Source: Glaciozyma antarctica PI12
Taxonomy: Eukaryota; Basidiomycota; Microbotryomycetes; Kriegeriales; Camptobasidiaceae
DNA length: 64,000 bases
Direction: 5' to 3'
Assembly (NCBI GenBank): GCA_002917775.1
Contig: KZ627151.1
Location: 880,607 to 944,606 of the forward strand
The stretch's first letter is position 1. The number at the start of each line of letters is the position of its first letter. The notes below the pieces were generated by a model. The model saw nothing but the letters and a program-made list of their open reading frames with translations. It was not told where the DNA came from and did not search any database. A program made the translations under genes and the position numbers. Positions 1 through 64,000 of the stretch are shown here, piece by piece.

Positions 1-3000
1 GCGCGAGAGCGAGGGTCAGCGAGAACCTCGCCGAGGGGAGAAGAGACGCACAGTAGGCAACGGGCACGAGAGAGACAGAGCGAGTGGCACGGGCAAAGCC
101 GTAGCAGAGAGAACTGCGATAGAAGAAGGAGTCGGCGCGAAATAGGGAGGGGAGGCTGCGAGAAAGGACGCACTTGACGAGCTTCTCCATAGTGTCACTC
201 GTGAAGCCCATCTCATTCAGCAGGCAGATGTACCTCGTGGGCTTCGAATCAAACCAAATTAGCCTGGAAGTTGGCAGAGAAGCTGTAGTGCTCACTCGGG
301 CCGTGCCAACCAACCCCGCGTGCGCCTGGAGGTAGAAATCTGCTCGTCGAGGTTCGTCAGTCGAGTCCTGCAGAAAGACCAAGCGAGGACGTACCCCAAA
401 GGTAGGGATGCGTGATTGCCGTGTCGACGATAGTTCCAGGAGCTGAAGATCGAAGCGAGTCAGAACCTGCGAAGCTCGGGCGCGAAGACGAAATGCACGC
501 AGGTTCCCCGTCCTGTCGACGTCCCTCGAGTCCTGAGCGAAGAAGCGAATAAGGTGGCTGCAGAAGAAGACATCAAAAGGAATCACGGAAGCGAAGCAAA
601 GTGGGCTAACCGCTTCGCGCAGACGATGTAGGTGAGCTTCGCTTGCCACCTCGGATCAATCTTCCTGCACGCCGCTGTATCGACCAGATCATCAGCTTTC
701 TGCAACCTCTCCCATTTACACGCGCACTCACCCTTGATCGCCGAGACCTCGGCATCAACCACGGGACCGAACTGTCCTTCGCCGACGCCATCGCGGAAAA
801 AGAGGATGTTCTCGGGCTTGACGTTCTTCGACCCAGCGATCCACGTCCTCAGCTGGCGCTCGACCATTTCTGCGATGTAAGCAGAGATCAGTCTCGCGCG
901 GGTGGTAAAAACACAGAAAACAGCTCACCCTCCAGATCCGCAATAATCTCCTGCCTCCCCGTCTGCTCGCACACCTGAGCTCCGTACGTACGACCAGTCG
1001 AATCAATCGTGGCGACGACAGCAGAGATCGAGGAAGGCAAGTCGGCAGGATCGGTTCCGGCGCGCATCGCAGGCGGGTGACTGGAAACGACGAGGTCAGC
1101 GACGATTCGAGCGAGAGGGGGGAAGGACGGACGTTACGTCGGCGCCGAACATGACGGTCTTGGAGGTGAACTGAGGTAGGGCGGCAGCGCCTACGGTCCA
1201 ATTCGCGCCGAAGAGCTTGAGGTTGACCTTCATCGATGCTGTGAGAGGAAGAGGTCAGTGAGGGACCGAGGCGAGAAGTCGCGAGGCCTCACCGTTGCCA
1301 CAGTACTGTGAAGCGAGATTTCAGCGTCTCGCGAGCGAGGAATGTGAAACAATAGACGCACCTGGTCGACACGACGATATTCCCCGAGGAGGTTCTTGCC
1401 GAGAAGGACTTGCGAAGCGACAGGGACAGGGAGTTTGCAGCTGCATTGGCGTCAGTCGATGCTCAGCGCGAAACGAGGAGGGACTCACGCGACCTGCTTC
1501 TTAAGGCCGTTGTACATCTTGGGATCCTGAAGGATGAAGACGAGAAGTTGCGGTGGAAGCTTGGTTGGGTTGGTGGGCTGCGAAAGCCTGGCGTCAGCGA
1601 GGCGACGGCGTGCTTGAAGCGAAGAAGACGTACAGCCAAATTGATCGGGTTGCAAGCGGTCTTGATGGACTGAAGCGTGTTACCAGCGTCGCCGAGATGG
1701 ATCTTGGGCTGCTTGTTCGTGATCTGCATGCCTGCGTTCAAAGTAGTCGTCAACATGCCGCTCGCTCGCCGAGGCGAAAAAAACCTACCGCGAGAGCTCG
1801 CCTGCGCGACGAGCTTGCGGATGAACCACTCGATGCGAGGCACTGGTACGTTCGAGAACGAGATGACGGCCCAGCGCTCGAGCGCCTTACCAGGCTGGAT
1901 GTACTTGACGTCGACGAGGTTCCAAGATCTGCCGTGGGCATCAGCTCCGACCTGCACACCTTAAGGAATCGACGCACCCGGCGTTGACGTTCGGCTGCTT
2001 CTTCGACGAAGGATGGTAATTCACGCGCGGAGGCAGAAGAACGCGACCAGGGACTCGCATCATCGTCGGCTCGACCCGAACTCCGAATCCTTCGATGCGC
2101 TCGTTCGTCTCGTAGCCGACCCTCGAGCGGACGGCGTCGATCTCGGCCTTGCGTTGCGCAGGCGGCTTCGCGGCGCCTTGATAATATCCGAGGCTTGCTG
2201 CGCCGACAGCTTCGTCGGAGGGAGGGACTTGCCGTTGAGGAGCTGCGATGGAGTCATCAGTTGTGGAAGGCGCGGCGGTGCGACGGAAAAGACGAACGTC
2301 GAGGCATTCAAGAGGAACGAACTGCCCTCCCTTGAGTTCAACACACTGGAGCTGAGTGTTGACTCGAACCTTGTACTGCGAGCGAGTCACGTCAGCACCG
2401 CGAAAGGGGAGCAACATCGGAACCGCACCTTGGAATCAAAGTAGGCCGCGAAATTCGTCATCGTCTCCTGCACAGCGGGTCGAGCAGCGGGAAGGCGACT
2501 TCCACTCGCAGCGGCGCTGGCGAGGCGAACGGCCGAAAGAGCTTGCGGGCGAGCGGTGCTGTTGCTGATCTTGACCGTCTGCGAGCCGGCGGGCTTTCCA
2601 AATCCGACGATGATGAAAGGCCTGCGGTCGACGCTGTAGTATGGACTGAATCAGTACATGCCGTGGGAGAGAACGAGGCCAAACGACGAACCGGTGAGTG
2701 ACGCAAACCTTCGCACCAGCGAGCTTGCCCTTGAGCTCGTGCAGCTCTCCTTTGCTGAACCCCTGCGTCGAGGTTCCTCCAGCCGGCACTCCCCCGCCAA
2801 AGCCTCCCCTACCCCTCCCGCCGCGCTCCGCGCCCCTCCCGCCACGACCTCCCCTCGCTCCTCCGCGCCCACCTCGGTCTCCTCTTCCCGTTCCTGAGCT
2901 CTGCTGCCTCTCGGTGATCGTGAAGCAGACGTGCATGAGCGCGCTTTTGACGATGTAGGGGGAGTAGGCGGTGTCGAGGTTGACGACCATTCCCGAGATA

Positions 3001-3753
3001 GTTGGGCGAACCGACCTGCGAAGCTTCCGTCAGCGAGCTTCGAGCGGGAGCAGCGACACACTCACTGGAAGAACCCCTTGAGCACCTCCACCCCATTCGG
3101 GATCTTGATCCCACTCTTGACATCAAAGAACTTCCTCCCCTGCACCCCAACGATCGTCCCCTTCTTCCCCGCCTGATCGTGCCTAACGAGGACGTCGAGC
3201 GCCTGAATCGCAGTAGCGACCCTATCCCCATCCACATCCGCACGTCCTCCCCCCACGCACGTACAACTCCAATCGACTCCAACTCAATCGACTGAGCCCA
3301 CTCGAGCTCTCCCTCGCTGCTTCGGCATCCGTGATCGGAGGTAGGACGACCTCGAACTCCCTCTCCACTTCCGCGATCCTCCCCGCGCCGAACGCATTCG
3401 AGCGACCATCAAAGGCCAACCCGCTGAGCGCGCGCTGCTCCGACGCTACCTTTGCCCAAATCTCCCGACCGAGCGCGATGGGGAGCGGGCGAGGTGCCTG
3501 CCCTGCGCGGGGAGTCGGAGCGGGGAGTGCGGAGAGGACGATGTTGTAGTGCGAGATGATAGTGTCTGGAGCGAGACGGAGGCGGTAGAGGTTGACGAGG
3601 AGGGGGATGGGGCGACCGAGGGTACCGGATTGGGCAGGTCGGGGGGCGAGGTCTATAGGAGAGAGGTTAGTACGCTGTGATGGAGGGAGGGGGAGAGGAC
3701 GTACTGGGGAGGCTGGGGAGAGCGAGAGCGGCGTATTCTTCTGTGGAAGACAT
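1..3753 (-). CDS. Argonaute protein, 3' end beyond the window
   Basis: Small-RNA-guided effector of RNA interference. The ATG at 3753 opens MSSTEEYAALALPSLPS, then an intron. Next come the N domain (GRPIPLLVNLYRLRL, HYNIVL; about 3660-3300), linker 1 (VLKGFFQ, then SGMVVNLDTAYSPYIVKSAL; about 3070-2930), the PAZ region (NFAAYFDSKYKVRVN; about 2450), linker 2 and MID (SWNLVDVKYIQPGKALERW), and PIWI with MFGADVTHPPAMRAGTDPAD (about 1150-1060), FFRDGVGEGQF (about 800) and DFYLQAHAGLVGTAR. Two PIWI catalytic Asp residues (GAD, RDG) and a candidate Glu are visible. The last visible exon ends in SVSLVPVAY at about 52, followed by a GTGCGT donor and a CTGAC branch point, so the fourth catalytic position (His/Asp) lies outside the window. 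The gene has many short introns. A Gly/Arg-rich insert sits between linker 1 and PAZ (about 2900-2770). The family call is secure; some exon joins are approximate. Confidence 0.93.
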
Positions 3754-4147
3754 GGCGCTGGTGTCGAGTGATGTGGCGGAGGCAGAGAGGCGAGTCGGCG
3801 AAAGGAGTGGACTCCACGGAAAGCGATGGCGCAGGCTTGGATCGCAGGAACGGAGCAGTGAGCGTGGATCTCGTTGTTAATACCAGTCAAAGAAATGCGC
3901 TGCAAAGGCGTGGTTACTATGCGAAAGGGGAAGTACATTGGTGCGAGAACGAAGGCTGGCGAGGAAGGGACGAAGGCAAGCTCCACGGGTAGGTATCTTT
4001 TGAAAGGGGTTGCGAAAGGGTCAAGTCGTTATAATCAGTCGTATTTCGTTAATGAGGATGATGAGGAGGGGCGAGGGGAGAGAAAGAAGAGGGGATAAAT
4101 CGACAAACCGAGTGAGGCGTCGAGAAGAAGCCTCCCTTCATCCTCGC
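3754..4147. other. intergenic, Argonaute upstream region
   Basis: Stretch upstream of the Argonaute start and downstream of the next minus-strand gene. No open frame with family resemblance was seen. It presumably holds the Argonaute promoter; no specific element was recognised. Confidence 0.4.
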
Positions 4148-5115
4148 TCATGACCCCTGAACCTCGTCCAGTCCCTCGCTCGCAATCACCACCTCCCCCG
4201 CCCCCTCCCCCTCCCCAGCGTTCCCACTCGACGACGAAGGAATCGGCACAAACGGGATGAACCCGCAAGTGCTGACCTTGCCCTTGCTCTCCGCCTTTCT
4301 CTCGATAGGAAGTCCGCGATGATCGAGTCCGAGGGCGTCGCTGACAGATTGTGGAGTGGCGATGTTGAGAGATTGGGTGATTCCAGACGGGCGGAAGAGG
4401 GGGAACTGGGGGCGAGGGATGGGAGTCGACAGAGGAGTTGCGCGAGGGGAATCGGCTTTTTCAAAGGGAGAGGGGGAGGCGTTGATCTGTGGGAGGGAAT
4501 TGATCAGTGCTGTGAGAGTGATGGATCTGAGCTGGGCGGGGATCGTAGAGACCAGCGAAGGGGGAACCCAACCAGAGCAGGTCGTCTCGCTGCTCCCACT
4601 GCCGCGCTGCTTTCGCCAACAGCTCCAGCTCCTTATACATCACTTTCCAAGACCAGCAGTATCCAGTCTGGAACCAGGTCCATCCCACCGTGTCCCAACA
4701 CAACAGGTCCCGCACCGCAACAGCAAGAAAGAACGCAACACTCACCCACAGCGATAGCTCCAACGCGACCCTCACTCTCTCCTCCTCCGCCTCAACCCTC
4801 AACACATCCGTCAAGCTTCTCTTCCTCCCTTCCCCCCTCCCCATCGGCAACTGCAACGGCGAGACCGGCGCACTAACCGCCATCCCTCTCTGCACCTCCC
4901 CCTCTGACCAGCCGGAGAGGTTCGATTCTTTTCGAGCGAGAGATGGAGGAGGAGAGTGCGTGGAGAGGGAGAGGGCGTGGAGAGCGGGAGGAGAGGAAGG
5001 GGGAGCTGGAGGAGGAACCCCAGGAGAGAGAGTCGAGGTCGGATTCGATGGGGGAGGGAGGGGCGGGGGAGATGGGGAAGGAGAAGGAGAGGTCGTGGTC
5101 GTTGTTCGTGGTCAT
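4148..5115 (-). CDS. putative membrane protein, structure uncertain
   Basis: Not firmly recognised. A possible start at 5115 opens a Ser/Pro-rich segment (MTTNNDHDLSFSFPISPAPP), but it is not in frame with the best part of the gene. From the in-frame ATG near 4883, a charged stretch (TDVLRVEAEEERVRVALEL) runs into a hydrophobic segment (SLWVSVAFFLAVAVRDLLCW), probably one transmembrane helix, then TWFQTGYCWSWKVMYKEL. A second conserved-looking frame starts near 4600 with PSLVSTIPAQLRSITLTALI and continues through PQFPLFRPSGITQSLNIATP to a TGA at 4148. A short intron near 4660-4620 could join the two. The short transmembrane N-half plus Pro/Phe-rich tail resembles small nuclear-envelope proteins such as Pom34, but this is only a guess. 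Confidence 0.45.
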
Positions 5116-6486
5116 CGTTGGCGGGTCGTGGTCGTTCGGGAGAAGGAGGAGGAGGTACGCGCTTCGACGTGATCAGAGCGGTTACGGCTGGCGGCGTAAG
5201 GGCGGAAGTCGTGGTGTGGAGCACCCAGCTGTCCCCCGTGTCCTCTGTAGACGGCTGGAGTCGAGGAGAGAAGCAAAGCGGAAGGACCTCCTCCTCGTCG
5301 ATGGAAAGAGGGAGAGGAGCGAGCGCGCCATCAATCTTCTTCCTCTTCCACCTTCCTCACTCCTTCCTCGGTGCCTGCTAGTCTCTTCCTGCTCAGGAAG
5401 TCCTCAGAACGTACGCAGTCTTCCCTGCTCCCGTGTCGGCCAGGTCGGAAGCGTCCCCGCGCCCTCCTCGGCCGGTTCAGGCTGAGTCGCTTCAAGCCTG
5501 AGTCTCCCCGTCTTCTGCTTCCCCCTGCCCGTTGCCAACTCGCGGAAGAGCCACCCAAGAGGACGCGTAGCTGCTCCAGGAAGAAAAGGACGAGCTCGGT
5601 CCGATGGTGCGTGGGGAAGCTTTGGTGAGGGCGAGGGTCCCATCTTGCCACTTGCTCAACACTGCCGCTTCCATTCCTCGCACGCGAGGGAACAAAACGA
5701 GGGTTGTGGCTCGTCTCTTGGGCAGCATTGGCGAATCAAAAGGAAAGCCAAAGGAAAGCCATTGGCAGCAAGTCTCGCGGACGGAGCTATCTTCGCACAG
5801 GCACTTTGAGGGCACCTCTTCGCAGGAATGGTGCAACTGCACGATATTGAGAGACTGCTTGAATCAGAGTGCTTGTAAGGCTGCGCTTGCTCCAGAGGTT
5901 TGGGGCCAGGTTGCTTCGCAAGGGGGAGAAGGACGGCTTCGCACTCGCTGACCGAAATCGACTGTCGCGCACGTCCCTTCACCCGTCTGGATCACTAACC
6001 ACCGCTCGTTTCTGCTTGACTTTTGCGCTCGCTTGTTCGCCCCCTACTATGGATTAGGCGTAGGTCAAGCTCGAGCTCGCTCCGAGGAGGGTCAGCTTCG
6101 CAGGATTCGTCGCTTTCTCTAAACACAAAGCTCCTCGTCTCATATCTCACCGTTACGGCATCTTCACCGTTTCGTCTCTTCAGCGACCTCCCTGGGAGAA
6201 GGCTGCCTGTCTTCCTTCGCAGAAAGGCGAGTCGCGAAGTTGCGAAGAGTGCGGCGACGCTCGCTTTCTTGCCCTCGCTCTCACTCTCGCTCTCATCTTC
6301 TTTCTTTCTCTTCTACCACACACGGCAAGATCAAGTACACGCGCTTCCTCTCCGCTTTGGCCAAAAGCAAGACCTCGGGATCAACGTCGACCTCGGCAGG
6401 TTCCGGAGACGAGACCCCCAAGCTCGCGCTCGCCGTTCTTCGCGGAGATTGCATTTCTTTGACTCTTCTCCACCCAGCGGACGACG
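5116..6486. other. intergenic, LYS2 upstream region
   Basis: No gene recognised. The last 250 bases before LYS2 are pyrimidine-rich (CT runs near 6270-6320), typical of promoters and leaders in this genome. Open frames here are short, overlap one another on both strands and show no conserved motif. Confidence 0.5.
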
Positions 6487-9400
6487 ATGGCAGCACCAAC
6501 ACCACCCCTAGTGAAGAGATGGCAGCAGCGCCTCTCGGATCTGCCCCAGCTCGCCCTCCCCACCTGCTACCCGCGCCCAGTCGGGGAGAGCATGGTCGAA
6601 GCTCAAGAGCAGCGCATCATCGACTCGAGGACCGCCAGCAGCCTCGTCCGCCTCGCCCTGTTTGACGAGGAGGGAGAGGAGGACAGCGAGGACGAGGACG
6701 ACCAGCCGACAATCGACCAGGCGCTCGCCAAGGGAGGCAAACGCCAGCAGCGCCCAACAGCGTTCCACCTCCTCCTCGCCTCGTTCGTCGTCCTCCTCCA
6801 CCGCTACACGGGCGACACCGACCTCGTTATCGCCACCTCCTCCCCTTCCTCTCCCTCGCCTCTCCTTCTCCGCATCAAGCTTGACCCGGCCGACTCGTTC
6901 TGGTCCCTCGTTAAGCGCGTCCAGTGGCTCGAGCAGGAGGCAGAGGACGACAAGATCCCGTACGAGGCGCTGCTGGAGGCGCTTGGGCAGGGCGAGTCGA
7001 ACAAGGAGGCCGTACCGCTGTTCAGGGTCCGCTTCTTCGATGAGACGGACGAGACGGATCGCTCCTTCGTGCACTCGACCTCTCTCACCTCCGACTTGAC
7101 CGTCTTCGTTACTTCCACCACGCCTACCCTCTCCTCTGCCAGCGGAACCAGCACCCCTACCTCCCTCCGCACGCCTCTCCTCCCCACCATCTCCCTTACC
7201 CTCTCCTACAACTCGCTCGTCTTCTCCACCCCGCGAATGGCCTACACCCTCGACCAGCTCCTCCACCTCGTCCACCACGCCTCCTCCCACCCTCTCGACC
7301 CTATCGGATCCATTTCCCTCCTCACTACCCGCCAGCGCAAGCTCCTCCCCGACCCGAAGAAGGATCTCGAGTGGACCGGCTTCCGAGGCGCCATCACCGA
7401 CATCTTCTCCGCCAACGCCAAAAGCTTCCCCGACCGCGTTTGCATCGTCGAGTCGACCGAGCCGCTCGTTCCAGGAGGGGCGAACGGCAAGCGCGTGTTC
7501 TCGTACCGCCAGATCGACGAGGCGTCCAATGTCCTCGCGCACCACCTCGTCAAGGGAGGAGTTCAGCGCGAGGAGGTCGTTACCGTTTACTCGACGCGCG
7601 GAGTCGACCTCGTCGTAGCCGTCATGGGTGTTCTCAAGGCCGGCGCAACCTTCTCCGTCATCGGTTCGTCCCTCGCACTCTCCCCTCCTCCCTCCCAGCT
7701 CACCCTCGCTTCGCAGATCCCGCCTACCCTCCCGCCCGCCAGACGATCTACCTCCAAGTCGCCCAACCCCGCGCCCTCGTCGTCCTCGCCCACGCCGGTG
7801 CCCTCCTCCCCGCCGTTCGCGCGTACGTCTCCAACGAGCTCTCGATCCGCGTCGAAGTCCCCGCGCTCCAGCTCCTCGCCGATGGACTCCGATGGATCGG
7901 TTCCGAGAAGACCGCTTCGCCCAACGACGTCCTTGCTCCTCAACTTGAGCTCGCTTCGACGCCCGTGGGCATCCCCCTCGGACCGGATTCGATTGGAACG
8001 CTCTCGTTTACGAGCGGCTCGACGGGGATCCCCAAGGGCGTTCGAGGACGGCACTTTAGCTTGACGCACTTCTTCCCGTGGATGGCCAAGACGTTCGGAC
8101 TCGACGAGAACGCCAAGTTTACGATGCTCAGTGGTATTGCGCACGACCCGATTCAGAGGGATAGTGAGTCGTCTCGCTTGAGCCAGTGGAGCGAAGAACT
8201 GATCGCGCGTGTGCAGTCTTTACGCCTCTCTTCCTCGGTGCTCAGCTTCACATCCCTACGGCGGAGGACATTGGAACGCCTGGTCGTCTCGCTGAGTGGA
8301 TGGCCGACAGCCAAGTGACGGTTACGCATCTCACCCCTGGTACGCTCCTCACTCCCCTTTGCAAGGATCGAAGCTGACGACGTGCGGAACAGCCATGGGA
8401 CAGCTCCTCTCCGCGCAAGCCACTCGCCCCATCCCCACCCTCCTCAACGCCTTCTTTGTCGGTGACATCCTCACCAAGCGCGACTGCACGCGCCTCCAGC
8501 AGCTCGCCAACCACGTCCAAATCATCAACATGTTCGGCACGACCGAGACCCAACGCGCCGTCTCCTACTTCCCCATCCCAGCCCTCTCGACCGACCCTAC
8601 GTTCCTCAAGACTCGCAAGGACATCATGCCTGCCGGAAGCGGGATGATCAACGTCCAGCTCCTAGTCGTCAACCGCAACGACCGGAACCAGCTCTGCGCC
8701 GTCGGCGAGATTGGCGAGATCTACGTTCGCTCTGGAGGATTGGCGGAAGGGTACCTCGGGACGACGGAAGCGACGGCGGAGAAGTTTGTCGAGAACTGGT
8801 TCGGAGCGGGCGTCGAGCGCGAGGACTCGATTAAGGGGAGTGGCAAGGACTGGGCGCCGTACTGGCGTGGCGTGAGGGATCGCATGTACCGCACTGGCGA
8901 TCTCGGTCGCTATGGGCCTGATGGCCTCGTCGAGTGCACGGGACGAGCGGACGACCAGATCAAGATTCGAGGGTTCCGTATCGAGCTTGGCGAGATCGAC
9001 ACGCACCTCAGTCGCCACCCTGCGGTGCGCGAGAACGTTACGCTCGTGAGGAGGGACAAGTACGAGGAGAAGGTCCTCGTCGCGTACTTTGTTCCTCTTC
9101 AGGGGAGCAAGGAGCTTGATGAGCTTGTGAGCGATGTCGAGGATGAGGAGGGAGGAACGGCGACGGATGTTGCGAAGGGACTCAAGAGGTACCGACGCCT
9201 CATCAAGGACATTCGCGAGTACCTCAAGACCAAGCTTCCGAGCTACAGCATCCCCAGTGGTGCGTTCTCTCTCCTCTTGCGTATTCGTGACGACGAAAGC
9301 TGATACCTTGCTCGCCACGCAGTCTTCGTCCCCCTCTCTCGCATGCCTCTCAACCCCAACGGCAAGATCGACAAGCCCGCTCTCCCCTTCCCCGATACCG

Positions 9401-11095
9401 TCGCCGCCGCCACCTCCTCCACGACCACCGCGAACGCGCAAGCTCTCACGCCCACCGAACGCACGATCCACGAGATCTGGCTCCGCCTCCTCCCCTCCCC
9501 TCCCGCCGACATCCCCCTCGACGAATCCTTCTTCGACCTCGGCGGCCACTCGATCCTCGCGACCCGGCTCATCTTCGAGCTCCGCAAGTCCCTCGCCGTC
9601 GGAGCCCCGCTCGGGATCGTCTTCGACTTCCCGACGATCCGCACGCTCGCGCAAGAGCTCGACGGCCTCCGCGATGCCGACCTCGGTCTCCCCGGGGAGT
9701 CGAGGCGCGCTGCCCCTGCGGTCGAGGATACCGAGTACTCGGAGGACGCCGAGGTGCTCACGAAGGAGCTTAGGGCGAGCTACGAGCGTCCGCAGGAGTC
9801 GAGCGAGGCCAAGACGGTCTTCCTCACGGGAGCGACTGGCTTCCTCGGCGCGTTCATCTTGCGTGATTTGATTCAGCGCAAGGAGGCCGTCAAGAAGGTC
9901 ATTTGCCATGTCAGGGCCAAGACGCCTGAGGCGGCGATGTCGAGGTTGAGGGAGAGTGGGGAGGGACGGGGAGCTTGGGACGAGAGCTGGGTTGAGCAGG
10001 GCTTGCTCGAGGCGGTCGTGGGTGATTTGGAGAGCGAGAAGCTGGGGATGAGCGAGGAGGATTGGACGCGTGTGGCGGCCGAGTCGGAGACGATCGTACA
10101 CAACGGTGCTTTGGTGCGTTACTTTTTCGCGCGCGTACCTTCGAAAGGATTTCGCTAACGGTGGACTGCAGGTCCACTGGATCTACCCCTACTCCAAGCT
10201 CCGCCCCGCCAACGTCCTCGCCACGATGGCCGTCATCGAGCTCGCCGCTACGACTCGCCCCAAGGCTCTCTCGTTCGTCTCGTCGACGGCTGCGATCGAG
10301 AAGGGCTCGTACGTTCGTCTCGCGGACACCATCGTCCAGAAGGGAGGTCTCGGAGTCCCCGAGTCGGATCCTCTCGACGCTGGAAAGACGGGGCTCAAGG
10401 GCGGATACGGCCAGACCAAGTGGGTCTCGGAGCGTCTTATTCTCGAGGCAGGCCGACGAGGACTCGCCGGCGCCATCATTCGCCCCGCCTACATCGTCGG
10501 AGACACGACTTCGGCCGTCACGAACACGGACGACTTCCTCTGGCGCCTCGTTAAGGGCTGCATTCAGCTCGGTGCGATCCCTGACATCAACAACCCGATC
10601 AACATGGTTCCCGTCGACCACGTCGCCCGCATCACCTCCGTCTCGGCTCTCCAATCCCCTCTCGAACCCCTCCGCGTCCACCACGTCACCGCGCGCCCCG
10701 CACCCCGGTTCAACAGCTACCTCGGCGCACTCGCACGGTACGGATACGACGTTCGTCGGACCGAGTACCTCCCTTGGAGGACTCAGCTCGAGCAGCACGT
10801 CCTCAAGGTCCAGGACAACGCCCTCTTCCCCCTCCTCCATTTCGTCCTCGACGACCTCCCCACGAGCACCAAGGCGGCCGAGCTCGACGATACGAACACG
10901 GTCAACATGCTTCGCAAGGCGGGAGAGGTCGAGGCGGTCACGGTGGATGATGAGCAGATGGGGAGGTACCTCGCTTGGCTCGTCGCGGCGGACTTTTTGG
11001 AGGCGCCAAAGGGAGGAGCGGGAGCGCTGCCGTTGCCCAAGTTGGAGTTGCAGAATGGCGCGGCGAGGGCGATTGGGAGGAGCAGTGGGCATTAG
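6487..11095 (+). CDS. LYS2: L-2-aminoadipate reductase (large subunit)
   Basis: Reduces alpha-aminoadipate to its semialdehyde in the fungal lysine pathway, using ATP, NADPH and a phosphopantetheine arm. About 1440 residues, normal for Lys2. An N-terminal condensation-like region ([20 protein letters not shown]) leads into the adenylation domain with [11 protein letters not shown] (about 8010), [13 protein letters not shown] (about 8890), [11 protein letters not shown] and [11 protein letters not shown]. The carrier domain has [14 protein letters not shown] (about 9530-9570), whose Ser receives phosphopantetheine from Lys5. The reductase domain has [11 protein letters not shown] (about 9820) and YGQTKWVSE (about 10410). 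Five introns: 7664-7716, 8164-8216, 8340-8392 (all 53 nt), 9260-9322 and 10114-10171. The ATG is followed by [20 protein letters not shown]. Stop TAG at 11093. Usually cytosolic. Confidence 0.97.
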
Positions 11096-11754
11096 CGAGG
11101 TCGTCGCGAGGTGAATAAAGAGGAAAGATTGAACTGCATTCCTGGCGTGCTCCGGCTCGACCTCTGCTGTGGTTCTGCTTGTGCTTCTTTCGTTCCTGGT
11201 ACTTAGACGCTCGTCAGCGCGTCAGCTTCCGCTCCTCCAGCTCCCTCCATCTCTCTTCGTCGAGGACCGAAGCTCCACCGGTCGACTGCAAGGCACGACA
11301 CGTTTCGCGCTTAGGCTGGGGTCGTTCGTCAGTTGAGTCTGTATCAAGGCTCGTCAGTTCATGGAACACGTGCACTAGGGTTACCTTACAGTACCAGTCG
11401 CGAAGGAAGAAAGGCGTTGGGCCTCCGCGCGCTTGGGCTCGAGTGTCTGCTGGGCGCCGGCTTTCCTCCTCCGCTCATTCCTCAAGAGTTCAACACGCTC
11501 AGCGGTGCTCTGTAGCAGTACAATCAGGTACATTAGTCGATCCCATCACCCTCGAGCCGAGCAACTCTCCTCGTCACCGCCCGCCAGACGCTCTCAAGAG
11601 GACTCCCTTCTCTCCTTCGACACAAAGCAGCACTCCCGACTCTTATAGCGCTCTCCACAGCTCGTCCTCTCTCCATCCCGAGCACTCTCCTCCCATCCGC
11701 CGCCCTCTCCTCCCGCGTGTCGCGTCACCAACCCTTTTCGACCACCCTTCCAGC
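11096..11754. other. intergenic between LYS2 and the NIPA-type gene
   Basis: LYS2 terminator and promoter of the downstream transporter gene. The last 200 bases are CT-rich. No conserved open frame or RNA gene seen. Confidence 0.5.
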
Positions 11755-13530
11755 ATGGCCGACCTCCCCATCACGCCCGAGGGCCAGCGGGACAAGTACA
11801 TTGGACTAGCACTCGCCATCGGGAGCTCTCTCGCGATCGGAACGAGCTTCATCATCACCAAAAAGGCGCGTTTGCCCTTCTCTCTGCCGGGGAGCTCGCG
11901 GCTAACGCGGTACTGGGCGTGCAGGGTCTTATTGATGCGGCGGATAGGAACGATGGGTTCGCGTCGGACTCGCGCGCGTACTTGAAGAATGGGATCTGGT
12001 GGGCAGGGATGGTGACCAGTGAGTCTTCGGTTCAAGGTCGCAGCAGCTGGGGTCGCACAGGACGGGGGAATGGGATGGCTGGGACGCAGATACGCACTGG
12101 GGAAGGCGGGGGAGCTTTGTGAAGGCAGCGCGTGGACGACCGCAGAGGATAGCGGCACAAGTCGCGTACAGCGAGCTGACGATCCTCTCCCTCTGCAGTG
12201 GTACTTGGCGAGAGTACGCTTTCCTCTTCCCTGTGCGCTCGACAGGCACCTCAGCTAACTCCTACCTCGTCGCCAGTCGCCAACTTTGCCGCCTACACCT
12301 TCGCTCCGCCGATTCTTGTGACCCCCCTCGGCGCGCTCTCCGTCTTGATCGGGTACGCTGCTCTCCTCGTTCTTGCTGAGACGCCAGCTCACGATTCCTT
12401 AAAGCGCCGTGCTGGCATCATTCTTCCTGAACGAGAAGCTAGGCCGGATAGGAATCGCTGGGTGCTCTCTCTGCCTCGTTGGATCGATCATTATCGTCCT
12501 GCACGCGCCAGAGGACAAGGTCATCAACACGGTGGATGAGATCTTGGAGTACGCGCTGCAGCCAGGTACGTACCTCTCTTCCTGGCGGTCCCAACCTCCC
12601 AGCTAACTCTTTGCGCGCAGGATTCATGTTCTACTGCATCTTCGTCCTAGGCTTTACGCTCTGGATGATCTATCGCGTCGCACCGGAGCACGGCACCAAG
12701 AACCCGATGGTCTACATCTCGATTTGCTCGCTCGTCGGATCCGTCTCGGTTATGGCCGTCAAGGGGTTCGGAGTCGCGCTCAAGTTGACGTTTGCGGGCA
12801 ACAACCAGCTTTGGAGGGCGGGAACGTGGATCTTTGCGTTTGTTGTGGTGGGGTGCATTGCGGTGCAGATGAACTACTTCAACAAGGTGCGTTTGCGTTG
12901 GTGTGGCGAGAAGACGACGTTGACGACTCTTGCGCAGGCACTGGATCTCTTCCCGACGACGTGCGTTCCAGCGCCTACTCGCAGCAGATACCGTTGCTGA
13001 TCCTTTTGGCCTATCTCAGCGTCGTGAACCCGAGTTACTACGTCTGCTTCTCAACCGCGACCATCATCGCATCGACGATCCTCTTCCACGGGCTCAACAC
13101 GACCGGTGGAACCAACACCGTCTCCCTCCTCTGCGGCTTCTACATCATCTCCCTCGGCGTCTACCTCCTCGTGCGTTTCTTTCTCCCTTCTCCCCTCTCT
13201 CCCCTCCCAGCTCGTCCTAACCCTCACCCGCAGAACGTCTCCCGCTCCGACCCCAACGGCGCCTCCCCTCCCAACGAGCACCCACACGGCCACTCCCTCC
13301 TCGAAACCGGCATCCTCCCTCGCATGAGCATGTCCAACCGACTCTCCCTCTCCTCCGAAACCAATTCCCTCCCTATGCGTTCTCCCAGGACGTCGAGGGA
13401 GCAGAGGAGGGGGTACAGAGGTGGTGGGGTGGAACCGTTGTTTGAGTATGAGGGGCAGGAGGAGGAGGAGAGTGGGGATGAGAGGAGGGGATTGGTTGGG
13501 GAGAGAGGGGGGAGGGGACCGAGGAGCTAG
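11755..13530 (+). CDS. NIPA-family magnesium transporter
   Basis: Predicted Mg2+ transporter of the NIPA (DUF803) family in a plasma or endosomal membrane; about 395 residues with roughly nine transmembrane segments and a hydrophilic C-tail. Family signatures include SLAIGTSFIITKK, ANFAAYTFAPPILVTPLGA, LSVLIG joined to AVLASFFLNEKLG, INTVDEILEYALQPG, NYFNK joined to ALDLF, and NPSYYVCFSTATIIASTILF. The first intron (11866-11924) has a GC donor (AAG followed by GCGCGT); the nearby GT would lead into a stop. The exon at 12199-12213 is only 15 nt and contributes to the MVLGEIANF junction. Further introns follow at about 12357, 12567, 12885, 12960 and 13170. The C-tail is Ser/Arg/Glu-rich (LSLSSETNSLPMRSP), plausibly a regulatory cytosolic segment. 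Stop TAG at 13528. Confidence 0.93.
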
Positions 13531-14083
13531 AGGCGGGCGGTGGAATATTATAAACTAGCTTGAGGCTGGATTGGATTTCGGATTGGTGCTGAGGAGTACG
13601 CTGCTCTAATCTGCGGTGGATGGGAAGGATCAAGGAGCTGCGAAGAAGTTGGTGCAGGGAGGATCGGTTCGGCACTCTCGCTCTCAACGTCGCTCTCGTT
13701 TGCCGTTGATGCAGCGAGCAGACTTGACGCCGTGGAGATCGTAAAGCAGCTTAGTAGAATAAAGGAAGGGACGAAGGAGGACCGACGCCGTGGGGCTCGT
13801 TCGTCCTCTCCGGAGCGAGGTCGAAAAGAGCAGGTACGGCGATTCGCGCAGCGACGACGCAGACATTTCTCCAGCGCAACCTGGCGCTCAGTGCATTCAA
13901 GCAGAGTGTACGGCGTGGTGACCTGACCAGAGCGAGCGTGCGGTCGGATGGAGAGCTGCTCAGGCCAAAAACTTTCGGCTGCTTGTTGTTCCTTCCCCCC
14001 CCCCCCCTCCCCTCAGTCTCGTTCTCGGGACTCTGGCCACTCGCGCACTCACCAAAACCTTCACTCAACTCACTCCAGCAATC
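13531..14083. other. intergenic with a poly-C tract
   Basis: NIPA-gene 3' flank and promoter of the Trm4-like gene. A homopolymeric C run lies near 13997-14008. No gene seen. Confidence 0.5.
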
Positions 14084-17049
14084 ATGGGTCGCGTGCGTTA
14101 CCACCCAGCCGCTGGGAGCAGCTGCCAGCTTCAACTTTGCTAACCCTCTGTGCAGGGACGAGGAGGACGTGGACGTGGACGCGGAAAGGGACGCGGAGGA
14201 GCAACTGCAGGAGGAGATAGGCCTGCTCCGGCGGACCGCTACAACGAAGCTTCGCTCACGAACGCCGGCTTCGAGGCCTACTATAGGGTGAGCTGCAGCG
14301 CTGCGTCTGGGAGGAGGGCAAGAGCTAACTCAGTGCTGCTCGTTAGGCCCAGGAGATCGTGCCAGCTGAGGAGTGGGACGCCCTGCTCTCTGCTTTCCGC
14401 GACCCTCTGCCTACGACGTTCCGCATCACTGGATGCCGTCCGTGAGCTCTCTCCCTCCTCCTTCCTCCAGGCTCCCGCTCACAGCTCGCTGCAGTATCGC
14501 CGGCCCACTCAACGACATGATCAAGTCCGTCTTCGTGCCTTACCTCAGCGGCCTCATGCACGAGGGCGTCCCGCTCTCCCCTCCCAAAAGCCTCGACTGG
14601 TACCCCGAGGGCTACGCCTGGCAGCTCAACATCGCCAAGACGCACATCCGCAAGAACGACGCCTTCAAGTGCTTTCAGCACTTCCTCGTCTACGAAACAG
14701 ATGCAGGAAACATCAGTCGTCAGGAGGCCGTTTCGATGATTCCTCCTCTCCTCCTCGACATCCTTCCTCACCACTACGTGCGTTCGTTCCTGTCTCCTCG
14801 CGCACACAGCCAGCTGACCTGAAACGCAGGTTCTTGACGTCTGCGCCGCACCTGGCTCCAAGTCGGTCCAGCTCCTCGAAGCTCTCCACAAGCTCCCCGC
14901 CGAACCCTCCGACTCGCTCTCCACGATCCCTCCGGGCCTCCTCATCGCGAACGACTCGGACGCCAAGCGCTGCCACATGCTCGTTCACCAATCTCTTCAC
15001 CGTATCCCCGCCGCTGGAATGATGGTTACCAACCACGACGCGACGCAGCTCCCCGGTCTCCGCCTCCCCGGCGATATCGAGCAGACCCCCGTGGGACAGG
15101 AGCCCGCTGCGAAGGAGGAGGGCGAGAAGGCGCAGAAGTGGAAGCCGCTCCTGTTCGATCGGATCTTGGCGGACGTGCCTTGCTCGGGAGATGGGACGCT
15201 CAGGAAGAACATGGGGATCTGGAAAGATTGGACGCCTGGAAACGGGATTGGACTCCATTCGTGCGTGGCTTGCTTGGATGTAATAATGGGGATGAGCTAA
15301 CGGTGATGCTGTGCAGGCTCCAACTTCGTATCCTCCTTCGCGCGATCGATCTCCTCAAGCCCGGAGGTCGTCTCGTCTACTCGACCTGCTCGCTCAACCC
15401 TACCGAGAACGAAGCCGTCGTCTCCGCCGCTCTCGAAGCCCACCCCGGTACGTCCTCTCCCTCCTCGCGCTTGCGCTCACACTGACGCCTCTCACAGAAA
15501 TGTCCCTCCTCGCCGTTCCCGAACTCCTCCCCTCCCTCATCCGCCGACCGGGTCTCACGACCTGGAAAGTTCTCGACAACACGATGGCCGAAGCTCCTCA
15601 CCCTTCGCTTGGACCTTCGTCGCGCGGTACGCTTGACAAGAAGGGTCAGATGAAGGTCTGGGCGCCGACGCTTTGGCCGAACGGGAAGGAGGAGGAGAGG
15701 GGGTTGGATAGGTGCTTGAGGATCTACCCCCATCTCCAGGACACTGGAGGCTTCTTCGTCAGTGTGTTGCTGAAGGCCGAGGCGGTGGTCACGGAGGTTG
15801 TGGAGGAGGTCGTCGCGTGAGTCTGGTTCGTCGTGCGGAGGGGAATCGAGAGCTGATGGTGCTTTCGGTCGACAGATCCGAGCCGACCAAGAGGACTGCC
15901 GACGAGCGCGCGTCGTCTCCCATCACCGGCGAGCCTGAAGCTAAGCGCGTTCGAGCAGACGTCGAAGTCGCTGCCGATGCCGATGCAGCGATCACCGAAG
16001 CGGCTCCCGTCGAGGCTGAGGTCGTTGAGAAGGCTGAGGTGGTCGAGGAGATTGACATGTCGACTCTTCCTGCCGAAGTTGTTGGCGCGTCGGTCAAGCT
16101 CGAGAAGGAGTTCAAGGAGGAGCCGTTTACGTACCTCTCGGCCGAGGACAAGGAGGTCGAGTTGGTCCTGTACGTCTGCGTCTTCTCTGCTGAACCTTGC
16201 TAATCCTCGACCCCACAGCGACTTCTTCGACTTCGACCCGAGCTTCCCCACGTCCTCCCTCCTCGTCCGCAACGCCGCCGGCGCCGCCCTCCGCTCCATA
16301 CTACTTCACCTCTCCGTCTCGCTCCGCTCCCTCCACATCTCCAACTCGTACAACCGCATGCGTCTCATATCCTGCGGCGTCAAGGTCTTCTCCCGACAAG
16401 ACAGCGGCAAGGACGGAACGTACCGCTGCAGGTGGCGAGTCGTTTCCGAGGGCCTCGAGGTCCTGCGCCCGTTCATGGGACCCAAGAGGATCGTTCAGGC
16501 GAGCCAGGAGACGCTCAAGATGTTGATGATGGATATGAACATTCCGTTCGCGACGTTGAAGGAGCAGGCGTTCACGGATCGCTTGCTGGAGATGGAACCG
16601 GGGAGTTGCGTGCTCGAGGTCGAGGCGACTGGGAAGGACATTGCGTGAGTCGTCGTTTCTAATCCTGCTCCGGGCCTTACACTGAAGCTGTCCATTCGCA
16701 GGCTCAGCCACAAGCTCATCCTCCCTCTCTGGCGTTCTCAAGTCTCGGTCAACCTCATGGTCGAGAAGGTCGAAAAGAGGTTCGTATTTCCGTCCTCTTT
16801 CCTTTCACTCGCTGAACCCCATCTCGCAGCGCTCTGAGTCTCCGCCTCTTCGGTGAGGACATCACGCCTCACGCTCCTAAAGCCAAGACGCGCGTTGGAG
16901 GAACGACGCGCGAGGGAGACGCCACGCCCGATACGGGAGCCGAGAGCGAGGCGGTCCCGGTGGTCGAGGGTGAAGTCGCGGTGGAGGGTAAGGAGACGGA
17001 CAAGGTGGAGGAGGTCGTCGCTGCTGTCGTCGAGCCCGCTGTAGAGTGA
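14084..17049 (+). CDS. TRM4: tRNA (cytosine-5) methyltransferase, Trm4/NSUN2 family
   Basis: Forms 5-methylcytosine in tRNAs in the nucleus, using SAM. The first coding exon is ATG GGT CGC only, then an intron, then a Gly/Arg-rich N-terminus ([15 protein letters not shown]). Family landmarks in order: [34 protein letters not shown]; motif [20 protein letters not shown] (SAM site, about 14830-14880); [18 protein letters not shown] (about 15160-15210, Cys of motif IV); [20 protein letters not shown] (about 15360-15420, catalytic Cys of motif VI). Both catalytic cysteines are present. A C-terminal PUA-like region follows ([27 protein letters not shown]). The tail is acidic ([22 protein letters not shown]). 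About ten short introns. The spacer after motif VI is Ala/Glu/Val-rich (about 15880-16080) and likely disordered. Confidence 0.95.
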
Positions 17050-17367
17050 TGAATGTAGCCACTTGTGGTGCTGTCGTTGCGGAGCTGTTTGGTTTGGTTC
17101 GGTCTCGATCTAGTTCTCTCTCATCTGCGGGGGTTTCCTGCTTCTACTTCTCCTTCTCGTAGAGCGTCTCATTTGAAGCAAGCAGGCTACGGAGCTGGCG
17201 CGAGCCCCCCACGCGTTCGTATCCGCTCAAAGTTCCGCGGCCGCACGTTCTTTGCTTTCTTCCTTCCATCTCCGCGCCGTGCGTACAGCAGCCCACAGCT
17301 ACCTACGCTTCAGGATCATCGTCAACCGCCTTCCTGGCCCCAACCACTCGTTCCCACTCGCCGCGCC
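17050..17367. other. intergenic, short promoter
   Basis: About 318 bases between the Trm4 stop and the ORP start codon. Contains a CT-rich leader; nothing else seen. Confidence 0.5.
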
Positions 17368-19402
17368 ATGGCAGCAACCCCTCCCAAATCCTCCCGCGCC
17401 TCTTCTTCCCGTTCCGTCGCTTCCGCCTTCTCCAGATCCAGCGCGCAGGAGGAAGCAGCGCCTGAACCTCCGCTTATGGTGATCCCACCCGAAGAGCTCC
17501 TCCCAGCGACAGACGCGGACGTTTCAGAGAGCGGTGAGTGCCTTTCCTGCCAGGGGTCCGAGGATGACAGCTGAAGGGCGGGGAACGCAGGCAAGTTCAG
17601 GCAACTCCTGGGACTACTGAAGAAAGCGATTGGAGTCAAGGATCTCGCGGCGGCAAGGCTGTCGCTGCCGGCTCACTTGTGCGAGCCATTGGGCAACCTC
17701 GAGTAAGTACGTTGGGCGGGTGCTTGGCGGGGGACTGGAGCTGATGGAGGGCGTTTATGCAGGTATTGGATGTACGCGGAACGACCTGATTTCCTGGCGG
17801 CGATGGCGGAAGGGGAGGATGAGCTGGAGCGGATGATGAGCGTACTGCGGTGGACCTGTAAGGCGTCCGGTCGACTGGTTGGGCACAGGGACTGATTGCT
17901 GTGGTTCTCCCAGTCACCAAGGACCTCAAGTTTGTCAAGCACAAGGTGCGTTGGGCTGAGCTCACTTGCTGACCGCGTTGTTGACTCCATTCTTGTTGTT
18001 CTCCCAGATCGCAAAGCCGTACAACTCGATCCTGTACGTCTCTCTCTCCTGCTCCTCGTCGTTCATGAGCTCACCTATCGTCCTTTGCAGCGGCGAGCAC
18101 TTTCACTGCCACTACGACATCGAACCCGTCTCCCTCCACCCGACCGAAGGACACCCGGAACCCGCCGTCCACCTCGACGAGAGTCCCACTCCTGAGGTCC
18201 TCTCCGCCGCCGGACGCACCTCTGCACCCCTCCCCATTCCCACCCCCTCGCAGCCTGTCATCTCCTCCGCCGCCTCAACCTCGACCGCGCGAACTTCTAC
18301 CTCCGCAGCTCCCTCCATCTCAACCGCTCCTACCTCCCTCGCGCCCGACAGCACGCGCGTCGTTTTTCTCAACGAGCAGACGAGCCATCACCCTCCCATC
18401 TCTTTCTTCCGGCTCGAAGCGCGTGGGCCCAAAGGGACTGTCATTGCCGTCGGCGCCGATCAAGTCAGCGCCAAGTTCACTGGAACGAGTGCGTCTTCTC
18501 TCTGCGCATTGGGAAGAAGGATCTGATGTGCGTGCAGGCGTCAAGGTCTTCCCTGGTCCCCATAACAAGGGCATTTTCGTTACCCTCCCCGAGCATGGAG
18601 AGGAGTACCAGATCACTCATCCCACCGCCTCGGTCGCGGGTCTTTTGCGCGGAGCACCGTACGCCACGATCATGGAGCATTGCTACGTTACCTCTCGCGG
18701 TGGTTCGGGGAAGAAGCTGAGATGCATCATCGGCTATTTCGAGGAGGTGCGTCGCGTCCTCGTTCCTGTGCTGGATGCCGCTAATGATACACAGAGCTGG
18801 TTGCTGAAACCCAAGTTCGCGTGCGAGGGAATCGTGTACGAGTGCGACGAGGACGAGGATCCCGAGGCGTACACCAAGATCAAGCACGTTCCCGTCGACA
18901 AGATCGTCGCCACTCTCGAGGGTTGCTGGCGCGGTGAGATTCGCTGGAAGCGCGTCTCCGACTCCGTCCGTCTATCTCCCTCCCCTCCATCCACCCGCGC
19001 TGACTCCAGAGCGATAGACGAGCCGCACGTTAGTCGATATGGTCCCCCTCGCCGTCGTGCCCAAGACGGTCTCCCCGCTCGAAGAGCAGCACGAGCTCGA
19101 GACGCGCAAGGTCTGGGAAGCGGTGACGACTGCGCTACATGCGAAGGAGTGGGCGGCGGCGAGTAAGGCGAAGCAGGCGATCGAGCAGGCGCAGAGGGAT
19201 AAGGTCGCTGAGAGGAAGAAGACGGGCGAGGCGTGCGTTCCATTTCTCTCCAGTCTGGTGGGGAAGGAGCTGATGAGGATGCAGGTACCGACCGGCGTAC
19301 TTTGAGCCCGAGGGAGAGGAGTGGGATGGGAGGCCGGTGCTGACGGAGGAGGGGAGGAAGGCGATCGAGAAGGAGTTCAAGGCGAGTTACGCGGCCGTTT
19401 GA
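17368..19402 (+). CDS. oxysterol-binding protein homologue (short ORP/Osh)
   Basis: Lipid-transfer protein of the OSBP/Osh family, expected to move a sterol or phosphatidylserine against PI4P at membrane contact sites. A low-complexity N-terminus (SSRASSSRSVASAFSRSSAQ) precedes the ORD. ORD landmarks: FRQLLGLLKKAIGVKDLAAA, ELERMMSVLRW, HKIAKPYNSIL joined to GEHFHCHYD (about 17945-18110), and the signature NEQTSHHPPISFFRLEARGP (about 18370-18430), which binds the PI4P head group. Then VKVFPGPHNKGIFVTLPEHG, KFACEGIVYECDE and a C-terminal helix with KVWEAVTTALHAKEWAAAS and KAIEKEFKASYAAV. No PH domain or ankyrin repeats are seen, so this is a short Osh4/Osh6-type member. A Pro/Ser/Thr-rich loop (about 18180-18340) interrupts the ORD. 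Stop TGA at 19400. About eight introns of about 50-60 nt. Confidence 0.94.
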
Positions 19403-19996
19403 GACGGTGCTCGTAAGGAGATTGTAGAGGTACGTATCGTGCGCTCTGAGGGTGTGGAGCGAGGCTGATGGTTCGTTTTGCTGCAGGATTGGTTCGGGAT
19501 TCGAGTTGGAGATTCGATTTGTAGAGGGATGAACGCGCGTGTGTACTTAATGGCCCTAATGGATTCACACGTTCATGTTCCAGCGACGTTGAGTGGGCGT
19601 TTGAGGTGCTAAGCAGGAGAGTTGGCGGGGAGGCGAAGCGCGTCGAGGAAGGCGAGCAGAGGGGGGGACGACGGCAGCAAGACCGCTGCTTCCGAGCTGA
19701 GAAGAACGACGCAAAGCAGGCAGAAATCAGCGCAGTGGGAGAACAAGGACCGACATACTCTGAGCAAAGCGCAGAGGTACAGCAGTCCGACGCACGAGCG
19801 ACCGCAGGAGCGCGATAGTCGAACTTTCCTCGCACGCAGCGCCAGCTGAGCAGAGCAGCTCTTCGCAAGCAGATTCCCAGCATGCTCAGGTCCCTCCCCC
19901 CTCCATGAACAGTAACCGCACCCATTAATTGCGGCCTCACCCTCCCCACCCTCGCCCTCTCCTCTCCTCATCTCCTCCGCCCCCGACCCAGCGCGT
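19403..19996. other. convergent intergenic region
   Basis: Lies between two converging 3' ends (the ORP gene and the minus-strand SPT small subunit). No gene seen; both terminators presumably lie here. Confidence 0.5.
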
Positions 19997-20432
19997 CTAG
20001 ATCGCCACTCCTCCCTCCCCTCCGAACAAGTACCATTTGACCCTGCCCGACACGCGCTCGATCTGCCCTGGCAGGTACCGCGAGACGGCGTAGTAGAAGA
20101 GCGTCATGAGCGCGAGGAAGAACGTATCTGCACCGATAGTCAGCTCCCTCCTCCTGCCCTCCAGCCTGCGACGCACGTAATAGGATCTTCTCCCACTGCA
20201 ACCCAAGCCATCAGTCCCGCGCGCGACAAAGGGGAGAGAGAGGACGCACGGTCTCGAGCATCGAGATGGCGAAGCTTCCCTCGTACCAGATCCACGCTTG
20301 TTGAAAGAAGTTGAGCTTCTTGGGGACTCGTCGGATCTGGACTGGAGGGACGAAGGCGGGTGTAAGGGCGGGGAGGGGGACGGTAGAAGGAGCGGGAGAA
20401 GCGGGGGCGGTTGAGCGCTTCTTGCCGGCCAT
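19997..20432 (-). CDS. small subunit of serine palmitoyltransferase (Tsc3/SPTSS-like)
   Basis: Predicted activator subunit of serine palmitoyltransferase, the first enzyme of sphingolipid synthesis, in the ER membrane. About 110 residues over three exons: MAGKKRSTAPASPAPSTVPL, then KKLNFFQQAWIWYEGSFAIS with MLET; after an intron (about 20200-20250) WEKILL; after a second intron (about 20125-20175) TFFLALMTLFYYAVSRYLPG and RVSGRVKWYLFGGEGGVAI. The pattern of an aromatic-rich first helix, an LETWEK turn and a second hydrophobic helix with YLPG matches human SPTSSA (MLEPWE, then a second helix). Both introns have GTGCGT donors. The conservation is short, so the call rests on this pattern and size. 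Confidence 0.82.
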
Positions 20433-21116
20433 CTTGAAGGGGATCTTGGTTCAAAGTTGGGTGAAGACGGACTAGGGAGGAGTTCGGCAGGTGGAAGTGA
20501 GGCGGAGGCGGTGCTGGGTGTGTGGTGGGAGTGGGAGAAGGTGCGAAGACGCGAGCGAGCACTTGTCGGCGATTCGGCCAACGCGGCTGTCCCTTCGACT
20601 ACACGCTCGCTCTGGTCAACAGCACACTCGTACGCCCCGTTCGAGGCTCTTGATCGTTGATCTGGGCCGACGAATCTCCGTGTTGTTGCTGGGTCGGTCG
20701 ACGAGGCTGCGTAGGTCTGCTCTCCGCTCTCCGATCTCAACGTGCGAGCGAGTTACGGCACCGTCGGCCCTGCTTCCCTTCCTTTCACGCCAGTAACTGC
20801 TTCTCAAGACTCGCTAAGACATCAGGCGCGCGCTTTAGAAGCCGTCTGATCGTCTGGGGGAGGTGCTTCGCACTTGTCGTCCTCCGTCGGGACTGCTCTC
20901 GCTCGCCTCAACAAGAAGGAACGCGCCAATACCAGTGCTTCCAGATCGAACGTCTTCCGTAACGACCTCTCCTGCGCTTTTCAGGTCGAACGATAGGCCT
21001 GGGACGGAGACCGCAGACTCCTGCTCGGAACAGAGTGACTCCTTGATTCAAGTTCGTCCTCCCTCTCCTCAGGAAGCATCCTGACCACGGAAACGTGAGA
21101 TTTTACTCTGCACTGC
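20433..21116. other. intergenic, SPT subunit promoter
   Basis: Upstream of the SPT small-subunit start and downstream of MYND-family copy A. No conserved open frame seen on either strand. Confidence 0.45.
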
Positions 21117-21784
21117 TCATAGCCCACTCATCTCTACCTCGCCGCAGAGACGCGCGCTCCCCCGACTAACCTGCGAAGGGTATTCCTCCTCTGCTTGCTC
21201 TGCGTCCTCCCCTCGCTCCAAGCTCGTCTGGGAAGCTCCCAACCCGCTCTTCCAAACTAAAGCGTAATACAAAGCTCTCCTGCCATCGTCCTCCTCCGCC
21301 AGAACGCCCCTCTCGTCTCCGACGCCGAATTCCGAGGTCAGCAATATGTGCTTAGGCCACTGCTTGACCTGTTCCGTCGTGTCTATCAGCTTCTCGCACA
21401 GAACGCAGCGGAGAGCAGCGTACCTGGCAGTCTCTGGAGCAGTACACCGTCACTTCGCACTTGGAGCACTTCTTCTGCAGCGCAGGAGCCACTGCGAACA
21501 GATCCATCAGCTCCCTCCCAACCTCCGCCGTGACTCGCCGAGGACGCACAAATCTTTCCGCACTTCTGGCAAGGAACCGTCGCCCTAACCCGCACCTTCC
21601 TCTCCGCCGCTTCCATCGCAATCAGGTCCTTCTCCCACTGAGGAAGCGCAGAGTAGAGAGCTGGATTGCCGACTTCGCGAGCTCGGCGGGTCGTCTGCGG
21701 GCTGAGGAGCCTGTCGGCTGGAGAGAGGCTAGAGAAGGGGTCGAAGCCAGGATGGTGCTGAAACTTGCTGAGGTCGGGTGACAT
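21117..21784 (-). CDS. MYND-family copy A, C-terminally truncated
   Basis: Member of a five-copy family in this window; function unknown. The ATG at 21784 gives MSPDLSKFQHHPGFDPFSSL and the family N-motif LSPADRLLSPQTTRRAREVG. The MYND zinc finger is split by introns: CQKCGKI ends exon 1 (21550), LAPALQKKCSKCEVTVYCSR and DCQ form exon 2, then an intron, then WPKHILLTSEFGVGDE. The last zinc ligands of MYND (the H-x3-C that copies C and D place at HKSVC and HKALC) are missing. The reading continues to ALYYALVWKSGLG, where it matches ALYSALKL of copy D, then diverges and stops at 21117. The large C-terminal module is absent. It may make a short protein or be a decayed copy. Confidence 0.6.
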
Positions 21785-22110
21785 CGAGACGAATGGTAGG
21801 AGGAAGAGAGCACTCAAAATCTGGGAGCTGCGTGCTCAAGCCGCCTCCTCACCGTCCCTTTGTTCGCAAATCGGACTTCAGTTTGTGAAAAGAGAGCGCA
21901 GACCTGCATGACTTCTCTTTCAAAGCCGTCCACAGCTGCGCGTTGTTCAGCACAATCTTTCGCTGAAAAGGACGTAGGTCATCTGGGACCGCAAATCTCG
22001 CTATCGAGAGTGAGGAGCAGCGCAGGAGCAGTGACGGAGGAAGGATTCGCAGCAGCTCTCCGAGACAAACAAGCCTTCCTTGCAAGCACAAACGCCTCTG
22101 TCTCCGTCTC
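21785..22110. other. spacer between two MYND-family copies
   Basis: About 326 bases between copy A and the end of copy B, both on the minus strand. Open frames here lack family motifs. Nothing recognised. Confidence 0.4.
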
Positions 22111-22876
22111 TCAGTAATCCTGCGAAGAGACGGCTCGTCAGCCCGGGGGATCAAACACGAGCAGCGACTTTGATTCTCACCCTCCGCAACCTCGCCACAT
22201 CCCTGGGCGACAGCTTCGATCCCGAAGCTGGGTCGACCTCGCCGGAGACCAAGTTGACGCGAGCCTTGAAGTTGAAGTCGAAGTTTGGATCCCGCATCGA
22301 AGCCCATTTGCTGGGCGAGGCAGACTCGAGCTCGGGACGGACGGGAAGAACGATCGGCGACATGCACAGACTCTGCCTGGGAAACAAGGTTGATTAGCGA
22401 CGGCTTCGCGAGCAAATGGGGTCGAACGCACTTCGAGCCGTGAATGCCTTGCCAAACTGCGACCGTGCGAAAAGCGTCGTCCTGGATTCCGGGCAAGCCG
22501 CACGACTTGTTCGCACCTTCCTGCGATAGCGTCTCGATGAAGTCGACCTCGTGGCCCGGCGCAAACTTGAACCTCTCCCGAATCTCCAGAGGGCGCAGCA
22601 CGACGGCTTCGACGATTTCGAACGCCGCCGAGGGACCTTGAGCGTTGGGGAGGTAGCGAGCGTGGATGAAGAGGGAGTCTTCGAGATAAGCTCCTTCACG
22701 TCCTCCGTTAGCCTTGCGAACGCCGCAGGATTGCAGATGACCTTCGCGTGGCGAATGAGCGTCGGGCAAAGCAGGCGTTCGCCGGGGGACAGGGTCGCGA
22801 TAGGATCGTCGTCCGGCTTGAAGTGGACGAGGAAGCCGCCGGAGGTGGGGTGCTGAGTCGACATTGGTGAGCTCAT
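22111..22876 (-). pseudogene. MYND-family copy B lacking the zinc finger
   Basis: Starts at ATG 22876 with MSSPMSTQHPTSGGFLVHF and the N-motif LSPGERLLCPTLIRHAKVIC and LTEDVKEL. At about 22690 the reading shifts frame straight into EDSLFIHARYLPNAQGPSAA, which belongs to the C-terminal module. The whole MYND finger and the segment after it are therefore gone, and the two halves are out of frame. The C-module is otherwise well kept: AAFEIVEAVVLRPLEIRERF, DDAFRTVAVWQGIHGSK, then an intron (about 22380-22435) and SLCMSPIVLPVRPELESA, FNFKARVNLVSG and SGSKLSPRDVARLRR. A last intron leads to GAT TAC TGA at 22111, at the same position as the last intron of copy C. Probably a pseudogene made by an internal deletion. 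Confidence 0.62.
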
Positions 22877-23281
22877 GTCGCGGTGGTGGAGAGAGACGAA
22901 CCGTTGGGGAGCGTTCGGCCCTCGTGGACTCCGCGCGCGGGCCTCTGGCTTCCAAGCTTCTGCGGAGATATTTCGCGTTCGTTGCGAAGAAGAGCTCAAC
23001 AAACCCTAAACGGGGCAAGAGGGCTGTGCCGCGAGAGCGCAAGTAATCGAGCTGCTTTATAAAGCGGAGGACGCTGCCCGAGACGAGCGAGAAATGGAGC
23101 TCCTTCTGAACGAGCGATGCGGGCTTTGCGTTTTTTGGAGAAGAGAGGCGGTCCTGCTGGAGCTGCCTGGAAGCTGCGTCAAGCACATTGAGAGGGTAAG
23201 GACTTACAAGCGTAGAAAAGAGGTCGGATTCGCAGACTTCCGTCGTTCAAGCCGACCAGCCCTCTCCGCAAGCAATCACAC
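22877..23281. other. intergenic
   Basis: Between copy B's 5' end and the 3' end of the dehydratase gene. No gene seen; likely holds the copy B promoter remnant and the dehydratase terminator. Confidence 0.45.
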
Positions 23282-24432
23282 TCATTCCACCACCGCCTTC
23301 CCGGTCATATACACCTTCCCCTCCGCATCCTCCACCCAAAGCTCACACTCCTTCCCTCCCTCGCTCCACTTCCCCTTGAACTCGATCGCCCGCTGAACGA
23401 CAAGCGGCGCCGTAGCGCGGTATTCGTACGATTTGATCCTTCCAGATGGCGGAGGGGCTGCGGTAAAGGAGTAGACGGGGATGAGGAGGATGGGGGGATG
23501 GGGGAGAGGGAGGGGAGGGAGTGGTCTGAGGGGAGGAGGGAGAGGCGGAGGGTGTTGAGGAGGAGGAGGGCGGTGAGGGGGCCGTGGACGATTAGGCCTG
23601 CTCGAATGTGGAGTTAGCGCAATTTGAGGAGAGGATAAAGACCGCACCTTCGCGACCTTCGACACCGATAGCGTACCGCTCGTCCCAGTGAATGCGATGC
23701 GTGTTGAACGTGAGCGCCGAGAACCTCGTCAGCATCTCAGGCGTAGGCAAGAACGGCATCCCAAAGTCCGCCTCCCTCTTCTTCCCCACTAATTTCGCAG
23801 GCTGCACCGGCGTCGTCCCCAGCGGGAGGCGATACAAGTGCGTCCTCCGCTCCACGACCGCCTCCTCCCCTCCTGCACGGATCCTCCTCTCCTGCTCAAC
23901 ATACCACCCCGCCCTCCCATCCTTTCCCACCCGCTCCTTGACGCTCGATAACCGACTCGTGCACTCGACCGCTTCGCCAATTCGCAGCTCCTTCCCCGCG
24001 AGAAAGTCGAACCTTCCCCCGACCCACATCCGCTCGAGCCCGCCTGGGGGATGAAGAGGGGTTCGCTCGGTGCCGTCGGAGCGGAGGGAGGAGGTGGGTA
24101 CGTTGGAAGGGTGGAAGAGGATGAGGGACCAGGCTTGTGGGAGAGCGTCGCTGCTCGGAGTGGTGGGGTCAGCTCGGCCTTCTCAAGGGGACGCAGTTCG
24201 GCACGGAGACGCACCCAGTGTTCCAGGAAGAAGCGAGGCCGTCAGTCTCGATAGTACTGACGAGGCTACGGCACCGGGAGAGGGAGACGACGTCCTGTTC
24301 CACGAGCGAGACCTGCGGGGCACCGGCGATCCAGGCGGCGAGAGCGGGACTCGCTTGGCTGGGGAGAGTCGAGGCGCAGCGCGTGGCTGTTCGAGCAGTT
24401 GTTCGGAGCAGTCTGGCTGGAGAGAGCAGCAT
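23282..24432 (-). CDS. HTD2: mitochondrial 3-hydroxyacyl-thioester dehydratase (Htd2-like)
   Basis: Dehydrates 3-hydroxyacyl-ACP in mitochondrial type II fatty-acid synthesis, which supplies octanoate for lipoic acid; hot-dog fold. The ATG at 24432 opens MLLSPARLLRTTARTATRCA, an Arg/Ser/Thr-rich, acid-free sequence typical of a mitochondrial presequence. After an intron (about 24210-24150) come DALPQAWSLILFHPSNVPTS, RMWVGGRFDFLAGKELRIGE and ERRTHLYRL. The hot-dog signature FNTHRIHWDERYA (about 23710-23670) carries the expected HRIHWD motif with the active-site His. A second intron (about 23600-23650) precedes GLIVHGPLTALLLLNTLRLS. The C-terminus is ELWVEDAEGKVYMTGKAVVE, with the stop at 23282. 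Starts only 86 bp from the divergent M28 peptidase gene. Confidence 0.9.
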
Positions 24433-24518
24433 ACTGGTCGAGCTGGAGGCGTGCGGGGAGAGGACAACCGTCGCGAGGAGCGCGTTCGTCCCTTGTTCTC
24501 CACCTCGACCTCGGTGAG
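24433..24518. promoter_or_regulatory. 86-bp shared region between divergent start codons
   Basis: The start codons of the minus-strand dehydratase (24432) and the plus-strand M28 peptidase (24519) are 86 bp apart. Both 5' leaders and any shared promoter elements must lie here or overlap the coding regions. No TATA box was seen. Confidence 0.6.
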
Positions 24519-26347
24519 ATGGGACTCAACTGGATCGCCTTACTCGCCCTATCCCAGCTCATTACAGCCAGCCCCGTCCACCCCTCCTCCCTCGTTGTCG
24601 CCCCGCTCGCCGACGCACCTCCTTGCGCGAGCTACCACGGCCCTATCGGCTCTCTCGCTCTCCTCTACCTCCCTCTGTCCTGCCCAGCGCCATACGGGAC
24701 TCACAGCAACCCCTTCGACTGGTCCGCAGGCCGGCTAGCCTGGGTTACCGAATCGGTGCTCGATGAGGAGGTGCACGAGCTCAGAGAGCGCAAGGCGGAG
24801 CTAGCAGCCGCGCGGATGGTGGACGTCGGAAGACAGCTACGGTTCGGATTGGAGGAGGAGGTGAGGGTGGTGATGGATCTCGGGAAGGCGGGGCAGCTGG
24901 TCCAGTTCTCGTCGGACGCCGCTCTCCTCTCCTGGACCTCCGACGCAGCTCATGCTCTCACAGAGCTCGTCGCCATCTCCTCCCTCCCTCTCCCCCTCCC
25001 CAACGCCCTCCGCACGAGCTCTACTGGATCCTCGACAGTCGACGAGCGGAGCATCAAGCGCATCGTCGACCACCTCGCAGCACTACGCTTCTCCCCGCTT
25101 ATCTCGACTCTCCTCGCTACGTTCCCGCGCAAGCAGTTTAAGAAGGATGTGCAGTGGCTTACGGGGGAGAAGCAGGGTGGGGAGGAGGGGGATAAGTGGG
25201 TTTCGAGGCATTCGATGAGCGAGGGAGGGGCGAGAGCGAGTGATTGGATCTTGGGTGCGTTACGTTCGCTCAAGTGACGGAGGAGAGAGCTAATGCGGTT
25301 GAGAACGCAGGACAACTGACGGGGTTCGGACTGAATTGCTCTCAGCGATACTACCTTCCTCATTTCGCCCCGCTCGTGACTTGCGAGATCGCAGGGACCG
25401 ACCCCACCTCAGGCACCTACGTCCTCGGCGCCCACTTTGATTCCCGCGGCGTACGTCCCTCATCCTCTCTCCTTTTCCACGCTGACCCCACGCGACAGTC
25501 CTTCGGATACCCCACCGCCCCAGGGGCAGACGACGATGGATCTGGCACCGCTCTCCTCCTCTCCATCGCGCGACACATCAGCTCTCACCGCCTTACTTTC
25601 CGCCGGAAGGTCGTCCTTGCTGCGTTCAGTGGAGAGGAGCAGGGATTGCTGGGGAGCAACTTTTTGGCGAGGGAGATGAGGGAGAGAGGGGAGGATGTCG
25701 TGCTCATGGTTCAGGCGGATATGATTGGTAAGCCTTTGCGTAAATGTGGATGGAGGAGCGGTTGCTGATACGGTGTGCAGGGTATCGGAAGCCGGGCGAG
25801 CCAGTACGCGAGTTTCTCGAGCGCTTCGGTGCCGAGACTGATTCTCTCCTTCGCAGCGCCAGATCGCCTTCCCCGACCTCATCGGCCTCCCTGAAGCGCG
25901 TTACCTACTCGGCAACATCTCGACGCTTTACTCTCCCGAGCTGGTCGTCGGCCTCACTCCTGGTGAGTCTTTTCGCTTTGACCTGGGCCGAGCGAGCGAG
26001 ACTGACGCTGTGCGAAGCGTGCTGCAGTGATCATCAGTCTTTCGAGCAGCAGGGTTTTGCGAGTACCTGGGTTCGTCCTCTTCCTTCCTCCCACCACCCA
26101 TCGCCACCCGCACGTCGCAGCCCCAGCTAACGTGATCCTCCTCACAGGTCTTTGAACGCAACGGTCCCATCGCAGATCCCTTCTATCACAACTCTGGCGA
26201 TCTCGTAAGTCCCTTTTCGCTCTCCTTTTTCCCCCGCTAATTATTTCGCAGTCGGAGAGGGAGGGGTACGATTTCGAGCAGATCTACCTCACGTCTCGCG
26301 TCGTCCTTGCCGCCCTCCTCGAGGTAGCTGGATTCGCGTTCGTGTAA
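24519..26347 (+). CDS. secreted M28-family zinc peptidase
   Basis: Predicted extracellular or vacuolar metallo-aminopeptidase of family M28. The ATG gives MGLNWIALLALSQLITAS, a classical signal peptide. The prodomain-like first third (24580-25250) is hydrophilic. Two-zinc ligand motifs follow in order: GTYVLGAHFDSRG (about 25415-25450, His and Asp), APGADDDGSGTALLL (about 25520, bridging Asp), LAAFSGEEQGLLGSNFLA (about 25615-25665, the general-base Glu and a zinc Glu), MVQADMIG (Asp) and CCSDHQSFEQQGF (about 26025-26055, His). All key residues are present. A 23-nt exon (25781-25803) encodes YRKPGEP. About seven introns with GTAAGC, GTACGC and GTGAGT donors. The C-terminus is YLTSRVVLAALLEVAGFAFV. 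Glutaminyl cyclase has a related fold but usually lacks this set of ligands. Confidence 0.92.
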
Positions 26348-26802
26348 TGCGGTCGCCATTGGAATTGCATTACCTGCTGAGGAACCGGCGAGAGACTTGG
26401 CCCGAAAGAGGACCCATCGATGGGAGAGTGGAGTTGGGGTTTTTGTGGAGGTGGAACTGGGGTTTGGGGCGTGCAGCAGAGATGGCTGCTCGCGCTGTGA
26501 GTGTCGTGGTCGTGTCAACGACGACGAGAGGAGGAAGCGCCGAGGAGAACAATGGCGCGGAGTTGTACTTAGCAGAAATCGATGACGGGCTCGCTGGCAG
26601 AGCACGCTGGGGGGGAAGATCCCTTTGCACTTGTCTCCCCGCACCTCTCTCCTTCCCCCACTCTCTCCTCAGCCAGAAGCACCAGAAGGACCCGTTCCTA
26701 CCAGCTAGGCCACCAGCAACCGACCTCGTCCAACTCGACTCTCCCTCGGCCATCCCTCCCCCCCACCTCCCTTTCGTCCCTCTTCCTAATTCCAACTCGA
26801 CC
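26348..26802. other. intergenic, glycogen synthase promoter
   Basis: Between the peptidase stop and the glycogen synthase ATG. CT-rich near 26640-26800. No gene seen. Confidence 0.5.
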
Positions 26803-29800
26803 ATGAGTTCTCCTCAGCGCTCAATCCATGATCACGTACGTCCCGGCGCTCTCTAGCCTGCTCGGCGGGCACCCGCTGACCTTCGCTCGTCCTCCACAGC
26901 TCCTGTAAGCTGCCCCGCTCCATCCAAAGGTCTCATCTCCGACCATCAGCTGACTCCGGTATCGCCCTCTTTGCGCTCGTTCGTACGCAGGTTCGAGATT
27001 GCCTGGGAGGTAGCAAAGTACGTCCCTGCCTTGCTGTGGCTTCGAGGCGAAGGCTGACCCGGCATTTCTCCCCCAACAGCAAAGGTCAGCTTCCGATCGG
27101 CTGGAGCCCCATCTCGAGGACGGATAACGCCGCGCACTGGCTGGGGTTGAGTGGCAGGAGTGGCAGGAGGACGGAGAACAACCCGGCGTGCTCGAAGGAC
27201 TCAGCTAACGCCCGCTTTTTGCTCCAACGCAGTCGGCGGAATCTACACCGTCATCAAGACCAAGGCGCCCGTAACTTGCCAGGAGTATGGCGAGCGGTAC
27301 ACCCTCATCGGACCTCTCTCGTACAAGAGTGCGCCTATGGAAGTAGAGGCGATCGAGTGGGACAAGCCTCTGCCCGAAGGAGTCGGTACGTCCATCTCCC
27401 TCCCTCGCCCGCCCGCCTACCCGCAGTCGCTCCCCGCGCCCGTCTGGGCTTTCCTACCCCTTCCCCTGGTAGACAGCGGAACGAAGCTGATGCTGTACGA
27501 TGACTTGCAGTGGCAGACTCGACTCATCTCGCCCTCACTCAGACCCTCTCCTCGATGCGCGACCGCGGCGTCAAGTTCCTTTACGGGCGCTGGCTCGTCG
27601 AGGGAGGACCCAAGGTCCTTCTCTTTGATACTGGAAGCGTTTGGGACCGCCTCGACGAGTGGAAGACGGATCTCTGGAACCTCGCTGGCATCCCGACTCC
27701 TCCCAACGACACGGAGACGAACGAGACGATCCTGTTTGGTTACCTCGTCGCCTGGTTCCTCGGAGAGGTGTGTTCACGTTCCCACAGTCCGAGGAACGAG
27801 GAGGAGCTGATGCGCGCTCGTAGTTCTCCGCCCGAGAGCGCTCCAAGGCCATCGTCGCTCATTTCCACGAATGGCTCGCCGGACTCGCCATCCCTCTCTG
27901 CCGCAAGCGCCACATCGACGTCACGACCATCTTCACCACGCACGCGACTCTCCTGGGTCGGTATCTCTGTGCGGGAAGCGTCGACTTCTACAACAACCTC
28001 GCCTACTTTGATGTCGACCACGAGGCGGGCAAGAGGGGGGATCTACCACCGCTACTGCATCGAGCGGAGCGCGACGCACTGCGCTGATGTCTTTACGACT
28101 GTCAGTCATATCACGGCGTACGAGAGCGAGCATCTGTTGAAGAGGAAGCCTGGTGAGTTCGGAGCTGGGCATGCGGAGGAAGCGAGAGCTGATGCGTGTG
28201 CGCGCAGATGGAGTTCTCCCGAACGGACTCAACGTCACCAAGTTCAGCGCGATGCACGAGTGCGTCCGTTATTCTGCGACAGGAAGACGCAGAAGCTGAT
28301 CCGCCCCTTCGCAGGTTCCAAAACCTCCACCAGGTCTCGAAGCAGAAGATCAACGACTTTGTCCGAGGACACTTTTACGGTCACTACGATTTCGACCTCG
28401 ACAACACGCTCTACTTCTTCACCGCCGGTCGCTACGAGTACCGCAACAAGGGAGTCGACATGTTCATCGAGTCCCTCGCTCGTGCGTCCCTCCTCCACCC
28501 TCCTCCCTCCTCCATCCCTCCTCTCTCCTCTCTTCTGAGCTCCGGAGCTAACGAAGCGAAACGCAGGCCTCAACTACCGCCTCCAGGAGATGGGAACCAA
28601 GATGACGGTCGTCGCGTTCATCATCATGCCGGCTGCGACGCACTCGTACACGATCGAGGCGCTCAAGGGACAGGCCGTTACGAAGCAGCTTCGTGATACG
28701 GTTAGTGAGATCCAGAACCGCATTGGTGCGAGGCTCTTTGAGCGGACGGCTCGCTACACTGGGTGAGTTCATTTCTCCTTCCTCCGCCGTACACGCGTTG
28801 GCTTCCCCCTCTTCGCTCAAGGTCTTTAGCTGACACCAGACACGCACGCAGAGAGCACGGAACCGAAGTCCCCGACGCGTCCACCCTTCTCTCGGACGAG
28901 GACAAAATCCTCCTCAAGCGTCGCGTCTTCGCCCTTCGCCGCAACTCGCTCCCTCCCGTCACGACGCACAACATGGTCGACGACGCCAACGACCCTATCC
29001 TTAACCAGATTCGCCGAGTCCAGCTGTTCAACCGGACGAGCGATCGCGTCAAGGTCCTCTTCCACCCCGAGTTCCTCAACGCCAACAACCCGATCTTGGG
29101 ACTCGATTACGAGGAGTTTGTGAGGGGGTGCCATCTTGGTGTCTTCCCTTCGTACTACGAGCCTTGGGGTGTACGTCCTTTTCGCTGCCAATCGAGGACG
29201 TGGAGCTGATGTTGTTGATCTCGCAGTACACGCCCGCCGAGTGCACTGGTTCGTCTTTCGCGCGTTCTCCCGAGTATCGCGAGGGAGGAACTAACGCGCT
29301 CACGCAGTCATGGGAGTTCCCTCGATTACGACCAACCTCTCCGGCTTCGGCTGCTTCATGGACGAGCTCATCGAAAACTCACAAGACTATGGCATCTACA
29401 TCGTCGACCGCCGCGCCAAGAGCGTCGAGGACTCGGTCGCGCAGCTTACGGACCAGATGGTTAGCTTCTGCCAGAAGACGAGGAGGCAGAGGATCAACCA
29501 GAGGAACAGGACGGAGAGGTTGAGCGATTTGTTGGATTGGAAGAGAATGGGGTTGGAGTACGCCAAGGCGAGGCAGCGTGCGTTCCTTTCTCTCGTCGGC
29601 CGTACCTGCTGCTAACGTCGACTAAACGAACGCGCAGTCGCTCTTCGCCGCGCCTACCCCGACTCGTTCGCCGACGACGAGTTCGATTTCGACGGCGGCA
29701 ACGTTCGCATCCCTCGTCCCATGTCGGCTCCTGGGTCTCCTCGCTTCCTCAGCGGCATGATGACTCCCGGTGATCTCGGAACTCTTACCGAGGTTCGTCC

Positions 29801-30190
29801 CTCCTCCACTCTCACCGAATTCTCACTCACGCCTCGCCATCGCAGGAGATGCAAAGCCTCGGAACGTCCGACTACATGGGCGCCCAGAACTGGGAATCGA
29901 TGATGAGCAAGGGCAAGACGGACGACGAGGACGAGGGTTACCCGTTCCCTCTCGTGCTCAAGAAGCGTGGAGGAAGCGTTTCGTCCGGGTTGGCAAGCGG
30001 GCAGACGACGCCCGGGACGTCGAACGGGCGCTCGGCGGGGAAGCAGAAGATCTTGAGTGAGGGGGATCTGCAGGCGGCTGATGAGGCGTTGGCGTACCGT
30101 GAGTTTGCTTTCTCGCTTCGTTCGTTCGTGCGAGGGCTGATGAGGTTAGTTGCGCCAGATGGAGGACAGAACGGCTCGAACGGCTACTAA
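26803..30190 (+). CDS. GSY1: glycogen synthase (GT3 family)
   Basis: Extends glycogen by adding glucose from UDP-glucose; cytosolic. The N-terminus is assembled from very small exons: [11 protein letters not shown], a 5-nt exon CTCCT (26900-26904) giving LL, a 27-nt exon FEIAWEVA (26991-27017), a 5-nt exon CAAAG (27080-27084) and [20 protein letters not shown]. The product [20 protein letters not shown] matches the yeast HLLFEVATEVTNRVGGIYSV. Later landmarks: [95 protein letters not shown] and [20 protein letters not shown] (donor and active-site loop). The Arg-rich helix [20 protein letters not shown] is the glucose-6-phosphate sensor. The C-tail has Ser/Pro sites ([20 protein letters not shown]) expected to be phosphorylated. 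TAA at 30188. Confidence 0.96.
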
Positions 30191-30609
30191 ACGTGGCTCT
30201 CCCCTCCCTCTCGTCTCGTTCCTTACCTCCCTGCAACCTCCCCTTCGTTGGATCTCTTACACTCTCCGCATCGCGACCTCCAAAAACTCAAAGCACTCCC
30301 TTACCCTCCCTCGCTCTCGTAGTAACTTGAACTCGACGGGGAGTTTCTGTTTATAATGCAGACGTTCTTCTGGAACCGAGAGGAGGAGAGCGAGCGTTGA
30401 GAGAAAGCCCAAGCAGGCCGCAGCTGCGAAGGGGAACGCGACTAGGGCGTTTGTTGGCGTTTAGCGGTCTCCCTCCTTCCGCTCACCACCTTCGCACGCC
30501 GACCCACCTGAGCGCTTCAGGCAAGGCCGTGACACCTGCCAATCTCACCTGTAGCCCGCCAGCCCCGTCGCCGCCCTCGAAACCCCGCACACTCCAACCC
30601 TCCTTCGCG
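30191..30609. other. intergenic
   Basis: Glycogen synthase 3' flank and upstream region of the DUF7918-like gene. No gene seen. Confidence 0.45.
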
Positions 30610-31590
30610 ATGCTCCTCCCAGGCCACAGCGGCCTCTGGTGCAGCATCAAAGTCAACAACCTCGCCCTCCCGGAGTACAAGACCACCGTCACTCCTCTCC
30701 CCACGGGCGGCACCGCCATCACCTGCTGGATCGAGAGTCAGCCAGGGCAGGAGTTCGTCGTCTCGTACGGGCACAACACTGGGCCGCAAGCGCACTTGGC
30801 CCATATCTCGTTGGACGGAACGCTCGTCAGAGGAGGCAGCTGAGGGGCAGTTTGAAGAGGGTGGACGTGCTGGGGAAGGAGGCGAAGGATCGGGTAGCGC
30901 CGTTTGTGTTCTCGCCGATCATGCTGGGAGGTGAGCTTGCGGTTGCACGGAGGGGGGAGGGAACAGATAACTGATGATCAGATTCGGATGATGAGGGGTT
31001 GTGCAGGGATGAGAAGGTTATCAAGCAGTTGGGGAGTGTTCGCGTTGCTGTTCATCAGTGCGTCCTGAGTGCGCCGTTCGAAGGAACGACTCTGGATACT
31101 GCCGAAGCGTGCGTTCTCAGCTTGACGTATCTGAGCGTAAGCTGATCTCGCGTGCCGAGTTTAGGAAGGCTGGAATGAAAGGGCACGAGAAGTCGAAGAA
31201 GGCGATGTTGTCGGAAGTACCTAGGTGAGTGAACGCGTCGAGGACATGCAAGCAGAGCTAATGGACTTATATTTACAGTCTCGGATCTGTTCGAGCTGTC
31301 ACGCCTATCAACCGCATCGTCAGGCTCGAGTACGTCGCTCCTCAACCCGACGTGCGTCGTCCATTCCACCCGCAACAGCTCAAGCTCACGCTCACGCCTC
31401 TTCAGGTCGAGTTCGTCTTCAACTACCGCTCCGCAGGTCCGTCCTCTCACTCTTCTCATCGAGCGCCGGTTACCGCGTCGCAGTTCCCCTTGAAACGATG
31501 GGCATCGAAGTCATTCCTCTCCCTCCCGCTCCCGCCGCCCTCGTCCCAGCGATTCCCGCCCTCCCTCCAGCACCTTTCGACCCAGCTTAA
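30610..31590 (+). CDS. DUF7918-like basidiomycete protein, possibly broken
   Basis: Function unknown. MLLPGHSGLWCSIKVNNLAL, PEYKTTVTPLPTGG and TAITCWIESQPGQEFVVSYG resemble the start of fungal DUF7918 proteins. The frame stops after HISLDGTLVRGGS at 30843. In another frame the expected continuation is clear (RGSLKRVDVLGKEAKDRVAP, FVFSPIML), with no intron of normal size to join them, so a one-base shift near 30830 is likely (mutation or sequencing error). After introns come KVIKQLGSVRVAVHQCVLSA, KGHEKSKKAMLSEVPSLGSV, NRIVRLEYV and VEFVFNYRSAVPLETMGIEV, typical of the domain end, then TAA at 31588. One codon later (31594) the same frame reopens for 89 codons (see next entry). Confidence 0.6.
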
Positions 31591-31593
31591 GCG

Positions 31594-31863
31594 ATGGCAG
31601 ACTTGAACAAACTACGAGACGAGATCGCCGCTGCCGAGGGACGCAAGCGGGTCAAGAGCGAGGAAGTGGCGGGTGGGAAGAAGCGGGTCAAGGTGGAGAT
31701 TGAGTTGAGTAATGGAGAGGACAATGCGGTGGTGGTGGAGAAGAGCTGGAGCAAGAGCAAGAAGGTCAAAAGATCAAGGTCGAAGGAGAAGAAGGTCAAG
31801 GTCGAGGGAGGGAAGGTGAAGAAGGAGCGAGTCAAGGCGGAGACCATCGTGATTTCGGATTGA
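31594..31863 (+). other. in-frame Lys-rich tail after the DUF7918-like stop
   Basis: Reading frame in phase with the preceding gene, separated by TAA and one codon. It starts MADLNKLRDEIAAAEGRKRV and is Lys/Glu/Val-rich (SKVKRSRSKEKKVKVEGG style), ending in TIVISD. Coiled-coil and Lys-rich tails are common at the C-terminus of DUF7918 proteins, so this is probably the old tail of the same gene, reached by readthrough, by splicing that removes the stop (e.g. the GTCCGT donor at about 31437 to the AG at about 31592), or no longer reached. It could also be a separate small gene. Confidence 0.4.
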
Positions 31864-32034
31864 CTGAGGGATTGCTGTTGCTTGTTGTGAGGAATACAGT
31901 GTGTTTTATGTATCGTCGAGGATGGGTGTGGAACCAGCGAAACGAGAGCTGCGAAGGACTCCGCGGAAATCAGCCGAATTCTCGCCGCCAACTCTTGCCT
32001 CCTCCCTTCACCCTCCCCACGCAGGAGCTGCACA

Positions 32035-33236
32035 ATGACGACCTTGTACCGTACCTTTAGCGGCCTCACCCTCGCCTTCCCACAAGGAGTCGACCTCGTC
32101 GCCATGATGTCTCCCGGCGAGCGCCTCCTCTGCCCGATCATGTTTCGCCACTCGAAGGCCTTGGCCAACTCGCGCGCATTCGAAAAGCTTCCGGAGAACG
32201 TGAAGGAGGAGATAGTGATGAAATGGACGCAGCTGGCGGCGGACCGCGAGAGGGGAGAGGCGTGCCAGAACTGTGGACAGACGAGTGCGTGGTCTTGATT
32301 CGGGCGTGCGAGCGAGGAGCCAACGTCAGCAACACAGTGGTTCCCTCGGAACTGAAGCGCTGCTCGGTGTGCGAGACGCCGTATTGCGGTCGCTCTTGCC
32401 AGGCAAGTCGTCTGTGCCGTCAAGCGCGCGAGGCTGCTCGCTCACCGCCATTGTTCCTGACAGAGGAAGCACTGGCGGTTCCACAAGTCGGTCTGCGCCG
32501 TGAAGGCCAGCAGCCAGCAGCTTCAGCGCGATGTGCTCCACTACTGCCCGACTTCGGAAGGGGTCAAGGTGAACGAAGCACTCGCACAGTTCACCAGGGC
32601 CGCCCGTTCGGAACTCCGAAACGCCATCGCCCCCGCTCTCAAGCTCGCGACCTCCTCCCGGCTGCACGAGACGCATTCGCTGTACATTCGTCTTCGCCAC
32701 CTCCCCGACGTCTAAGATGCGACCGTGGCGTTCGAGATCCTCGAAGCGGTGGCGCTTCCCTTTTCCGAGATCCAGAATCGAACCTACGGAGAGAATCTCG
32801 CGCAGAAGCTGTCGCAGCAGGGAATCAACACGTCGGATGGTGTGATTGGAATCGGAGAGGAGGCGTTCTGCACGGTGGCGGTCTGGCATGTGGATCCTCC
32901 CCAGGAGTGCGTGCTCCCGTTCCTCCTTTTGCCAACGCTGACACTTTTTCCATTCAGCCGTCAATTCAGGATGACGCCATTGGCCTTTCCTGTGCGTTAC
33001 TTCGAAGTGATCAAGGACCTCTACCCGACGAAGCGGCGCGCCTCGCAGAATCCCAACTTTGCGGCCAACTTCAAGGCTCGCCTCAAGGTTTCTGCAGCGC
33101 TGGAGCCGTGGTCTGGCTCTAGGCTGTCTCCCAGGGATATCGCGAGGCTGCAGTATGTGAGTAGCGAGGCATTGGTCGTTTGCGGAACGTCGCTGACGGC
33201 CTCGGTTCGCTCTCCCGCAGGTGGATTGAGAACTGA
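32035..33236 (+). pseudogene. MYND-family copy C, full architecture with an internal stop
   Basis: Best reference copy of the family. MTTLYRTFSGLTLAFPQGVD and N-motif MSPGERLLCPIMFRHSKALA, LPENVKEEIVMKW. The MYND finger is complete: CQNCG, intron 1, ELKRCSVCETPYCGRSCQ, intron 2 (32403-32463, GC-AG, donor GCAAGT), then HWRFHKSVC. The C-module follows: ELRNAIAPALKLATSSRLHE, HSLYIRLRHLPDV, then a TAA at 32713 exactly where copy E reads VRDPSLAFEI, then DATVAFEILEAVALPFSEI, QQGINTSDGVIGIGEEAF and CTVAVWHVDPPQEC. An intron (about 32908-32957) precedes RMTPLAFPV. Next come NFAANFKARLKVSAALEP and SGSRLSPRDIARLQ, and a last intron to WIEN and TGA at 33234. Domain conservation on both sides of the TAA suggests recent loss, or readthrough. 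Confidence 0.65.
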
Positions 33237-33837
33237 GGAAGATTGATCGCTGGTGGCTTGAAGTAGTGCTTGTGCTTTCGCTGTAAAAATTGGTGTCCTT
33301 GACGCTCGCTCGCTCTCTGCTCTGCTGCTCCGCTGTTTCTCTCGCTCGGTAGCGATATTTCTGCTCTTCGGAGGCTTCTGTCCTTCAGCTTCTTCCCCAG
33401 CATGCCGAATTACTTTCGATCCTGAAGAGACGTTTGCAGTCCAAATACAGAAGTGTAGGAGGTCAAAGACCGCTCAGGCGAAGACGCTTGTTGCGAGAGA
33501 CCGCCCTCTCTCCCTCTCCGTTAGCTTCTTCCGCCACAACAGCGTCTTGCTCGCAATACAGCAGTTTAATTGGCGACGTGCAGCAGGCCGCTAAGCCGTG
33601 CCCGAGGAGCCAGAGCACGTTGAATAAGGGGTGCTTTCTCGCACGTCTGCTCTCGCTCTCGTTTTCCTTCTCTCGACGACGGAGTATCTTAAATGCTCTA
33701 CTGAATCACAAGACTATTTTTCGCTACTCCCCTCTCCTTCCATCCTCAGAAATCGAGGTCGATCCCAGCGTACTCGTCCAAGCCGAGCGCAAGGTTGAGG
33801 TTCTGCGCGCGCACCGTCAGTTCACCCTCTCGCTCGC
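33237..33837. other. convergent intergenic region
   Basis: Between the 3' ends of MYND copy C (plus) and ARG5,6 (minus). No gene recognised; a frame at 33434-33859 has no family motif. Confidence 0.45.
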
Positions 33838-37367
<3,530 letters not shown>

Positions 37368-37566
37368 AGTTGAAGAGTAAGGCGACTGCTGTAAACGAGT
37401 GCCCGATAGAGAAAGAAAGGGAGAAACGGATTAGGTCAAGTAAACTAACTCGGGACTACAGAATTTACTTGTTCAATTTAAGTTGTAAACTTTCGATTCA
37501 AAGTGAGGCGTCACTACGATCTCTCTCTCTCTCTCTTTCTCAACTTGGAACACTTTGAACTCCAGC
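37368..37566. promoter_or_regulatory. divergent promoter between ARG5,6 and the 76-aa gene
   Basis: About 200 bp between the ARG5,6 start and the first exon of the plus-strand small gene. It is less GC-rich than its surroundings and contains a CT microsatellite at about 37520-37545. No clear Gcn4-type site seen. Confidence 0.6.
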
Positions 37567-37922
37567 AGTGAGTAGTCTCCTCCTCGGCCTAAACGACGAC
37601 TCTGCTAACAACGACGACGAACGACAGTGTCAGACTCTCAAGAATTCCACATCCTGTCCGTCCCTCCCTCCGAGTCTCCCCCCACACGAACGCCGCCACT
37701 AACGCTGCCCTCTCTCGCAGCCCCCACCCCGCAAAGGACAACACCGCTCCCACCGAAACCACTCCCGGCCTCGGCTCAGCCCCCAACCTCTCTCACCTCC
37801 AGCAGGCGAACCCGTTCACGGCCAAGGGACCGCACCAGGTCGCGCCCGAGATTGCCAAGGGGTTGGAGCAGCCCAAGACGCACGAGGAGTTGCAGAAGCT
37901 GCAGGCCGAGTTGAACAAGTAG
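37567..37922 (+). CDS. 76-residue protein with an intron-split start codon
   Basis: Not recognised. No ATG opens the frame in the genomic DNA. Splicing 37568-37627 (GTGAGT donor, CTAAC branch point, CAG acceptor) joins A (37567) to TG, creating ATG and MSDSQEFHIL. A second intron (37656-37720, GTCCGT donor, CACTAACG branch region) leads to PHPAKDNTAPTETTPGLGSA, PNLSHLQQANPFTAKGPHQV and APEIAKGLEQPKTHEELQKL, ending QAELNK and TAG at 37920. The second half looks like a short amphipathic or coiled-coil helix; there is no signal peptide or membrane segment. Splice signals and codon use support it. Without the first intron it would need a GTG start at 37627. Confidence 0.6.
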
Positions 37923-40169
37923 GAGCGTTTGGAGGAGGGCGCGTAGGATGCATTGGATGGTTGTTGGACGATTGAGGGAGTGCGGGGAGCTGATGACGGG
38001 GTTCGGCTTATCGTGTGGCGGTCCTAGATCCTCTGCTCGATCCTGGTGCGCGTTTGCTCTGCTCGGGGGGATTCTAATCTGCTCAAGTGCGGCGCAAGCT
38101 ATCGAGCTCAGCGCCAACACTGCTCTCGTCGTCGCTCGAGTCCGTCTTACCTCTCGGTCGATCGGACCACCGCATGGCTCGAGTCTCGTCTCGTCTCAGC
38201 TCGTCCAGCTCACCTCGATCACTCCTGCGTCAGCTCCATCTCCTCTTATCTACCGCTCCTCCAGGTATGAAGACCTCACCGGCATCCCAACTGAACGCAA
38301 CGCATTCCTCTTCTCATTCATCTCACCCTCAAGGCCATCCTCTCCTCTCCACTCTCTTGTTCCACTACAATACTCCCTGCTCCGCATCCTCATCCATCTC
38401 CTAGTCACGCGCAATGCAAGTTCAGCGCGCCACCGAGTCGTCCAGCAATTTCCCTCTCGCTGGACCCGCATTCCTTCCCATCATCAAGCCCGAAGAGCTG
38501 GCTCCACTGCATCTCTCACTCCGAATAGCCTCCGTCACGCCAGCAACGGAGAATGATCCCGACAGGGGACGCGGTTGACGACCTAAAGCTGCGTTCGGGG
38601 GTGGATGGCTAAGGGCGAGTCACGGAGAGATTCTTTCTGGTGCGATGCGGAGAGTGAGAGAGCAGCCTGGTGTGCAGAAATGGCGTGGAAGGACGTCCTG
38701 CTGGACGTCGCAGGAGGGAGAGCGGAGGAGGGAGAGCGGAGGAGCGACAAGGCGGAGGAGGGAGAAGGCGTTGAGAGGGCATCGAGTCCTCTTGTGAGCT
38801 GGACTGGGCCCAGAAGGCGTCGGAGCGAGAAGGCGTCGATTCCTCTGAGGCGACGAGTCCTCTTGCGAGAGCTGGGGAGCTGGTGACTGCAAAGTAATCT
38901 CGACCGCTGCGAAGCTCGCTGGATTGCTCCGCAGAGATCGCAGGAACGGATCGCGTGGAAAGCGTTGGTGAGGAGACTTGTTTTGCCCGACTAGAACAAG
39001 CGGGGGAGGGAGAGGAGCACCACCTCCTCCTCCTCCTGATGAGCAGCCGACCGCAGTAAACGCGACTCCTGAGCTAGTCCGACGCTTGAGAGAAGGCGGA
39101 GAAGGTCATGTCGTGGGAAGGAGCGGAGGAGCTGCCTTCCTCTCCTCTTGAGCAGGGGGTCTCAGCGAGCTCAAACGGACCCGCGTCGGGGATCCTTTCT
39201 TGAGGTGAGAGGCGATTCTGCTGAGCTTCTATTGTCGACAGGCGCGTATTTTTGAGTCCGGAGCTACGGTACTCGCGTGCTGTAGAGGGGCGCCTCCGCG
39301 ATTTGTTTCCTGGCCAAGGGGCGCTCGGTTGCCGAGGTGCTCGAATGAGGGCTCGGTTCGGGCGCAGAGCAGGACAGTGGTTCAAGCAGGAGCAGAGCGG
39401 AAGGAGAGCAGAGCAGGAGCAGGCGCAGGAGAGAGAAAGCGAGTCAGTCGAAGGACCCTAAAATAGGCGCTGCTGACCCCCAGGGCGGCTGGCGGCCCCT
39501 CGGGCAGCGGAGGTCCCTCTTCCTCCTCCTCCCGCTTGTCTCCTCTCCTCCATCCCGACCTCTTTCAGCACTCACACCAGCAACTCCCCCAACCAGCCAC
39601 GCGCGCCCCTTCACCGACAAGTCCAGGTCTTTACGGCTTGAGTCTTCGTCTCCCCCTCGTCCTCCTCGTCGTCGTCTCACCCGAAACGGTCAGACCCCGC
39701 TCCGACGCCGCCACCGGTCGTTCGTCCTACACGGCAGTACCTTCTACGTGAGTACCTTTACCATACTCGGGCGAGGGAGCAAGGGACAGAGGGACTCGAG
39801 CTGACCCCCCATTGTTTTTTCTTTTCTCCATCAGCCGCCGACTCCTCCCTCGGTCAGGCCTACTCGCCCTCGACGACCCCAGCGCCGACTCCACGACCCC
39901 TTCGACACCCTCTCGAAACCCCCCCCTCCCCCCTCGAGTAATGTCGGTCGAACCGCAATAACCGCCTACCGCACCTCCCGTTAGCGGCCCCTTCAAGAGT
40001 CCGCCACCGTCGCCAGCGACCGTAGCATTCCTCAATCACCTATTCCCCTCTATTCACGACCTCCTCATACGACCCCGTCCGACCCCCCCCCCCCCCCCCT
40101 CCAACCGACGCGTGACTCTGATCCCATCACACACACCTCCCCCCGCCTTTACCATCACCGACGACGACA
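37923..40169. other. long gene-poor region with a likely 5'-UTR intron
   Basis: About 2.2 kb without a supported coding gene. It has purine-rich imperfect repeats near 38710-38770 (GCGGAGGAGGGAGA-like units) and a C homopolymer of about 18 nt near 40082-40099. A good intron (GTGAGT donor at about 39749, CTGACC branch, CAG acceptor at about 39834) suggests that the leader of the next gene starts before 39.75 kb and is spliced. Confidence 0.5.
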
Positions 40170-41099
40170 ATGGCATCCAACTTTGCCGCCTACCTCGCCT
40201 CGCTAGGGACGACTCTAACACCCTTCACTCCTCTCCCCGACTCTTCCTCTCCCACCAAACGCGCTCGATCCGACTCGCCCGACTCCCCCCTCTCCTCTCC
40301 CGACCACCACCCATCCTACTTCTCCCACCCTCCTCTCCGCTCAATTCTCTCCTCCCCACATCCTTCCTCCCCCCATTCCTCTCCTCCCCTCTCCCGATCC
40401 CTCTCCCGCCGATCCTCCACCTCCCACAAATCCGTCCGATTCGCCCGCTGTACGAACGCCTCCGTCTTTCCCGCGCATTCAGGAGACGAGTACGATCGAA
40501 CGAGTATCGTTACGACGTGCGAGGCGGAATCGCTCCAGTTGCCTGCGAGGGAGGAAGCGGAGGGGTGGATCAAGTGCGTCGAGAGGGAGCGGAAGGCGAG
40601 GGAGGAGGGGAAGAGGTGTATGCCCCGTGTGGTGGAGAAACCGGTCGAAGGAGTGCATGGGCTTATTGAGGGAGGGTACTTTGTGGGAGAGGAGAGGGAC
40701 GAGGTGGAGGATGACGAGGAGGAGGGGGACGACGACGCGATGGTCGTTGATGATGAGGAGGAGAATGCCGATGGCGAGGAGGAGACCGCCGAGGTCGAAG
40801 CGGAGGAACCGACGCCTGCGTTGGTGCGAGACGATTCGAGCGGAGACGACAGCGATGGAGTCATGAGCGTCTCGTCCGACGTCGCCCTCCCCCTCCCTTC
40901 CTCCTCCCCTCGCGCGTCCCCCTCCCTCGGCTTTGGCTTCATGGAGCGTACCGTCACCGTCTCCGTCGAGGAGCTCGAGGAGGAGGAGCGCGAGGAGAAG
41001 AGGAAGACCAAGTGTCGCGAGCGCTATGGGCTTTGTGCCCTCGGCAAGTACTCGCGCGCTGAGGTCTTTCAGAGCTACGATTCGCTCGGTGGGTTCTAG
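40170..41099 (+). CDS. acidic disordered protein with a KSVRF motif
   Basis: Function not recognised. Single exon of 309 residues: MASNFAAYLASLGTTLTPFT, then Ser/Pro-rich sequence with KRARSDSPDSPLSSPD (possible nuclear signal and phosphosites), then TSHKSVRFARCTNASVFPAH and SGDEYDRTSIVTTCEAESLQ. KSVRF fits the RVxF docking motif for protein phosphatase 1, and the SGDEYDRT segment resembles short conserved motifs in other uncharacterised fungal proteins. The middle is a long acid tract (EDDEEEGDDDAMVVDDEEEN). The C-terminus is more ordered: FMERTVTVSVEELEEEEREE, KTKCRERYGLCALGKYSRAE and FQSYDSLGGF. Probably nuclear and a phosphatase regulator by inference only. Confidence 0.75.
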   Translation: MASNFAAYLASLGTTLTPFTPLPDSSSPTKRARSDSPDSPLSSPDHHPSYFSHPPLRSILSSPHPSSPHSSPPLSRSLSRRSSTSHKSVRFARCTNASVFPAHSGDEYDRTSIVTTCEAESLQLPAREEAEGWIKCVERERKAREEGKRCMPRVVEKPVEGVHGLIEGGYFVGEERDEVEDDEEEGDDDAMVVDDEEENADGEEETAEVEAEEPTPALVRDDSSGDDSDGVMSVSSDVALPLPSSSPRASPSLGFGFMERTVTVSVEELEEEEREEKRKTKCRERYGLCALGKYSRAEVFQSYDSLGGF

Positions 41100-41413
41100 G
41101 TGGCGTGCGGTTGGCGGTGGATGTAGATACATTGGAGTTCGTGGTCGTCCCTTTTCTCTCTCCCTCTCCCCTCCCTCCCTACACCTTCGCTTTCGCGTCT
41201 GTGCCCTTTTATCCCCTCCTCCTCTCTATCTACCACCCCATCTGTCCACACTCATCACTCCGTCCCCCTCCCCCTCATTCGCATCCCCATCCACTCTCTC
41301 TACCCCTCCCGTTTTGCCCATACCCCCCGCGCTTTTTTCCTTTGCTCAATCGCAATTCGAGTTGATCGAGTACGTTTGGTGCTGCATTCCACTGCTCCTC
41401 GCTCTGCTCTGTT

Positions 41414-41444
<31 letters not shown>

Positions 41445-41588
41445 GGCAGAACTGAGTCGACCTATCAGCGAGAGGCAGCCCAACACGCCCCCCCCCCCCG
41501 AGCAGTTCAGGGGATCTCTTTCTCACCTTCTCAACACTCTCTCGCTCGACTCTCACCGACGCCACTCCTTCCCAGCTACTACGGCACC
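41100..41588. other. intergenic with a trinucleotide microsatellite
   Basis: Between the acidic protein and the TLC gene. It is CT-rich and holds a CGT/GTC trinucleotide repeat at about 41417-41443 and a short C run near 41490. No gene seen. Confidence 0.5.
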
Positions 41589-42895
41589 ATGCTCTCGACG
41601 CTCCTCCCTCACGGCGGAGTCCATATCCTGAGAACATACCTCGCATCCCTCATCCTCCTCCCGACCCTCTTCCACCTCTCCGTCTCTCACCTCTCCCTCG
41701 CCCCTCGCCCCGCCCCCGCAGACCCCCAACAAGCGGCCAAACACGTCGTCTTAGAATCCAAGAACGCGCGCAAACGTAGCTGGATCTTAACGGGAGCTTC
41801 CTCCCTCCTCATGACTATCGGCTCGTTGCCTTTCGTATGGGATTTCGTGAGCGGGGGGATGGATGTAGGGAAGGTGGGGAGGCGGGAGGGGTTGGCGCAG
41901 GGGGTTACGGCGTTCTTTTTGGCGTATTTGACGGTGGTGAGTTGCGCTGTTTGTTGGGGGAGGAGTAGGAGCTGATTGAGGTGCAGGACTGTGTGGTTGG
42001 GTGGAAGTGCTATAGGGCGCAGTTCACGGTGCTCACGGGGTGGGTACATCATTCGGCGTATACGGTACTGCTGTGGTACATCTGTGAGTCGGGCTGGCGT
42101 TGCGAAGGGAGCGGGAGCTGATTGTTGATCGCAGTACATCGAGGGTTTGCCCACGTTTTCGCCCTGGCGGCGTTCATGGAGGTGCGTACGCTCTGCTGGT
42201 ATACTGAGAATGCGCACTGACGACGGTGGCAGCTCCCGACCCTGGTTCTGAGCGTTGCGATGCTCGTACCTTCCACGCGATCCGACTTCCTCTTCACGAC
42301 CCTCTTCTTTCTAACCCGTATCGCCTTCCACGCCCTCCTCCGTACGTCTTCTCTTCCTCCTCACAACCCCACTAACTCCCCCGCAGTCCTCCTCTACTCA
42401 ACCCCATACGGCCGAACACACGGTACCCAATCCTTCTCTCCCACCGGCACGCCACTTCCCTCCCTCCTCCCAACCATCGGTCTCCTCCTCGCCGCCCCTC
42501 TCCACATCACCTGGTTCCTATCCTCCCTCCGTCCCCTCCTCCGCCAGCGCTCCAAAGCTCCTCCATCCCCTTTCCTCCTCCCCGCGCGACAAATCACTTC
42601 GTACCTCTCCTCCCGCCCTCTACCCTCTCTCCCCCGTCTTCCGTCCCTCGTCTCAATCCCTCGAATTTCGACGATCCCGCGCCTTACCCCCCGCCTTTCG
42701 TTCCGAAGACCGGCGCTTAGACCATTGAGCGTAGCGGACGTCCTTGGCGGGATGGGAGTATTTGGATCGGAGAGAGTAGCGGGAGGGGAGAGGGGTATTG
42801 CGGAGATTAGGAGGAGGGCGGAGAGGGGGAGTGAGGAGGTCAAGAGGTTTGGGGGGAGGGTCAGGAGGAGGGTGGGGGCGTTGGCGGGGATTTAG
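41589..42895 (+). CDS. TLC-domain membrane protein
   Basis: Predicted multi-pass ER protein of the TRAM-LAG1-CLN8 (TLC) superfamily, closer to TMEM56-type members than to ceramide synthases because the Lag1 motif is not seen. Start MLSTLLPHGGVHILRTYLAS; then ILTGASSLLMTIGSLPFVWD and GVTAFFLAYLTV. After intron 1 come DCVVGWKCYRAQFTVLTGWV and HHSAYTVLLWYI, whose His-His pair is the family hallmark. After introns 2 and 3 come LHRGFAHVFALAAFMELPTL and SDFLFTTLFFLTRIAFHALL. After intron 4 a further membrane segment (IGLLLAAPLHITWFLSSLRP) precedes a basic, Ser/Pro-rich cytosolic tail (RQRSKAPPSPFLLPARQITS). Introns are about 41940-41985, 42085-42135, 42182-42231 and 42342-42385. Stop TAG at 42893. 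Confidence 0.88.
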
Positions 42896-43300
42896 AGGCG
42901 CTTTTAATGTAGATTGTGTGAGTATTTATGGTGGTAATCGTTCGCGTGACCTTTTTGCGGTGAGGTGAGGTGGGAGAGAGAGCTGCGAGAGCTTCGGTAG
43001 CGAGGAAGAGAACGAGCGAGGTGTGGGCCGAGGTTTGCTTTGGTGAGCTGGGCTAGATGTGCGCTCCTAAAGAAAGCAGTGTGCAGAGGCCAATTAGCAG
43101 ATGAGAGAGCGAGAGATTGTGAAGTAGAACGAAGCGTGCGACGGTCGAGCGAGGAAGACGGAGCGAGCAGGAGTTTGGCGCAGAATTCAAGGCGATGCGG
43201 TCCTGATTCCACGATATCGTGATTCGATCCTACAACACCGTCCTCAATAAACCTGAGAGAGAAGTCAGCCCGAGCCCAAAGTGATCTCCCAGCTACCGAC
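42896..43300. other. convergent intergenic region, possible copy D last exon
   Basis: Between the TLC stop (plus) and MYND copy D (minus). If copy D uses the GTGAGT donor near 43306, a last exon begins FIEDGVVGSNHDIVESGPHR, similar to the WIEN end of copy C. That frame then runs on without domain resemblance, so I did not extend the gene. Confidence 0.35.
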
Positions 43301-44472
43301 TCACCGACTCACCCCCTCCAATCTCGCCAAGTCCCTCAAAAAAGGCTTGCGCGCAGACGACGGTTTATTCCCGGAGAGCTCGAGCCTCGCCGCCAGGTTC
43401 TTGTGCCATTCGACGTCCTCCACCGAGCTCGAGATCGCGGGACCTCGAGAAAAGTTGTTCTTGTCGAGTACGGGCAAATTGGCAGGCTGGATCGAAGTAG
43501 CCAGCCTGCGAAGGTGGTCAGCTCCTCCCGCGCCAATTCGGAAACGAGGAACGCACGTCTTGTCCACCATCATCGCCTGCCACACGACTGCGACGCGGAA
43601 ACCTGCGCCCGCGTTGGCCATGCCCAGAAAGTTGTTGAGCTCGTCTTGCAAGAGCTGTTCCGAGATGCTGATCGGGATGCCATTCGGGCTGATGGTGACG
43701 GGTGCGCCAGGAGGAGAGAGTATCTCCTCAATCTGGACGTGAGTGAGAACTAGGGCCACAATGATCTTGAAAGCGATGCTGGAGTCCTCCTCATTAGGAA
43801 CTGGGCGAAGGAGGATGAATACGGCGTGGATCGTGTGGAGAGGGGCGTCTGAAGTGAGCTTGAGGGCCGAGTAGAGCGCGACGTCGATTTCGGCACGCCC
43901 TTCCGTGACAAAGGTGTACATCGTGGCGGCGGAAGCGATTCCTCGCGGGTGGTGAAGACTGTTGGTCTCCAAGATGTGCTGCTGCTGAATGAGGTTCTTG
44001 CACAGAGCTTTGTGCAGAGGCCAGTGTTTGAGCTGCGTAAAGCGCATCAGCAAAGACGGAGGAAGAGCAAGGACGAGCAGACGCCACCTGGCAGGCTCGA
44101 GAGCAGAAGTACGACCGGCGGCATCGTCCGCACTTCTGAGACGACGAGAGAGGTAATTGGGATCCTCCTCTTAGCTCGTAGGTCGTTCGCCGGCAAGCAA
44201 ATACGCACACTTCGTTCCACAGCAGCCACACACCGGTGTCGATGTCCCTTCCCTCGCGTCTTGCCTCGACTGCAGTGCCCGCATCTCCCGGTAGATCGTC
44301 TTCCGCACCTCCGAAGGGAGCTCCCTGGTACCAGGTACCAGCTCCTCAACGCTTCGACGTTTTGAATGAACGTCGGACAGGTGGCTTTGTCCTCTGGAGA
44401 GAGGGCGGCGAGACGCTCAGCGAGCCCGGCAACGCTGAATCCGGGGTGGGATACGGGGCTGGTGGTGCTCAT
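43301..44472 (-). CDS. MYND-family copy D, nearly complete
   Basis: The ATG at 44472 gives MSTTSPVSHPGFSVAGLAER and N-motif LAALSPEDKATCPTFIQNVE. Near 44340 the homology moves to another frame (RELPSEVRKTIYREMRALQS) without a normal-sized intron between, so a frameshift is likely. The MYND finger is complete: VCGCCGTK, an intron (about 44137-44212), KCGRCRRSYFCSRACQ, an intron, then HWPLHKALC. The C-module is intact: AEIDVALYSALKLTSDAPLH, IHAVFILLRPVPNEEDSSIA, FKIIVALVLTHVQIEEIL, LLQDELNNFLGMANAG and FRVAVVWQAMMVDKT, an intron (about 43505-43555), LATSIQPANLPVLDK, VEWHKNLAARLELSGNKPSS and FLRDLARLEGVSR. Stop TGA at 43301 if the last family intron is not used. The MYND finger usually binds proline-rich partner peptides; no SET domain is present. 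Confidence 0.62.
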
Positions 44473-46489
44473 GGCAAGCAAGTTTATGGAGAGCAGAGCA
44501 GAGCAGACCTGAGCAGTTGAGTCCCAGCCCGAACAGAACAAAGGGAGACGAGGCGAAGTCTCGACGCGACGTCTTTTGTTGGACTGTCCTCGTCAATCCG
44601 TGGGGCAGGTTCACCCTCGGTACTGCTTCCGAGAAGGAGGTACTGGAAGCCAGCGCACCTCAGCGCACCGAGATCGTGGCCTCCTCCCTTCGACGTCCTG
44701 CTCCGCTCGTCTCAATACCGCCACGAATTTACCATGCCTCCGCCACAGCTTCCGCGTGAGCTAGGTCCCCCACGTCTGCAACGTCCTCGGGGAGCGGTTT
44801 AGGGCCTACAAGTCGTCGAGCGGCGGGCAAGTCGGCGAGCGTGTCGGCTGGTGCAGAAGCAGGCGACGCAGCTCTCGGCACGGTCGAGGACGGAGCAGAG
44901 AAGCTCGCGTGAGATCTTGTAGGCGGATCCAAGTACCAACGAGGAGCGTAAGAGGTGCCAGCGAGTTGCGAGAAGTTGGTCGGAGGGGGACCTTCGTGCC
45001 AGCTCAGCTCGCGCCTTTCTCCCTCAGTCCTCCTTCTCGACACCTCAAACTCGAGCACCCGCTCAGCCCGGACCGTTTAGGAAGACTGTGGAGACTGTGA
45101 GTACGGCAGTGCAAGCCTGGAGGCTGTGCGTTCGAGCAAGAGCGCTCGAGCGCCTTGGGGTTCGGAGCTGGAGCTTGGGCGGTGGAGCAGCTACCAGCGT
45201 CTTGTCAGCTGTACGAATAGCACGCCGTAAGCCTCGAGCTAATCCTCTTCCTCCAGAGGTTTGGCTCCTGCTCCCCCGCGTGCGAACGCTTCCCTCCCCC
45301 CTCCGGCCTCTCCTGCGCGCCTCCTCTCCCCTCGACGGTCGACCACTTCCTTCTCAAGAGCTCGCGAATCGACACAAAGCTCCTAAAATTTCCTGCTCTG
45401 CCTGTGCATGAGGAGGGGAGGGGTTGTGCAGGCGGATCTGCTCGTCGTGATCGTGGGATCGGCTGAAGGGACGAAGAGCGAGGCAGATTTGCCTTGCGGA
45501 GAGCGGGACAGCCCAACAGCTTATCTTTAGAAAGCTGCGCTGCGAGGAAACTGGTTTGAGCGAGCTGGGTGGAGCCTGGGGAGCTGGAGGAGACTGGCTG
45601 GCTTGCTCGACACCACCGCTCGCTTCGCCACGCTCTTCGGCCTGCTCCTTGCCCACTGCTTTTTGCTCTCGCGTGTTCGTCGAACCTAACGCGCAGAGTA
45701 CGGAAGCGTCGGAGCCGGTACCCCGGACGCTGTTTCAAGCTGGAGCGGACCACACTCGGTCGACTCCCTACTTTCTCTCTCAGGCGTCTACCGGCGCCAG
45801 CTGTCCTGCGACGCTCCATGCCAGTGCCAAAAGCTCTTTTATCCATCAGTTCTCCCGCTGTTTGAATCTGTGCCTCCCTGATGAACCGGAGGCGAGCTGT
45901 CCTCTCTACTCATCCTAATTCTTCGCTGCGCTGCTCGTCCTCATTCTTCGCTGCGCTCTCATCGCTACTCACCGACGAGGCTTCAGCGTCCTCTCGGTTG
46001 TGACGACCTTTCTCGACAGGTCCTCTCGTTCCAAATCTACGTCCTCAACAAGGTTCTCGCACCAACCACGCCGCCTCGAAACCGAAGGCCTCCCTCCTCT
46101 CCTGACTTCGCAGCCGAATCCCTTGGACCACAATCCTCACTCTAGCCTCCACGATCTCTCTCGTCCAGATCGTCAAGCGCGGACTCTGCATCATCGTCCT
46201 CAGGGAGCGAGGCGAGCTTTCGTATCGCCCAACACCTCCTTCAACTCGCCTCGTAAACTAGCTGAGCGTCTGATCCTGAGGAACTGAGGAGCTAGGCAAG
46301 AGCTGAGACTGTGGGTATCGTTGCGTAGAGTATTATTGTCGGGCTGGAAGTCAAAAGTGAGCTCCGAGGCGAGGGGCGGTGGAGGAGCGAGGGTCGCAAG
46401 TTAAAGTTGAAGCGAGGGCTGCAAGTCAAGGCTGACAGAGCTGCAGCAGCAGAACGTTCCGCTTTCATAGACTTGACCAGATTCTCGGT
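44473..46489. other. gene-poor region
   Basis: About 2 kb with no gene I can support. A minus-strand frame at 44729-45058 contains SWHEGPPPTNFSQLAGTSYA and PRWYLDPPTRSHASF, which looks less random than most, but it has no ATG and no matching neighbours. A minus frame of 213 codons at 45205-45846 is Arg/Ser-rich with no motif. Possible conserved-looking splice acceptors exist near 46019. Confidence 0.4.
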
Positions 46490-46960
46490 GAATAGCCTAA
46501 GAGAAGACCGGGGGAAGCGTCAAAAAGCGAGCGAGCTGCGAAGCGAGGGCTGACGTTGGCGAGGTTCCCAGGGAGCCATTTCTTGCTCTCCTTTCGTCCT
46601 CTCAGAATCTTTGGCTGTTATTCACCTTAAGTCTCGTGCAATTGGGTCTGGGAAAGAACGAGGGGAAGAGTCGAAAAGCGAGCGAGCTCGAGCGACGTTC
46701 GAATTTTGTGAGGTTCGCACGGATGGACTTGGTGCTCTCCTTTCGGTCTCTCGGGACCTTGGCTGTTCCTCTCTTTGACGCGTGCAGCTTAGCTTGGGGA
46801 AGAACACTGGAAGAATCGATCATCGAGTGAGCTGCGAAGCGACGGTCGACTTTTGCGAGGTTCCCTGGGCTGACCTCCTCGCTCTCCTTTCGTTCCCTCG
46901 GAATCTTTGGCTGTCCTCCTCTTCTAGCCGTGCAATACAGCGAGCACGATGGAACATCTC
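46490..46960. repeat. three imperfect tandem units of about 150-165 bp
   Basis: Three consecutive segments share the order AAGCGAGCGAGCT, then GCGAGGTTCCC or a variant, then CTCTCCTTTCG, then TCTTTGGCTGT. The CTCTCCTTTCG core recurs at about 46588, 46735 and 46883, and the TTGGCTGT core at about 46611, 46758 and 46911, a spacing of about 150 bp. On the minus strand the units read through in one frame with repeated PRERKES, PRDRKES and NLAKVDRR, NLTKFERR segments. The copies have diverged. No matching copies were seen elsewhere in the window. Flanking sequence upstream (46380-46480) also holds degenerate fragments. Confidence 0.65.
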
Positions 46961-47118
46961 TCTCTCTCTCCACTGCGACTGGAACGATGGAAAGGCGAAA
47001 GAGGGCAGCAAATTGCACAAAAGGTGGCCGCAGAGGGCCAGGGTGGTGAAGGGGGGCGTACACAATAGGGATCGAAACAAGCGAAGACGGGGGGTTGTCG
47101 ACGAGGTCGAGGAGGCCT

Positions 47119-48068
<950 letters not shown>

Positions 48069-49557
48069 TGTTGTTGTTGAAGAAAGTGGCTGGTCGAGGG
48101 TGTGGTAGGAAGGAGAAGGGGGGAAGTCGAGAGGATGCCCTCCTTATACCAAAATCGAGTGACTCCGCCTGTCCACCACCCGCCGAGTTGAGCTTGGTTG
48201 AAAATCTGAACCCCGCGCGGAAAGGACCATCAGCCAAAATCGACTCGGGCCTTCAGGGTGATTTCTGGTCCTCTTTCTTCAGTCTCGAGCCTCTTGAGCA
48301 CATGGGAGAGGTGCCAGTATCACAAGGAGACTAGGCCAGGATGACCTGCCAAACGGCATCACCTGAGATGCGCTGAGGAAGGAGCAGCTGCAACGAAACC
48401 ACGGGCGAGGCGAATCTGGGATTTGGCTCAACTCGACTTTCACCGCCGTACCTTCCCATCACCTCCTGCCTTGTCCAACGCGTGGTCAAGTGGAGCCTAA
48501 TATACTGTAAGAAGGCCCCGCGAGTTTGAAGGCGCAGCGTGAGGTTGGGAGCCGGCGAGAGGAGGTACTAATCTGGAGTCGTGCTGGTCAACAACACTTG
48601 TTTGTTCCTCCTCTCTCCCTCTTGCCTCAACGTATTCGGGGCCAGTCTGGCTAGTGGAGCTACTTTTACGATGCTGGAGAGCAGCCTGAGCCAGCAAGCG
48701 GGGCCTGGAGAACTCCTCACGACGCGACAGAATCGACAGGTCAGGTGACGAGCGATTCTCCTCGTTCTGGCCGTCTCTCCCCCTTTTCTCGAGTGTTCAA
48801 GCGCAGGCTGTCGTAGGAAGCAGTATTGGGTGGAATATAACGATGTCAAAAGCGAACTCTGCTCATCGGCGGGCGAAATCACTCTTCCAAAGACTCGCGC
48901 CCTTCATTCTGCTTGTTCTCCCTCTTCCTCTGCTTCTTTCCCTACTCCTCCGAGTGTAGTATCTGCACTAAGAAAGCCTTCCGGAGAATCAGAGACGGCA
49001 GCGAACGGACGAAGCTGCATCCCGGAAAGTTGACCACCGCATTCAAGGTTACGCGCCCAACATCCTCGTCTCCCCCTCTCTGCTGTCAAGCATCGACTAA
49101 AACTGCAAGGCGTAAAGCTCTCCAGGGGAGAAAAGAAGCGCGTTCCCAGGCTACCAAGCCTCGATGCCCCGAATCAGAAGCGAGTCAACCGAGCCTGGCG
49201 CGCGCAGTTCCGCTGGTCGAGTCCGATCCCGCGACCTCCTACGTGTCTATCTTCTTCAGAAGACAAAAAGTACGCAGGAAGAAGGAGACGCGAAAGATGC
49301 TGTGCTGAGAGGGAACATACCTGGGATCGACGTTGCGAATCCTCGCAAGACAACGTCTCGCACTTCTCGAGCCTCGAGGAGGGTCACTCGATCCAGCGCG
49401 CGAAGAGCAGTGAGCACACGAACAGCAGGGGAGCAAAGAGAAATCCAGCAGATCTTAGCAGCGGCGAGCAGACTCAGGAACGGAACGATGGTGAGAGGGG
49501 ACATTCGTATAGCGTGCATTGCGTGGTGGTACTGCGTCGTCGTTCTGGGGATCCCGT
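48069..49557. other. intergenic, H3 promoter side
   Basis: About 1.5 kb between the H3 start and the end of the next minus-strand gene. No gene supported. The first few hundred bases must hold the H3 promoter; no specific motif recognised. Confidence 0.45.
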
Positions 49558-50398
49558 TCAAGCGTTCGTCGCAACCTTGGGCTTCGACTTCGGCGTGATA
49601 ATATTCCCTCGTCCGCCTGCCACCAACACGCATCAGCATCCCCTCCCCCACACGCACTGCGAACGACTCACCACGACCACTACTAACCCCATTAACCCCC
49701 GGACAGCCCTTAGACCTTCGCTCCTCCACCTCCTTCTCCTCCCTCACCAACTCCATCTCCCTCTCCCTCCCCTCAACCCCCGTGCTAGGACTCCTAATAT
49801 TCCCCCTCCCCCCTCGTCCACTCGCTACCACTTCCACCCTCCCTCGACTCCTACTCCTACTTGCGCTATCCTCACGAGCTTGGGCAACGACAGACGGGAG
49901 CTCGGCGCCGAGTTCGAGGTGCTCCTCGCCTAGGATGGGATCGAGTTGGCGACCGCGAGAGGGGGAACGGATGTTGCCTGCGCCGCCGCGGCCGGTGGAA
50001 TAAGGACGGGGAGAACCGTTCGTGGTGGTCGTGTTCATGGTCGTGTTCGTCTGGGTGGCGCGGAGGGGTGGCATGAAGGAGATGCTCGTCCGACCGCGGG
50101 GGTCTTCTGTCACTGCTGGCATGGGCGTCATCAGCTCCCTCCTCTCTGTCTCTCTGCGGATAGACGCACCTTCCCCACCACTCCTCCCACGAATCTCCTC
50201 GCTCATCGAATCCCCGACAGTACGATCCCGACTGAAAGACCTCCGGACCTTGCTCATCAGTCCCCCGAGCCTCGAGCTACTAGGCGACCGGCTAGAACGT
50301 TCTTGGGACGGAAAAGGGGTGGGGACGGTAGCGGTGAGTTCCGAGATGTTGTCGAGGGGCGTGGATTCGGTGGGAGGGGGACGCTCGAGAGTCGCCAT
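49558..50398 (-). CDS. Par32-like protein (DUF3602)
   Basis: Member of the fungal Par32 (DUF3602) family, disordered proteins phosphorylated downstream of TORC1 that in budding yeast inhibit ammonium transporters; the role here is inferred. MATLERPPPTESTPLDNISE; LMSKVRRSFSRDRTVGDSMS; then the diagnostic repeats STGRGGAGNIRSPSRGRQLD (about 49985), VASGRGGRGNIRSPSTGVEG (about 49790), and VSSGRG at about 49680. There a GTGAGT intron (about 49610-49668) joins to GRGNIITPKSKPKVATNA and TGA at 49558, giving the third repeat and a normal C-terminus. A 54-nt segment at about 50118-50171 (GTGCGT to CAG, with CTGATG) is probably also an intron, but in frame. Unspliced, the last repeat would be lost. 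Confidence 0.88.
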
Positions 50399-50604
50399 CG
50401 TTTGGAGAAAGGATTTTTGGGGGCGGGGTAGCTGCTGTGGAGTTGCCGGCGGGGGGGGGGCGGCTTGGAGGTGTGCTGGGGTTGGTACTGGAGGGCGCGA
50501 GTGGGACGGAGAGGACGAGTGGTGTGGAATAGGGAGAGAGAGGGGAAGTCAGCGGGTCCCCACGCGAAGAAGAAGCCAAGGGCGGGCGCAGGATCAGCTG
50601 CCAG

Positions 50605-51709
50605 ATGACGAGCTCAGCCTTTCCTTCTTCACCTCCAGTGGAGCACCTCTACCAGGCAGAAACAGGCGTTAATACCGCATCGGACCGACCCAGCTTGAGC
50701 CCAACGACCGCCGTCTCCTCTTCGACCGCTCAACGACCGCCAAGCGCGAACGGATCCTCGACGAGACCTGCCGACTTCAGGCGTTCACCTAGGCCAGTAG
50801 ACGCGCCCAATGTAGGTTAGAGGGCAGGAAAGAGTGGGGCGTGGGCTGGAGCTGGTGCGGGGGTGGGAGGTCCAGGAGATCGCGGTCAATCGCTCGAAGG
50901 TACGCTCTGCTAACACCTCCCTCCCGCAGGTCTCGCACTACCCCACCCACAAAGACCTCTGCAAGCTCGTCTCCGCCCAAGCCTCCAAACTAGAGTCCCA
51001 AACCCTCTCCAAACCCCGTTCCGCCATCCTCCAATCCGCCCTAGACCTCTACGTCGCCGACCTCAAACCCGAACTCGCCTGCGCCCTCTACTCCTCCCTC
51101 AAACTCCTCTCCTCCTCGATCCACCTCACGCACGCTCTGTACATTAAGCTCAAGTACCTCCCGGACGTACGGGACCCCTCGCTCGCGTTCGAGATTGTCA
51201 GCGCGGCGGTCCTCTCGCATGCTGAGCTCGGAGCGTTGTTGCCACCTTCTCCGGGTGCACCGCCGCCCCGGGAATGGTTCTCGCAGAAAGGCCTCAACAC
51301 CCTCTTCGGTATGGGAGGCTTGCCGGCGAGTCAGATCAGGACGAACGTCTTGTGGTTCGCGACGTGGGACGAATCGTGCGACTTCCTCCTTGCGTGTTCG
51401 CTGAGGAGAGCTGATGATTGTGCGGCGCAGTTCGTCAGCCAAGATGACGCCCGCAAGGCTTGCCGCCGTACGTCGAGAAGAAGGACATTGACCAATGCTC
51501 GCCGGCGGTTTGGAACGCGATGAACGACGAGCGGTGGGAGGAGAATTTGTTGAAGAGGTTGAGGGTGTCGGCGCAGGGGGTCGTGAGCGACAAGATCAAG
51601 GTGCCACCGAGGGCTTGGGCGAGGAAGAATGGGGTGAGTGAGCGAGGTGGGTGGGGAGGATGTCGCTGACTCTCTTGTGGTGGTGGTGCAGACGTACTCT
51701 ATTATTTGA
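50605..51709 (+). pseudogene. MYND-family copy E, degenerate
   Basis: The N-motif survives only as LEPNDRRLLFDRSTTAKRER in a frame that stops at about 50790. The first half of the MYND finger is missing; only HYPTHKDLC, its last ligands, remains (about 50935). The C-module is well kept: RSAILQSALDLYVADLKPEL, CALYSSLKLLSSSIHLTHAL, YIKLKYLPDVRDPSLAFEIV, SAAVLSHAELGALL, FSQKGLNTLFGMGGLPASQI and NVLWFATWDES. After an intron (about 51378-51430) come MTPARLAAVRREEG and, one frame over, CSPAVWNAMNDERWEENLLK and PPRAWARKNG. The last family intron leads to TYSII and TGA at 51707. The missing half-finger and the frame shift at about 51485 argue for a pseudogene, although the long open stretch 50870-51380 is strikingly intact. 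Confidence 0.6.
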
Positions 51710-53449
51710 TGAGGTTGTTAGCAGTCTTGCATCGCTCGTTCAGTGCTGCCGCTCGAGCTGCTGGTCCTTCTGCTCCAGTCCAGACTTTGCGCCAGATCTC
51801 TTCGAGGAGCTCCTCCGAGCACGCGGCCTCCTCTCCTCGACTTCTTCACTCTCCCTCCATCAACTCCTTCTTCCGCATCCAAACCTCCCTCTCTCCCAAA
51901 CGCTGCTCCGGTTCCGCCAGCTCGTTCCCAGCTCTCCTCCCGAGCTCGCTCTCGATTCTCTTCCCCCCAAAGCCGACACCGCGCCTGTCCACTTCCAGCC
52001 CTTCCGCCAACATCGCTGCGGTGAAAAAATGCATACGAGAGCGTCTTCAGAGAGTGGAGCTTGTTCCCGCCCGAGAAGCTGCAGCTGTACTCCTGCGCTG
52101 GGAGCAGCGAGACCGGCTCCGAGATTCGCTCCTGTCCTTCTTCTCCCTCTCTCCGCTACTTCGACGGAAATTTCAGCTCAAAAATGCACTCACACTGAGC
52201 TGCAGCTCGTATTCTCCGATACGCGCCCACTCTAAACCAGCATCACCCCCTTGAGCTTCTTCAAGGTCTCCGCGGTGTTGTTGCCTAGATCTGCCCGACT
52301 CCTCGCGTGTCCTAAGATTCTCACCCTCTTCCGCATCCCCAAACGTGCGTCCCCTCCTAATCCACACGATGGAAAGTGACGCTATCCATTCCAGAAGCGC
52401 ATACCACGTCCGGCTCCCGCCCCAACTCCAACCATCCGCAACCCTCTCCCCAACTTCCTCCTCCACCACGACCTCGCTCTCCTCCTCGAGCACTGCCTCC
52501 CACACCCTCACTACCACTCTCACCTCAACCTCTTCTAACCTCTAAGAGCTCAAGCTGGGACATCGCCATCATCTGCATCGCAGCCTTCGCACTTAGAGGC
52601 CTCGCTCTCCTAAATCTCAGCGAAAACAACCTTCGGCCGAAAAGGAATGATGAGAAAGCAAAGTTCGATTTTGTATTGAGAAGTGATTGCATGAGCGTGT
52701 TGAGAAGTCGAAGGCCGGTGAGGCGCAGAGGAGAAGGAGGGACGGAAGAAGGGGAAGGAGAGCAGTGAGACTGGGTCGGGGCAGGAGCTGTCCTGATGAG
52801 CAGAGGTGGCGCATTGCTGAGAGAGAAAAATAGGTTGATAGCGAGGCTGCGATGATGCAGACGCAGGGGTGAGCTGAGTGACGGCGCTGGAGCAGGGATA
52901 GTCGAGGAGAGGTGTCCTGAGCGCCGCCGAAGAAGGCCTGCGCAAGTCAGAATCGCGACAGTATCACAGTAGAGCAAAGTGAATCCGCTTGAGAAGCAGA
53001 GTACGCCCTACTCCGCCTTGAAAGAGCTCCAAGCTCCCGGGTGTGCCGACGACGAGGCTGACCCTTCTGCGAGCCTGCTCCCACGCCCCTCCAGCGCGCG
53101 TGCTGCCTTCGCAGCTTCCAAAGGTTTGCACTGGCGTAGATGTCAGGATAGGAACGCCTCCTCCATCGCGCGAGCAGGAGAGGAAGGAGGGAGAGCAGTC
53201 CCCGAAGACGCGGTGAGGCGACAGAGCTGGCGCCACTCGCTACCTCGGATCCTCGCGAGCAGATTAAGTCCTCTGGACGGTCTTGGTGTGAGCTGTCGCC
53301 CCAGCTAGGTGGTGCAGAGCCAAAGAGCCTCCTCGAGCCTCTCCCCAGCCAAGTTGCTGCGCGTTTTTCTTTGGCGGCGCACTTTCTCCTCCAGACCACG
53401 ACCAACTCGCCAGGCCTCAACGCCCTCCTTCGCCGTTGCGATCGCGCCC
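51710..53449. other. gene-poor region upstream of HMG1
   Basis: About 1.7 kb. No gene supported. A minus-strand candidate ends LGNNTAETLKKLKGVMLV at 52232, but needs a 34-nt intron (52291-52324), shorter than any other here. The last part must hold the HMG-CoA reductase promoter. Confidence 0.4.
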
Positions 53450-56400
53450 ATGGTCCTCGCATCGCCCTCGTCGTTCTCGTCCCTTCGCCTGCCCCTCGTT
53501 CGAGTAGCTCGGGTTGGCGCGAGCTTTCCCATCGAGGCCATCGTCACCGTCTTTTGCGCCGTTACTCTCGTCTACTTCCAGCTTATCAAGGTGTGTAGGA
53601 CTGGTGGAGCTGGTGGAGGAGTGGGGGGAGCAGGGAGGGAGTAGGAGGGGTGAGGGCGCGACAGTCGCGTGGCTCGAAGGGCTGGGAGGCAGCGGCTCAG
53701 CTAGGCAGTAGCGCAGAGGAAGGTGCTGGCGGGTCATGCCTGCCCTAAGCCTACTCTGTCGTCCGCTTTGCGCTTAGTCGCTCCTACTCTGGACGCTCAG
53801 CTCTCGCCGGCTTTTTTCGTTCAGGGAGGCGGGCGAGAGGCGCATGCGGTCTTGCGTGGGTGGGAGTCCTCAGCAGCGTGCACGGCTGCAGGCCATCTCC
53901 GCTCGTAGCTACTAGCGGGGAGTAGCTTAGGGAACGGTGCAGGAGAGGTGCGGCACCCAGCGGTGGAGGGCTGCCGACGTAGGACCACTAGCTTCCTCCT
54001 GAGCCGTTTGCTGGTGGGGGAGCTGGCAGACCAGGCTAGGAGCTTATCCAGCGCGGAGGCAGAGCCTTGCGAAGCACTCAGTAGTGCTGCCGTGCGTTTG
54101 AGAAGCGTTCCTAGCCCGCGACGTCGTTCCCATCGCGCAGGACCAGCTCGATCGGCTCCACCAGCGCAGCCAGCTAACTCCCTTCCTTCGACACTCGCAG
54201 GTGGTACGCAACTCCGACTTCCTCGTCCCCGAACACCACTCCCCCTACCGCCGACGCGCCATGCCTCCATGCCTCCGTCACCTTCTCCCCTTCGACAGGA
54301 CTCTGGAACGCTCTCCCCGCGTCCGAATCACCCGCCGTCGACTCGGTCGAGGTCTGGATTCGCCAACTCGTTCTCGAGGTCCCCAAGACGCTCTCGCTTT
54401 CCCGCAAGGCCGAACTCAGGGACGTGATGAGCGCTGCGACGGCCAAGGCGCTCCAAGGCGTCGAGTGCTACAAGGTCGATGGAGCGTGCTGGGCTGTTCA
54501 GACCCAGCCGACGGCGGACCTCACGGCGCGCTCGTTGGCGTTCGCGTCGGCGGAGGAATCCAAGAAGTTTGCCACCAACTTCTCGACTCTCCAGCTCTCG
54601 ACCAAGGACCTCGAGCTGGTCAAGGTTCGCAACTCGCAGGGACGCCGTCGGTACGCGAGCTTCTTCAACAGGAAGGAAGTGGACGATGGATGCGACGATA
54701 GCGTGTTCGAGGAGGGACGCGAGCGGAACCAGGAGGAGATGAAGAGCGCTACCTGGATGATCTTTGCCGCGAGGGCGTTCGTGATGAGGTTCTACGGTCT
54801 CGCCAAGGTGCGTCGCTCCCTCCCTACGCTCTGAAGCAGCAGACAGCTAACTCCCTCACAGAAAGCGGACTCGGCCGACATCTTCGTCATGCTCATCGCC
54901 TACCTCCTCATGCACTCGACCTTCGTCTCCCTCTTCCTCAACATGCGCCGCCTCACCCTCTCCCTCCGCCCCACCTCCCGCTCCAGTGGGCTGTGGCTCG
55001 CCTCTTCCGCCCTCGTATCCTCCTGCCTCGCCTTCCTCTTCGCCCTCCTCACGGCCTGGTACCTCGACATTAGCGTCAACCCCGTCTTGCTCGGCGAAGC
55101 CCTCCCCTTCCTCGTCATCACCGTCGGCTTCGAAAAGCCCTTCGTCCTCACCCGCGCCGTCTTCTCCAACCCCGCCATCGCCCCCAGCGGAGCCTTCAAC
55201 AGCCGCGGAACGTCGACCCCGAGGGAGTCTGCGACGCCTAGGAGGGAAGGAAGCGACCAGGAGAACTCCCACAACAGGTCGTCCTTCTCTCGCGGTCCCT
55301 CGTCGGCGAACGGGTTCCCTATGCCCTCGCGCTTCGGCGTCAGGTTTGCTCCTCCCGTCCCGGCGCGCGACATCGTCCTCGCTGCCGTCTCCAAGACTGG
55401 AGTCGCGATCGTCAGGGATTACGCGATCGAAATCGCAGTCCTGGTCTTTGGAGCGATGAGCGGAGTGGCGGGACTCAAGGAGTTCTGCCACCTCGCGGCG
55501 TTGATCCTCGTCTTTGATTGCTTCTTCCTCGTCTCCTTCTATGTCGCCGTTCTCACCGTCATGGTCGAGGTGAGTTCCCTCCCCGCTCACCGGAAGCGAA
55601 CGAACTAACTTGACGTCTCGCAGATACACCGCATCAAGGTCATCCGCCACTTTGCCCGCACCGACTCGTCTGCCGACCTCACCAAGCACCAAGGACGACC
55701 CGAACGCTCTAGCCGTCGGCGAGGACGCTATTGGATCTGGATCCGAGGACGAGGATAGCTCCCCGCTTCTCAACTGGAAGGAGAAGGTTGTCAAGCTAGC
55801 CACGGGGACCGCGCCTGGACAAAAGGCCAAGTCGAACAGCCCCACCGCTCGCCTCAAGCTCCTCCTCGTGCGTCCCCCGCCCTTGCCGATTTTTATGAGC
55901 GAAGCTGACGAGCCGCCTTCCGCAGATCGCCTCATTCCTCGTCCTCCACGCCCTCAACCTCGTCACTACGCTCACCGCAGAGACCGCCCTCGACCGACAA
56001 ACCGACCACTCCCCCTCCGGACCTCACGTCACTCCTCTCGACACTGGCTCCCCCCTCCTCAGCTCCGCCCTCGCCCAGCTCATCGCCTCGCACCACCCCA
56101 ACACCGAGCTCGTCGTCCACGTCGCCCCCGCCATCCAGTTCCGCGCCATCGACCTCACCCTCCCCGCGACGACCCCGACCCACTACATCCCCGAAAACAC
56201 CGCGACCGGCTCCCTCGCCAGCCTCGACCGCTTCATGTCCAAGTGGACTCGCCTCGTCGGCGACCCCGTCTTCTCCAAGTGGATCGTCATCGCCCTCGCC
56301 CTCTCCCTCTTCCTCAACGGCTACCTCCTCAAGGGCATCGCCTCTGGCTCCGATAGCGGTTTCGAACCTGGCTCGGCGGCGGAAGCAGCGGCTAGGATCC

Positions 56401-58663
56401 TCCTCGCTTCTACTGGGAGCGCGGTCGACCTCGACGAGATGGATATGCGCGCCAAGATGAGGAGGAGGTGGAGCGCCGGCGTCGAAGGACAGGACCTCCA
56501 GAAGGAGTGGACGACCGAGGATGCTGCCGCTATGACGAAGGGGTACCAGCGACGCGCTGAGGAGGCCAAGCAGGAAGCTAACCAGCCTGCGCCTACGCTC
56601 CTCAAGGTTACCGCCGATCGTCGTCACGGAGACGACTCGTCCGACGAGGACTCTCCTCCCCCTTCGCCCATCTTTGTTCGCACTAAGCTTAGGAAGGTGG
56701 CGCCCTCCGGCCGGTCGACTACCACCTCCTCGGCCGCCACTATCGTCGGTTCCTCGGGACCCATGCTATCCGTCTCGACCGAGCGCGAGATCCATCTATC
56801 CCCCTCGACCGTCGCCCTCGTCCCTCTCGGCAGCATCCCCGACACCCCTCGCAGCCTCGACGTTTGCGCCAAGATCTTCGACAACGGAGTCGGCGCCATG
56901 CTCCTCAACGACGAGGAGATCATCATGCTCGTCCAGAAGGGCAAGGTTGCGGCGTACGCGCTCGAGAAGCTCCTCAAGGATTATGAGCGATCGGTCGCGA
57001 TTCGTCGTGCTCTCATCTGTGCGTCTTCGTTCTCCTCTCGTGCTCGCAATACCCACGCTGACTTCGTCTATTCTCCAGCCCGCGCCTCCGCCCGCAAGAC
57101 TCTCGAAGCCTCCGACCTTCCCTACCAAAACTTCGACTACTCGCGCGTCATGGGCCAGTGCTGCGAGAACGTCGTCGGCTTCATGCCCATCCCCGTCGGT
57201 ATCGCTGGACCCCTCCGCATCGACGACATCGTCGTCCCGATCCCGATGGCGACGACCGAGGGAGCACTCGTCGCTTCCACTTCGCGTGGATGCAAGGCGC
57301 TCAACGTTAGCGGAGGAGTTACGACGGTCGTTACGCAGGACGCCATGACTCGAGGACCGGCTCTCGCCTTCCCCTCCGTCGTTATGTGCGCGACGGCGAA
57401 GCGGTGGATCGACTCGGAGGAGGGTTCCGACATCATGAAGGCGGCGTTCAATTCGACGTCGAGGTTCGCACGCCTCAAGTCGCTCAAGACGGCCATGGCG
57501 GGTCGGACCCTCTTTGTGCGGTTCGCGACGCAGACGGGAGACGCGATGGGGATGAACATGATCTCGAAGGGGACGGAGCGCGCGTTGGACGTCATGTCGA
57601 CGGATTACTTCCCAGAGATGGTCGTCGCGTCGCTCTCGGGCAACTACTGCACGGACAAGAAGCCTGCGGCGATCAACTGGATCGAGGGGAGGGGAAAGAG
57701 CGTCGTGGCGGAGGGTATCATTCCTGGGGACGCGGTTAGGTCGATCCTCAAGACGACGGTCGATGCGATGGTTCAGCTGTGCGTTTTTCGCTTTCTTCGT
57801 TCTGGCAACGGTGCTGACGCCGTATCGACTGCAGGAACATCACGAAGAACCTTGTTGGGAGTGCGATGGCTGGATCGATCGGTGGGAACAACGCGCACGC
57901 CGCCAACATCCTCACCGTGAGTCGTTTCCGAGATTGCCGTCGGAGAAGGAGCTAACTCGTGTTCTTCGCAGGCTATCTACCTCGCCACTGGACAAGATCC
58001 TGCTCGTGCGTCTGCGCTCTCCTTCCTCGTCTCGACCGCCGCTGACAGCTGTCTTCGCTCGCAGAAAACGTCGAGAGTTCCAACTGCATCACGCTGATGG
58101 AGGCGATCAACGACGGTCAAGACCTGCTCATCACCTGCAGTATGCCTTCCATCGAAGTCGGAACTGTCGGAGGAGGAACGAGTGCGTCTCGTCTTTCCCC
58201 TGAGCTCACCGAGGACGTGCGCTGATCGTTCTCACAATTCGCAGTTCTCCTCCCTCAGGGTTCGATGCTCGACCTCCTCGGCGTGCGAGGACCCCATCCT
58301 ACCAACCCCGGAGAGAACGCTCAGCGCCTTGCGAGGATCATCTGCGCGTCCGTTATGGCTGGAGAGGTGAGTCGAATTGGGGGTCGGTCAGCGAGCGTAT
58401 CGCTAACTCGCTCTCGCAGCTTTCGCTTATGGCTGCTCTCGCTGCTGGAACACTCGTCAAGTCGCACATGGGTTCGTCATTGATCTCCGTTCTCATCGAG
58501 CGTCGCTGACGCCGTCTCTCCAGTTCACAACCGCAGCGCGCCCGGAACGCCTGCCCTCGTCTCGCGACCCACCACACCGGCTCCTGGCTCCTCCGCACCC
58601 CGCCAAACGGTGCTCACGCCTTCGACGCCGATCTTCATCAACGGCTTGACTCCCCTTCCCTAG
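53450..58663 (+). CDS. HMG1: HMG-CoA reductase
   Basis: Rate-limiting enzyme of the mevalonate pathway, feeding ergosterol and carotenoids; ER membrane. ATG chosen at 53450: [40 protein letters not shown]; an in-frame ATG at 53309 is an alternative. Intron 1 is about 608 nt (53593-54200). A luminal segment leads to membrane helices of the sterol-sensing region ([60 protein letters not shown]). A probable 55-nt intron (about 55636-55690) avoids a frame break after IHRIK. The linker is Ser/Asp-rich. Catalytic domain: [34 protein letters not shown] (Glu), DAMGMNMI (Asp), [13 protein letters not shown] (Lys), [22 protein letters not shown] and AGTLVKSHM (His). All catalytic residues are present. 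The C-terminus is [13 protein letters not shown] at 58661. About ten further introns. Confidence 0.95.
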
Positions 58664-59164
58664 ACTCTAATACCCCTCCTCTCCCCCTCATCAACTGCAC
58701 TCTCTCACTCGCAATGCGTATTCCCCTCCCCTACCTCCTCCTCCCCTCCCTCCCTTCCCTTCAGCATGGCCTCTCTTGTCGGAACAGAATACACCTGAGA
58801 ATCTCAAATAATGGGCATCGTCGACGGCGTCGAGAGGGATCGTTCGCTGGCGCTTGCTCGTGTCGGCGCTCGCTCTGTAGCTGCTTCCTTCGCGCGCCTG
58901 TGTGTACTCGTAGGTGGCGCTTAAGGACCTCCAGGTCTTCAGCAGGACAAGGCGTTCCCAGCTTTACCCAGCCCATTCCTTATCTCGATCGAAATCTCCC
59001 CACGGTCCAGCGGACTCGAGCCTTCCCTCCCGTTCTGAAGCTCTCTACAGCACCACAGCACCCAAGTTGGCAGTATCCACAGCCGCCTCACCTACGCAGC
59101 CAGCAGCAGCAGCACTCAGCGCACACCAGCCCCCGCCCCACCGCCTACCGCTCCAACAAGCCCG
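58664..59164. other. intergenic
   Basis: Between HMG1 and the second Par32-like gene. No gene seen. CAG repeats near 59100-59115 are short. Confidence 0.5.
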
Positions 59165-59881
59165 ATGACCGGTCTTCTCGATAAGGTCAAGGGAGCGCTC
59201 TCCCACCGCTCCGCCAGTCACGATCGCAAGGTCGACGCAGAGGGTAAGCTACTTCCTATTCTTCTGCTCGTTCCTACAGCTCGTGCGGAGGGCGCAGGAG
59301 CTGTCGTCGTCAAAGAGTCTCTTATCGCGATTGGCAGCTGACAGGAGCCCTCTACGTGCGCAGGACACCCTGGAGCAGCTAGCTCTGGGCTCGGTTCTGT
59401 CAACGAGGACGACCGCGGTCGCACCTTCATCTCCACCGGTCGAGGTACGTCTCCGCGCGCTTGCTCTCCTCCATCCCCAGCTGACCCCTCTTCCCGCCGA
59501 CCCTCAGGCGGAGCAGGCAACATGTCCCAATCGCGCGGCCGCCAGCCCATCACCGGCGCCTCGTCCGGAGAGTCCCCCGAGGTTCTCGCCGCCGCTCGTT
59601 CGGCCTCTCGCTCCCGCGACCGCACCGCGCACAACGGCATGGGCGCTCCCATCTCCTCTGGACGCGGAGGAGCGGGCAACGTCAGGAGCCCTTCGAGGGA
59701 CCCTGGAGCGAGGGAGAAGATCAAGATTCTCGAGGAGGAGGAGACCAAGGTCGCGAAGGAGTACGACGCGAAGCATAAGGGAGACGTCGTTTCGGCGGGC
59801 AGGGGAGGAGCAGGGAATATTGGGATCGGGCACCATGCGGATCATATCCCTGATTCGGCCAAGTTGGACGAGGAGCTTTGA
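59165..59881 (+). CDS. second Par32-like protein (DUF3602)
   Basis: Short member of the Par32 family. MTGLLDKVKGALSHRSASHD and RKVDAEG, an intron (about 59244-59365), HPGAASSGLGSVNEDDRGRT and FISTGRG, a second intron (about 59445-59508), then GAGNMSQSRGRQPITGASSG, RSASRSRDRTAHNGMGAPIS, SGRGGAGNVRSPSRDPGARE, KIKILEEEETKVAKEYDAKH and VVSAGRGGAGNIGIGHHADH, ending SAKLDEEL. Three GRGGAGN repeats are spaced by charged linkers, one with a predicted helix (ILEEEETKVAKEYDAK). About 165-170 residues. It lies about 9 kb from the other Par32-like gene, on the other strand; the two share only the repeats, so they are probably old paralogues. Confidence 0.9.
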
Positions 59882-60248
59882 AGGGGCGTAGGGCGAGGAG
59901 ATGGGAACGAGAGGGTGATTTTTAGGCGATAGGGTGACTTTTGTACGGCGTTCGACTTGGGGTGGATACAATCTGGCTTAATATTTCAGTGGTGTTGATG
60001 CTATGCGAGAGCCGAGTGACATCTGTGAGCTGCGAGAGAGAGAGGGAGAAAGGAAAAGCAAGTCAAAGTTACAAGCGACAAAGGGAAGGAAGGTGGCGTG
60101 AGGGGAGGAGAGTGCGAGCGAAGGGGGAAGGGATGGCCTAGTGCCGTACAGCTATGCGTGGTAGGAAGGAGAAGAAGAAGTATGAAAGGAAAGGGGAACG
60201 AAAGAACGAATCCAAGAAAACGTGAACAAGAGACGCGCCCTCCTCCAC
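59882..60248. other. convergent intergenic region
   Basis: Between the ends of the second Par32-like gene and the minus-strand membrane protein. No gene seen. Confidence 0.5.
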
Positions 60249-62347
60249 TCAAACGACCGAGCCTACCGGCCTCGTCAGTCCCAACCATCCGCTGAGAAAC
60301 GGAGAACGAGAACGTACCTCTTCCCCTCCTCCCCTTCGAGCACCCGGCGACCTCTTCGCACGGCCTCACAACGACCCTCCCTCCCTCGAACCCCACCTGC
60401 CCATTCCTAATCCTCTCCAGCCCCTTCGCAGCCCTCCCAACCCTCTCCTTCGCCACCCCAACGACGCGCTCCGTCCACTCCCCCGATTCCGCGAAGAGCT
60501 TCACGCGCAATACCTCGCCGCCGACGACGAGACGCTCCCGAAGCTCCGAGCTGCCGACGACGAGTCGACCCCGTATCCTAGTCGCCTCCTCCTTCGCTCG
60601 CTCCGTCTCAGCCTTCAGGAATTCTCCGACGACCTGCGCGTCCCACCCGACAGCACTCCTCAACTTCCTCGCCGTTCGCGCAGCCCGCGCCACCACGCCG
60701 TTCGCGCATCCCGCACCACCATCCGACCGCCTCGCCAGTATCTCCCAACTCGCATCTCTAACCTCTCCGACGAAAGCCTTCTCCAGCTTCGACGAACGAC
60801 GCTTCGAGCACTGACGAACGGCGACTCGTTTCGCGCGCCTAGTCGCGTTTCGCTCCGCACGACGTTTGAGCGTCTTCTCGCGCTGAGTAGGGCGAGTGTG
60901 GGGCGGGGAGACGCCGTAAAAAATGGAGATTTCAGTGCGGGAATCGACGGTGGAGAGAGCGGTGCGGGAATCGATGAGGGAGAGGGCGCAGGCGCAGTCG
61001 CTTTCGCAGGGGTCGGACGGGGTGGCGGTGGCGCGCTGAGGGTTAGGGTGGGTGGCAGAGGGAGTGGAGAGGGGGATGGGAGTGGGGGCGTGGGAGTGAG
61101 GGATGGAGACGCTGAAGGAGGGGGTCTTGTCGAGGAGGGAGATGGAGGCGAAGAGGAGGGCGGTGGCGAGGATGACGAAGGCGCGCGAGAGGAGCGAGTG
61201 GTAGGGCTGTTCTGTCGTAGTTGAGAGCGGGGTGGAGTCGACCTTTGTAGCGACGAGGTCCTGCGACGCCTTGTCCGCCTCCTCCTTCAACGGCTCGAGA
61301 GGCTCGTCCGCCTGAACAGGCTCAACGAGCTTCCTCACCGCCTCGACGATCGTCCCATCCTCGGCCTCCAGCACTTCCTCGAGCGACACCAGCGGCTCAG
61401 GACTCGGCAGCCTCGATGTCCTCGCCCCGCTCCTAATTCTGACAATCCTGTCGCCTAATTCGAGGTTCCTAATCTCGCGCGCCAAAGCTCGCAGCGTCAC
61501 GAGTTGAGCCAGCGAGTCGGCCGATTTCGGTCGGACAGTCTGGGCAGAGGAGAGCGAGTCGAGCGAGGCGGAGGGAGAGTCGGCGAGATCGGAATCGATG
61601 ATCGGGAGGAGGGAGACGGTCGTTTCGGAGGCGAGGTGGGTGATGGAGGCGGGGAGGGGAGAGGAGGGGTCGAGGAGGAAGATGACGAGCGAGGGAGAGG
61701 AGGAGAGAGGGACGATGGAGAGGGTGAGGCCGACTTGGGCAAATCGGTCCAGGAGCACTGTTTGCGAGGTCTTGGATCCTCCGACGAAGGCGATTCGAAG
61801 GGTTCCGGTGATCTGCGTAGTCGTCCTCGTCAGGGATTCCTCCGCCTCAACCAACTCGGTCTCAACCTCGTCGACCGCACCCTCGCTCCTCGGCGCACTC
61901 TTCTCCGTCCCTCGCTCAACCTCCTTGGTCGCACGAACCCAGTCGGAAATCGTCCCCGCCGCTTTACGTTCCAGCACCGCATCCAGCGAGAACGAATAGC
62001 TCCCATCCTCCTCCTCCTCCTCCCTCCTCCCCTCCTCCTCTCCGCGCGCCTCAGCAAGCGGATCAGGGAAGCTCAACCTCATTCCCGCGCTCGCCGCTTT
62101 ACTCGACGCAGCGCTCCATTCGCGGCTCCCGACGAGGTCAAAGGAATCTTCCCCGGAATCGGAGCTCGAGGAGCGGGGGTGAGAGTGCGAGGCGGAGGGG
62201 GAGGAGGGGGTCCAGTCCGAGTGCGTCGAGTCGGTGTCGGAGAGGGTGGAAAATTTCTCGGTCAGAGAGAGGGAGAGCGGAGGCGTCTGACGGAGGGGAT
62301 AGTGGGGAGGAGGAGGTGGAGGGCATCGCTGGGTGTCGTTGTTGGTG
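60249..62347 (-). CDS. membrane protein of unknown function, 5' exon not identified
   Basis: No family recognised. The frame opens at a splice acceptor at 62347 (TNNDTQRCPPPPPPHYPLRQ) and is continuous, but the first in-frame ATG is at 62082 (MRLSFPDPLAEARGEEEGRR). The true start is there or in an unseen upstream exon; the Ser/Asp-rich text before 62082 (SDTDSTHSDWTPSSPSASHS) looks coding. Next, TGTLRIAFVGGSKTSQTVLL resembles a nucleotide-binding or small-GTPase-like strand-loop, but lacks a clear GKST P-loop; SLVIFLLDPSSPLPASITHL could be a second strand. One membrane helix (SRAFVILATALLFASISLLD) divides this from a basic, coiled-coil-like half (REKTLKRRAERNATRRAKRV, AETERAKEEATRIRGRLVVG, VVGVAKERVGRAAKGLERIR). 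A 3' intron (about 60257-60318) ends the protein as SKGRRGRGSVV, TGA at 60249. About 650 residues or more. Confidence 0.68.
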
Positions 62348-62442
62348 CTGGAGGGCGAGGGGAGAGTCAGCGAAAGCTCGGAAACGCTCAGGTGCGGGAC
62401 TGCAGCTGTGCAGTCGCATGGAAAGTAACGTACGTTAGGTGT

Positions 62443-62902
62443 TCAGCAGTCTACGCGCTTCCCAAGGCGAGCAGGCGAGAGAGGACGACCTGCGAGGAGT
62501 GGGAGAATCAGCGACAGTGCTCCAAGCTCCACGGTACGCAAAGTTGCGGCTGGCAGTGCGATCTCAGGCAGCTCCCCCGTCCCAGAACGCCTGCCTACAC
62601 GCCAGGATCACCCCTTCCGAGTGTAGCTCAAAGCCACCTCCTCGAGGTCAGCTGTCCCTCCTTATCGCCCCGCAATGTCCTCTCGTCCAAAGCTCTCCCA
62701 AGCTCGAGTAGAAGAACTCACGAAGGTGGTTCAAGAACCTGCCGCTCTGTAAGATCGAATTGAAGAGCGGGAGCAACTGCAGAGGAGGAAGAGGCGAGTC
62801 AGCTGGGGTTGCTCCGAAAGGGAAGGCGGTGAGTGGCGCTGCGTCGGATCGGACGGCGTGTGGAACGAAGGAGAGGGTGCAAGTGATGTAGTCGCTCCAA
62901 CG
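62443..62902 (-). CDS. possible exons of an unidentified gene
   Basis: Tentative. An open block at 62722-62902 reads RWSDYITCTLSFVPHAVRSD, then LLPLFNSILQSGRFLNHLR. It is bounded by a CTGCAG acceptor and a GTGAGT donor. An intron (62490-62721) then leads to RPLSPARLGKRVDC and TGA at 62443. Upstream exons up to about 63060 (IKDVRRMWDSLQALGGSGSL) are possible. No start codon and no family resemblance were found. It may be noncoding sequence that happens to be open. Confidence 0.25.
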
Positions 62903-64000
62903 CTGCAGCTCAAAGGCCTATCGCAGCGACAGGAGGACCCCAGCAAGGCGATCCCCGCTGCTGCCGCACCTTCCTCCCTCCCGCCCCTCCCAAGGCTTCC
63001 GCTGCCACCCAGTGCCTGTAAGCTGTCCCACATACGCCGCACGTCCTTAATGCACCCCACGCGCACCCTGCGAAGACAGCGCGGCGCCTTGCCCTGGCGT
63101 GCGCTCGTGGAGGGCCCTCCTGTCGGATGCGGGGAGGGCTTCTCTTGTCGACCGCTGGGATGGGGGTGGGAGATGCAGGATGGACTCACGAGTGCGGTTT
63201 GAGTCCTCTCACTGTGGTCGACTGCACCTGGAAGAGTAGGAAGGAGAGAGGCCGCCTCGGTCGCGAGCTAGAGCTGAACTCTGGACTTTGGCTGAGAGAT
63301 TCGATTTTGGCTACGAGGGGGTAGTTGCTGCTTAGAACGGGAGAATTTCTAGTTGAACACAAGCGGGGAAACGCAGTTGGAGAGAGAAAGAGAGACGAAG
63401 AAACTGCAGCCACCTTAATCCACCTCGCTACCGAGACCGCTCCTCCTCATTCCTTCCACCTCCCACCTCTTTGACGGGCCTTCATCTCCAGCGTTTGTAC
63501 AGAATGTATTCAATTAAAACAAGCTGAGCTGAGAAAGTGCTTGCGAGACTCTCAGCCAGTGTACCACGGTTGCGAAGAGCCGCTCTCTCTTCTCGGTCAC
63601 CTCGCTGCTCACTCCCCGCTTGTCCTTTGTTTCCAATCCCGAGAAGTGACGATTTTTTCTACTTTCTATGTCGTGGATAGTTCCTTTCCAAGCGCTGGTA
63701 GCCTTTCCGAGGCCCAGACGACGAGAGAGCCAACGCAGAGGGACCCGCGAGAGAGTAAGTACGGCCTCACTCCCGGCAGGTGGGGACTCCGCTGAAGATC
63801 ACAGGAAATCAAAGTTTCTCTTGATAAATCGCTGAGCTTGGTCTGGAGTGTCTGGAGAGAGAGAGAAAGGCACAGGGGAGAGACTCGAGCTCGCGATTAT
63901 TTTTAACTTAACGGGGACTTGGCTAAATTAAATTGAATATTTCGCTCGCCTTGCCGCCCTTTTTCTCAGAGGGAAAGGCTCACTTCAACCCGTTACAAGA
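62903..64000. other. right-edge region without a recognised gene
   Basis: No supported coding gene. The last 120 bases (63890 onward) are AT-rich for this genome (ATTATTTTTAACTTAAC, then TAAATTAAATTGAATATT), as often seen in promoters or terminators here. A gene may start beyond the edge. Confidence 0.4.

Follow-up and report, generated by a model that had tools for sequence, protein, structure and literature searches.

Five altered MYND-linked paralogues near a telomere of Glaciozyma antarctica: probably old copies damaged late

Five related loci, on both strands, occupy 31 kb of the window, the 64,000-nucleotide stretch of Glaciozyma antarctica PI12 DNA analyzed here. They lie 26-57 kb from a TTAGGG telomere, whose repeats are found at the end of the contig (C6). 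The loci, copies A to E, are assembled in different ways from an N-motif, a MYND finger, and a C-module:

21117..21784, minus strand: copy A, N-motif and MYND finger; exons 21784-21550, 21491-21424, and 21368-21117
22111..22864, minus strand: copy B, in which the N-exon runs directly into the middle part of the C-module; introns 22431-22377 (by program) and 22180-22120 (by eye)
32035..33229, plus strand: copy C; exons 32035-32284, 32338-32402, 32464-32906, 32958-33156, and 33221-33229; intron 32403-32463 starts with GC
32713..32715, plus strand: TAA stop in the C-module of copy C, the sole lesion seen in this copy
43244..44472, minus strand: copy D, N-exon from an ATG at 44472, complete finger, and C-module; introns 44087-44033 and 43556-43506 (by program), 44208-44170 and 43312-43253 (by eye)
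44330..44340, minus strand: frame break in copy D, in a short tandem repeat that lies between the N-motif and the finger
50927..51691, plus strand: copy E, finger end (HxxxC) and C-module; introns 51376-51430 (by program) and about 51634-51691 (by eye)
51460..51486, plus strand: frame break in copy E, in the final third of its C-module

Sequence search and alignment confirmed that these loci are real, as a sequence-only reading of the DNA had proposed. That reading had the copies share an N-motif, a finger, and a C-module, apart from the losses that it listed, which holds in part. The C-module is common to B, C, D, and E (best E value of each 3e-12 to 9e-20) and the N-motif to A, B, C, and D, but the supposed N-motif of E is at chance level, its score being reached by 34 of 100 shuffles. 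Queried with the C-module of D, the search returned E (2.8e-19) and C (3.3e-11); the query from E returned D (9.3e-20), C (2.1e-14), and B (1.5e-7), and that from B returned C (2.6e-12), E (4.7e-8), and D (0.005). The N-motif of C found B (2.5e-11) and A (0.0014), and that of D, scored against a profile of A, B, and C, beat 100 of 100 shuffles made in two-base blocks.

The MYND finger has seven Cys and one His, arranged as CxxC, CxxC, CxxxC, and HxxxC. Once spliced, C and D have this ligand pattern (PF01753) in full, the first finger intron of D being placed by eye, whereas A lacks the last Cys. Copy B has no finger; in E, by eye, nothing is recognizable but the HxxxC end, and the finger exon is missing upstream. 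A Pfam search places MYND at 31 sites in the genome at an E value of 0.001. Copy A passes this cut-off (5.1e-4, C6:902027-902080), and a piece of C (0.0012) and D (0.0217) fall short of it; these scores are lowered because introns split the fingers.

How damaged are the individual copies? It had been claimed that every copy is altered. Frame disruption is indeed present in B, C, D, and E, and alignment finds no C-module in A, which is also short of its last zinc ligand, but the frame of A is unbroken: 184 codons are open from 21784 to 21117 across two good introns. By its sequence, A may yield a finger-only protein. Copy B has no finger and is missing the first part of the C-module, with the join near 22684-22676 and the C-module in a different frame from the N-exon; each of the two parts matches copy C. 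For B, 109 candidate introns would put the C-module in frame, and the 10 of these that were examined all delete the N-motif, wholly or partly.

C, D, and E carry one small lesion apiece within their aligned parts. All three had been called from the letters alone: the TAA of C is at 32713-32715, the break ahead of the finger of D is near 44340-44330, and that of E, also rightly described as wanting half its finger, is near 51465. We enumerated the introns able to mend the frame in each. In C, all of the introns listed that remove the TAA cut residues aligned with other copies. In D, some candidates (for example, with GTGCGG donors, 44 or 56 bases) spare the N-motif and the finger and cut the conserved linker. 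The break in E is less certain because a 62-base intron (GTTCGC..GCAAG) and a 38-base one preserve the downstream frame. We take all three breaks to be real, with less certainty for E and D than for C.

The possibility of relatives elsewhere in the genome had been raised, and we found 11 further members that align, on eight contigs. Among the borderline cases, C4:1222 kb (E value 0.037, only 26 codons aligned) was retained because a MYND match adjoins it, C16:2043.7 kb (E value 0.0385) was counted together with its neighbor, and C8:1076 kb (score 23) was excluded. Five of the 16 family loci fall inside 31 kb, a concentration reached in 0 of 200,000 random placements. The N-module was above chance in none of the nine outside members tested, within 700 bases upstream. 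Since the N-module is common to A-D and was not detected in those nine loci, A-D would most likely derive from local duplication, the branching of E set aside. In a tree that left out A and C4:1222, a single clade of the window copies was neither supported nor rejected (AU p 0.36). The family leans weakly towards contig ends (KS p 0.005 for 10 clusters; 0.048, with a mean test of 0.10, when the window cluster and C1 are omitted), and some members are far inside contigs (C6:341 kb and C9:379 kb).

The outside members have no stop or frame break in 1599 aligned codons, in alignments that are partial and cover 26-231 codons per gene. Frame lesions affect 3 of the 5 window copies vs none of the 11 members outside (Fisher p 0.018, with the outside alignments partial), or, per codon, 3/1079 vs 0/1599 (p 0.065). 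Could the stop and frame breaks be errors of sequencing or assembly? The tandem repeat at the break in D and the single small lesion in each of C, D, and E are what such errors might leave. We nevertheless consider this quite unlikely, because the same method found the outside members clean, A and B differ by the loss of whole modules and not by a base error, and nearby exons of glycogen synthase and acetylglutamate kinase/reductase have open frames and match domains strongly.

Intron positions are common to the copies, as had been noted, but we count four where two had been given. One lies inside the finger, one follows ..CQ, one is a phase 2 position in the C-module, and one comes immediately ahead of the last codons. 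The full set is not present in every copy, and two of the four also occur in the member on C5. The copies are not retrocopies because these positions are common to them, and the earlier view that they spread as genomic DNA stands. Processed copies are ruled out by the introns present at common positions. Carriage by a mobile element would fit the dispersal over eight contigs and both strands. It is highly improbable, since, at the settings used, the window copies showed no shared flanks or terminal repeats. What aligns as DNA in the window is mainly exon sequence: B and C match in three exon pieces at 71-75%, and D and E in one piece of 38 bases. Outside the genes, B and D align in two pieces, and there is a single GC-rich inverted pair.

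Are these young copies undergoing quick turnover? The sequence-only reading proposed rapid birth and death, and five altered copies within 31 kb are consistent with this, as are the MYND counts that differ widely between Rhodotorula strains in the published passages (PMC10662464). Divergence argues otherwise. Protein identity between window copies is 29-46% (9 of 10 pairs with enough overlap), and in a genome-wide DNA search with copy D, the DNA of D matched only itself in 20 Mb. The dN/dS comparison that had been suggested as a check gave point estimates below 1, with synonymous sites close to saturation: 0.44 for B-C (95% range 0.29-0.66), 0.51 for D-C (0.31-0.73), 0.53 for D-E (0.29-0.78), and 0.41 for D-C5 (0.25-0.67). 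Some ranges span 1, however (A-C 0.83, 0.47-1.35; E-C5 0.79, 0.52-1.16; the C4 pair 0.62, 0.38-1.01), and the estimates for A-D (about 0.84) and E-C (about 0.89) were not bootstrapped. The uniqueness of the DNA of D, the low identity, and dN/dS estimates below 1 therefore suggest that the copies were duplicated long ago and damaged only later, and rapid, recent turnover is unlikely. By their sequences, the copies look like old paralogues, long constrained and now decaying.

We thus consider it probable that this telomere-near cluster consists of five old paralogues, damaged late, of a dispersed and diverged yeast family that combines a MYND finger with an undescribed C-module. The family would have been under protein constraint, perhaps of a relaxed kind, for a long time, and the window copies would then have been damaged in turn: B through a deletion, C through a stop, D and E through frame breaks, and A and E through truncation. 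To judge by their sequences, C, B, and E have probably lost their function and become pseudogenes. Copy D, with a complete finger and C-module, may still work; translation from a later start, or a different splicing pattern, could give it a product with both of these parts.

Alternatively, none of the copies is a pseudogene and the altered forms are used as part proteins: a finger-only A, a finger plus C-module D, and a 187-residue C. The open frame of A and its good introns would suit such use, as would the complete finger ahead of the stop in C, and D retains all zinc ligands and the C-module and has candidate introns able to connect its N-motif with the finger. We think this somewhat unlikely. 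Downstream of its stop, C still reads as C-module, as a recent loss would leave it; B has no finger and E only the finger end. Moreover, open frames of similar length are frequent by chance in this GC-rich window, where 219 open stretches of at least 90 codons overlap 19000-54000.

What is the C-module? Ten C-module sequences or pieces matched no named Pfam family, and neither SET nor Mss51, in searches with HMMER, which discards most matches weaker than about 0.1; one weak fn3_4 match appeared at 0.22. Against solved chains there were six matches at E values of 0.009-0.82, to proteins named as tandem-repeat, de novo, or dnHEM1 proteins. The predicted structure of the C-module of D was not usable (mean pLDDT 52.9) and gave 0 Foldseek matches against the PDB at an E value of 0.001. 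The C-module of D does have relatives from other sources, P0001 (62%) and P0005 (78% over 28% of the query); for B, C, and E, the protein collection yielded none at an E value of 0.01 among 1812 candidates. Mss51-type and SET/MYND (SMYD) proteins likewise carry a MYND finger beside a larger module, but the C-module matches neither SET nor Mss51. MYND fingers are protein-binding modules, and intact members are therefore probably adaptors that would hold one partner by the finger and another by the C-module.

Fungal subtelomeric gene families gain and lose members. The window cluster resembles them in its position near a telomere and in its member gain and loss, but its copies are old and not near-identical, and some family members are deep inside contigs. 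Published passages report 26 MYND proteins in R. glutinis vs 1-11 in the eight other single species listed and 41 in an Agaricomycetes column (PMC4469406). In a second study the strains of Rhodotorula average 24.7 (s.d. 15.1), with 7 in R. sphaerocarpa (PMC10662464). These passages give counts, with no C-module, cluster, or broken copies in them, and a literature search that included passages of PMC10662464, PMC4469406, and PMC7499883 found no description of the C-module or the cluster. Local decay, close to the end of a chromosome, of a family with this unnamed C-module may account for some of the wide spread of MYND counts in red yeasts, and automatic annotation of such regions will blend broken genes with intact ones. 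Beyond these points, this is ordinary gene-family turnover.

A bolder proposal, which we regard as very doubtful, is that the undescribed C-module domain defines an adaptor family whose N-module, finger, and C-module were lost separately near the telomere, the A, E, and D forms remaining as working partners or competitors of full-length members. Under that proposal, A would keep the finger alone, E the C-module alone, and D all but the N-module.

The cluster of five MYND-family genes near the end of contig C6 (copies A, B and D on the minus strand, C and E on the plus strand) is a new, ordinary case of MYND-family turnover. In whole-genome searches the C-modules of B, C, D and E match one another, and the MYND finger is also seen in A, C and D. 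The N-exon of C, searched against the whole genome at E 0.5, found itself, B (2.5e-11) and A (0.0014), with no further match. Scored against a profile of A, B and C, the N-motif of D exceeded 100 of 100 shuffles; the score of the E candidate was reached by 34 of 100 and so is not above chance. Thus, the sequence-only reading, in which all five copies align, holds for the C-module of B to E, the N-motif of A to D and the finger of A, C and D, but not for the N-motif of E. In nine members outside the window, the same profile finds nothing above chance over the 700 bases that precede the finger, where 19 to 100 of 100 shuffles reached the scores.

Gene structures were derived by splice-aware alignment of a family profile to DNA, with frame breaks permitted. 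Both intron positions proposed from sequence, after SRxCQ and near the C-terminus, are present, and two more are common to copies.

Shared intron positions
Inside the finger, phase 1: C 32285-32337 (plus), A 21549-21492 (minus), and the family gene near C5:126 kb (C5 member)
After ..CQ, phase 0: C, D, A and the C5 member; E by its exon start
In the C-module, phase 2: C 32907-32957 (plus), B 22431-22377 (minus), E 51376-51430 (plus), D 43556-43506 (minus)
Just ahead of the last codons: B, C, D and E; set by eye

After the last intron, two codons and a stop remain in B, C and D, and five codons in E. The second intron of C (32403-32463) starts with GC (GCAAGT..CAG), where A and D have GT introns. 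The first finger intron of D (44208-44170, 39 bases) was placed by eye; the program picked another.

Every copy is altered, much as the sequence alone had indicated. C has a TAA at 32713-32715, inside the C-module, with the rest of the frame open to the end. D has a single frame break between N-motif and finger, both finger and C-module being complete; the program also proposed an intron at 43699-43655, though none is needed there to keep the exon open. E lacks the finger exon and has one frame break in the last third of its C-module. B lacks the finger and the C-module start, and its frames disagree across the join. A lacks the C-module and the last finger Cys, but its 184 codons read open across two good introns. 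Could introns restore the broken frames? Enumeration yields candidates on paper for C, D and E. Those in C remove aligned residues and those in D remove the conserved linker; in E, two short introns may restore the frame.

The E C-module as query finds 14 places at E 0.01, of which four fall inside the window and ten elsewhere, and 17 are listed at E 0.1. The locus at C4:1222 kb has a finger alongside and was included among the outside loci, 11 of 12 of which have a profile alignment score above 60. C8:1076 kb, which does not score above 60, was rejected as a family member. Stops or frame breaks number 0 in 1599 aligned codons of the 11 outside members versus 3 in 1079 of the window copies (Fisher 0.065 when codons are counted, 0.018 when loci are), the outside alignments being partial (26 to 231 codons) and local, so that they may stop short of a lesion.

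The duplications look old. In a genome-wide DNA search D matches only itself. Within the window, three exon pieces of B and C align as DNA (71-75%) and D and E share one 38-base piece; the remaining matches are two B-D pieces that lie outside the genes and 21 bases where the query stretches for A and B overlap. Protein identity runs from 29% (A-D, D-C) to 46% (B-C), with A and E lacking overlap. In the tree, B groups with C at 97% ultrafast bootstrap, and support for the other window copies is weak; the AU test does not reject a single clade uniting B, C, D and E (0.36). All dN/dS values are rough because synonymous sites are near saturation, including those from pairwise distances for A-D (about 0.84) and E-C (about 0.89).

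dN/dS with bootstrap ranges (rough values)
B-C: 0.44 (0.29-0.66)
A-B: 0.36 (0.14-0.78), 45 codons only
D-C: 0.51 (0.31-0.73)
D-E: 0.53 (0.29-0.78)
D-C5 member: 0.41 (0.25-0.67)
D-C1 member: 0.67 (0.44-0.96)
A-C: 0.83 (0.47-1.35)
E-C5 member: 0.79 (0.52-1.16)
C4:1213-C4:1248 (outside loci): 0.62 (0.38-1.01)

The genome comprises 19.98 Mb in 18 contigs, and the window lies at C6:880607-944606. C6 (958,398 bases) ends in TTAGGG repeats, which puts the five copies at distances of about 57 to 26 kb from the end of a chromosome. Among the contigs listed, to C5, C2 and C4 likewise carry TTAGGG-type repeats at each end, and C3 and C5 carry them at their starts; the far end of C3 and both ends of C1 have none. 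C1 has internal arrays only, telomere-like and both on the minus strand (77112-77231 and 777671-777778), which are either mis-joins or true interstitial arrays. Averaged over 16 loci, the relative distance to the nearest contig end is 0.24, versus 0.5 expected. Merging neighbours into 10 clusters gives 0.31 (KS 0.005; mean test 0.02). The figure becomes 0.34 (KS 0.016; mean test 0.046) when the window cluster is left out, is the same in distance and tests when C1 is left out instead, and reaches 0.37 (KS 0.048; mean test 0.10) when both are. A family-wide bias towards contig ends is thus suggested, not shown.

Among proteins of other sources, D resembles P0001 (62% over 67% of the query) and P0005 (78% over 28%); by eye, the C10 member looks like P0003 and P0004, and the C1 member like P0002. 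Pieces of E, B and C found no relatives there at E 0.01 among 1812 candidates. In the family search only the best 7997 candidates by shared words were scored, so absence carries little weight. Pfam offers no convincing match for the C-module; by sequence it has no natural relative among solved structures at E 1, and its predicted structure model is poor. It is an unnamed part that deserves a family entry. By analogy with MYND fingers in general, the family proteins probably act as adaptors. Published MYND counts vary widely across red yeasts.

A second MYND cluster, at C15:810151-911241, holds ten finger matches (nine at E 0.001) in 101 kb, 54-155 kb from the contig end. In its first part (L062), with three of the ten, nothing matches the family profile at score 60. 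An overlapping 136-base direct repeat there (L062:6258-6513, 93% identity) is a possible sign of recent duplication.

Other features of the window
45906-45955: two 25-base tandem units, 88% identity
46503-46914: two 116-base direct repeats, 76% identity, 296 bases apart, with a 27-base copy in between
47306-48229, minus strand, between D and E: core histone Pfam match (3.9e-28) in an open frame, apparently an intron-bearing gene
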